Shown piece by piece: positions 1 through 64,000 of a stretch of 64,000 nt of DNA. The position numbers and the translations under genes are program-made. The notes below the pieces were generated by a model. That model had not been told where the DNA came from. It saw only the letters and a program-made list of their open reading frames with translations, and made no database searches. This DNA comes from Pomacea canaliculata (lineage: Eukaryota > Mollusca > Gastropoda > Architaenioglossa > Ampullariidae), in the NCBI RefSeq assembly GCF_003073045.1, contig NC_037594.1, positions 20,590,927 to 20,654,926 on the forward strand, given 5' to 3'. Position 1 is the stretch's first letter. The number at the start of each line of letters is the position of its first letter.

Positions 1-645
1 CATCTTATTCCTAGAAAATGGCATAGGCGTCGGTTGGTAAAGGTCTGGAGCTTGTTGTTGATGGTGTTTGTCGCTCTCCCCGTTTCAGAACCATACTGTA
101 GGACTGCCTTCACAATGGTGTTGAAGATGTGGATCTTACTGTAGAAGGATAATGCTCGGGAGTTCCAGATGGGGCGTAGGTTGTTGAAAGCATGCCTGGC
201 CTTGTTGATACAGATTTTCGATGTCATCGTCCCCTCCACCATCCATGTTGACAATGCTCCCCAGATACACGAAGTGATCTGTTTCCAGGATGCTCTCTAC
301 ATGAAGTTGGATTGGGAGTTCCTGCTTGTTGTTTATTCTCATCACTTCAATCATCTTTCTGTTGACCTTTAAGACAGTCTTCTTCACTTCCTCTGCTAGC
401 TTGCTCAGTTTGGTTTGTGCATTCTGCTGCTGAGAGGAGGCTAATGTCATCTGCAAAGTCCAGGTCCTCTAGCTATTTGGTGAAGGTCCATTGGCTACCA
501 GTTTTGTCATTTTGGGTCATCTTGCGTATAATCCAGTCTATGACCATCAGAAAGATTGTTGGTGATCATATGCAACCCTGTCTTATGCCAGTCTTCATTA
601 CGAAAGGTTTTGTGAGTTTGCTGTTGTAGATAACTTGGTAGGACG
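1..645 (-). mobile_element. LINE reverse transcriptase fragment (non-LTR retrotransposon)
   Basis: Read on the minus strand, the segment translates to the middle and thumb of a LINE reverse transcriptase. It starts near 645 with a stretch like YNSKLTKPFVMKTGIRQG, passes through DLDFADD (the catalytic YADD/FADD box, near 450-470), then KLSKLAEEVKKT, LKVNRK and FVYLGSIVNMDGG, and ends with NKLQTFTNRR at the window edge. The frame is broken: there is a stop just before LEDLDFADD and the frame changes after the FADD box and after DDDIEN, so this is a dead copy. It begins abruptly in the middle of the RT domain, which is the usual 5' truncation of LINEs; the 3' part lies outside the window. The clade was not assigned. 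Confidence 0.85.
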
Positions 646-1943
646 AGTAATATTACTATTGCAGCAACAGTTTTTATGCATACATTTTAATTGATGTCAT
701 GCCCTTATCTGTTTTTTCCTATTTTGAAAGACATATGAAGGCCTACAGATTATTAAATAATTGTGAGAGTGACCATAAGTGGCATAATTAATGATTACAA
801 ATGGAAAACTAGTTGTTTTTTTTCCACATTTCTCGATCGTTTATTTATAGGTGTGTGTAACATTTAATTGGACGTTTTTATTAGTCAATATTGATGTGTA
901 TTAAGTGATGATCTTATGTTTCTCTTGGCAGACACAACAATTTCCTGAAAAGTAAAATGTGTTTTGATTTTCTGTATTATATCAGGAATACAGCAAGTGC
1001 AAGAGGACAAGTGTTAAACTATTTCACTACACTGACACCACCCGTCCTTCCTATATAACTTGAGTCTGTGAAGTGGTAGATTAAAATTGATAATAATATC
1101 ACATTTTGAAGAGTTTGCAAGAGAAATCAGCCCAGACAATGTGGGCTACCCATGCTAGCATACAAGTATTACACTAATATTCTTAAAAATAATTTCCTTA
1201 GCCGTATAGATGTCTGGTTGATATAAATGTGTGAATATTTACCAAAAATTTATTATTTGATACACATTTTACCATATTTTATAGTAATCCAATTTACTAT
1301 ATCTCAAGCAGCTGGCAGGATTCATAAATAGGAGTGGCTTACCTATAGCAATAGTAATGTATTTTGCCTCTATTCTTTGTTTTAGAATTCTTGATCATCA
1401 TTTGAAACAATGCCTTAAATGTAATTATATACCCATCTTAACAGCTTGTACTTTTTAAACTATACACTATTTACCTAGAGCTTTTTTTTCTTTCCATAAA
1501 TAAACATGAACCTATTTATCTTGTATATAAAAAAAAGTTTAATTACATTTGTTAATTCCCTGCTATTTCTCATAATCCATTTATATTATTTTTTTATTAT
1601 TATTAAAATAACCGTGTAAGAATGTATTACTGTAGTTTGAAACAACAACTACTGCCCTTTAAGAAATTCTTCCTTTCATAATTTCGAGTACGCAAAAAGC
1701 AATTAAGTCGCTTCCAAATATATTTTTCTTCTAAGCATTCTTTCGCGTTTTCTATCTAAGCAGGGGACGTAACTAGCTTTACTAAGATCTTTGAATTTGC
1801 TTCCCTTTTTGAGACGTTCGTCTCATTCTTTCGGTCAACGTCTCTAAAGTTTATTTCGTCATAACATTTGAAATTTAATGCGTTGAGCAAAGGAATTTGG
1901 TAACATTTCATTTAACGGTTCGGTTATTGATACAAATATAAAT
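646..1943. other. Intergenic, AT-rich, 5' flank of the ASB-like gene
   Basis: I see no gene. The stretch is AT-rich with simple T and A runs. The last 200 bases presumably hold the promoter and 5' UTR of the gene starting at 1944. They include a short inverted repeat, gagacg-tt-cgtctc, at 1811-1824. No clear TATA box was found. Confidence 0.5.
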
Positions 1944-3525
1944 ATGGCATCGATGTCTGCTGAAACGCAACAGGAATCGAGGGAAGATGTTCCTGGTCTC
2001 CCACCTCTACCACCTCTACCACCTCCGATGGTTGGCCTGTGTCTGTCTCCACGTCAGTCCTCAGGTATGATATGTTTGTCATCTCATCTGTCACTTGTGG
2101 GATGGATTCTTCTTTTTTTGCATGACTAGCAGATGAGTTGATTTTAAAATAAAGTCCCCAACTGACTCACGATGATATCGACGCAGTATATGTTGTGATG
2201 CTTCTATCCATTATAAGAATCAAAGAAAAGGTCTGTTTATCACTTCTGTTCGGAGGTAAAAATAATCCCGTTAAAAATAATCTTTTTTTCCCCTTTACAA
2301 TTATAGTTCATACAAGCACACGGCAGACCTGCCAGAAGGAGATGCAGTTTTTGCTGGTGAGAGCTGTAGAAAAACAAGAGATATCTGTGATACTACAACT
2401 GGCAAGACAAGGAGTTAATTTGGACTGCACCGTTCTTTACAGCAAAACTCCTCTCACACATGCAATCGAGTTAGGCCATGTAAATGTTGCTAAGCAACTT
2501 GTAATCTCTGGAGCTGAAGTTAATTTGCCTGAGATGTTAGCTCAAGCAAGAAGGCCATTGCATTTAGCTGTAACCATAGGATCAATGAACTTCTTCTGTT
2601 CTTACTGCAGAAGGGAGCTGCAGTTGATGGCCAGGATGGCTGTGGTGTGACCCCATTGCATCAAGCTTCCTTTTTAGGAGATTTCAGATCAGTTGAAGTC
2701 TTGCTGGCAGCAGGAGCGTCAATCAGAAAAGGGGATTCTGTAGGAAGGACTGCTTTTCATCGAGCAGTGGAAGGCAACCATTTTGAACTTGCTGATTTTC
2801 TTTTGTCCCAAGGGGCTGACATCAATGCTGTGGACAATCTAGGCTGGACAGCTTTGTATCAGTGCATTGTATTTTGTCAGCGGTATAATGTCAAGTACTT
2901 GCTGACCAGAGGAGCCTCACCTAATGGTCAGGACTACAAAGGAGAATCTCCCCTGGTTATTGCTTGTGATCCTCTGCGTCATGGCAACATCTACACAGTC
3001 CTGTCATCAGCCATGGACTTCTACAAGCGAGTGAAAAAAATACCTACTCCAGCATTGCAGAGTCTTTTGCTTGGTGAAAGAGAGTGCAGCAACTGTGAGC
3101 TAAAGATTGTGCATCAGCTGATCAGGGCAGGTGCAGATGTCAGCCAGGCACCAGTGAGATTGTTGTGGCAGTCCCCACACTGCTCCCAGTCCCGATACAG
3201 CATGATTCGTTACCTGGTGCTTTGTGGCTCCAGAATACAAGCAGATGACCTTGACAACAAGCTGTTCCCAAATCAGACTGAGAAGTTTCGAAAGTGGCTT
3301 CAGGAACAATTTGTACATCAGATTAGCCTGCAGAGGCTGTGCCGCACTGCTGTTCGGGGTTCTCTTAGAAAAAGAGGAAGGGATATTCAAGAATCAGTGA
3401 ATCTTTTGCCTGTGCCACAAAAGATGAAACAGTTTTTGAATGTGTCAGAATTTTGGACATACATGTCAAAGAATCAGATAGCTGATAGACGTTGTAGCGT
3501 ATGCTCCCAAAACTGCTTGGAGTAG
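1944..3525 (+). CDS. Ankyrin repeat and SOCS box (ASB-like) protein, two exons, one frame break
   Basis: Probable substrate receptor of an Elongin BC-Cullin-5 ubiquitin ligase. Exon 1 is 1944-2064 (donor CAG|gtatga) and exon 2 is 2307-3525 (acceptor ttatag). They join in frame (phase 1) across a 242-base intron. The N-terminus has a proline-rich LPPLPPLPPP stretch. About six or seven ankyrin repeats follow, e.g. KTPLTHAIELGHVNVAKQLV, RRPLHLAVTIGSMN, GVTPLHQASFLGDFRSVEVL and GRTAFHRAVEGNHFELADFL. The C-terminal SOCS box has a BC box (SLQRLCRTAVRGSL) and a Cul5-box-like LPVPQKMKQFL. Near 2588-2600, inside a canonical repeat, the frame shifts by one, so the ORF ending at 2650 and the ORF starting upstream of 2647 are parts of one protein of about 440 aa. 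A sequencing indel or a real mutation would both explain it. The exact ASB subtype is not clear. Confidence 0.85.
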
Positions 3526-6142
3526 ATTCTTCCACATTCTGGAAATTTTACATTCTGTCATCCTTTAACTTTGAGGTCTAAATGCTTTGAGAGAGAGTGT
3601 GGTCTGTGTAGATGTGGACATGTACACATGCTCATACAAATGTATGTTGGTATACAATAAGTAATACAAATGAATTCTGCTGCAACATTAATTTATAGCA
3701 TGGTTCCTGCAGAAGTCAGGTAGCAAAGCATACAATCTTGCTAAGTTAAAATTTAAACAGCAATGTAATTTATATTTTAAAGTAATCCTTGATTTATCCC
3801 TTTTATTTGAGCATTTTCTTGTGTGGAGAGAAGTGCACAGGAGGAACTTGTGACAGTTTGCTTTGAAAAAATGAGTCTGATTTGGTTGATAAAAGTAAAA
3901 ATATCACCGCTTAATGTTGTAGTAGTCTTTGCTATTGGAGACATCCTTATGCCAAAACATTGAATTCAGTCATTCATTGTGGAGATATGCAGTCAAGATG
4001 ATAGAGATGTACTCTTTGAAGCAAGAAGTTAAACATATGCGGTTTATTTTAATGTTGACAGATTTAAATAAAATAAAAATCAGCGGACTTAGTGTCAAGA
4101 GCACCGACATTTCCAAAACTAATTTAAGTTGGTTGGTTTATTGAGTAGGAAAGTGCTTCCACCTTACAGCGATTTTGCACTATGGTGGGAGAGGGAGGGG
4201 GGAGGAAACTCCCAACGCCTAGCCCTACAAACATAATCTAAGTGTGAATCATTCCTAGCCTCATTCAAGGGAAGGTGTGATAACTGCAGGTGTTAAAGAA
4301 AAATGAAACTGAAACTGGAATCAGAAATTAATCTTTTGCATATGTATGGCTTACTCTGATGGAATGTTATATTTTACTGTTATACTTGTTAGTTTGTAAA
4401 GGGTATTACTATGATGAAGTAATTTATTTCCACTGATTTAATGATGATAAAACAGTTAAAATCATTATCTGTTTTGTACATATTTTTGTGTCTTTTAATT
4501 TTCTTGTTGTTTAATTGCATGTGATAAATAGAGCCAATGTGTGATCATTGAACCATCAAAAATGAAGCCAGTTGAAACAAATTTGCCATTTGTGATATTA
4601 GTTTCTGACCAGTTTTTAATTTATTAATATTAATTTAATGAGGAGAGAGCAGTTGCAATAGCTGCCAGAGTTGGTGTGCTATGTATGTGAGAGTGGATGG
4701 TGGTTTTAACGGGCGTTAATAACACTGCAACATTGGTGATACCTATAGTACTGGGACCTCCTTTTAGATGAGCCAAATTATCGTATGCAAGTATTTTACA
4801 CGACTTGTATGCTATTACATTCTTTCATTGTTTTTTGGTTTTCACGTCAAGGCTTTTCGGGAAAGAGTGGAGGTGGGGATGGTGCTCGTGAACGGTGTGG
4901 CGAGATTTTAAGTGACTGGCTTGTGAACATTACCTAACGCTCCCCTGTATGGTTATGTTAACATGGGGTGGTAAAAGTATCGTAATATCTGTCACCCATG
5001 CCCCCAGCTCCCTGGGGCTACTGTTTCGTGTTTAATAGAAAGCGTAGGAACATTGTAACAAGCATCGTGGTATAGTATCAGGACATTATAAGTCATTTTG
5101 CAGAGGGATATGCAACGTTTTCCAAGTCTTATCATTGTTAAGGGCAGCAATAACAAAATATAAAAAGCGTATGTATTGCAAATGTGTTGACAAACAAGTC
5201 TAGAGTTAGCATGTTATAATGACCCAAATGTTTTCTCCAAAGCCATTGGTTTCCTGGGACCATCGCGTTTCAAATGTTCTGCAGCAGTCGTCCTTTGAAA
5301 ACAACCATCACTCTCTCTCTAAAGTAGCAGCAATAATAAGAACAGTTTTTTTTCAAGACCAACAGATGGAATTAATGAAAAGTATGCGTGAGAATGAAAA
5401 TCTAACAAAAAGGACCGGATAAATACAAAGAAACGTCACTGTCAGACAGTATACAGTAAGTGAAAGAGTGTTTGTGTGTGTGTGCGCGCGCGCGTGCAGT
5501 TGTTTGAATCAAAGAGAGAGAGAGGAATGGACAGACACAGAGAACAGTTTCAGATTGCATCACGCACAAACTTTCTCATTGTGTTAGTAGGATCACAAAA
5601 TATACAGATGACCTTAGTCCCTGGGTCATACGGCTGGTTATCAAACATGGACAGTTGTGGTGTGTTCTTTATTTCAATATTTGTTTGGTTCTCGCCAACA
5701 CGTGAAGCCATGAGCTCAACTGATGCTGTCAAAAACACGTGTCAAAGTTTGAATGGTTTCGCTTTAATGCAGAAGGATTTTTGTTCTTTGTGTCCTCGTA
5801 TCACATATTAAGTAAAAAGAAAATAAAGGCACACAATAGCCTACTAAACACAAATGTAGCTACATAATTTTGAAACATTTTTAACAGAATCCATGTTTCT
5901 AAGACGGGATCAACTGGAATTAAGAAAGATATCATTTTCTTTCACTATTGAAGTGTTTTCGAAATCAGAAAAAGACCAACCAAAAGGCACCAGATGTCAA
6001 TCTTAGCTGCCTAAATAATCAAACGAACTTTTTTTGGAGAAACTGTAGGGACATGGAGGTAAGTCGATCCGCGTTGTTACGGAAATGCACAAAAAGTTGT
6101 CGAGCATGGATCAGAGCATGCGGCATGCTGCGCAGGATACTG
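3526..6142. other. 3' flank of the ASB-like gene and intergenic sequence
   Basis: No further gene is supported. Overlapping AATAAA motifs at 4067-4077 are candidate poly(A) signals for the ASB-like gene. A short GT/GC-alternating run lies at about 5471-5495 and a GA-rich run follows it. The stretch 4140-4330 (G-rich run, then a GAAACTGAAACTGG-like segment) may be an interspersed repeat but has no diagnostic ends. Confidence 0.5.
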
Positions 6143-6838
6143 TTAAAATGCATGATGGGGTCCACCTGCGTGACCAGAACCACCACTAAATAACTTCATC
6201 ATCATCTGCATCATCATCATCTGCATCATGGGAGGGGCCTCGCCCATGCTCGTCATCAGCGACGGGAGGATCAGAGGAAGCAGGCTGCTAACTACCCCCG
6301 GGTTACCTCCAGACTGGGCTATTACTAGAGGCAGCAATGAGGCCATATCTGTCGAGAAAAAAGAATGTATTCAAAATCTTGCAAATGTTTCAGGGGGAAT
6401 CATTTGATAAAGTTTATAAACTAATCTAAAAATCGCGAGAAACGTTTAAATTCGTGACGACCAGAAACATGGCCAGCAAAGAGAGACGGAGAGACAAACA
6501 AACAGCAGATATATAGAGAAAATGAGACAGAGATATGAGGGAGAGGTGAAAAAAAGCAAGAAATTTGGCAAAGGGAAGCACAGAAGACTTTATTACAGGT
6601 GATAACGATGATGGAAAAAATATTAACACACGAATAACAGCATAAATATACACTTTTCCATGCGTGAGCACGCACGTTTGTGCACACACACACGCGAAGC
6701 GATCCTGGAGGGACGTGGGAAGAACGGACAGACAAATGCATATTTTACTACTAACATCTACATACTTGGTGGCAATTGGGCATGCACCGTAGGCAGGAAG
6801 ACGACCAGGATCAGAATAAAAGCCACTTGTTTCTTCAT
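6143..6838 (-). CDS. Met-rich secreted protein 1 (92 aa), novel family
   Basis: Two coding exons on the minus strand: 6838-6766 (donor ACCAA|gtatgt) and 6348-6143 (acceptor ctcgacag). They join in phase 1 with no frame error. The first exon encodes a classic signal peptide, MKKQVAFILILVVFLPTVHA, with predicted cleavage before QLPP. The mature protein of about 72 aa is hydrophobic and Met-rich: LLPLVIAQSGGNPG, SSLLPLILPSLM, then PPMMQMMMMQMMMKLF, and ends in a Gly/His tail, GGSGHAGGPHHAF. There is no cysteine and no known domain. A 5' UTR splice acceptor sits just upstream of the ATG (exon begins at 6844). The exon layout and composition match the genes at 35292-36045 and 41133-43200. The function is unknown; a secreted matrix protein is a guess from composition. 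Confidence 0.82.
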
Positions 6839-8624
6839 GATGACCTGCACCACAAAAGATTACCTGATGGTCAGCAAGCATACTCCCCACATTTTACACA
6901 AATCATCTTTTGAAAGTGTTGCCATAATTTCTTTCAGAAGTAAAATATTTCACAAAAAGGAATCTACAAAAGAAACAAAAACTTTTGTTTTTAGGTAAAT
7001 ATCTAAACTGTAAAGGAAAAATGTTTGAATGAAGTTCTAAGACATCGTCTTTAGCAAGTAATTATCTGTATACTTTGGCGAGAACTTTTTGTTTTGTTTG
7101 GCACTACTGTCTGATGAGTCTGGTGATGTTGTGGAAGAATAACAGTAATAGGCAGCACATTTGACAGGTAGTGTTATTAACACAAAATCTGCTAAATTTC
7201 ACTAGTCTTGCCAACTCGGAAATTTGGTGGAACGTTTGAGGTTCGTATGAAACACTAGGGCGGGAAAGTGGTAGCGATAGAGTGAAAATGCCTAGCCAAA
7301 GCTATGTCTTCATTAATTTTTCAAGCAAACAGTTAATGCCGGGGTTAACATGGTTCAGCAGGATCAACGATCAACGCAGGTCCTAGTTTCCTTTGTCAAC
7401 TAGAAAGAATGCATACTTCAGAACCGAAGATCCTGAAGAAGTTTCAGGATGGAAAAAAAAAAAAAAAAAAACTCCCACAATGAGTTATGCGAACCTTTTT
7501 TCTGGCTAGTCTATCTTCACTGATGACTGGCTGAGCTCTTGTATCAAAAAAGACGAAGACAGTATATAAGATGAAATACTGAACGAGTTTATACTCGGTA
7601 ACCCCAACTTAAGCTTTTTAAAAAATAATGTATATACTTATTTTATGAAATTCTTTGTTACTAGTCGCACCAATGTCCTTTGGAACCCCTCGCATATTAG
7701 TAGAAGGGGTAGGTCTCAGTGTTTGGGAGCAATCATTTTCAATGCACCAACTATCAATTTGAGTATTTTAAAAAACTCAAACCTACGCCACCGATGAGCT
7801 CTAAACCAATTTCTGGTTGATTAAATGAAGATTCTGGTTGATTAAATGTCCGAATGTCTGAACCATAACATTAGGTGCGTCATCGGCGTTAGCTGAGGAA
7901 TTAGTCATGACCTGCTCTTTCCCTCTCTTGTCGCTTTTTTTGTATTTCACAGCTCTTGCATTTTAACATGGAAAGTACAATAAGGCACTTGTTAAAAGGC
8001 GAACATGCTAGAAATAGTTCGCTTTTAAGGCTATGACAATCTCCTCTCGTTGTGACCCTTGTTGATGTTCTGTCATTGACGTCCGCTTATTTTCAGAAAT
8101 AATGAAGAAATAAGAAATAAAATAAATAAAACTGTTATAAAAAGAAAAAGGAAATCTTCCTAAAACGGAGATCTACTTTTGCTGTAACCAATACAGTGGA
8201 GGTATGTTAGGAGCGAGATAGACGATGTATTACAAAAATCAAGACAATAAGAAGCCGAAGTATATACATGTATATATATAATTATATATGTCAAATACTT
8301 GACAGTCACCGGATTATTTAGAAGCATAAAAGTGTTTACTGTTTACCAATAACATTTTATATCAGTTAAGGTTTATGTAAACAGAACTTATCTGTCGTGC
8401 TAGTTAGAGACATTTTGATTACCTAGTTGTAAACTCACGATATGTATACTGTATAAGTTTATATATATATTACATTTAGTTCACTTGCTTTTCGTCTGAT
8501 ACAAAAACCCTCATAGAAATCGGAGTGGCTAAAGGAAACGAAGAAGAAAAAAGCAGTCTGTTATAATTATTTTGACCAGTGAACTCTATTCAGGCGACAC
8601 ATTAGGGCAGTCAAAAGACATCAC

Positions 8625-8770
8625 CTGGTAGGTGCGTACAGCAGCCTCAACCGTCTGTCAAGGTCACACGTCGGCGATGGTGGCCGCGACGATGACCAAT
8701 CTCTTCCTTCTTCCAACAGTCTGGTGGTCGTGTTGGCGGTGGCTGCTATTTAAAGGATCCTCTGATGTCA
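8625..8770 (-). promoter_or_regulatory. Candidate promoter and non-coding first exon of Met-rich gene 1
   Basis: On the minus strand a TATA-like TTTAAATAG (8754-8746) is followed about 120 bases later by a good splice donor, ACCAG|gtgatg, after position 8625. A CRE-like TGACATCA (8770-8763) lies just upstream of the TATA box. A perfect CRE, TGACGTCA, lies at 9094-9101. An exon from about 8720 to 8625 could splice to the acceptor at 6845. The link is inferred from the layout shared with the other two Met-rich genes; the transcript is not proven. Confidence 0.45.
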
Positions 8771-11700
8771 TAACTCGGTTGCAATTCACGTCGACACGTG
8801 CAGGCGGTGCGTGCGGGGCCGTTACCTCATCTTCAAGAAGCGGGACATTGCAGAGAGTGAGTGACCCCGGCGTGTCAGGTAAGCGGATAGACGAAGGCGG
8901 TCGTTTAAGCATAACAGATGACAGCTGATGAAGGTGAAAAGGAAAACGAATCTAACAGCCAGCTAAAAAGAGATCCAAAAAAAAAAAAAGAAAAAAGAAC
9001 CCCCCCCCAAAAAAAAAAAAAACACGAGTTTGTGCAGAGTCGTGCGGAAAGTGATGGATGAGAGGAGGAAAATCGGTTTGCAAGTCAGTTCAGTGACGTC
9101 AGATGAACACGAAAGTACAAAGATCACAATGGTGTGGGCTGAAATGGGTAGGTCTGAAAACTTGCACAAACAAAAGGCAAATGACAGAAAAAATCATCAT
9201 ATTTTTTTTCAAAGCATTAAGCTTCTATTTTTGCATACAAGAAAAGGGATGGCAGAGATTTCACTTTAATAATTCATTCGTGATTTGTGCGGCACATACT
9301 CAGGTTCGTAAGGAGCGTGCTTTAAGGCTTCAGACAAAAAACGAGACATGGACAACATAGGAAGGAACGAAAGGATGAAACAACAGTACTGATGACTAAA
9401 TAAAGACAAATAGAAAAACGTAAAGAGGAATCGGATAGCAAGAACCAACAGTGTCCTGATTCGACATCAGAAGACGAGTAGGGAAGTAGCAATAAGCGGA
9501 AAGGGCGAGGGGGAAGGACTGAAAATGAAGTAACAATCCATGGACTGTTGCTAGGAGTAATGTTTAATAAAAAGGTGTCTTCAGTGCTGTGCACCAGAAG
9601 TCTCTACGTGCAGTTAAAAAAAAAAAAAACGCAAAAGTTTATGATACTCTCATTATGCTTATTTTTAAACCACGATCATAAATTATCATTAAGTTTAGTT
9701 TTTGTTTGTTAGACCACGAACACATTCTCGTTACGTCTATTTTCAAAACAAAATTCTCGACACATTATTTTTAAACTACTATTATCTCATTAAGTTTATT
9801 TTTAACCAGAAAAAACGCATTTCGTTTATTTTTAAGGTCTCATAATCTCATCACACTTATTTATAGACTTATAGATTACGACGATCTTGTTAGAGGATTT
9901 GAACACACACCACGGTTGGCGTAAGATGGAGTCATAGTAGCGTATGCTTCAAAAGAAACACTGTTACATTACAGAAAGAACTACAAGTACATGTAACACA
10001 TGAACCATCATCCAACAACCTTGATTATCCAAGTAGCATTACGCACAAGGGTCTGGAAGGCTAAACTCGTGGGTTTCGTATGATTATTCAGATATACATC
10101 GACGTAGCAGACAGGAGAGGGAGTGATCATTTAATTTATGAAAAGCCCGAATAAAAATTAATCCCCAAATATCTTCAAAACGCTGTAATACCGTGTAATC
10201 CATGTTTTATTTTAGTAGTCACTCACCAGCCTCAGCGGAGGTCGCAAGACCACCCACCTACAACGTATTGTGAATCCGTTATCTGTGACAAAAGAAAAAC
10301 TGTATTAACTAGCAGCAGTGTATCCGGACAGTCATGTTCACAAATAAAGAGAAAACGGAAAAAGAAGAGTGGGAGCTGTCATGAGTATGAAGTGTTAATC
10401 CGAAAAAACTTTATTATCGGCACACATTTGTCAGGAAGGAAAGTGCTAACAAGTTCGCACTGATTTTGCACTGTGAGACACTATACAGCCTTCTCTAAAA
10501 GCATGGAAGGTTGTTACAACGATTCTTGTAAACATCGATATGAATTAGGCGTAGGTAATAAGTGTATCTGGTGGTGCAAACACAAGATTAGTTTGTAGAT
10601 GTTGAAGGCATACGTGGGTTGGTATAGCAAACTATGATTGGGTTCAGACGGAAAAGACAACTCTTCGCGAATGGCGGATTTGTTTATTTGTTTGTTTGAA
10701 TGAGTGATTGAGCAGCTTTGTAGGTCAGCTCTTTAAGGCTATGAAAGTATTTATTTGCAGATATACGTTTTATTAAGAGAGGACAAAACCCTGGTAATAT
10801 ATTCACCGATCCTTGTATAACCTGGCATGTTTCTGACACCTTTATATCTTCATTTATCACAAACTGCGTGCCGTCAACCGCTCCATAGGACGTCTCTAAC
10901 GCCGGGAACACGACAGAATAGAGGTCTGTCTAAAATTAGATCGATTACTCCTTCTATCCCTCCCCCATCCAAAAAAATGTCAAACAACATATCCCTACCT
11001 TCAACACACACAAAAGCATAGGCACACTTATATGCAAAGATTAGCATAAATATCTGATCAGCCTGTTCCCAAAATAAAGTTCCTCCCTGAGGTCGAGCAA
11101 AATAATAGCATTGCCTTGCTTGACGTTTTTTTTGGTACATGTTAATAAATATTTAAAGGACACTGACACTCAACTTCAAAGACGGATGTTGAAATATCCT
11201 CAAGCGGTCAGTCATCGTCATGCACAGCAAAGAGGTCAATCCTGTAGCGTGACGGATGTAGTCATTAACATAAGGTCAAAGATCTTCCATTGGCTGTAGT
11301 CTTGACAACATAAGTGTAGTCATTTACATTCTTGATGTTAACTATATCTTTGGGGGATGGCGTTTGAAGACCTGAGAACAAAGGAGGTAAAGGTATTCAC
11401 CGAGATTTAAGAACAAACGGTCTCGTATTTGTTGAAAAGTATATGCAGGTATATACATATTTCTACCTGAAAGTCCATGCGTGTATATATGCATGTGCGT
11501 TCAAGACAAGTAATTAATGTTCTGGTGGCTAGAATGCTCAGATGTGGAGCAAAACGTCACTGGTTCCTGCTCCCAGTAAAGAAACTGGATTTGTCAGGGG
11601 AGGTAATGACGTCTTAAGGAGACCTTCGAGTACCACCTTTTCTGCCCTAGATACGGTAAACCACTTTCGTTCACAGCTTTTACGCTCACGAAGGTGTGAC

Positions 11701-14067
11701 ACTTATTGAGACTTGTCTGTTTTGTCTATCTTGCCTATCTTGATTAGAGCTTGTCCCAGTCATCGACGAAAACCTTGGCAGGAACGTAATTTTGCAGACC
11801 TATAAGTCTGCACAGGTGTGTTCTGTGCGGTGCCAACGAGCGAAACGACCACAAAGACGCCGTTCTCTGTTATTATTGCAACCTTGGGATAACCTAACAA
11901 AAGTGTATTTATTCTACATACAAAGGGACGCGTGTAATCACCTGTAACACGAAAGAGGTGCGCCTGGATGTTTGGGCCAAAGGTGAGTCAGCAACTGTAC
12001 TTGCTGCCGGGAAAATTGCATTGCAAGAAACTAGCCGGATGGCACAAAGACACTGGACGGCTTAGTCCTGTCACAAAAGAGAGACATAGTCGACTTGTAC
12101 ATGACTTCAGCGACATAATGGCTCAGTGGTTTTTGCAGTTCATATTTGCGGTGCATAAGCCATCCACAGTTATTTGCGTGGTCGACACGAGGCTAATTAC
12201 GATCAAGAAAAACAGTAAAGACAAGATGATGACGATGGCGACTACGATATGGTGACTAAGCTTCAGAATTTTGCTTATATAATATTATCTCGTTCTTGCC
12301 AAGAAGAAAATGATTGGAGTGACAAAGGCAATAACACGCCAAAGCCGTGGACAGGTATGAGTAGACACGGCCATGATCTTGAAGGAAAGAAAACACAATC
12401 GTATAAATAGTTTTAGGTAGAATGCTACATAATTCTAGAATAATTAGCAAATTATAGCATTTTGACTTGCGCTTTATTGGTTGATCTAAGAAGCTTGAAA
12501 ATAGCCAGCAAGGAAGCGGGATGGAGTGTACAGGATTCTGGTACGGGTCTTTGGAGGAAAGGGCTATAGGCTGAGCAAAGTATCAAAATAGCTCAGTGAT
12601 AGATCTTTGTAACATGATGGTGTATGGAAAGATTAAAGTTATAGTGACCCCGAGATAGTCCAAAGTGGTCCTTTTTTTTCAAAAATGACAATACGATTTA
12701 AAGCTCCGCAAAACTTCTGAAGGGAACCTACTCTATTCTGAATAAAACGCAACCCCAGAAATTTGAGTTATCCACCTTAGTCTGCTGTAATCGTAATTCA
12801 TCTTTCTTCCTCTAAATTTGTATGTGCATGTATAGCATCATCATATATATCTATTGGCCAATATTAGATCAAAGTAAGACACGTCTATCTACATGGTTAC
12901 ATCTACAATTGTATTGCCAGTACATGCGCTGTTGTCACTAACTTCTCTCAACGGACCCACGCAATTGTAAATATTACTCGAGTTAATGAACTGAGTTCGT
13001 TGGAAGACACTGATTCTAATGAAAACGCCTAATTCTGTTAGCTAAAACAAGCATTCAAACATCATTTCTAGCTGTCAGTGTGTAGCTGAAGGAAAACAAA
13101 ATGAAATCAGACTAGTAATGTCAGAGGAGGGAGGTACTTGATGCTCCGGATTAAAGGGAAAAGCAAGTCGAAAGACAACTTATACTTAAATAATGAATGT
13201 CTCTGTTCTGAATTTATGCAGTTAAAAATATTAAACTGCAAAACAATAATTTAAAAATTGCTCACATCCATGTATAAAACATCGTTTAGGGGCCGTGTTC
13301 GTAAAGCGTGGCTGCGAAGAAATTAAGTACAAGATTCTTGTCCCCATAGTTACGACACACCGTCCAGACCTCTCGATTACTGGTTGATGTTACTTTGTAC
13401 CAAGGAATCTTTGCCACTGCTGTGTAACTACGGTCCAGGGAGTAATGCAACATCAAGTGAGTTTGGACCTTGCTTTATAACTACGGAGACTAGAAGCTTG
13501 CTACTCCTGATGAATACCGCCCCAGGACTGTATTCACAGGTCACTAGGGTGTGAGCCTTTTTCTACATGGCATTTGCACAATGAAACACAACATTTGGGT
13601 ACAGAAAGATATCATGTCAAAAGATATTTTACTTCAATTATGAAAACATGCAGCTTCTTAAATCACACACGGATCTCCACATCCAAAGATTACAATGTCT
13701 GGAAGCTGCTTATTGTATGTGATCTATCTTTCTTTATTTCTTTAATACTTACATCTTTTCTTTGTTCCCTTTCTCCATGTCTGTAAGCCTAGTTATGTCT
13801 TAACTCTCTCTCTCGTCTTTCTGTCTTCAAGTTACAGACACAAACGATTGAAGTCAACAGATACCAAGCAGATGCTATAATCGTGACGGACATGGACAAA
13901 TGTACAAACATTTACAGATACGTATTGGCCAAGCGTGTTTTCTACAAAAAGGACGACACCCCCCCCCCTAGTAAAAAACAAAAACAAATGCGAAGACTTG
14001 CAAACGGTTTCTTTGCAAAAACAAGAAGACATTTTCATTGTCCTGAAAGCATAAAATGTTTTTGCCT
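8771..14067. other. Long intergenic region
   Basis: No protein gene is supported. Contents are A-rich runs (around 8976-9022 and 9616-9630), scattered AT-rich sequence, a candidate tRNA-derived SINE near 11521, and a segment at 13290-13560 that starts with gggccgtgttcgtaaag. A similar start (gggccgtagttatgaag) occurs near 61350, which hints at an unclassified dispersed repeat. The end of the region is the 3' flank of the sulfotransferase gene. Confidence 0.5.
11521..11600 (+). repeat. Possible tRNA-derived SINE head
   Basis: The segment has a polymerase III-like layout: an A-box-like tggctagaatgctcag (11526-11541) and, about 25 bases later, a B-box-like tggttcctgctccc (11561-11574), in a tRNA-sized span. 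Neither box is perfect and the element end was not found, so the 3' limit is arbitrary. Confidence 0.3.
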
Positions 14068-16375
14068 TTAGACGCCGTCCTTCTCACTGAGAGCCAACCA
14101 CTTCGTGGCCCGACTCAGAAGATAAATCTGCATGCTCATCTCAGACTGCTGAAGAAGGAAGCAGTCTCTACGAGAGATCACAAATCTTTCATTCCACATC
14201 GAGGCATCAACGTAAGCGAGACGAAGGCCAGAGGTATTTCTGAAACAAAATTCAGACATGATCGCCTGAATCTCTCTGAAACGCCGCAGTTCCAGGAAGA
14301 ACTCAATGCCTTCAGCTAACACATTGTCCCAAAAGATCCTGTAGAAATGGTCGTACAAGAGGACATCAGCCATCTGGTACTTTTTGAACAGCAAACGGTC
14401 TTTACTGGACATGACAAATTCAGTTTTATTTTTCCTTGCATTGTTCTTCATGTACAATATGTCTTTCATTCGTAAGCATGCTCTGCGTTTCAAGAGTACA
14501 AGGGACTCTTCGAAATTCTCAGCCACAAGGACAAGGTCAAGATCCCTTCTCAGCGATATCGCGTGGTTGCGAATGTTTCTGGGGTCTCTTTGCTTTTCTG
14601 GAGCCAGCCCCGTGTTGCTAGCAAAAGAATTGTGCAGCTCTGGCTTAGTGGCGTTGAACTGGTGATAGGTCCTTAAAAAGAAGCTTAGAGCCTCCCTCTG
14701 ATCACTAATGTTGAATTTTCTTTGCAAGATTCTGTCCAAACCATAATAGTAGAAACTCGACACAAACCTCTCTTCTGGGCGCCTTATGATGGCGAAGTAG
14801 AAGGTATTATTAGTCATCAGGCGCTGGATATTGGAGCGGTTAAAGATCATGTGGTTGAACATTACATTGTAGTGAGAGCCATTTGCGAGAGGCGGGAAAA
14901 CAGAGTCCCGAGTGATGGCTTCATCAAAGTAGTTGAATCGTTTAGTTTTTGGCACCTGCAACGAAAGTAATAAATGACAATACTGGGAATAGTTTCTCCT
15001 CGATGCGATTAAAACCTACTTTTAGCCATGTATTATCTTGTAAATGTTTTATTCTATAGTTAGGTAGTTATCACCTGTTCAAGATCTGAATAAAAGATGT
15101 ACCTCATCACAATTAAAAAATCTTTTCTCATAAATTAATAAATAACTTTTTGTAAAAATTAATCGTCTAATGTCTAAATATTCTATTTCTATTGAAACAC
15201 ATAGAAACAAAATCTAGAAGAATCATTATTAATGCTTAAAACAGATCACATCATACCTTCTTCTCTCACCCGATACTTTTAAAATTTTGGGAAAAGAACT
15301 TCCGTAAAGGAGAGGTGCTCACAGAAGATACTGGCAACTAGAAAAGTATGGACCCTACCGCTCTACAACACCCAAAACGTTACGAGTCTTTTATTATTTC
15401 TGTTCATTTCCTCATCCACGCTCCCGATCTTTGATAATCACATTCTTTTAAAGACACAAAAGACGAGCACCAAACAGTTCTACAAATTGCAAAGGTCAAA
15501 GGTCTACCTTTTTTGGCAGCGCCACGTGGAGGCCATACCTCAGGGCATAGCGCGCCAGAATGTTAGCGATGGTGCTGCTGGCTGACTTGTGTACCTTGAC
15601 GAACACCATGCTGGTCATGTTTAAATGTTTTAGTCTGCATCCTCTAGACAGGACCGGGGATCCTTCCCAGGAAATCAGGTTCGATATATAAGCAGAAACA
15701 TTAACTCTGCTTGCTCTCGACAATGCCGGGGCGACGGTGATGCTTTGATTCAACTTTCTGGACCTGGTGACTGAGAAGTCATCAGCAGCTGACTCGTTGA
15801 GTAGTGCTTCATGAAATGAATTATCATCGCCTTGAATGTCTTTACTTAAATTGAAATCTCCGCGGACATCAAAACTGTTTACACGACTGCTTTTCTTTGT
15901 CTTTGTCCGATGGTTCCTCAGACTCTTCCTCCGTGCAGGTCTGCTTTGAGGAAAGTCTGTTGGCTCCGAAATTGTTACTTTCTGGTCTTCACTTTCTGTC
16001 CCATTATTTGCCTTGGTCATACGCTGTATAGTTTTGAGTTCTGTGGTGGACCTTCTAAAGAAACCTCTCCATCTTTTTCTGATCTTTCGTCGTATTGGAT
16101 TTTGATGTAGATTTCATTGGTCTCACTGTGGTTATGTTTTTTGCAGAAGTTTTGTTTCCATTTTCAAAATCAAAATATTCTGGACTTTGCAAGCTTTGAT
16201 CTTTTTTCGTGTCTTTAGCATGCAAAGTTCTGACTGTTTCATCGGAAAAAAGAACATATGCACAGAATACGAAGATGAGAATGTTCACAGCCAAAACCAG
16301 GTATCCTCTGCAAACATAAAGGTACCTATTAAAACACTTCTTGTATATATGGTATTGAAACATAGTTACAAACAT
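14068..16375 (-). CDS. Galactose-3-O-sulfotransferase-like Golgi enzyme (copy 1)
   Basis: Family PF06990-type enzymes move sulfate from PAPS to the 3-OH of galactose on glycolipids or glycans in the Golgi. Exon C is 14955-14068 (acceptor gttgcag, stop before 14068) and exon B is about 16020-15508 (donor AAAAAG|gtagac); they join in phase 0. Exon B ends in the 5'-phosphosulfate-binding motif, MVFVKVHKSASSTIANIL. Exon C has the 3'-phosphate motif region FAIIRRPEERFVSSFYYYGL, then RDPRNIRNHAISLRRDLDLV and YDHFYRIFWDNV, typical of the family. The N-terminal piece, 16375-16055, gives a type II topology: a short basic tail, then one membrane span, GYLVLAVNILIFVFCAYVLF, then a Ser/Thr/Asn-rich stem with an NITT glycosylation site. 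That piece runs to a stop and is in a different frame from exon B, so an indel or a missed splice lies in the stem (16020-16110). The catalytic half is open. The substrate is not predictable. Confidence 0.85.
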
Positions 16376-17335
16376 ATTTACAAACCATTAAAATATTCTT
16401 GGGTGTTAAATGCGTTTTGTCTTCTAGTTTATATGCCAGATACATCCTGATAGTTATTATCCAGAAAAAAACCTATTACAATCAATGAATAATCAAAAAG
16501 AAAAGTCAGTCTCGACCACATGTCAATTGGCTGTGTATCAAAGACTCCTGAGACAGAAACGTCTTACATATTAAAAATTAATTTTTTTGCTTGAAAGTCA
16601 CACGAAGCAGTCAAGAAGGATGAAGTGGTGGTCAAACTATGAGTATTAAACTATAGAAGAATAAACTTATATTACAGCTCGATTGCTAGTACTGGCTGGT
16701 GAGTCTCGCAAACAGACTGGAATAAAGAGAGTCTACGTCCACCGAACGTGGGTCAAAATTGAAAGAAAGAAGTATAAAAAGAGGAAAAAGAAAACTCAAA
16801 CAAACCCCCAAGGTGTGCACCAAGTGCAATAAAAACTTAAACAGTGGGTTCTTAGTCGAAACGGCACAAAAGCCCCAGGAGTTAAAATGTTCTTAGTAAG
16901 CCATCAATTTCCCTATTAATATTAATGGTACTCTAGTTTATTAGACTTTTCAACTAATGTGAAAACTGCATGCAAGTGTATATATTATATAGTATAAGTA
17001 AATATTTGACATGATATAGAATATATGCATATAATTATACACATATTTGGGACACACGTGCAGCTTAATATATCAGTATAAGCATTGAATCGCCTTCGAC
17101 TATAGTACTTGTAACAAAGCACTTCTGACTCTTATGTCATGTACACATAACAATACCATAATTCTGAATACTTACAGTCTGACGAAGGATGAGGCCATTC
17201 GTGTTTGTTTGATGAAGCATGACGCCATTTCCAGACGTTCTGCAAGATATGTGCATTCACAGAGTTCACTCCCTACCTCCCAAAAATCCACATACCAAAC
17301 ATATTCTCTTATATTTCTCTATATGATGATATATA
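16376..17335. other. 5' flank of the sulfotransferase gene
   Basis: No gene is supported. The stretch is AT-rich, with a TATATTATATA-like run near 16980-17040 that is partly absent from the matching copy. It repeats at 25915-26864. Confidence 0.5.
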
Positions 17336-18866
17336 CAGTGGAACCTCGGTTAGCAAAACGCCTCGATAGCGAATATTTCAGATAACGAACAAAACATGCG
17401 TTAAAAGTTTGTCTCGGATAGCGAACAAATTTCGGATAACGAAAAACAGCCACGTAAACCACACTGACGACCACTTCATCATTCGCGCTCGAGACACAGT
17501 TACGATCGTTGTTCCTTATCTGTGCGCATCCTTCTTATTTAGTGATTTTTGTGCTTATTTTAATAAGATAATCCTCAATCATGCTCCAAAGAAAAGTCTG
17601 TAGAAAAGTCTTTCCCTAACAGTGCGATAGCAATAGAGCCTAAACATGTTCAATGATAATGTGAATGTATTACCGAAGAGTTTCACAAAAAGCAGAAGCA
17701 ACAGACACTGGACAAGTTTTTCCTTTAACCTCAAAGCGACAGAAAAAGGAAGTTACCTCCGTTTTTACAATGTCACGTGTGCTCATGAGTGGGAATCCAA
17801 TCAGTAATTGTATGTGGGATAGCTGGATTTGAGCAAGAGTTTGGACAGCCAACAACAAGAAAATAAGAAGTAATACAGATAGAACCCTGCTATGAAGTCT
17901 ATCTCAGTAAACTTTTATGGGACCCTTGAATTTCGGCGAAGAAGAACAATCGAGAAGTGACCCTCCTCTACATGATGATGATGATGATGAGGAGGATACG
18001 TTTCGTGCACCCAGCGCAACACGTTTTGACCGCCTGTTGCCTTCCAAGTGATTATAAGCATGAGGGTTTCTTTGTAGGTAAGATGCCGAACCAGTAACAT
18101 CTGTATTATGGAGCAGAATTTTACATTCTATCAAATGCTGAGGGATTTTATTCGTTTAAAAGGAGTCACAAAGCTTTCTTGATGCATAGAAAACTGTGTG
18201 GCATTTAATGATGTTAATAGAGGAGTGTTGTGGAATTTAATGATTTCAGTATAGTTGTTTGCATTGCAGGTTCAATTTATGTCTCTCTTGCACGATGAGA
18301 ATATTTCATAGCCGGGGCGCTGCCGTTTAATGTTTGAATGACTGTAGGTCTTTCATACAGATTTCACATTAAACTATATCATAGCGACGCAAATAACATG
18401 AACAGTAAAATATTCACAGACAAAGAAAATAAACACAGAGGCTACCGGAGTCGGAAAGTCTACCCGTAAAAAAGACTTTTTTTTAAGATTAGAAAACATC
18501 CTTACAAGATCTTCTGTAAATCTTCAGTTATTTGTTTGTACTTAACCTTGGAAAGATTTACATGTCAGTAAAAAAATAATGATGGAATAATGTCTAATGA
18601 TACCAGATAATGATACGTTCAAGATAAGACTTGCCGAATTCAAGTAATCCCCTTTCCATTCTCAAGATACACACCCACAAACATCAGCATCACAGGTCAA
18701 GACACTCGCACAGACGTCAGAGTTGTACATAGCGAATCAACAGGGCTGAGAACCAATTAAATCTATTTCCTTTATTCTTATGGAAAAACTGTTTCGGATA
18801 ACGAACATTTCGATAACGAACAACTTTCCAGAACGGATTATGTTCATTTAACCGAGGTTCCCACTG
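17336..18866 (+). mobile_element. Tigger/pogo-like DNA transposon, internally deleted (copy 1)
   Basis: The element starts with the terminal sequence CAGTGGAACCTCGGTTAGC and ends with its inverted match, ccgaggttcccactg, each flanked by TA, the expected target duplication. Next to the ends are repeated sub-terminal words of the type cggataacgaac. Inside is the start of a transposase (MAPKKSL, seen clearly in the other copy at 27115) followed by stops. At 1.5 kb it is too short for a full Tigger and is non-autonomous. The same element lies at 26865-28439. Confidence 0.8.
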
Positions 18867-19478
18867 TATATAATCATGCACGATTACTATTAACAAATAT
18901 TCATTTAAAAAGCACCTTCATTTGCTCGAGCATGCGTTGTATTAGAGCCATAAAAACACCAATAGAGGTAAAGAAGGGGGTAGGGAGGTCATAGATTGAG
19001 AAAGAAATATATTGATACCACCATGATGTTTGTCTTCTTCAGATGTAAGATGATGAATATCTACTTTATTAGTTTCACTACCAAGTCTATATACATTCTA
19101 GCCAAACTTTCAAATACACTTATAGCTCTTTGTACATTCAACAACAGTGTTTTTAGGTATTTACACAGGCAAACGCTGTTCGTAAGATGCTCACCATTTT
19201 TTTTATCGCTATCCGTTTGGAGGTGCAGGGACGCTTTCAAATTCTAAATTTCTTGGGTTATAATCTTCACTTGTCGTCGAAATGTTGTTTAGAGCACGGA
19301 AACTGTCAACTGACTTCCCTCAAACAATATTTCACCATCGACCAATCGGTCTGTCTGTGGCTAATAACAGCTGTCGTTCAATTTCTGTCAGTGTTGTGAC
19401 GCCCGTTTCCCTGATGGGAGCCGGAACAGACCGTATTCGAGATCAGACAAGTCATCGGTTATATTTAACCTACAAGTA

Positions 19479-20239
19479 CAGCTCGGGTAGCGAACATTAA
19501 TCCGTTCTGAAGTTGTTCGTTATCCGAAACAATTTTTACCGATAAGAAATAAAGGAAATAAAGTTTGAATTTTCCCAGCCAACCTTTTGCTCGTCTAATA
19601 TATGAAAGCTACAGGTCTAAAATGGTATTTTTTTTTTATAAAAAAAGAACAGTTATAATACAATATAAATGAGCTTAATAAACATAAAAAACATACGGAA
19701 TAGCATTAGAACACTTGTCTGTTTTGACTGGGTTGGACAAAGGTTTGGGATTGGAATGTGGGTGAAGTAATATATTACTGCTAATTCCCCATCCCATAAT
19801 GAAGCACTGACATTGTAAAATCTGGGGGTAACTATCCCTTTTCTGTCCTGTATTAGGTTGAATTGGAAAAAAACTTGTTCCAGTGTCTGTTCTTCTGCCT
19901 CTTGTAAAAACTCTCGTAATACGACATCACATTTCATTGACCATGTTTAGTTCCTATTGGCTATCCTATTTTCGGAAAGACTCTCTAATACAGACTTTTC
20001 TTATTGAAATAAAGAAAAAAAATCACTAAATAAGAAGGATGACGCATCACAATAAGGAACAACCGATCGTAACTTGTCTCGAGTGTGAATGATACATGCT
20101 GGTCGTCACGTGTGTTCACGCTGCTGTTCATTAATCCAAATTGTTGTTTCCTATCCGAGACATCATTTTTAGACGATAATTTTTGTTCGTCACCCGAAAA
20201 TAATCGCTATCCGAGCCGTTCGCTAACCGAGTTCCACTG
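19479..20239 (-). mobile_element. Second Tigger-like element, inverted, shorter (copy 1)
   Basis: This is the same family as the element at 17336-18866 but in the opposite orientation and 0.76 kb long. The minus-strand 5' end at 20239 has CAGTGGAAC with tandem cgaacggctcggatagc-like words. The other end, near 19479, is degraded here (cagctcgggtagc) but clear in the matching copy at 30165. It carries the same transposase-start region. TA flanks are visible at the right end. Confidence 0.72.
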
Positions 20240-23200
20240 TATTCGTTCCATAATAATATGCATAAAAAAGAAGACTCACGTTCTTAATGAACTTATTTAC
20301 CCTGTGACATGTAGCTGTTTTTTTAAAATCAGATCAGAATCTTAATAACTGTAACAGCAGCAGCATAATGTCTCCGACTGTAAAGCAAAAACTCCTTGTA
20401 GATGTGATATAGGACATCTAAACACTTGACTGTAATCAATAGATATACACGTCCCTCATCTTACTTGTCCACGGACGCCTGCACTCACATGGCAAGCAAC
20501 ACACATACACGACGTCCGTTTACGTGTTCTTCTTCAAAACATCTTTAAAATAACCATGCTTGAGCTGTCCACGTTAATGTTTATTAAAAGCTCGAATGCT
20601 CAGGTAGACTTACAATTACAAAAACACTTAGGCATAATAAAATCTCCGCCTCTACACAGATAATCTATGGCGGCGATCACATTTCAGCTAAGAATACTAT
20701 ACCAATGTTATCTTGGGCACTTGCTCCGATCAATCACACTTAGCTCTTTAATCTTAATCTCAACTCTTCGTCGTCTATGTGTAGAAACACCCGCTCTCAG
20801 TTTTTCTTTCTTTATCAACAAAGTTCCAATATATTAGCTCAATGATAATCGAACGTTAGTGCACACTTAAAGTTTCTTGGCGACATGAAGTCAACGGTAC
20901 ACCCCCTACACACTGCTGGTGTCTTACATCAGGCGATCGAGGATCGTCTAGATCTACATCAATAGATCCCAGCTCTAACACACAGAACAACAACCTTGCT
21001 AAGCAAAATATGGCCTACACACAAACACAAACTTCTTATAAAAGAATATTATACTGCATCTACTTTCTATTTAAAAAAACACACACCCACCACACTCTCT
21101 TTCATGTCCCAATCCTCTGTTCCTAATATAGTCCAGATGATCTCCCTTCCTCGCCGAAAACTCCTCTTCGATACATCGTTGGGGTTACCACAGCGAAGAT
21201 TAAAGCTAACTCAAAAACCGTACAGACGACTATTCTGACATTCACAAAAATATACTATTAACATCATGGTAAATTAACACCAGTGAAGTGCTAAATTCTT
21301 AATCATTTATTCAGCTCAGTAAGGACTATACGGTAATGACACTATTCCAGTTAATATTTACTAAAATTTAATTTGTAACAATTACCCTTTGAAATGACTC
21401 CTTAGAAGAGCTTGTATAAAATACAAAAGAACAAAGCTCATACTTATAAACATCAAATTATAACTGAAACGGCTGAAACTCAAAGAATTAACTGGTTTGT
21501 GTATGTGTCATTCATGTCTACACTGTTACGGATATCATTAAGATTTCCCTCTAGTTCCACCTAACACAATCATACACAGCTGCTTCATCTATGCAGTTAC
21601 TATTCGTTCCTTCCTACCTCTAATTATGCACACATTGTCCGGGAGTCATCGATCTCACTAGCAAGTTGCCACACAGTATAAATATCCACACGACCATCTT
21701 CATACCCAGTGTCTCTTGCACTAAAACCGCAATCGACCAGATATGTTCTTCTATTAATCCCAAAGATTCAACCGTGGACAAATGAAAGTAGATGATTACA
21801 AAAATTAATTAAATTCTATGTCTTTTAAACTCAAACATTCATCGAAAATCAAGTTAATCCTGAATGAGTTCTTCCCAGCGCGATCATAAAGAGAAAAAGA
21901 AAGAACAAACCTTTGGCCACATCCTGTCTGACTCCAACCAAAAAAGGAAAATACAATAAAAAAACACAGAACCAATGTTACAAATATTCAGACCTTCAAA
22001 TTAATAATAAAACACTTAAATACACCTCAACTAACCAAGCACAAAAATTAAAAAACAAAGAACAAACAAACAAAACAAACAAAAAAAAAGACAGATTAAT
22101 CGTTCATAAAATTCCCTTCATTTCTAAAAATAACCCATGCTACTTGCATTTTTGGATAAAAAAACCTAATATACCACATACCAAATATTGCACAATCTAC
22201 ACATTTCAAAACCCGCAATTTTTAAGAGTCACAAAAATTCTAAGCCTAAATACAGAAATAATAAACATCAAAATCTTTTGAGCTAACTAAATGTCATCGT
22301 GCACTTCCATGCAACAGTACAGAATGATTTTAGCACGATTTCTGACCCTCTTAATGGCAACGTTTAACAATAAATTGCTTTACACACTACACATGCTGAG
22401 CTATAAATACCACATTCAACCCACAGCGCCACTGTAGCTGGAGCGACATAGCAAGGATGTCTTTAGATAAGCTGTACCGCCCTTACCAACGCTAATTAAT
22501 TCTCCATAATTATTGTCAGTCCAATACAACAATTATGCAGCTACAGGAATCATTTTAAATGTCTCTTAACTTCCGCTGAAGATCCCCACCTTCCCTTCCA
22601 ACACAGATGCTAATCGATATCCATCACCAGAATACACCATTGCACTGATACACAAAGCGCCTCTGAAAGCATGGGTTGTGGTTGTCATGCTCCGTGGCAT
22701 TTCAACACGTCTTCTTTTGATTTATTTAGAAGGAATTTTTTAATGGAATAATAAGAACACGAGAAACGAGACATTTTTGTGCTGTACAGCCGCCAGAGTC
22801 TATATCTCGAGAAATTCTTACACTCAAATGAAACAAAACACAAAAAGTACGGAGAATACTAAAAAATGGAAATAAAAAAAATGATTAAACGGAAAAAACT
22901 AAAATATCAAGCGTTAAAAAAAACACAAAGACAAAAAATTCAAAGACTAGCCAATGAGCGTCACAACGAGTTTCCCAACGCAAAAAACACAAAAAAAAAA
23001 AACAGATAGAAAATTCAGAAATACTACTCATAATCAGCTGCAACCCTCAGTGATCTTAATGTCGCATCCTCATGATAAGGCAGCACTTCATCACTAGAAG
23101 AAGACAAACAAAATTTTCACAGTTAATCAAATTCACCGTTCAGGAAAGATTTAAAAATTAGCCTAATCTCTTCTTCTCCCTTTCACTTATTAAATTACCT

Positions 23201-23547
23201 ATTTGCCGAATTCTGAGAAAAAAGTTTTAAACACACAACCACACCAGCCCGACACCAAACCTCTAATAACGAATGAGCCACCCATTTCAAGAAATTCAAT
23301 ACTTGCAAAACAAATACTTACATTTTTCAGATTTTAAATATTATTCTAAATTATATAACAAATAATATTACGCGAAAAAACAGATATTAATACACAGAAC
23401 CACATTTTTAATATTCCCTCATAAAAACGGTCTCATCTTCTATGAACACTGCATAAGTTCATAATTTAAATCAATCATTAACCAACAAATATGTCAAAAA
23501 CTATTCAAAATAAGAAACATACACTGTATCACAACAGATCCTTTTCT
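20240..23547. other. Gene-free tail of left contig, indel-rich
   Basis: No gene is supported. The sequence matches 30941-34780 but is about 0.5 kb shorter through many small deletions, and it is visibly poor in G on this strand, especially at 21900-22300. The open frame near 21913-22281 falls in this depleted stretch and is not believable as a gene. Confidence 0.6.
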
Positions 23548-23647
23548 NNNNNNNNNNNNNNNNNNNNNNNNNNNNNNNNNNNNNNNNNNNNNNNNNNNNN
23601 NNNNNNNNNNNNNNNNNNNNNNNNNNNNNNNNNNNNNNNNNNNNNNN
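23548..23647. other. Assembly gap, exactly 100 N
   Basis: A run of exactly 100 undetermined bases is the conventional placeholder for a scaffold join of unknown size. The sequence on both sides is the same genomic block. Confidence 0.97.
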
Positions 23648-25914
23648 CTGCATGCTCATCTCAGACTGCCTGAAGACGGAAGCAGTCTCTACGACGAGAT
23701 CACAATCTTTGCATCCACATCAGGCCATCAACGTACACGAGAAAGAGCAGAGGTATTTCTCTGAAACAAAGATTCCGACATGATCGCTGAAATCTCTCCT
23801 GAAACGCCTCCGCAATTCCAGAATAATCAATGCCTTCAGCTAACAACATGTCCCAAAAGATCCTGTAGAAATGGTGTACAGAGGACATCAGCCATCTGGT
23901 ACTCTTTTGAACAGCAACGTCTTTACTGGACATGACGAAATTCAGTTTTAGTTTTCACTTGCATTGATGTCTTCATGTAACAATAGTCTTATCATTCGTA
24001 AGCAATGCTCTGCGTTTCAAGAGATTACAAGGGACTCTTCGAAATTCTCAGCACCGAAGACAAGGTCAAGATCGCCTTCAGCAGATATCGCGTGGGTTAA
24101 GCGAAAGTTTCTGGGTGTCTCTTTGCTTTCTGGAACAGGCCTGTGTGCTAGCAAGAATTGTGCAGCTCTGGCTTAGTGGCGTTGAACTGGTGATAGGTCC
24201 TTAAAAAGAAGCTTAGAGCCTCCTCTGATCACTAATGTTGAATTTTCTTTTGCAAGATTCTGTCCAACCATAATAGTAGAACTCGACACAAACTCTCTTC
24301 TGGGTGGCCTTATGCTGGCGAGTAGAGGTAATTATTAGTCATCAGGCCGCTGGATAATTGAAGCGGTTAAAGATCATGTGGTTGAACATTACATTGTAGT
24401 GAGAGCATTCGCGAGTAGGGCGGGAAAACCGAGTCCCGAGTGATGGCTTCATCAAAGTAGTTGAATCGTTAGTTTTTGGCACCTGCAACGAAAGTAATAA
24501 ATTACAATACTAAGGAATAGTTTCTCCTCGATGCGATTAAAACCCTACTTTTAGCCATGTATTATCTTGTAATGACTTGATTCTATATAGGTAGTTATCA
24601 CTGTTCAAGATCTGAATAAAAGATGTACTCATCACAATTAAAAAATCTTTTCTCATAAATTAATAAATAACTTTTTTTGTTAAAAATTAATCGTCTAATG
24701 TCTAAAATATTCTATTTTTCATTTGAACACAAGAAACAAATCTAGATGAAATCATTATTAATGCCTTAAAACAGATATCATCATACCTTCTTCTCTCAAC
24801 CCGATACTTTTTAAAATTTTTGGGAAAAGAACTTCAGCAAAGGAGAGGTGCTCACAGAAGATACTGGCAACTAGAAAAGTATGGACCCTACCGCTCTACA
24901 CACCAAAACGTTACGAGTCTTTTAATTATTTCTGTTTCATTTCCTCATCCACGCTCCCGATCTTTTGATAATCACATTCTTTTAAAGACACAAAAGACGA
25001 GCACAAACAGTTCTAGCAAATTGCAAAGGTCAAAGGTCTACCTTTTTTTTTGGCAGCGCACGTGGAGGCCATACCTCAGGGCATAGCGCGCCAGAATGTT
25101 AGCGATGGTGCTGCTGGCTGACTTGTGTACCTTGACGAACACCATGCTGGTCATGTTTAAATGTTTTAGTCTGCATCCTCTAGACAGGACCGGGGATCCT
25201 TCCCAGGAAATCAGGTTCGATATATAAGCAGAAACATTAACTCTGCTTGCTCTCGACAATGCCGGGGCGACGGTGATGCTTTGATTCAACTTTCTGGACC
25301 TGGTGACTGAGAAGTCATCTGCAGCTGACTCGTTGAGAAGTGCTTCGTGAAATGAATTATCATTCGCCTTGATGTCTTTACTTAAATTGAAAATCTCCGC
25401 GGACATCAAACTGTTTACACGACTGGCTTTTTCTTTGTCTTTGTCCGATGGTTCCTCAGACTCTTTCTCCGTGCAGGTCTGCTTTGAGGAAAGTCTGTTG
25501 GCTCCGAAATTGTTACTTTCTGGTCTTCACTTTCTGTCCCATTATTTGCCTCGGTCATACGTTGTATAGTTTGAGTTCTGTGGTGAGACCTTCTAAAGAA
25601 ACCTCTCCATCTTTTTCTGATCTTTCGTCGTATTGGATTTTGATGTAGATTTCATTGGTCTCACTGTGGTTATGTTTTTTGGCAGAAGTTTTGTTTCCAT
25701 TTTCAAAATCAAAATATTCTGGACTTTGCAAGCTTTGATCTTTTTTCGTGTCTTTAGCATGCAAAGTTCTGACTGTTTCATCGGAAAAAAGAACATATGC
25801 ACAGAATACGAAGATGAGAATGTTCACAGCCAAAACCAGGTATCCTCTGCAAACATAAAGGTACTTATTAAAACACTTCTTGTGTATATGGTATTGAAAC
25901 ATAGTTACAAACAT
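23648..25914 (-). pseudogene. Galactose-3-O-sulfotransferase-like gene, copy 2, frame-broken
   Basis: This is the same three pieces as copy 1: last exon 24479-23648 (cut by the gap), middle exon up to about 25409 with the same MVFVKVHKSASSTIANIL motif, and N-terminal piece from 25914 with the membrane span GYLVLAVNILIFVFCAYVLF. The last exon is shattered by many one-base insertions and deletions. The middle exon is open over 25038-25409. The stem is again split between frames: one frame reads KTSAKKHNHSETNEIY and the other KNITTVRPMKSTSKS. Because damage is heaviest next to the gap, I think most of it is sequence error rather than decay. It is either a second gene copy or, more likely, the same gene assembled twice. 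Confidence 0.75.
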
Positions 25915-26864
25915 ATTTACAAACCATTAAAATATTCTTGGGTGTTAAATGCTTTTTGTCTTCTAGTTTATATGCCAGATACATCCTGATAGTTATTATC
26001 CAGAAAAAAACCTATTACAATCAATGAATAATCAAAAAGAAAAGTCAGTCTCGACCACATGCAAATTGGCTGTGTATCAAAGACTCCTGAGACAGAAACG
26101 TCTTACATATTAAAAATTAATTTTTTGCTTGGAAAGTCACACGAAGCAGTCAAGAAGGATGAAGTGTGGTCAAACTATGAGTATTAAACTATAGAAGAAT
26201 AAACTTATATTACAGCTCGATTGCTAGTACTGGCTGGTGAGTTTCGCAAACAGACTGGAATAAATAGAGTCTACGTCCACCGAACGTGGGTCAAAATTGA
26301 AAGAAAGAAGTATAAAAAGAGGAAAAAGAAAACTCAAACAAACCCCAAAGGTGTGCACCAAGTGCAATAAAAACTTAAACAGTGTGTTTTTAGTCGAAAC
26401 GGCACAAAAGCCCCAGGAGTTGAAATGTTCTTAGTAAGCCATCAATTTCCCCATTAATATTAATGGCACTCTAGTTTATTAGACTTTTCAACTAATGTGA
26501 AAACTGCATGAAAGTGTATTAAATATTTGACATGATATAGAATATATGCATATAATTATACACATATTTGTGACACACGTGCAGCTTAATATATCAGTAT
26601 AAGCATTGAATCGCCTTTGACTATAGTACTTGTAACAAAGCACTTCTGACTCTTATGTCATGTACACATAACAATACCATAATTCTGAATACTTACAGTC
26701 TGACGAAGGATGAGGCCATTCGTGTTTGTTTGATGAAGCATGACGCCATTTCCAGACGTGCTGCAAGACATGTGCATGTCAGAGTTCACTCCCTACCTCC
26801 CAAAAAATCCACATACACAAACATATTCTCTTATATGTTCTCTTATATGATATATATATATACA

Positions 26865-28439
26865 CAGTGGAACCTCGGTTAGCAAACGCCTCGGATAGCG
26901 AATATTTCAGATAACGAACAAAACATGCGTTAAAAGTTTGTCTCGGATAGCGAACAAAATTTCGGATAACGAACAGCCACGTAAACCACAACGTGACCGA
27001 CCAGCTGTCATCATTCGCGCTCGAGACACAGTTACGATCGGTTGTTCCTTATCTGTGCGCATCCTTCTTATTTAGTGATTTTTGTGCTTTATTTTAATAA
27101 GATAATCCTCAATCATGGCTCCAAAGAAAAGTCTGTAGAAAAGTCTTTCCCTAACAGTGCGATAGGCAATAGGAGCCTAAACATGTTCAATGATAATGTG
27201 ATGTATTACCGAAGAGTTTCACAAAAAAGGCAGAAGGCAACAGACACTGGACAAGTTTTTTCCTTTAACCTCAAAGCGACAGAAAAGGGAAGTTACCCCC
27301 GTTTTTACAATGTCACGTGTGCTCATGGAGGGGGAATCCAATCAGTAATTGTATGTGGGATAGCTGGATTTTGAGCAAGAGTTCGGACAGCCAACAACAA
27401 GAAAAATAAGAAAGTAATACAGATAGAACCCTGCTTATGAAGTCTATCTCAGTAAACTTTATGGGACCCTTGAATTTTCGGGAGAAGGAACAATCGAGAA
27501 GTGACCTCCTCTACATGATGATGATGATGATGAGGAGGAGGATACGTTTCGTGCACCCAGCAACACGTTTTGACCGCCTGTTGCCTTCCAAGTGATGATA
27601 AGCATGGAGGGTTTCTTTGTGTGTGAGATGGCCGAGACCAGTGTGTAAGATCGTACCGTTATGGAGCAGAAGTTTTACATTCTATCAAATGCTGAGGGAT
27701 TTTATTTTCGGTTTAAAAGGAGTCACAAAGCTTTCTTGCTGCATAGAAAACTGTGTGGCATTTAATGATGTTAATATAGAGGAGTGTGTGGAATTTAATG
27801 ATTTCAGTATAGTTGTTGGCATTGCAGGTTCAATTTATGTCTCTCTTGCACGATGAGAAATATTTCATAGCCGGAGCGCTGTTTAATGTTTGAATGACTG
27901 TAGGGGTCTTTCATACAGATTTCACATTAAACTATATCATAGCGACGCAAATAACATTAACAGTAAAAATATTCACAGACAGAAGAAAATAAACACAGAG
28001 GCTACCGGAGTCGGAAAGTCTTACCCGTAAAAAGACTTTATTTTTAAGATTTAGAAAACATCCTTACGAAGATCTTCTGTAAATTCTTCAGTTATTTGTT
28101 TGTACGTTAACTTTGGAAAGATTTACATGTCAGTAAAAAACTAATGATGGAATAATGTCTAATGATACCAGATAATGATACGTTCAAGATAAGACTTGCC
28201 GAATTCAAAGTAATCCACCCTTTCCATTCTCAAGATACACACCCACAAACATCAGCATGCACAGGTCAAGGCCACTCGCACAGACGTCAGAGTTGTACAT
28301 AGCGAATCAACAGGGGCTGAGAACCAATTAAATCTATTTCCTTTATTTCTTATGGGAAAAACTGTTTCGGATAACGAACATTTCGGATAACGAACAACTT
28401 TCCAGAACGGATTATGTTCATTAACCGAGGTTTCCACTG
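26865..28439 (+). mobile_element. Tigger/pogo-like DNA transposon, internally deleted (copy 2)
   Basis: Counterpart of 17336-18866. The ends are cagtggaacctcggttagc and ccgaggtttccactg. The transposase start is legible here: ATG at 27115 reading MAPKKSL and then a stop. The remaining interior has no long frame. Sharing between the two blocks means the insertion predates whatever made the two copies. Confidence 0.8.
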
Positions 28440-29019
28440 TATATATCATGCACATTACTATTTAACAATATTTCATTTAAAAAGCACTTTCATTTGCTCG
28501 AGCATGGTTGTATTGAGAGCATAAAACACCAGATAGAGGTAAGAAGGGGGTAGGGAGGTCAGTAGATTGAGAAAGGAAATTAATATTGATGACCACCCAT
28601 GGGATGTTTGTTCTTCTTCAGATGTAAGATGATGAATATCTACTTTTCAGGTATTTCACTACCAAGTCTTATATACAAGTTCTAGCCAAACTTTCAAATA
28701 CACTTATAGCTCTTTGTACATTCAACAACAGTGTTTTAGGTATTTACACAGGCAAACGCTGTTGTTAAGATGCTCATTTTTTTTATCTCGCTATCCGTTT
28801 GGAGGTGGCAGGGACGCTTTCAAATTCTAAGGTTTCTTTGGGTTATAATCTGTCGACTTGTCGTCGGAAAGTGTTGTTTAGACGAGAAAGCTGTCACGTG
28901 ACTGTCCCTCAACACTATTTCACATCGACCAATCGATGTCTGTCTGTTGGCTAATAACAGCTGTTCGTTCAATTTCTGTCAGGTGTTGTGACGCCGTTTC
29001 CTGATCTCATCGGTTACAT

Positions 29020-30142
29020 CAGCGGTTCTCAACTGTTGGGGGGTGCGACGTGCCTACAAGGGGTCGCGAAGGTGGTCCTTTTTTAAAAGTTTCTTATACT
29101 GGTATTAGTGAAATTAGCTTAGATTGTGTACCGAGTGGTGTGATCAAGGCGCCTTTTGGATTCTCTCATCGCTGAAGTCACACTCTTTTTTAAAAAAAAC
29201 AACAACATTCATTTAGGAAACGACATCATTCACACCTTTCGCTCGCCGTGCTCACTCCTTAGTAACTCTATAGGTCCCTGACATAAGGCCATGACCAGAC
29301 AGTGCGGGTGGGGGCTTAAGAACAACCGATGGCTGCTGCTATGGTGAGAGCTGAACGTTGTGTGCAAGGGAAAGCAACATGGACAAGATGAATGCTTTCG
29401 TCCGAAAATTTCGTTGTGGACGCAAAAGATACAAGAAATATTTTTGATATGTTCCCGTGCTTGTGTAAGTGCAAGGCTGACAACTTGAATCTTGTCAGGT
29501 GAAGAATTAATTATTGACGGACTGCAAGAAGGTTTCAGCATTACTTCGCTGAATTGATGTGACACGATTGGATTCGTAATCCATTTCTGGCTGATCCTAG
29601 CACAAGCGTGCTGTCAGCTCATCGACCTTTCGAGTGATCCTGAAATGGTCAACCAGTGCCACATTCTGGATTAGCGTGGTGAATATCCTCTCCTTTCTGA
29701 GAAAGCAATGAAAGTTCTGCTGCCATTTTCACTTCGTATATGTGTGAGCAAGGATTTTCAGATTGGCAGCACTGAAGTCGAAATACAGAATCGTGTGGAC
29801 GCAGAGGCTGAGCTGCGAATAGCAGTGGGTACAACATCGCACAGGTTCGCTTCTCTATGCAACAGCAAGCAGGCTCAACCTTCTCCTTAGTCAAAGTGAG
29901 TGTCCAATAAAATAATATTTATTAGCACCGCAGAATTGCTTTAGTAAAATTTCATTAACAGTTATACTTTTGCAGATACGAACTTTGTTCTTCCGTTTTG
30001 AATTGCATTGATTTCTCGACGCGGCGTTCGAGGTTAGCTAAGGCCCCCCCCCCTCTTCCACCCGACCTAGCTGGCTAAGGGGGTCGCGGACGTACGGTGT
30101 TCGTCAGGGGGGTCGTCACAAGTAAAAGGTTGAGAACCGCTG
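29020..30142 (+). mobile_element. hAT DNA transposon with 8-bp target duplication
   Basis: The terminal inverted repeats are cagcggttctcaac (29020-29033) and gttgagaaccgctg (ending 30142). They are flanked on both sides by a perfect 8-bp direct repeat, ggttacat (29012-29019 and 30143-30150), the hAT signature. The matching place in the other block, near 19454, has only one such site (ggttatat), so it is the empty site. The ends are followed by gggggtgcg and ggggtcg, as in many animal hAT families. Only the tail of a transposase remains inside. Confidence 0.92.
29640..29890 (+). pseudogene. hAT transposase C-terminus (dimerisation domain remnant)
   Basis: The end of the frame reads SEKAMKVLLPFSLRICVSK, VDAEAELRIAVGTTSHRFA and SLCNSKQAQPS, followed by a stop. 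This matches the C-terminal region of ZBED/SCAND3-type hAT transposases. Upstream sequence still looks transposase-derived, but it is frame-shifted and mostly deleted, so the element cannot move by itself. Confidence 0.75.
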
Positions 30143-30164
30143 GGTTACATGTTATCTACACGTA

Positions 30165-30940
30165 CAGTGAAACCTCGGTTAGCAAACATAATCCGTTCTG
30201 GAAAGTTGTTCGTTATCCGAAACAATTTTTAACCATAAGAAATAAAGGAAATAGATTTAATTGGTTCACAGCCCTCGTTGATTCGCTAATATATGAAAGC
30301 TACAGGCTAAAAGGTATTTTTTTTTAAAAAAAGAACAGTTATAATACAATATAAATGGAGTTAAATAAACATAAAAACATTAACGAAAGCATTTAAACAT
30401 TAGAACACTTGCTGTTTTGACGTGGGTGGATGAAGGTTTGGGGAGGAAGGGGTGGAATTACTGCTAGGATTCCCCCTCCATGAGCACGTGACATTGTAAA
30501 ATCGGGGGTAACTTCCCTTTTCTGTCGCTGTAAGGTTGAAGGAAAAAAACTTGTCCAGTGTCTGTTGCTTCTGCCTTTTTGTAAAACTATTCGGTAATAC
30601 GACATCGCATTAACATTGAACATGTTTAGACTCCTATTGCCTATCGCACTGCTACGGAAAGACTTCTCTACAGACTTTTCTTTGGAGCCATGATTGAGGA
30701 TTTTCTTATTGAAATAAAGTAAAAAATCACTAAATAAGAAGGATGCGCACAGATAAGGAACAACCGATCGTAACTGTGTCTCGAGCGCGAATGATGACAT
30801 GTTGGTCGGTCATGTGTGGTTCACGTGGCTGTTCGTTATCCAAAATTTTGTTCGCTATCCGAGACAAATTTTTTACGAAATATTTGTTCGTTATCCGAAA
30901 TATTCGCTATCCGAGGCGTTCGCTAACCGAGGTTCCACTG
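30165..30940 (-). mobile_element. Second Tigger-like element, inverted, shorter (copy 2)
   Basis: Counterpart of 19479-20239 with better ends: cagtgaaacctcggttagc at 30165 and ccgaggttccactg ending at 30940. Read on the minus strand it has the same cggatagcgaac/cggataacgaac words and the same transposase start (ATGGCTCCAAAGAAAAG near 30692) as the element at 26865. The two elements lie head to head as an inverted pair. Confidence 0.78.
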
Positions 30941-33900
30941 TATTCGCCCAGTAATAATATGCATAAAAAAGAAGACTCACGTTCTTAATGACTTATTTAG
31001 CCTGTGACATGTAGCTGTTTTTTTTAAAATCCAGGATCAGAATCTGTAATAACTGTAACAGCAGCAGCAATAATGTCTCCGACTGTAAAGCAAAACTCCT
31101 TGTGGATGGTGATATGAGGACATCTAAACACTGAGCTGTAATCAATAGTATACACGGTCCCTCACTGCCACGGACGCCGGTGCACTCACAGGCAACACAC
31201 ATACACGACGTCGTACGTGTTCTTTCAAAACACAAAATAAACATTGCTTGAGGCTGTCGACGTAATGTTATAAAAAGCTCGAATGGCTCAGGACTTACAT
31301 ATTACAAAACACGTATGCATAATAATAGCTCGCCTCTACACAATAACTCTATTGGCGACACACAGCTAAGAATACATACAATGTTTATCTTTGGGGCACT
31401 TCTCCGATCAATCACACTTAGCTCTTAATCTTAATCTCAACTCTCGTCGTCTATGTGTAGGAAACACCTGGCTCTCACAGTTCTGTTTATCAACACAAAG
31501 TTTCAATTATATTAGCTCAATGATAATCAGACGTTTAGTGCTACACTTAAGTTTATTTTCGACACGAAGTCAACGGTATACCCGCCTACACACTGCTGGG
31601 TGTCTTACATCAGGCGATCGAGGAGTCGTCTAGATCTAATCATAGATCAGCAGGGCTCTAACACAATTGCCCGTACACACAGAACAATAAACCTTGGCTA
31701 GGCAAGATATTTGCCTGTACACACAGAACAACAAACCTTGGTTATACAAGATATTATTACTGGCATCTACCTTTCTATCTTAAAACACACACACACTCAC
31801 AGCGTTCTCTTTCATGTCCGCCAATGCCGTCTGCTTCCTTTTATATGTCGCGAGAGTGATCTCCCTTTCCTCGCTGACACTCGAGGCTCTTTGTTACATG
31901 TTGTTTACCAGCAGCGAAGGGATTAAGCTAACTTCAAAACAAGTAGGGACGGAACTGATTCGTGACATTCACAAAAAAAGTATACGTATTAACTAGTCAT
32001 GGTGAAATTAAGCACCAGTGAAGTTGGTTTAAAGTTCTTAATTCAGTTAGTTCTGGCTTTCAGTAAGTCTATGACCTGTAGAAATGACTACTTTATCCAG
32101 TTGTAATTATTGACTAAATGTATTAATTTGTACAATTTTGTACCGCTTTGAAATGACTCCTTAGAAGAGCTGTGTATAAAATACAAAAGACAAGCTCGAT
32201 GACTTATTGAAAACATCAATTATAAGCTGAGAGACGGCTGGTACACGTCAAAGATAACTGGAGTTTGTTTATGGTTGTCATTGTCATTGTCTACAGCTGT
32301 TAGCGGATATCATTAAATTTGTCTCCTCTAAGTTCGCGAGCCTACACACACATACACAGTTGCTGTCATTATGTCAGTTTAACTATTCGTTTAGCCTTCC
32401 TACCTCTACATGGGTTATAGAGCAGCACGTTGTCCCGGGAGGTCATCGATTCACTAGTCAAGTTGCGCACACATGTATAAAATATTTGCCTCCACACGCC
32501 CTTCTTCATACGCCAGCTTGTCTCGTTTGCACTAAAACTGCAGATTCGACCTCAGATATGTTCTATTAACTGCCAAAGATTCAACCGGGGGACAATGATG
32601 AAGTAGATGATTACAAAATTGATTAAATCTATGTCTGTTAAACTCATACATATGTCAGCGGAATCTAAGGGTTAAGGATCCTTGGAATGGGATTCTTCGC
32701 CAGCGGCGATCATAAAAAGGGAGAAAAAAGGAAAGGGAGACAAACACGCTTGCCAACATCCTGTGCTTGACTGGCAACAACAAAAGAAAGGAAAAAATAG
32801 CAATTAAAAAAACAGCAGCAACCAAGGTGTTACAAATATTTAGACGCTCACAGAATTTAAATTAAGAAAAGCGGGACTTAAAATATTTATCAACCTCAAG
32901 CTAAGCAAGACACAAAAATTAAACAAACAAAGAAACAAACAAACAAACAAACAAAAAAAAGGACAGGATTTAATGCGTCAGTCAATATTAAATGTCCTTC
33001 ATTTCTAAATAAATCAACCAATGGCTACTTTGCTATTTTTTTTATTATGGAAAAGCCTTTAGTATATTACTCACATACAAATATGCACAATCTCACGATT
33101 TCAAAACCCTGGCGAAGTTTTTAAGAGTCCAAAATAAATTTAGAGCCTAAATACAGTAAATAATATAAACAGGTCTAAAATTCTTTTGGAGCTAAGCTAA
33201 ATGTCATCGTTGCACTTCCAGTTGTCAACAGTGACAGTAAATGTTATTTTTGAGCTACGTATTTCTGGACGCGCTCTTTAATGGGCGAACGTTTTAACAA
33301 TAAATTTGCATTTGTTTGACACACTGACACATGCTGATGCTAGTAAATTTACGCAATACATTACAAATTCCCACAGCAGCGCACTGTATGCTTTGGGAAG
33401 AGCGGCGACAATTTATTGCAAGGATGTCTTTTAGGGGAGATAAGCTGGTTTACCTGCTCCTTGACACAAGACGCTAATGAATTGCTGCCATAATTATGTC
33501 AGCACAATGACAGACAAGTTGAGTGCGAGCTACAGGAAGTCATGTTTTAAAATGTCTCTTACTTCCGCTAAAATGTCCACCGTTCCCTTCCTAGGACACA
33601 GTATGCTAATTCTTGATGTCCATCACTCAGGCAGGTACGGCCATTGGCACTGGAGTGACGACAAGGGATGCGCTCGTAAATGCATGGGTTGTTTGGGTTT
33701 GTTCATGTGTGCATCCGTGGCATTTCAACTGACGTCTTCTTTTGATTTATTTAGAGGATTTAATTGGATAAAATAAGAACAACGAAGAAAGGACAGACAG
33801 ACATTTGTTTTTTGTTGCTTACAGCCGTGCCAGAGGCTATATCTCGAGAAATTCTGCTACACTCAAATGAAACAAAACACAAAAAGTTATGCGGAGAATA

Positions 33901-34780
33901 CTATAAAAATGGAAATAATAAAAAAAAATGATGTAAGACGGAAAAGAACTGAAAATTTCAAGGCGTTAAAAAATACACAAAGGGGGAGACAAAAAATTCA
34001 AAGACTAGCCCACTGAGGCTGTTTGTCAGCCCTAGACGAGGGTGTTTCCTCACGCAAAAACACAAGAAAAAAAAAGACAGGTGGATAGAAAATTGTTTCA
34101 GATAATTACTACTGCATAATGCCAGCTGCAACCCTGCAGTGATCTTTGAATGGTTCGTGAATCCTTGCATGGTATATATAAGGCAGCACTTCATCAGCTA
34201 GAAGAAGGACAAAGCAAAGGGGGGGGGGGGTAGTTTTGCAGAAGGGAAGTAATCATAAATGGTTCACCGTGTCCAGGACAAGATTTTAAGAAGATTAAGC
34301 CTAATCTGCTTCTTCCTCCCTTTCATCTTTGTAAATTTGGTACCTAGTTTTCCCGAATAATTTCTTGAAGAAAAAGGAAGTTTAAAGCACACAGACCACA
34401 CCAGGCCGACAACCAGAGACCTGCTAATGGCGAATGATCCGAACGCCATTTGCTGCAAGAGAAATATCAATAACTTGCATGAAACAACATACTTTACATT
34501 TTTTTTTGCAGGATTGTTAGAAATTTAGATTTTGTATTCTAAATGTTTTATTATAAACAAATAAATATGTTACTACAGAAGAAAATACAGATATTAGTAA
34601 TACACAGGAAAGCCACTATTTTAAACAGATTTGCTTCTCTCATTAAAAGAACGTTTCTCATCATTCGCAGTGAGACAACTGCATAAAAGGTTTCATAATT
34701 AAATCAATCAATTAACCAACAAATATGTGCAAAAGATTTATTTCAGGAAATAAGAAACATGAGCATTGTATTCACAACAG
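30941..34780. other. Gene-free tail of block copy 2
   Basis: No gene is supported. It is the same sequence as 20240-23537 with more bases retained. A CAAA-rich run lies near 32930-32960 and a G run near 34219. Confidence 0.55.
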
Positions 34781-35291
34781 TCACGAAAAGCCAGCCATCA
34801 TGTCAAACTTTATTTCATTTTGCTTGCAGGTGTTTCATTTAAATAATATTTTGTTTCGATTTTAAATTATGATCTAATGTAGGCTGAGTACCGTCGTCAA
34901 ATCTTTTTTCTGCTTACACCCGAAGGGCAAAATTTTTTTTAGATGTATTGTCTTACCTATTATAATCTGACTTTCTCCATAGCTACATCTTCGAAAGATA
35001 GTAAATTGATTGAGCAAATTAACCAATCACTTTCAATGACGTCTTTTCACTCAGTGTAGAAAAGAGAATAGTTTTGGGATCACTGTAGGCAACTGAGAAA
35101 GCTTTCGGAACATCTCTCAAACAATAATCCCTTACTTGTACTTTGCGAAGAGATTGGTGTGAATGTTGTCATGAAGTGGACCGAAGTTATATAAGCAACA
35201 ATGGACCCTCCCGCCCCCTCTTTGTCTCAGGTCCCAAAATTTGTTGGCAAGATGAAACCCTCACAACGAAACCCTCTCCCTCTTGCAGGCC
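34781..35291. other. Short intergenic stretch
   Basis: Unique sequence outside the duplicated block and 3' of Met-rich gene 2. I see no gene or repeat in it. Confidence 0.5.
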
Positions 35292-36045
35292 TTACGCTAC
35301 CGCGTGACCTAACAGCATGGAGGCGATGGGGTTGGAGGTGAGACCCCCTCCGCCATTCATGAGTAGAGGCACCATCATGGCCGCGCTGGGGTCAAATCCG
35401 CTCATCATCATTGGAAGCATCATCTTTATCGCTCCGTGGCCTTGCGTGCCACCGCCTCCTTGGGCCAACATGGCCGGGGCAATAAGCTTGTGGAAGTCGA
35501 TTCCCAGAGCAGAGGACAACATAACCATGCTAAGCGGGTTCTGCAGTGAAAAAGGGGCCTGTACTGGACCTGTGCCGGTTCCCAAGATTGATGGGTCTCC
35601 AAATCCTCCGAAACCTTGACCTGAGCGAAGACAGACACAAAGAAAATCTTCAGGCACGCGAAGTCAGAGTAATCTGAGGATAGGTTAATCATAACTATTG
35701 AGAATTTGCTCAAGATGGAAATGAAATTTACCTTAATGTTGGCGACAAGCTAATGAAACGTGTCACTACTATTAGTTTGAAACAAAAATGACTCTTGGAG
35801 TTAGGGTTAATGATTTTGTTAGAAAAAAACCAGCAGGCATATTGATACAAATTCTAACTTCTGACATCAAGGAAGGAAGGCGTTACACAGAGGGCATGAC
35901 TAATGAGGTGTTGCCATCATGGCATATGTCTACTCCGTGACTTGTGTGCTGATCACTTTGGCCAAATAAAAGCTTCAGGATTGATCCACCCACCCAGAGC
36001 TGTGGAGCAGATACCCAGGAAAATCAGGAGAACTGGAACCTTCAT
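35292..36045 (-). CDS. Met-rich secreted protein 2 (126 aa), novel family
   Basis: Two coding exons on the minus strand: 36045-35994 (donor CTGG|gtgggt) and 35620-35292 (acceptor cttcgctcag). They join in phase 1 and stay open to TAA. The signal peptide is MKVPVLLIFLGICSTALG. The mature protein starts GQGFGGFGDPS, has a Pro/Gly segment (GTGTGPVQAPF), a hydrophobic part with SMVMLSSALGIDF, and then the family hallmark AIKMMLPMMMSGFDPSAAMM with Gly-rich linkers GGGGTQGHG and NGGGG. There is no cysteine and no recognised domain. A 5' UTR exon boundary lies upstream (acceptor tatttgcag, exon from 36107). Intron phase and position equal those of the other two family members, which supports common descent. 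The donor is not a strong consensus, so the first exon boundary is slightly less certain than in gene 3. Confidence 0.82.
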
Positions 36046-37339
36046 GCTGACTGCGAATCTTGTGATTCCCGAGATGCTCGGATGAGGTCAGCAGCAAGCA
36101 GACCCTTCTGCAAATAAAAAATAAATCGTGGTCTTCATTTCTATGATTTCTGTTCTTTTTACCGTAAATACAGGCTTGCTGTGGGGAGAAACAAATGAGT
36201 TCTAGATGGACTATTGGATGATGGGCACGCGCAGGACTGTCGTACTGTTCATGCTTTACAGAAGTGACATGACTTACCCGGGGTTTCTTCTTCCCTTCAT
36301 AAGAGAAGCTATCCAGCTGTTGTGCTGTCGCAAACAGGGTGAATAATTCTTTAATAATACATTTTTAGCCTCGTTTTACTGTAACTTTTACCACTAGAAG
36401 AGGAGGTACGTGTTTAGAGTATGTCCAGATGTAGGTCTTTGTCGGATTTACATGACCGCGTCACCGTGTCAAGAGTTGTGTTTAGGCGTTGCTCGACAAC
36501 CCATGAGTGGAGTGTCTCGAGATGTGGTGTGCACCCAGTGAACCATGTCGGTCGCTGATTTGCTTAAAGAAAACACCGCGATTGCAATTGTCTAAATCTG
36601 TGATGGTTTCAACTTTTACAATCCATCAAATGTTACGATTTAAATTGTGACGTGGCTTACCATGAATGGAGACCATAGTGATGCAAACTGAGTATTTTGT
36701 ATATAAATGCTAAACACAGTTCCTCGAATTTCTTTAAATATTGGACTACAAACAACAGTTAAAAAAGCAGACATAACACTTGCAACACTCTAAATTTTGA
36801 TATCAAGCGTGCTGTTTACGTTATGCAACTAATTTCTTTTTTATTCCCAGTACTATCAACAGGTTTGTTACTAAAGAACAATACTGAATATGTGAAATTC
36901 CACACAAATGTTCACACGACAATAAAACCTTCATAGTCACTATCTAGCCATCACGTTTTAAAGAAAGCCTGTGCACGAAGTGAGCTTAACTGCTTCTCTT
37001 AAACTAAGAGTTAAAAAATATGAATAGAATCATAAGATGATTTATGTATACGTGACAGCTGTGCCGAACATGGTAACAAGCTGCAACGAACTAAACTTAG
37101 AAACAAAGCTGAGGAGAAAAAAAAAGGTAAGAAATAAGCCTCCATGTCAGCAAAGTGAGTATCCGCTGACTGTCACTGGCTTATGAAAGGACATAACCTT
37201 CAAATGAAAGGCGAATGTGTCAGCGGACATTACCTATACATATACATGCACTTCTCAGCCCCCCACACACAATGTCAAATAGGAACATGAAGGACGATAA
37301 CAAATAAGACAAAAAAGATTAGAGACCAGCAGCACATAC

Positions 37340-37446
37340 CTGCCAATGGAGCAGACCGGTTCCAAACTTCTGGAGGACAAATAATAGGTAAATGCCAGGC
37401 GTTGGAAAGAACTGTCCTCTCACCTTTATAAAGGCTCGTGACGTAA
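37340..37446 (-). promoter_or_regulatory. Candidate promoter and non-coding first exon of Met-rich gene 2
   Basis: On the minus strand there is a good TATA box, TTTATAAAGG (TATAAA at 37430-37425). A CRE-like TTACGTCA (37446-37439) lies directly upstream. About 85 bases downstream is a strong donor, TTGGCAG|gtatgtg, after 37340. A further donor-like site, CCCCGG|gtaagtc (exon end 36278), suggests an additional or alternative 5' UTR exon before the coding exon that begins at 36107. Assignment to this gene rests on strand, distance and the lack of any other gene. Confidence 0.6.
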
Positions 37447-40400
37447 GAGATTTTGTTGCTTTTTCCCCTCCAGCCTCCTCCCCTCACCACCAACCATCCT
37501 CCAGCTCTCACACAACCTTTGTGTCTTTGTGCTGTCGTGACCTAAGAGTAATTTACATGTCAAGGAGCTGACAGAGTGCAGTTTACAGGAACTGAACGAC
37601 GGGATGTGAACATTCTTCTTAAGGACAGTACTGAGATTTGTTAGTCATGTACTTACATTCACATACTGACATTCAAACTGCTGCTTCACGATGTGCTGAT
37701 TTGTATACAACAAGACTGTAATTGCTGTTGATAGATGTTTTCAATTAGTTTTGTTTGGTTCTGTTTGTATCGGGGGATTTCACTTGATTTTAATATTGTT
37801 AAGATAGATGCGGAAAGGGAGCTGAAAGAGGTAGCGAGAATTGACAGACCAAAGTAGAAGGATAGGAGAGATGAAAGATAAGGAGCAAAAGAGAATATAG
37901 ACAGCAAACTCACGGCTAACACAGACTGCACATCTACCATCTCTAAATCCTTTAATAAACATTAAGACTAACTAAACAGATATTGAACGTATAAAATTCC
38001 ATCCCCGCTGTACCAATCAAACACATAAAACCCCAACAAACCTGACAAGTTCCCGGCTCAGATCCCCCATTCCTGTTTCTTTTTTTTCTCTCTCTCTCTT
38101 GCTGCCTACCGACTAATCTTTCTTGAACTTTCTCATTCCATTTCCAGCCTTTTTTTTTTTTTAACTCAAGCTCCTTTGTCATAAGGAATATTGCATGTGA
38201 GCGTACAGCCCAGCACGTGATATCGTGATACACTCCCTTTGACATCATCTTCTCACCTGCATCTGAGTCCACCTTCTCAATCCTGCTCACTGTGGAAATA
38301 AGGCGAATGTACATGAATCATTCCTTCTGATCATTTTTTCCCAGAAGGATGTGAGGACAGGAGGGAGGGGGAGGATCTGTTCTGGCGCAAAATGCTGCCA
38401 TAAGCAGGGTTGGCGAGATACTGGGTTGAGATTACATTTAAAATCCCCATCAGAGTAACCTCCCATAGTATTTCTCTTATAAAGGAACGAATGTAATATC
38501 TTCTTCTTCTTTTCTACTTCGTTTTCTCATCCATCCTTCACTGAGCTCCAAAAAAGAAGCATAACTTTTATAAATGACCAGGAAGAAAGCACACTTTTAT
38601 GATAAACTATTTTAATGAAAAAGTTTTGTAATAAGGTCCTTATGACAGCCAGAGTTTATTCTAGTTTATTTAAAACTTCGTTGGTTTTTTTTAATGTCTT
38701 CTCCATTTAATGCAAGGGGTGTCCTGCTATAAAAATCTTTTACTAAATCTGTTTTGTGCCGACGGGCCAAAGGGTAAAATAATGTTTTACTTGGACAGGT
38801 ATGCAGTGGCATTCTTCCCAATATGTTGTGCAAAGAACAATGCTCTCTTTTGCGATGCAGGAGACCTTGTCATGCATGGCTTACCCCTCACTTACATGTG
38901 TCAAGCACCTCAGGTCCACGAAGAGGAGTGTTGATGAAAGCTAATGTCAGACACGAAGTTTGCCTGACGACAAAGGAATTCCCTTCAGTTTCAGTTTCTC
39001 TAACAAAGAGGTCTTTCCAGTTTTGAAATCCCCCGAGTTTATACTTACTTGTGAAAAACATCATCGGCAACAGTTGCAGCAACAACAGAAAGAATAATGT
39101 TAACCATTGTTGTTTTTATATTTTGCCGTTGATGGCAAATACTTTTAAATCTCGAAACTACGAAATCTTATTGTCTTTCATGTTGTTTCTGATTATTTTT
39201 AAGTCACGCAATTTTGCTGATATGCATTCTTAGTAGAAAAGCTAGCGTGTGAGAGAGTGTGTGTGTTTGTGAAAAGTGTGTGTGTGTGTACTCGAGCGCG
39301 CAAGTTCATTTGTCTTCACAACGATTTAAAAAGCATCTGTAGTTGCCTTCTTGGTCTGCTTTTATCATCCTTCTCTCTACATCAGTCCACTAGTCCAACT
39401 GTCCGCCTGTCTGTTTGCACGCTTGTCTCAATCTGTCTACTGCTGATTGTATCGTTCTTACTTCTCTTTTTTTTCCCCCTTGATTAATGCGTACATCCTT
39501 ATCTTTTGGCATATACGTTTGCAAAAATAGACAGAAAGAGAGAGAGGGAGAGATAAATAGATAGCAAGAGACAAAGACTCAGTTAAAAGGGATCCATACA
39601 CTAAAGGCCGGATGAAGGACAAGTCACATTAAAAAGAGTTTTCTTAAAATGACAAACTGTCAGACTGACACATTCTTTCCACGGGACGCACTCAATGTCA
39701 CGACGGAAAACAAGGATGTGACAGAGCTCATAAAATTTATAAGAAGCTAGATTTATGTTTCCTGTTAACCCTTAAGTGCAATATTTTCCAGGAAGAAACC
39801 AAATTTTACTGGCATTCCACTGTTCTGTGACATAGTTTTGGTAACACTTGGCGAAACCTGCATGTCTTTTCGACAATAAACTAAAGCTAGTTCTGACTGA
39901 CTGGGGATGTTTTCCTTCTCGTAGTCAGAGTTTAATTTTATTTTCTTTTAATCCCAGAGTAAACCATTTTGCGCACGCACCATCAGAGGCATCCCATACG
40001 CGAAAGTGTTCATCCAAACACATTCACAGCGAGACCATGTGAACACCCAATCTCTCCAAGCTGACAAGAGAACCCCAGGCAAAGAATGAAGATTGTTTTT
40101 TATTTCAAGAACGGAGTTTGATGTTGTTTTCAGCATGGCAGTAAGATCAATGAGCTTGCACGCATCACAAACCTCCAGTTTGAAAATTTAAACATTGACA
40201 ATGAAATCTACCAATAACCCATGTTCACGGCTGAAACGAAAATGCCGTATCAATAGAGATTGAATAAATATATATATAGGTTTTGAAACCTCAGTCACAT
40301 GAACAAGTTACAATTCACGAAAAAAAAAATCTTCTACAAACAGTTCAAATCAAGTAATAAATTTAAAAAAAAAAAACCCAATAAATTACTTGCATTATTT

Positions 40401-41132
40401 GCCATTTTATTAAATTTTAGAAAACCCTTATTCCCAGAGACATTTACAAATCTACTTTTTTGCTATTAGGTATACGAGTTGGTTAGTGATTGTAATGTGA
40501 TGTAGGGGTATGTCCTTTCTTGACTTGTACACTTTGGGGTCAGCGGGTCAGTGGGGGCGAAGGGCGGATTTGTATGCATATGACTGTGTATGTAACCAAC
40601 TACAATAGGTCTTACTGAAGTAGAGAGAAATAAAACCTATTAAAAATATTAATTTTAAACAATCAAGGAAATAAATTGCTCCAGACTGATATACGATCGT
40701 CGTTGTAGCTTAAACCAAGGAACTTATCTGCCATGATTTTGACTTGTCCTTCACTACAAGAAAACGCACGTTGTTAGCTCAAAAGCCCAACACAGAATTT
40801 ATCTGGTTGGTTCTCATCATCCTCTAAACGTTGCTGTCTCACCTCTGTCTCGTGGACTTTTTGTTTGTTGTCGTTTTTGGTTTGTTTTTTTCTTTTTTTT
40901 TAGTGGCATGAAACGACTTTTAGAGCATGACACTTATAAAGGATGATGTGCCCTCCGGGCATGACTTTTGGACCGTCAAGCGGATTCCCTTCCCGAGCAT
41001 GTGCAAAAATCGTAAGCGGTGCTTCTGTTGGCAATTAGCGTGTTCAGTACTTTAGACAATCAGCATGGTCAACCCCCTCCCCTTCCCGAACGATTTGATC
41101 GCACAAACGCATTCATACCCAGACAACATCCT
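37447..41132. other. Intergenic region between Met-rich genes 2 and 3
   Basis: No gene is supported. Simple-sequence tracts include a CT run at 38081-38100, T runs near 38151, GT-rich sequence at 39256-39292 and GA-rich sequence at 39530-39560. The open frames are short and lack coding character. Confidence 0.5.
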
Positions 41133-42838
41133 TTATATGGCAGGTGCTCCAAAGCCACCAGACAGACCACCTCCTCCTCCCAAGAGTCCAGCGGATCCCG
41201 CTCCAGCTGCAGTGGGATCGGCAGCTGCGCCAGCACCGCCCCCTAAGCCGCCGTTCATCATCATCAGCGGCAGCATCCTCATCATGGTGTCAGCTCCTCC
41301 ACCACTCATGCCCATCATCATCGGGAGCATCATGGGGTCGGCCATCCCGCCGCCGCCGCCGCCATGTCCACCAGCGCCACCGCCATTCATCATCATCATC
41401 ATCAGCATGGGCATCATGCTCTCGCTCATTCCACCGCGATTCATCATCATCAGCGTCATGGGGTTTATACCGCCTCCTGCTCCTCCTCCAGAGCCGCCTC
41501 CCATGCCGTTCATCATCATCATCATCGGCATCATGTTGGTCATGTCCATGCCAGAGCTCATCATCATCGGCAACATCATGCTCATTGGGTCGCCGGCACC
41601 AGCACCGCCGCCACCAGCACCACCCTGTCCCATCATCATCAACATTGGCAACATGGCGCCCATCTCACCACCTCCACCTCGGGCCATCATCAGAGGAGCC
41701 AGAGATCCTAGGCCTCCAAGCTGGGCTGTAAGAAAAAAGAAGGAGACAATAGAGAAATTGGTCCCAAGCATAAGGTTTTCTGTTTCCCTTTTTTCTCTGT
41801 GTGTGTTTCCAGCTGGTTTAAAATTTATCTTCCTTTTCTGTCCATAACTCAAAGCTAAGAAGTAAGTTAAAAATGGAGCAGAAATGTCAGCAGCCGTCTG
41901 TTACAGGTATGATTTACATCATAAACTCTGCGTCCCCTAGCCATCCATCACACCCTAACTCTTGTCTTCCCCCCTGACCCCTAACCTTTCTCTGGGATTA
42001 ACGTTGCTTTTAAAATTCCGTCTTCCGAACAAAGGGTGTTGTGTGTCACATGAGGGGGACCTTTCTTTCCGTCAGCGTCACGCAACAGATGGCAGGACTG
42101 TCACGATTATCATTTGTCATGCGACGAGCCTGTCACGAGCGTTAAGACAGGGAGGAGAGCGCGGGGTGAGGGTGGGGAGAGAAGCAGCATAGGAGAGGGG
42201 TGGGAGCTGCAGACAAGAATAGCAGCCTGTCTTCGCATATCACACCGGCCATCTTTCACTGTCTCCCAGACAATTACAACTTCCTGCTGCCTCAAGCCTA
42301 CGGGTGTCACACTCACCAGAAAATCCTTTATGCATCAACGATGTCTTTGTTTCGCCGTGTTGCAGATTAGTGTTTTAAAATTCACAAATTTTTAAAATGT
42401 GGGGCAGCTGGTCTAAAATATCTCGCTAGAAAGTGCAACGTAATTCATTTCGTTAAAGTTTATACAGTTTACTTTTTTATTTTATGATTTATTTATTTTG
42501 TTCCATTTTCTACAAGTTGAGCTAAGTAAAAATGTTATCTCCCCAAATCCGAATAAGTACTCTCCCCTTCTTCGTTCTCGTGATGAATGCATAGCAACAT
42601 TCGCATTAACAGAAAGCAAGAGGAGAGACACTTGATGTAGACCGTACATGGCTTCTCTCATGTTGTCAAGTGCGAAGCTAACGGAAAAGCTGGACAATGT
42701 GTTAATAAGGCTAACTGTTGACCTTTTCGTGACGTCATGGTTCTTGACCTCTTTGTGTGATGCTATATTCTTATATTGAGAATGGAGTGAAATAACATCT
42801 TTTGTTGAGCGATTTGTAAATGTTTCCCTTGAAGATTT

Positions 42839-42870
<32 letters not shown>

Positions 42871-43200
42871 AATAATAATAATAATAATAAATTTTGCACG
42901 CTTCTGTGCTAGGTGACTGAACTCTGGTATATCAACAGTGAAAATATTCCAGCCTTTTTATAGCTTTATAAATATAGTTTTCATAAAGATCTGTTTCTAA
43001 AGAAATGGAAAACTTAGATGAGGGAAAAAAAAAAAAAAAAGAAAAAAAAAGAGATGCTGGTCAGAAAGAAAGGATGGAATGAAAGGAAGGAGGATTCAAA
43101 AAATCTGAATGTGACGGAGAGTAGTTGTGTGTGTGTGTGTCTTACCAGATGCAATAGCAACAAAACCCGCAAGAAAAACCGCAACCTTTGGGGTGTTCAT
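41133..43200 (-). CDS. Met/Gly-rich repetitive secreted protein 3 (215 aa), novel family
   Basis: Two coding exons on the minus strand: 43200-43146 (donor ATCTG|gtaaga) and 41725-41133 (acceptor ttcttacag). They join in phase 1 and are fully open. The signal peptide is MNTPKVAVFLAGFVAIASA, cleaved before QLGG. The mature protein of about 196 aa has about 50 Met (a quarter of all residues) plus abundant Gly and Ala. About seven modules alternate a Met block (MLPMLMMM, MMLPMMM, MMPMMMMMN, MMPMLMMMMMN, MLPLMMMN) with a Gly/Ala linker that often ends in DP or NP. The tail is Gly/Ala/Leu-rich (GLLGGGGGLSGGFG). There is no cysteine, almost no charge and no known domain. The 5' UTR acceptor tgttttcag starts the coding exon at 43220. 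A structural extracellular matrix role is plausible from composition only. Confidence 0.87.
42839..42891 (+). repeat. Compound (AAC)n(AAT)n microsatellite
   Basis: About ten AAC units pass directly into about seven AAT units. It lies in the intron of Met-rich gene 3. Confidence 0.95.
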
Positions 43201-44456
43201 CGTGTTGATTTGAATTTTATCTGAAAACAAGAGTAAAAACAGGATCATGGTTAAACGTTGTCATTTGTACTTTGTACAACTACCTTCTTTGATGATTTTG
43301 TTTTTGTTTCAATAATATACTCGTTAATTTGTTTTACTGTGTAAGTGTGAGTTAGTGAGTGAAAATGAATTAAAGTAGCCAAGTCCATCTTTTTGAAAAA
43401 AAAATGATTTAATAAATATAGAAAATCCCACTTACTTTATGATTGAATATGCTTTTGAAAATGATACTGGAATCAAAAGTCGCCTTAAAGTTTAGAAAAA
43501 GCCATTTTCTTGGCTTTTGAATCTTATCACATAGAAACTAAAATAGTCAGCAGTTTACATTTAGATACGTAGTCATTGAGAAGCAAAGACATTCCACACA
43601 GTCACACACACACACACACCTTCCCAACATCTACCATCGTAAAGTGAGCAGATCGTTTATAAGAGAGGGTTAGCTAACAATTGTGTTAAGAGATGACAGA
43701 GGCAGAACTGCAAGTCCAAAGGTTTGTCCGAGGAAACAGGGGCCCGAGGAACGAATGGTGTCAGAAACATAACACCAACGAGTACTGGCATCTGATCTCA
43801 TGGCGACAGTCCGGTGACACAACAGTTCAGCGCCTGTCACCAATACAGTGACGATTGGCTGGCCTGAGTTCAGTTCTCGCCTCTGCCACGCTGTTCTTTT
43901 GCTGCATGTGTTTAAGGGGCTGGCTGCTTTTCCGTGAGATAGCCTCAATTAACTTTTCACCACTGGTGACACTAACAGCTGTTCGGTTTATAAGTTTTGG
44001 TCACCGGCCGATTGTACTATCTACTGATGCGACTAAGTCCATTGAGCCACTTACGAGTAGATTCGATCTAGGTCCATAGTCGATCAACCCAAGTGATTCA
44101 ACCGTTGGCAGTCGACTCCACTATCGAATACACTACGTTATTAGTCAGTGTAATGACACATTCGTTGTTCACTATACGCAAACAAAACGAAATTACATTT
44201 TTCAAACTACAAACTACAAAAGAAGTCAGTCGCCATTGTTATCACGGGAAAAAATAAGATGTTATTCAAAGTAATGTGGCTCATGGATACCTATGTATGA
44301 GCGAGAAGAAAAACATTTCTTGCTCAGTAATTTAAGCAATAGCGAAGCAGCTGGAATGGCAGGGCCGGACAGCTTATGGCCACAAGCAGACAGGTTTCGA
44401 ATGGTTTGTAAAACTACGAACTAATATCCCTGGACTGCTGGCAGACGATTTTTTTC

Positions 44457-44561
44457 TGCTAAAACGAGGCATCAGACGACATAGCTTCCGGTTTATTCAC
44501 ATTTCAGATTAGCTACTAAAACGAAGCATCAGACGACAAAGCTTCCGGTTTATTCAGATTC
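44457..44561 (+). repeat. 57-bp tandem duplication
   Basis: The word gcatcagacgac followed by agcttccggtttattca occurs twice at a spacing of about 57 bases with few mismatches. It lies in the presumed 5' UTR intron of Met-rich gene 3. Nothing suggests coding. Confidence 0.8.
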
Positions 44562-45398
44562 TTTGTTACAGCTAGCCGAGACTAACAGCGGACCACTTCG
44601 CAAGAGGCTAAGCGTTGGTCTTGGCAGACAGACAGCAGTCCACCTATTCACGTCCATAGTAAAACTACACACAACATATCTAACTGTGAGTCAAAGTAGC
44701 CCTCACATGGAGTTTGTGGAGACTTGCTTAGATAAAATAAAAGCTATTTCACTATGTGTGTAGGTACGCCGCCGGCTTTTTTCTGTTCAAGTGTGTTGTA
44801 AAGGCCTTTTAAACAATCCTGGGCACATTGTACTACATGCAAGTAGAAGACTATACTCAATCTACAATTACATATACTGTTAAAAAAATAACATTTTTCT
44901 AAAGCAGCGAGTGGTTGAGTTGGCAAGTAGTCAAATCGACCAGCCCCTAATTTTTTATCGTCTGTATTTCTTGAGGTATTAGTTCCTTTTTCTAGTATTT
45001 TGGAATGCAACCCTACTTAAGACTTTGTCGAAGATCACTAAAAAGAAAGAGTTTCCGACAGACTTTATCTGAAATTCGTGTTACATGCTTTGCCTTCGAG
45101 AAACACTATAGTATCAAATGATAAATCTGATGATGGCATAGCTAGCATTTAATATTCTGGAATAAAACCTATTAAAGACATGAAGGATATTATTCTTACG
45201 TAGTTGTAGATGTTGGTTTTTCATGAGAAAAAATTTTATGAATAGGCAAAGAGATGTAATGAAGAATAACGATGAAAATCCAAACAATCAGAATAAAGAC
45301 ATCCCGCTGAAATATAGATCATGTAATGCAAAAAAAAAAAAATGTCAAAGAACAGCTGACAACAGCTGGACAGCTGCCTGTCCTGTTTAACGACTCAC

Positions 45399-45480
45399 CT
45401 TTTGACAGCCTGACTTTCGACGTGCTAGACCTGGGGTAGTGAGGACAAGTGGTGGCAAACAGGTCTCAAGCTCCTTTTAT
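45399..45480 (-). promoter_or_regulatory. Candidate promoter and non-coding first exon of Met-rich gene 3
   Basis: On the minus strand a TATA-like GGAATAAAAGG (ATAAAA at 45480-45475) is followed about 80 bases later by a strong donor, TCAAAAG|gtgagtc, after 45399. The exon of about 50 bases would splice to the acceptor at 43221, across a 2.2-kb intron. A perfect CRE, TGACGTCA, lies 310 bases upstream at 45790-45797. The long C- and T-rich sequence on the plus strand here reads as a purine-rich tract upstream of the promoter. Confidence 0.55.
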
Positions 45481-45499
45481 TCCCCTCTTGCAGGACTTT

Positions 45500-48400
45500 G
45501 TCCTCCTGGTTCATGTTCCCCTCCCTTTTCCCCCTTACCATCCACTTCCGCACCCATCCCAATCTTCCGTCACCATCCTTCGCTCTCTTAGTCGTGATTT
45601 GCGTCTTTGAAATATTTTTCTTTCTTTCTTTCCCTCTAACAAAACCTCCACTCACCCTCTTGCCCTTCGGTGTACCCCGACCGCCTCCCTCTCCCCCACT
45701 TTCTCTGACAACTTCACCGACTTCCTCTACTCGGCCACGCGCCCCGTATGTTATCCCCCTACCCACATCAGTGTTTCGGTCTGCTGTTCTGACGTCAGAG
45801 CTTGACCTCCCACCCTCCTCACTCTACAAGTTCGTGACCATGTTCCTAAAGTCTCGAGTCACGACTCATGCCTGTTAATACTGTCATCCATATACAATGC
45901 CATGTCCAAAGATGGAATAACTCTGCATGAAGATTATTTGTTAAATGCGATTGTGTCATACATATTAGATGTAACCGGTGCAGGAGCTCTGATAAGGTTA
46001 ATATATTCTATTTTAAGAGCATTTTATTTAAGTCTTCACAGAAGACAGTGGGATACTTTAACGCTGCAAGACTTACAAGTAAGTCCTCTGAAGACAAGGA
46101 AAAGAGGAAACATATATAAATATAAAAATTGTTGCATCTCAATGAACGACTAAAACAAGGCTTTAGCCAACATTATGGTTTTCATCATTTTTTTCGTATT
46201 AAGCTGGGATGCAGAGAGTTCTACAGATAATTACAACAGACAATCGTAATAAACTCTGGAGGGTCGTGGACTGTCATCAACAAAGACTCCTTCCATGAAA
46301 ACAATAGTGGCATTGACATTGACATTGGCAAGGACAAAAGCTCATTGTTTGTACAGACTCCATTGTTTTTTTAGCCAAAGCAGCAGTTTTTAAAAAAAAA
46401 ATTTTACTTGAGAGTTTTATGGAACCGACAGTTTCACAAAGCCTGTAAATGTGAAATACAGATGAACCGCCACTGCATACGGACTTTATTTACAATGTAC
46501 GTGAGTCAACTAAGTATTTTTATTAGACAATGACAGACAATAACACTGCTCTGGGGAGGAATTTCTTCTTTGTTTGCTAGTATGCCAAGAGAACACTTTA
46601 TTGATATCTGTTAAAACTCAGTTTTTTCTGTTCACGTTTCTGTTAAAATTTAGATTTTTTTCTCCTCCTGTTATCTTCCGTTGTCTTACACAAATGCCTT
46701 TTTCTCTCCTTTATCTCAGATACGAAACTTTCTAATTGTTATACAATATTAAAGAGCAAGTCATGTGACATCATACTGAGGCCATAATCGTGAAGTATGA
46801 AGCCGGACAATGGCTGCAGTAAGAGGTTGTGAAAAAAGTGTCGTATGGATAACAAGAGGCTGTAAGGTATAATGAGGACATCATCGCGTGTCCTCTATTA
46901 TCGGATTTCACCAACAAGGAATAAGCAGTGGTACTCGCATTAATATTTTCTAAGTTTCCGTCAGTAACGTAGTATTTTGTGTACAGTTCCCGATTTCGGT
47001 GTTGTCCTGTTTGGTGCATCAGACTCCATACATCACACCTTCCACTCTGTTGTCCTATGAACCTTTCAGCCACAGGAAAACCCACAAGGAACAAAATGTT
47101 TCTTTGGTAATCTTGTGTTTTCTTTATGTATTTCTGGGAAAATTAGAAGTTAATATTCTAATGTATCCACTGAAAATGTTCAGACTTTCTGTCACAGGCA
47201 CTTTTTGTGCACGGGTCGGACAAGGAGATAGAGTGGGAATATGTCATTTGTTGTGTCTTGCGGTGTTCTTAATGGCAGTAATTAACGTCCGCTGTAACAA
47301 TTAAGAACTCATCTGTGGAATCTTCCTCAACGACTGTTATGTTATCTCACTTGACTGTCCCATTGACAATCTTGTAACATTCTGTTTGTCGTGGAGTAGG
47401 AATGTGTCGAACTAGAAGTATAGTCTCCAATGTCAATATAGACGGTTCGACTGTCATCGTTTCTCTGATCTTAGGTATTGTAAGAAGAGTTGTATCGTGT
47501 GAGATTACCTCTGTGTTGACGATTCTTAGTGATTAAACTTTTCGTTCTCTTCCAAATTTCTTTCGATTACCGTCTTTTCAACATACATCTGCATGTAGTT
47601 AACATTGTATTTATAAAATAACCAAAATCCTACCTGTTATTTTCTGAAATTAAATTTGATATTTATACTAAAACGAAAGAGACACAAATGCATCATGTCA
47701 CACTCCACAAAACTTTAATAACTATAGAATTACTTCTAATTAAGTCTCATGGTCGCGCACCAGACTAACCAAACCTGTTGTTCCATTGTCTTGTTTGTTT
47801 GTATTTTTGGTTCTCTCCGGTCTTAATCGTGACGGAGCGACATAAGTAAGCTGTTTACAGTCTCACCAGACTCGTGATAAACGATCGTGACTCAAGAGAG
47901 AAAGATGGCTGTTGCAGTAACTTGTCTCGACTACACTCCTCTTCCTCATCGCGACCTGTACCTGTCATTCCAGGTGACACAGGTGTCTTGAAATGAGGCA
48001 GCTGGTTTCATGATGAGCCAGAGTGCAGACTCCATGCTGCCGGAGTGTTCTTGGCCCACAGAGGTCAAGATTAAGAGAAAGATACAAATTACTAGAAGCT
48101 TGCCATGCGACAGGAGGACAGCGACACCCTTGCGTAGGTCTAGTCACGAGCTGCGCTGCAAGTGCGTGCTAACTACCACGCAATCCTTCATGTCTAAAAA
48201 TAACTTTTATCTTTCTTCTTTCTTATGTAAGAAGATGCCTAAATATACACTCATTTTCATATGTGTTAGCTTGTGTTCACATATCTGTTTCGACCTACTT
48301 ATTGTTGACTTACATTCATACACGTGGATAGCTAGATTCTGAAGAATCACGTAATGCAACACAAGGTAGGACTTAGTTCTGTCTTCAAGGACAAAGAAAT

Positions 48401-51400
48401 TTCTTGTCGTATATTATTTTCTGATAAGTTTAAGAAAACCTAATTTAGGAGGAAATAATGCAGAGTGAAGCTGGACTGAGAAATATGGAGGCTGGTGTGG
48501 CTGACGCCCCGAAAGAAGTCTTTATACAAGAGTTCCTTGGCTGGTAAGTAGACCATAGCAGTTCTCCGTAAAACGCAAACTTCGATTACTCAAATAATAA
48601 TAAAGAAAAATCAGGGCAGGTAAAAATCAAAAGCATCCAAACCTCGTATTTGGGGAGGAAAGTGGCAGGAAGAGGTGCAGACAAAACAGACGATTACGCC
48701 ACAAAATTTTGAGAGGTGAATTCTTTGAAAAAAAAAACATCTTTATGGTTGTAGAAGTGAGCAGACTTCACTCTCATGCCCAGGAGCGGTGCCACAAAAA
48801 ATTGAAGCAGAGGAAATGTGTACATGTTTTCTTTGGTTTGCGACTAAGTTTGTTTTTCTTAAAAAAAAAGAGGAAAAGTAAGGGTCGCAGACCTCAGTGG
48901 TCGTAGAAGGCAGTGAGCTGAGAGGGGTTTGCTGAGTTGAGGCATGACGTGTGAAAGGTGGGACTTGAACTTTCACCCCTCCCCCCTTATAAATCACACT
49001 ACACATACACATTTTTAATCGTCACTGCCATTGTCCACAGGTCAGACATCACGATGTTTCGCCTCAACAAATGCTTCATTCAAAGATAGAAACCACTTAA
49101 AAAGACAAACTACTTGTAAACAATGCTTCACACTCCCTCCCCAACTCGGCGACGGTCTGCATGATAAACAACACAAGGACAAACAAGCGACCTCATTTTT
49201 CACTAAACAGATTCTTTCTTGAAATGGAGAACTAAGAGATACTAAACTGGCGATTGTTGAGAAATGTGTGCTTCCTCGACTGGTCTCATGCTGTTGAGGA
49301 TTTAATTGTAGTTCAACTATGGTTCATCCATCGATGCACCTTTACAACCAAGCGCACTAAATTCGAATGTAAATACATGTACTATACACTATCCCGAGCT
49401 TATGCACTTCATATTATTACTCTGCGATGAGAACACACCTTTTTTTCATTTTGATTTTTATGATCGCGAAAGGTAACGACAAAAGGACAGTAAATGTAAA
49501 ATTGTGTTGGACCTGTGCATTTCAAACACTTCGGTGAGGACCTGAAAGTTCGGAACAATATAACAGGTTGCAAGCAACTAAAGTGTAACAAAATTTATCA
49601 GCTGTCAAAAGGAAAGAACCCCTGGAGCTGAGTCTTTGACACGTGGGCGTATTGTGACCTTTGACACAGTCAGCAAAAATAAAATCTACACAAAATAATC
49701 TTCGGAAACATTGATAATATTTATTAAATGGAACACTTTAAAGGAAATATAACAGTAAATATAGAGAGAATTATAATTATTATAAATTTCAGAAAAATCG
49801 GTGTTTGCATTGTTAATTTGGTTTATAGTAAAGAATGCACGGGTTTGGATATTGTTGGTGTTTTAGACACAGCCTTTATACACACCTGCAGCGACACACC
49901 GCGTGACGCCGGAATTAAAACAACGGACGTGAACATTTTCACCTGACACCTGTGACGTCATTTGAACTCCTTCACGCACATCGACGATGAAAATATCGTT
50001 CGTGGCGCTAGAGGACAGGGTAACGTAACCATAAATTGTCTCCCCAGCAGACATTGACGAATGTTGGACGAGCAGGAAGCCAGAAGGTGGCAGCACGAGC
50101 ACAAATGATTCACCCTCACCTGTCCTTCAAAGTGGAAAGCGTCATTTCGTTTTGCCTCGCCTCCGTCGTCTGCTTGACGATAGATGATTGAGTGCCACAC
50201 AAGGAAGGTACACGAACGTCTTCAGAAAATATGAATCATCAGAGCAAGCTATTTCTATAAAGAGGTGAACATACAAGAGACATCTAAGATTCTTCCGGTT
50301 TATCAAAGGAATTTCTTCGAAATTGAGAATAAGTGTTCTTCAGAATAAGCTACGAATATCTGCATTTATGTATAAATGTATGTATACCTATATGTAGCAT
50401 GCACAGAGGTATCTGTATGAATGTCTATATGGTTAATTTTTCTGGATGTTTTTACTTCTGGACATGGCAAAATGAGGTTCCACGACAAAATATGAAATAT
50501 AAAAATTTATACGGGAAATGAGTGTCTAGTTAACGCTTCGGGAAAGGTGTTACCGTCACTTGATGAATATTATGAAAGATAAACCTCACTCCATTTTTAT
50601 TTAATAATTCTAGAACCTTCTTTGACTTTGGGATAGGACGTTTCTGTTTTTGCTTCAAGCTCATTTGGCTTTTGTTGTGGCGTGGCGGTTTAAGTATGAA
50701 ACTTATATCCAATGTCAAAATCTTTCTCATAACTGACAGAATAAAAACATTCCATGTTCCCCAGGTCTTTAGACAGTCGACTGTATTGTTCACATTTACA
50801 ATGTTAGCAAAGAACAACTATCATGGAATGAATGTTAAGAAAAGATTGTGTGTGTTCATCAGACTGCTGGCTATCCCACAATGCATGTAGTGGGCGGGAT
50901 GTCCTTGTTCAGTTCACCAAAGAACTTTTGTGGGACAAAATCTATTTCTGGCCAAGGAACATGTGATTTTCTCCTGACTTTGTCACCTTAACCTTGAGAA
51001 TATTAGCCCGGGGAAGGGTTTTATAGGTGCATCTCTTTTTTCGGTAAAGAAGAAGATGAAAGCGAGTCAACCTCGTGCGTGTCGCAACACCTGTCTGACC
51101 TAAAGTTCCTAGTGATTGCAAAGATACATTTTTATTGAGTGTGAAGGTTTAATTTCCTTCCTGGTCAAAGAATGTATCTGCACGAGTTTAATTGAAGAAG
51201 ACCTAGAGTGCATTCTGTTGATATTTTTAACATCACGTGACTGTTCAAGATATTCATGATTATTTTGTGTTCAAACAATTCACGTTTGACTATATCTCCT
51301 TTGAGTCGGTTAGAAAACAGTGCAAGGTGTTTGAGCATGATAGCGTGTAACACTTAAGATAAATAATTTGTTTTATGAGCACCATGGGCTACCTCCTAAA

Positions 51401-54400
51401 ATTGAGTTATGTACAATAAATATTATTATTATTGCTGTGCTGTTGCCAGACTCCTGAATAAACTCGTTCTCGTGGTGATGCAAACAGATTAACACGCATG
51501 GTGAGCACACACACACATACAGAGGGACAAGAAAGTCTCCATAACAGACCATTTTAATGATCATGAGTCGGCAAATGTTAACCCAATTGGCGTCAGGTAA
51601 TGGTAAACCTCGTTCTGAGAATGATGTCTCCTGTACTGAATGAAGGCACTTGATCAATCCAATGAACTCACTAATGTCTCAAGCTCGCCATCTCGACACA
51701 CACAGGGAGCAAAACAGTTGTAGCTCAATGTTTACAGCATCAGCCAACAAAAATTGTCATGTAAATTATTCAGAAAAAAACAGGTTTGGAGCTTTCCAAC
51801 ATACATCCCCAATACAACCTGTAGCGTAACACACCAAGCCAAATAAAAAAAAAAGCATTTCTTAATTGTGATTGTTATATCCACCAATCCCACCCAAAAA
51901 CGAAAACAAGTGCATCCCTACAGATGAGTACGATTAAGAAACTGGATAAGAGCTGGAAGCTGGGTGGATAGAATGTAAAAGGAAAAAAAAAAAAATTCGG
52001 GGGTGGGGTAGGAGAAAGAAAAGTGAAGAAGGCGAGAGAGAGAGAACCAGTCTGCAGCTCTCTGCAGATTAAAACCAAAGGCATTCATATAAAAGTTAAA
52101 GTTATTTTTACACAACACACATGCACGTGCACTTTTGTACATCGTGAAATTGTCAGCAAAAAAAACAACAACAACAAAAATCAAAAAAACAAATGTCAGC
52201 ATTACAAACAGTCAATCAAACCATGTGTGCTTTTTCACTGCACGATTTTCCTTTCTTCCCATATCCCCGAAAATACTTACACAATGAAACTCTGACCTCG
52301 TGCATACAAATCACACATCTACTGCCCTCCCCCCCAAAAAAAAAACCAACAACAACAAACAAACAAACAAACAACAACCAAAAAAACAAGCAAAAACAAC
52401 AAAAAAACCTAACAAACAAAAAACAAACAACAAAAACAAACCAAAACAAAAGGATCAACACAGATTTTGTGCACTCATGACATCACAACACTGTTCATTT
52501 TTTTCGTGTAAATCCATGTGAATTATTTTAACATCAAACTCCTGCACACATGTGGACTTTAAGTTTAGTACAGTGCAAACATTCCGTTGTTTAGCTGTTG
52601 TTTTTAAACAACGATGACGAGCATACAATCACTCCGAGGCACTGGGCCTCTTCTTGCAATAAGCTTCTATTACATCTGCTCGTTTTTTCGCTCTACTTGT
52701 AGGAAAACTCTGTTTATTCAAGAATTTTTTAAAAAGTGAAAGAAAAGATTTTCATCGTGGTAAACTTAAACAAAAAAAGCCATGTTAGAATTCATTAAGC
52801 AATAACATACATTTCCCAGTCCCCATGACTCAGTATGTAGCTCACAAACAATCAAAACAGTCTGTGAAGTGTCGCATGAATGTTCTTAATATACACAAGT
52901 TGACGATTTCGTGGCCAGTGGCAACGGGTTTCTGAACCACGCATTGCACACCAGTTCCAACCTTTTGCTATTTTTTTCAAAACGGGATCGTCAATCAGCT
53001 GTTTATAAAAATAACGAACAAGAAACCGTGAAGAACGAAGGTACAAACCAACATGATACACAACACTTCCATTAAAGTATCTGAAATATTGTGCAGTCTT
53101 CTTACTCTCCCTTAAATATGCGCCAACAGACATTATAGAGTGTCAAACTCTTGTTGTATCAATATATTATCAGAGAAATAAAATCAACAATAACATATTC
53201 TAACAATCACAGAATAAACTTGATATCGTCTTCATTGCAGACAGACTGACAGACAAGGAAACGAGAGATAGATAAAAAAAAAAAGATTATATTTTTGTCT
53301 GATCTCACATCTGCTGGGAAAAAAAAACGGGGTAGCAAAAGTCAATACAAGTTTTGGCAGATGGCACTATTTTTTTTTTAATAACAAACCCCGCCCTCCC
53401 CTCAAACCCTCCCCCAAAAACAAAACAAAACAAAACCAAACCCGTCAATAATGGATGCATTTCTGTAGCTGATGGCCATACAGGTAAAAATTTGATACGG
53501 AAAACATTTTAGATACAGTAGAGTTGATGATTTCTATGTTTGCAATAATCCCTTCCAGAGCATAACTTAGGATGTAAAGTTGATTTTCACAGATTTACCA
53601 AGCACAACACAAGTAAATCCATCCTGAATGCATGAACCGTTTGTTGCATTAAAAAATCTACCTTTGTCTACATTAAGCCACAAACTGCACAAAGAATACA
53701 GGATGATAATTTTTTTTTCACCATTAGTACCTTCAAAGGAATGCATCTTGCAAACATTTACAGTTAGAAAGTGATTTACACAGACCCAGGATCCAGTGAA
53801 ATGTCCAGTAGATAAGACACTTCTCTGCCTCATACATATTTACGGTCCATACAATGAGAATCACAGCGACAAACGGTTTCGAGATACACTTTGCGAATCG
53901 GAAATGGATTTCATTTTGGCTATGTTAATGAAACAATTCAGAATTAATTTCACACAGTTCTTTCATTCTTGTTAGCTTTGAGAGGAGGGTGGGGCCAAAC
54001 TCCATGATTACGATTGTATCATTTCGGGTTTTTTTTCGCAAAATAATTCCAGTAAACGAGTTTGGTTGTAACTATTGGTTACAGTTTTAAGTAAGCACAA
54101 TGGGTGGGACAGGGTTGGAGCGGGGAATCGTGGGAATGGTGGAAGGAAAGATTCACAGCAGTTAATGAAACTAGTTTTTTTTTCTGGTTTTTTGCAGATC
54201 AGTTAAAATCATTGTCTACAGCGATATATTAATCCTTGTCTCAGGTATTGTTATTTGATTTACCTGTTCACAACAATACTTCAAACTATATTTTTATTTC
54301 CATCATTTGGCAGTAGATGGTTCTCCTATAACATTAAAGGTCTTTCTTGCAAAGGGCCATCTGAAACTGCTTTTGATCTCAATTCGAATCAACCGATCGC

Positions 54401-57400
54401 AGAAGAATTTCTTGTTTGACACATAAATATAGAAGAAACCCCTAACGGAATGTATAAGGAATTGTAATTTAATTTTCTATTTCAGTTTTTTCTTGACAGG
54501 CTGTCCCGACTGCCCCCTGCGCCGGTAACGTATTCCGGACTGTTGGCACTCCTGTCTAACGGGGGACAAGCTGCCGGATCACAACAGCCTCCAGGAAATG
54601 ACAGAGTGCTGACTGTTGTCCCTTGAGACATGAGGTCACTGACCTTACATTCTTTCAAAAACCATGGCAACAGACGCTGTTTAGTATTGTTTAGTATTGT
54701 TGCTTTTCGTCGAGTCCCCTGGAATGCTGACTTAATGTAATCTGCAACATTTTTCTTCAAAGGACGAAAAAAAAAAACCCACCCCAAAAACAACGGTAGG
54801 CGGATTCAAGTTATACAGGTTTCGAAGCTGGGCGAGGACAGATAGGTTTGGCCTCACAGAGGGGCAAACACATGTAAGCAAACATGTAACTGTTGAACTG
54901 CACAAATCCATTTCTATCTTTAGTTAAAACCCGAAGAGCAGGGTTATCTGCCCTACAAACACACAAACCACACTTCTTCATTCCTAACAATTTTTAGGTT
55001 CAACATTTCAGCAACTGACATTAAGTTTCACAAATTAGTGACCAGCAGAGTAGTAAATACAATTTTCAAACGATAAAGAGAAAACAACAATTTGTGTAAA
55101 TATTCTAGCAATGCTCTAACCAAAAATTAACAAAAAACTTTTACTTGTCTAATGACATTTCATTCTGAAAAACACACGAGTAAGTACATTGGTATGTAGA
55201 TGTGAATACTCTCAGTGTCCACACAGTGCAGTAAAATAAGACTTGGGTTGATTTAAGAGACAGGGGTTGGGTGGGGAGAACATAACAAGAGGTAGCAGGA
55301 TCCCCACTCGACAAAAATGGCTTCAATACATACAAAGAACAGGAAACACTTTTAAATTTGCTTATATGGAATGACTTGCGGCGGCCGGCCGTACAACAGA
55401 TAAACCTTGTGACTGAACACGAAGCGGAATCTGGAATGGTAAACTCGCAGACACACGAGGTCGGTCCATAAACTTAAAAACAAAGTTCTAACCTATGCCC
55501 TTCTCCCCAACAAAATGGAGTTTTTTGGTACCTCAAACATTGTCATCAGTACATAACTGATTTGTCTCCTTTCAATAAATTTCAGCTGCCAAATATATGT
55601 GAAGGATGCTGAAAGAGGAAGAAAAATAAGAGTGAAGAAAACATGTAGGCGCGGTAAAGGGGATGGTTTTAAACTGCTTGAGAAAACAAAACTGTTGCCT
55701 CTTACAAACACACGCATCTATGAACGATATTTAAACCATAAACACAAACTACCGCTCGGCATTTTCAGAGATGCGCGATGTAAGCAGACGGGGAACAAAA
55801 CAAGATTGTCTTTCATTTATAGTCTAGTCTTCTCAAAAACTTGCGACTCAGGGACATTTAGCTGTTATTTAGCGGGATATTGGACATTTAATTGCATGAC
55901 ATTTAGTACTCTTTTTTCCTATCATCTTCGCGTCATCGTCGGCTTCATCAATATTTACAGTGGACGTACCTGACGCAAACAACAAACAAACTGCAGTACC
56001 AACAGATTCTGTACAGACACGAGTACCTTAGGCCCGTGTACAGTCTGTTCGCGAGATACCATTGCAAAGCGAGCTAATCAGAGCCCGAGACAGAGGGAAG
56101 AAGCAGAAGTAGTTTGGTGACGCCAGTGCAGCGCTGCACACACGTGACTCTGGCGTAAGGTCAGTTCCGGGTCATGGGCAAGGCGCAAGCGGCCACGGTA
56201 GTGAAAATTTGAAACATGAAAGGTCTCTCCTTCTGCTGGGTCTTTCTCTTTCAAACCAGCGGCATTCAAACAGGCAGGTTTACATCATGATATGCATCAA
56301 GCAATGTGTCAGAGGAGGTACACTACAACAGCACTCGTCCACAGCTAACACCCGGATATCCGTGCTTGTGTGATGCGGGTAAACGGTGTACACAACCACA
56401 GACACTGGGTTCAGAGGCAGAGGGGTGAGAAGGGCGGAATTAGAGGGAACGGTTGGAGTAGTAAGGTTCGGGGAAAGCATGAAAACTGGTCTGCACAAGT
56501 CACATCCGGTCATCACCAGTGCTGTGACCACTTGCGTATGTGCATTCTAACACCACAGGAACATGCACGCCTAGTGAGTCATTGGACAGACACTAACCAA
56601 AAACAACAAAACAAAACCAAAACTGTATAGTGGGCTTGTCTTCACAATTATGAGAGATTATGGCACCGTACCGTCTGTTCCGCTCAACTTTTCAAAATCG
56701 CGGATCGATTCTAAAGGGAACAATTTTTTTTACATTTTAAAAAAGTTGCATGACTCAGTGGAGGCCACCGCCATATTATATGCTGTTAATAAAAAATCTG
56801 TAGTCTTTACTGCTTTAAAAAAATAGTTTGCCTACTAGTTTTCATCAAACATTTCACTCACAATGAAAAATGAAAATACTTGGCAAGGATGCATAGCCTG
56901 TATGCTGCTGTGAAAACTTATTCAGTAGGAACTCGAGAAAACCTAATAATAAAAATCAACTAATCGAAGCTTAATCAGAATAAGCTTATCTTGGATTTTG
57001 ACCTGCTTACAACAAGAGTTTGCTTTAAAGAAATTCCTCCACCAAAAGAAAATAAAACTTTCAGCCAAGATTAGGCTCTAGGAATGTGACCCGAAGAACT
57101 AAACGCACATAAATAAAACTTTAAAATTATTAGGTATTTAGGAAAGGGCATCGCATTTGTAAAAACACTTTCACCAATAAAACTTATTTTGCAACTAACT
57201 CTGCACACATGATTATTGTCAATTTGAAATATTCAGGCGACAAACCCTTAACATGATCAACAGCATTTGCAATCGTAATACTGGTGATATTATCCTTACA
57301 CATATATTATAATTTGATAATTACATATACCTCCTTGGTGGGGGTGAGGCTGGGGTGAAGATGGGGAAAACACCGCCTAAGTCACAAACACATTTTTTCC

Positions 57401-58036
57401 TCAAGCCCATAAATTTGCAGGCACCTCGCTGACTTCCAAAAATCCTAACAAATCATTTTGTGGCCCTGCCACATGAAAACAACATTCTTAGCACTTTCGT
57501 TAAGCGCTCGCATTCATGCACGCACACTTTAAATCTTTCTCACCCTCATTTGTGTGTCTCACATGTTTTACAAATAGTTGTCCAGACAGTTCAACAACAA
57601 AAGCCAAGAGACATTCGAATGTGCAGCCACATTATCAAGGTAATTGCCCTACTGGCTAAAAAATTGTCAGGATCACCATGATCAGTTATTTAAAACGATT
57701 ACAGAACACCTCAAGACGGAGGTCGAGGCTGGGATAAGATATAAACTCTACACTCTTCGCGACACATGTACACAATTCATCACAGATATTGCTACAGATT
57801 TCCATACAAAAACCGCAGGGTTTGTAACCTCTCTTCATCGCATTTCCAACTTTCACGCAAACCCTGCTTTTTTTCCGTCCTCGTCACGCGACTCTCGTCT
57901 CCATTTTTCCACAGTCTAACTTACTACAGTACCCTCCCAACTCCCTCCCCGAACACCCTAGAACTTTTTTTTGTTGTAATTTTCAGGCACTGTTGATTGT
58001 TGTAACCCTGCTCTGTAACTCTGTCAAGTGGTGGCC
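45500..58036. other. Large gene-poor region
   Basis: Apart from the CRE at 45790, I cannot support any gene here. Contents include A-rich low-complexity sequence at 52160-52460, poly(A)/poly(T) runs (51846, 52321, 53276, 53371, 54768) and a perfect TGACGTCA at 49953-49960. The 54000-58036 part may include the 3' UTR of the GalNAc-transferase gene, but no poly(A) site was chosen. A possible small exon on the plus strand ends at about 48542. Confidence 0.45.
52160..52460 (+). repeat. A-rich low-complexity tract (CAAA/CAA type)
   Basis: Long runs of A broken by single C bases, e.g. aacaaacaaacaaacaacaacc. The open frames across it are composition artefacts. Confidence 0.85.
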
Positions 58037-61000
58037 TCAAGCTGGAATGGCGCCGCTGGGAGACTTCCGCTTCCACTGCCAGAGCTGACGGTCAATGCCA
58101 GTGCACTGCTTCATCGTCAGGGTCTTTCCGTCCACGGACACCTCGGCGCATTTCTGCGTGTTTACGTGGTACAGGGTATTATCCTGCAACACAAACACAA
58201 AGAAGCATTCGCACACAAAGAAAGCAGCAATGTTATGAAATATTCGATGTCTGGCGGCTCTCAAGGCATAAAGGCGTTGTGACCTGTATATAGATATTAC
58301 TATTATCACTCCCGCTTACTCTAAACTGGAAAAGGAAATTATGAAATAATTCAGGGGAGACTATTTTCTATCAGCACTGTTGCTAGTGCACGCCGTGACT
58401 TATTTCCCTTAGGAAGGGAAGGGTACTGACAACGAAGAGTAAAGGTCGGGACTGGCACCATAAACATAATAAAGAATGGACCACCAGGTCGCGCTACGAG
58501 CGCATATTTCCTTGCTTGTGTACCGTTAACCCATCCATTAGAATGATTCCATGTGATTTACCCTCTGATTCCAATCCTTACCATCTTTCACATTTTGCAG
58601 ATCATCTCAAAAAACAAAACAAAAATTAAAACTATACCACTTCCTCTTACTGTTTAAAAAAAAAAAGGCGAAGAAGTGAGAAAGAAAAAAAGGTAGGAAA
58701 ATCCAAGGCAACTGGCATGTCCAGAAATCTGCAAGACCCTTGCACCCACCTCCCGGTAACTCCACTCCTGGTTGCCCTTTTGTCCATGACAGGGGTATAT
58801 AATGACGTCATTTCCGCCGCTGTAGTCGAGGCAGCCGTCGTCACGACGAATTTCGCCGCTTTTGCTCAACATCCAATACTGGTTGCCTCCCTGGCCGTGG
58901 CAAGGCCACATGTTGACGGGCTTGTGGTAGTTGTGGTGGTCGGCGGGGCTGTCGATGCACATGGGTTTGGCCTTGCTTCGGATCTGAAACAGTTCGGCGG
59001 GAGGGGGAAGTAACGGCTGGTGACCGCAAGCACTCGTGTACCAACATCAATCCATCTGCAGCGGACTTGCAGGTCATCAAGTGTACATCAGGAAAGAGGC
59101 TCTACGATGAGCGTGTTTGTGTTTGGAGCGTTAAGGCACAGATTAAGATACAAATTAGACTGTCAAATTAGCTTGTCCTGATTCGTAAACAAGTTCCCAT
59201 TTCTTGAGGTGCAATATTACTCATGCAATGGTTGGGTAAAGCGCCGGTCAGCATGGCCATTAGAATAAACTGTCCTTACGTGTCTTGTGCGTGTGCGAGT
59301 TGTAACAAACATTAATGCCTGTGTGTACTCATGTTCTATTAGTTTTCTAAAACATTTTAAGTCTGCGATGGGGAGACGGCGCTACATAATAACATGATGC
59401 GGATAATTCTTATTATTATTATTATTTACCTCGCCGGAGGCGATGGCCTCTCCGGGCACGAAGAGATCCGGGTAGACATTCTTGATATACCAGCGAAAGT
59501 CTTTACAGTGAAGTCGCTGTCTCAGGGCTTTCCGCTCCGACACATCTCCATAGTCTCCCTGGACAGACATCAGAAAGATATTTATGTTACGGTTGAGTGC
59601 AAGTGGCCTTGTACTTAAAGGCTTGGCTGCGTATGTAACCATGCAAATATTATTCCCCGCAAAGCCCCGTCAGTCAGGAAGTCTAAATAGCTAACAGATG
59701 ATAAAAAAACATGTTTACAAACACAAAAAATACTGTCAAGGACCTGCGTGCCGCGACAGGAAGGTAAACACGTTTAGAGGAGTTCCTCCCCTCGTAATTA
59801 TGGCGGGGAGGTGGACGGCGCTTGGGTGCCATGATGGTGGTTTGCTGGGTGGATTTTTGTTGGATGTGAAAATTGTTTTGTTTGATGTCGCGTCCCATGT
59901 CTTTCCGCGGAGAACATCTATTTGCTGACAGAATAATTAACGGACGATGTAAGGATATGGGCGCGCACCTGGCAAAGCCATTGCCAGTCAGCAGAATTAG
60001 AATATGGAAAAATATGGGTTGATATCTCGAATGTTTGGCTGGTGCGGTATAAATGGTGCGAGTCTGGAGTGTGCAGGAGAACTCATAGATGATGAGGGTA
60101 GAGAGGGAGGAGACATGAGGAGTGATATGATGTAATTTCGTACTTGCTATGTGTGATATCTTTAACCGCTCTATGCCAAGGGCGAATTAATTTTTTTCTC
60201 CAACTGGTAACTGCCATGTGCAGCAACTGTGTGTGGTTTTCCGTGAAACTTTTGCCCAACTATTGTGTGCTGGATTTCTTCTCGATTTTGGATACCTCAG
60301 ACGCCAGAGCGCCTGTAAATACCTGTGTATATGAAATTTAGTGTTTATCTTCTCATGGCTTTGTAATCTCGATATCTATATATAAATTCACATTCCTACC
60401 ATAGCTCAAAATATCCGTCGAATCTCTCAATATCTTTGTTGTCCCAACAAAATGCCCATCCGCGACATTTTCGTCACAAAAAGCTCTGCTCAATGCCAGT
60501 TGATCACAACACTTGTCAAACCCTCAAAGGTTCGTGTCCCTGATTTATACTGACTCTACTCGTCTACTGACCAGGTCATTGTTGAAGCGCTCGTAGTAGT
60601 AATTGCGGTATTCGTCCATCCATACTTCAGCCAGGCGAATGGAGTTCTTCTTGACCACGTTCACACCTGTCCGCCACTTGTAGGGGCTCCTCTTACGGAA
60701 AATGTGGCCGACATGTGAACATGGGATGATCTCCAGCACCCCACCGCACATCCACACCTGAGGGCGCACACAAACACAACGTCTTTAATGTCTTTCCCCA
60801 TTAAAATCACATCTGACAGTATAAACTTTATTGTTTATAATTAAAGAGCCTGGACAAAGTCAAACATGTGAGTAAGTTTACAAAATATTTATACGACTCA
60901 TATACAAAATTTCTATAAACACAGTCACATGTCAAGCAAACACCTGTTCCGTTAAAAAGGCATTTTTATGCAGAAGTTCACTGTGGCGCATGCGAAGGAA

Positions 61001-62554
61001 CACAATATACAGGTCTAAAGAATTATAAAAAAAAAACCATGTTGGTATTGCGCAAAATGCCGACCTTAACGATGTACTTACCCGGAACGAGAGCTCCAAA
61101 TTCTCGCCACCCCAGATGTCCATACCCGGGTCATAGGTACCCAGCTCTTCGAAGTACTCGCGACTTATCGCGAACAATCCGCCAGCCATGGTTGGCGACC
61201 TAAAAGACCCAGTTCCATCATCATCATCAATCATCATCATCATCATCATCAATCATCAATCATCATCATCAATCATCATCAATTATTACACAGCACAGCT
61301 TTAAATCACAGCATGCGACATGTTTTGCAAGTAATGTGTCTAAACGTGGGGCCGTAGTTATGAAGTGTAGGTAAGTAGTTGAGTTAAGACAATAGGTTGA
61401 GCTCAACAAAAACGTCTTGTTTTTCAAAAAATATAATTATAAACTGGTCTCCAAACCCTGCATATTTTGCTTTACCCCTGTAGCCGTAGTTACCGCCCTG
61501 GAGTCTCTGGAATTTCTTTTCGCTAGTGGACAGCAAAAATAGAAAATAGGACGCGAGAAGTGTGCTGACGGGTTGGTTAAAGAGCGGTTAGAGACCGAGA
61601 GGGAGGCTGGCCTGAAGGGCAGTGTGAAACTATTAAGTAACAAGCTTCACTTCTACATATCACCAATGTTCCATAGTACACACAGAAATAGGGGAAACAC
61701 TAGTCGGAGGGTTGAAAGGAAAGTTGGCGGGAATAAATAATGTGAAGACAAACATTTCGAGGACTAGAAATGAAATGGAGAAAGAATGAATCTGTTGAAT
61801 ACAATCTATCGCCTCAAGACAAAGTCGAGTAGCACTTTGTAATGTAAGTATTCTTAAGTCGAAAGATGGCAAAGGATAAATCTTTAGTCAGTAAGAATGC
61901 GAGACACAAGCAAGCATCTCCCACCAAAGCACGCACCAATACCAAACAAGCACCAGCAACACCATAAAAACCACACCTGCACACAGACTAAACTACGCAT
62001 CAACGAAAAGCCACACGAACGGAATCCCACTTAAGCAAAGACCTGTGGACCTACAATCTCCTCCTAAAGCTAAGACAGACAGAAGAACGACTTTGCGTCA
62101 TCTTACATCGTTGACCTGATGACAGTGAGAAGAAGATTACAAAATATTGTCTTCGTCACACATACCATCAAGAATAGTAATCTGGAGACCCAGCTCCTCA
62201 CACTCTCACAACAAAGGCGCACACTAGCCAGCAAAGTCTACGATCTTCAGGCGGCTAGAAGCGTGAGTCCCTCCCAAGTGCCTCCGTGCCCTGAGCACCG
62301 CCCGCTCGGACAGGTCCAGGTGCATGCTATCCAGGCTAACCGAATTGGAGAGACACGAGAAGTCCTGTTGGCAGCAACGTGGGCCTGTATGGGGATCCAG
62401 TAGAACTGCAGCTCCCAACTGAAGCCTCCCACATACACGGGTAGGTCCGGGGACCCGTGGTATTGCAGAGTCTCCATGTCGATGCTGTCGATGACCGGAC
62501 ACACCACGTGACGGGGATCTGCGGCCACCCGCTCCAGCAACGGCTCCAGCCACC
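58037..62554 (-). CDS. Polypeptide N-acetylgalactosaminyltransferase, 3' part (six exons)
   Basis: Golgi enzyme that starts mucin-type O-glycosylation by moving GalNAc from UDP-GalNAc to Ser/Thr. Minus-strand exons are 62554-62341, 61199-61082, 60757-60572, 59558-59430, 58983-58750 and 58183-58037. All have GT-AG borders and all join in frame, giving about 342 aa to the stop. The first begins [16 protein letters not shown], just after where the family's DxH metal site would be, so the 5' exons lie past the right edge. It continues [13 protein letters not shown] and [14 protein letters not shown]. The Gal/GalNAc-T motif is [20 protein letters not shown], then [20 protein letters not shown]. 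Exons 5 and 6 form the R-type lectin domain: MCIDSPAD...[14 protein letters not shown]...GNQEW and KCAEVSVDG...DRQLW, i.e. three beta-trefoil repeats with CLD-like and QxW-like motifs. The isoform group was not assigned. Confidence 0.95.
61215..61282 (+). repeat. (ATC)n microsatellite in a GalNAc-transferase intron
   Basis: Imperfect ATC repeats interrupted by single extra A bases (catcaatcatcatc). They sit just upstream (on the minus strand) of the acceptor at 61200, which could affect splicing of that exon only if they expand. Confidence 0.92.
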
Positions 62555-64000
62555 CTAACAGAAGGCAGCGCCTTGATTTAATCAATTCTAACAAGACGGT
62601 TCACATCCCAGTCGGGCGACTCGTGCAGTCACGGAGCTGTTTGAAAGACTATGCTGCAAGGACTTTTCTCGTTAGTCGTGCTGCAAAACTGGAACTAAAC
62701 CCCAGCAGCCTCCATCCTCAACCCGAAAAAAAAAATAATAAAAAAAAATAGCCTGTTCAGTCAATAAAATCATCATCACTGAACTCTGTCTGCAAGTCCT
62801 GAAAATTAGACGCATCAAAGTAACAAAGAAATAAAGGTCACCATCGTTTGATGGCCAGGCTGAGTGTTTAGCCAGGCGTGGAGAATTCATCAGATGCGGA
62901 GGGAGGAAAAGGAAGGAGGAAGAGATATCATGCTGTAGGTTAAATTTGTGATACAGGCTGCAAATTTTCTTTACAGGCAAAGAAAGTTTCTCTGGAATAT
63001 ACAACACAAGGTTAATAAGTAATCATGCACCACAACCAGGTACTTAGGCTTAGAACGAATGCAAACAAAAACAGAAAACAAAAAACTTCCAAGTGGACGC
63101 ATGCATAAGTTCGTAGGTTAAAATATAAAAATATGATTTCAAAGCAGCATTCACAGCGAAACAAAGAAGCGAAGTAAATAGAATTTACATGCGATGATAG
63201 TTTAAATATCCTATCTTTCCACCACACACAAGCGCAAGCTCTAAATTACTCTAATAAACACATACGTTACTACCTAAACCTTAAAAAAAAAAAATCGAAA
63301 TACATGGCAACAAATACTGTGACAGTTAAAAACAGCTAGCTATATAATTGTAAAGCTTGTAATCTACTGTAGTCTTTTATTGCTAATTACACACTAACGC
63401 ATTTCTTGTCCTTATCACATCTGCCGAATAATTAATTCTTTCCTTCTCAAACTTGCCTGTCGTGGCAAGGGACAGAAACTCTTCCATTCACCCTACTGTC
63501 TCTTCGAGGTTCTTTCCCTTGAACTAGAAGCGGTTGTTGCTATTTCTCGCCAACTTTCGACATTTTGGAAAGTGAGCACTCTTGGGAAAAAGGAATGATT
63601 TATCTGCAAGACGGTGTACTGAACATTACGATCTCGGCAAGTGATAGTTATTTACTATTTTTAATTTACTAAATTAATGGTAACACAGCGTGGTGTTTGC
63701 AGATCGTCACATTGGAAACAACAAAACAGACTCGCCTACTTGAGCTCGTCTACTTTGCCAACTGAAATGGACAGCTGGAGCACAAGACCAGGCTTTGATG
63801 ACGACTGCCTGCAATTTTTTATCACCTCCATTTTTTATCACCACCATACCCAACTCATAAAACGACTACATTTCTATACCACTCCACCACCTCCTCTGTC
63901 AGTGGACTTAATTACTAAACAGTGTCTCTTTATCAATGATTTTTTAATAGTTGTGCGTTCCTTTTTTTCTTGCCTGATCAGTCTTCACTTAAAGCTAAAT
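62555..64000. other. Intron of the GalNAc-transferase gene (to window edge)
   Basis: No exon of the gene was found here on the minus strand. The next upstream exon should end with the DxH motif and would lie past the window edge. The sequence is AT-rich with A runs at 62727 and 63283. Confidence 0.6.

Follow-up and report, generated by a model that had tools for sequence, protein, structure and literature searches.

The genome of the apple snail Pomacea canaliculata contains a set of at least seven genes, arranged in two clusters approximately 3 Mb apart on the same chromosome and strand, whose predicted products are short secreted proteins built around blocks of Met and Leu. The first cluster lies within the window, by which we mean the whole 64,000-nucleotide stretch of DNA analyzed here (RefSeq assembly GCF_003073045.1, contig NC_037594.1, forward-strand positions 20,590,927 to 20,654,926), and comprises genes A, B and C. 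All seven gene models feature a signal-peptide exon, a phase-1 intron and a single last exon. We propose, at what we judge to be even chances, that the products are secreted, self-associating structural proteins of an extracellular matrix, be it shell, periostracum, operculum or egg capsule. The set of genes is real, of a chemical kind known from mollusc matrices, and apparently undescribed within the literature searched: no description of these genes was found there, most subscription papers lying outside its scope.

Genes A, B and C each read from an ATG through a signal peptide, predicted from hydropathy and by eye, to a phase-1 GT, and then from an AG to the stop codon with no further intron. 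The introns measure 417, 373 and 1420 nt, respectively, all three being GT-AG and phase 1, and the predicted proteins, including the signal peptide, comprise 92, 126 and 215 aa. These splice sites were picked by eye, from the donor and the polypyrimidine tract, among many legal GT-AG pairs (30 legal models for A, 42 for B and 96 for C, where the chosen model was read by eye and falls outside the 14 listed). The original prediction placed three minus-strand genes of this exon design at these positions, which sequence reading and splice models bear out. Its description of the mature part as devoid of Cys also agrees with the composition counts, since the last exon (exon 3) of A, B and C contains none; the single Cys of gene B lies within the signal peptide.

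Table. Coding exons and putative non-coding first exons of the three genes in the window (window coordinates).
Feature	Position	Strand	Basis
Gene A first exon (putative, non-coding, with approximate start); TTTAAATAG upstream at 8754; donor ACCAG|GTGATG	8625..8724	-	by eye, putative
Gene A signal-peptide coding exon (MKKQVAFILILVVFLPTVHAQLPP), phase-1 donor	6766..6838	-	sequence reading and splice-model scan
Gene A last exon (NMASLLPL... to stop), 17.6% Met	6143..6348	-	sequence reading, composition
Gene B first exon (putative, non-coding, with approximate start); TATAAA at 37430; donor GGCAG|GTATGT	37340..37400	-	inferred
Gene B signal-peptide coding exon (MKVPVLLIFLGICSTAL), phase-1 donor	35994..36045	-	sequence reading and splice-model scan
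Gene B last exon (GQGFGGFG... to stop), 11.1% Met	35292..35620	-	sequence reading, composition
Gene C first exon (putative, non-coding, with approximate start); AATAAAAG near 45481; donor AAAAG|GTGAGT	45399..45450	-	by eye, putative
Gene C signal-peptide coding exon (MNTPKVAVFLAGFVAIAS), phase-1 donor	43146..43200	-	sequence reading
Gene C last exon, 25.4% Met and 31.5% Gly, eight Met/Leu blocks	41133..41725	-	sequence reading, composition

A protein search of the whole genome with gene C gave a weak match 2.95 Mb away on the same contig (E 0.0032). The 100 kb around this match contain four further minus-strand genes of the same design, D1 to D4, at 23.568–23.589 Mb of NC_037594.1. Their products measure 98, 116, 99 and 105 aa, and their last exons encode 13–38% Met, with that of D4 reaching 38% Met and 32% Gly. 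In D1 and D2 the signal-peptide exon also encodes extra residues past the signal peptide; the D2 exon was missed by the exon scans and was read by eye. The proposed cluster of three genes is thus correct as to local clustering but not as to number. Searches by Met content and by profile across 124 kb, comprising the window and its flanks, found no fourth member of the first cluster. Between the clusters (2.9 Mb) and in the remaining genome, coverage was by single-protein and pattern searches only, and these would overlook any member as distant from the known ones as A, B, D1, D2 and D3 are from each other.

Putative non-coding first exons were also read by eye for D1, D2 and D4, and none was found by eye for D3. 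A canonical TATAAA followed by a donor occurs in B, D1, D2 and D4, A and C possess variants only, and D3 has neither form. A common promoter is a suggestion rather than a result, because TATA-like sites with donors turn up elsewhere in the same stretches too. Poly(A) signals are found 85–721 nt after the stop codon in all seven genes, which in AT-rich DNA and without a control is a weak sign at most.

The window holds several other features. A segmental duplication of approximately 5.3 kb (14128–19415 versus 23648–29005, 93.1% identical), with a further 2 kb at 80% (19457–21500 versus 30143–32268, the end being set by the query), contains part of a galactose-3-O-sulfotransferase gene (PF06990) between genes A and B. 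In the second copy, no listed ORF of at least 110 aa matches the C-terminal exon of this gene. On the minus strand, positions 58654–62600 encode ricin B lectin (PF00652) and Glyco_transf_7C (PF02709) domains, in pieces resembling a GalNAc-transferase gene, of which the ORF at 62247–62600 alone has no Pfam match. ORFs similar by eye lie just to the right of the window (NC_037594.1:20657407–20660775), perhaps forming a tandem GalNAc-transferase pair. An ankyrin-repeat protein with a SOCS box (PF00023, PF07525) is encoded on the plus strand at 2533–3525. At positions 20001–24000 the plus strand is rich in C and A (GC skew -0.27, AT skew +0.14), which sets this 4-kb step apart from the fifteen others of the window. 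Rfam and tRNA searches of the window returned nothing.

The mature parts of the proteins comprise hydrophobic Met/Leu blocks, mostly arranged around a Pro (LLPL, MLPMMM), between Gly/Ser-rich linkers. In gene C, the blocks comprise 4–10 residues, seven of the eight contain Pro, and Gly-rich linkers separate them. The original description, MMLPMMM blocks and Gly linkers, is most apt for C and D4, partly so for B and least so for A. Over all seven genes the last exon encodes 11–38% Met and 7–32% Gly (13–32% Gly in A, B and C), with no Cys in any of the seven. Net charge ranges from -4 to +5, Lys/Arg number 1–7 each (seven in D3), Phe/Trp/Tyr number 0–5, and Gln makes up 1.0–4.6% in all seven. 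The last exons of A, B and C have a GC content of 53–60%, whereas the window as a whole stands at 39.5%, and Gly, Leu, Pro, Ala and Ser are each encoded in them by a mixture of synonymous codons; therefore the protein, rather than a trinucleotide DNA microsatellite, appears to be kept by selection.

Codon patterns were also searched across the 440 Mb genome. MLPMMM gave seven matches, four within the family and three outside it (backwards control 0), and MMAMxNP gave two, one in D2 and one in D3 (control 0). An LPLMMM-type pattern gave 39 matches in the genome, one of them in the family (control 3), and M[M/L]PM[M/L]M gave two, both in gene C, with two also in the control. The MLPMMM and LPLMMM-type matches outside the family number 41. 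Among the 32 of these that were read, ten carry a Met run of at least six, most others are short or ordinary ORFs, and none displays Met blocks alternating with Gly linkers; two stretches of 23–24 residues contain 2–3 Gly.

Whether the seven genes form one family was assessed by alignment, profile and search. Their alignment reveals a common order of LLPLMM, a Gly/Glu stretch, PLMMMM, NP, MLPL, GSD, MMM and GG. A profile of the seven, with the B, C and D4 pieces trimmed by hand, was run against 5,884 real and 5,895 reversed ORFs and puts its own seven training sequences, and no other ORF, above threshold. When each gene is left out in turn, the profile recovers C (E 1.7e-7), D4 (7.6e-5) and D1 (2.4e-4), i.e. 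three of seven at E <0.001, and ranks B (0.13), D3 (0.2) and D2 (0.4) each as the best non-training ORF, at values that are not significant. Gene A escapes the profile built from the six others, scoring 3.8 bits versus 8.6 for an unrelated ORF. The left-out score was reached by none of 200 shuffles for six of the seven genes and by one of 200 for A; among the 21 pairs, 13 were reached by at most 10 of 1000 shuffles, and A–D1 and B–D3 did no better than shuffles (550 and 534 of 1000), figures which flatter the family because shuffling breaks runs such as MMMM. Low-complexity runs can inflate both pairwise and profile scores.

In single-protein searches of the whole genome, the match of gene C described above is D4, and the reverse search returns C at E 0.139; with A, B, D1, D2 or D3 as query, no further member appears at any E value up to 10. 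Two further weak matches lie on other contigs, C3 (E 0.69 with A) and C8 (E 0.41 with D2). Because single members find themselves and little else, paralogy cannot rest on pairwise search. DNA similarity between the genes is located in the last exon, and C and D4 are 72% identical over 169 nt; no shared DNA was detected outside the last exon at E 0.01 on the same strand in the stretches compared. Nor does exon design by itself say much about paralogy, since genes for secreted proteins commonly carry a phase-1 intron behind the signal peptide. From their sequences, the six genes B, C and D1–D4 are probably related. Gene A, whose membership rests on its place, its architecture and a short shared motif, is a candidate and likely member. 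The three genes of the window had been described as paralogs, which the leave-one-out profile supports clearly for C and weakly for B, and which sequence supports only weakly for A. The broader description of a strongly diverged, locally clustered, predicted secreted family rich in Met, Leu, Pro and Gly is supported by the gene models, composition and alignments.

No Pfam family was detected for any of the seven proteins, and no NCBIfam family for the four tried. A single match to a designed alphabody in the PDB, with C as query (E 0.0054), was judged to reflect composition. AF2 modeling of C from its single sequence predicts eight short helices roughly on the blocks, joined by unstructured linkers, at low confidence (mean pLDDT 53.8); for D3, modeled from the seven-row alignment, two helices are predicted, again at low confidence (mean pLDDT 53.7).

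Methionine-rich proteins are known from mollusc shells. MRNP34 is reportedly a methionine-rich nacre protein, said to have been described by Marie et al. in 2012; by description it is like the snail set in kind and differs in its bivalve origin. A shell proteome of P. canaliculata is likewise said to have been published by Liu et al. in 2023. Abductin, reportedly characterized as the scallop hinge elastomer by Cao et al. in 1997, is a secreted, low-complexity mollusc protein dominated by Gly and Met, with a single Met and a Phe spaced in a Gly decapeptide. In the snail proteins, by contrast, Met residues group together with Leu and Pro in blocks, and aromatic residues in the last exon number one in C and none in D4. 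By eye, the Gly-rich decapeptide repeat with a single Phe and Met is absent from all seven sequences, in which Met stands in runs.

A chemical likeness exists to proteins of pearl oyster shell and ligament. According to the available text of one study, a Met-rich region is shared by most of the proteins identified in the fraction of Pinctada nacre, prisms and ligament that neither acid nor detergent dissolves, and cross-linking through Met has been suggested for them (PMC7591529). These include NU-5, P,NU-5 and LMP of Pinctada fucata, matrix proteins whose Met-rich regions recall those of the snail set. The study reports no homologs for NU-5 and P,NU-5; a recombinant piece of NU-5 forms aggregates when calcium is present, and knock-down of NU-5 leads to disturbed nacre (PMC7591529). 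As described, NU-5 (~180 kDa) contains Glu- and Ser-rich regions as well, and P,NU-5 (~45 kDa) has an additional region rich in Asp; the snail proteins differ in being 92–215 aa long before signal cleavage, weakly charged and provided with Gly linkers. The ligament proteins, including LMP, are described as having a Met but no acidic region (PMC7591529), as in the snail set. Among gastropods, the accessible account of the abalone shell lists three Met-rich proteins of Haliotis asinina, ML5A7, ML6A10 and ML8B1, with 7–11% Met and no similarity to other proteins, and cites work in which poly-methionine domains stabilize calcium carbonate precipitation (PMC2989941). Unlike the snail set, these feature Gln-rich domains (38% Gln in ML8B1) or Ala/Pro-rich ones (ML6A10) (PMC2989941); Gln-rich tracts of this type are not present in the last exon of any of the seven snail genes. 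The Glycine-rich boundary protein of Haliotis nacre, described as a major component in H. laevigata, has a high content of Gly, as well as of Ala, Gln and Met (PMC6003135); by this description it resembles the snail set, which however is not Gln-rich. These partial descriptions support the predicted resemblance in kind to Met-rich matrix proteins of molluscs (PMC7591529, PMC2989941). By analogy, our best guess is that the snail set, chemically like the Met-rich insoluble proteins of the pearl oyster, works as that kind does.

The simplest reading is that C and its relatives would act as hydrophobic block copolymers, secreted and then self-associating. Hydrophobic packing may bring the Met/Leu blocks of the secreted chains together, with the Gly linkers remaining flexible, and block number, eight in C and a few in the others, would set chain length. 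Such chains could form a water-poor, insoluble scaffold or film in a gland-made extracellular structure such as shell or periostracum, operculum or egg capsule. The copies would stem from old duplications and have diverged strongly because composition and block pattern were kept rather than exact sequence. Acidic residues and Tyr, Lys and Cys, although common in mineral-binding or cross-linked matrix proteins, are scarce, which counts against a matrix role.

Instead of forming one family, separate genes might have converged on a Met/Leu/Gly composition, or ATG microsatellites might have made the ORFs, which we consider improbable. ATG tracts do produce Met runs elsewhere in the genome, and the failure of the leave-one-out profile to recover A, along with the modest values for B, D2 and D3, would suit this explanation. 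It sits poorly with a signal exon and phase-1 splice site in seven of seven genes, with their grouping in two tight clusters on one chromosome and strand, and with the restriction of the MMAMxNP codon pattern to D2 and D3. The DNA identity between C and D4, the mixed synonymous codons of A, B and C, and the lack of block and linker alternation in the outside-family matches read also argue for a family.

Other functions may be envisaged for such a family. An adhesive, mucus or cuticle-like secretion, of the foot or operculum attachment and with no mineral role, would be served equally well by signal peptides, low complexity and strong divergence; known adhesives, however, are enriched in Tyr, Lys or Cys, and none of these is enriched in the seven last exons, leaving this function rather unlikely. 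Clustered Met could alternatively bind Cu(I) or Ag(I), as in copper loading or buffering for hemocyanin or oxidases, given that Met clusters are copper(I) ligands in membrane copper transporters and that Met makes up so large a part of D4. Yet Met content varies more than threefold across the set, Leu or Phe occupy like places (LLPLFF, SLLPLVI), and by eye the alignments contain no conserved MxxM or His spacing. Since Leu and Phe often stand in for Met, hydrophobicity rather than sulfur or metal binding appears to be kept, and metal handling is the least credible of these functions. A narrower form of the matrix reading, set against a role in the shell, would have the proteins made in the capsule gland or the albumen gland for the calcareous capsule that surrounds the aerial eggs, where they might help to hold vaterite. 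According to the available text of PMC13394694, the capsule of P. canaliculata is distinguished by its own set of proteins, among them a group without conserved domains; the capsule matrix stabilizes vaterite in vitro, and the capsule is called a newly evolved biomineral, which would suit a lineage-specific family. The effect of poly-methionine domains on calcium carbonate noted above (PMC2989941) points the same way, but methionine, repetitive and like terms were not found in the main text of PMC13394694, and we regard an egg-capsule role as unlikely, if somewhat less so than an adhesive one.

A structural role in an extracellular matrix remains the reading we prefer. Within it, one may speculate, at long chances, that an apple-snail-specific expansion produced its own kind of material, a weakly charged, Cys-free, Met-packed scaffold that dispenses with acidic, tyrosine or disulfide chemistry, possibly as the organic mold of the vaterite egg capsule, itself newly evolved. 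Homology searches miss such genes, which have no Pfam family and are nearly invisible to pairwise comparison; gene architecture and neighborhood are the best way to find them. Met-rich regions recur in the insoluble fraction of the pearl oyster shell, and their function is described in the available text as hardly studied (PMC7591529). The proposed snail family is compact, offers at least seven natural variants and reaches 38% Met in the last exon, which is otherwise rich in Gly, Leu, Pro and Ser; it would allow the role of Met blocks to be tested in isolation.
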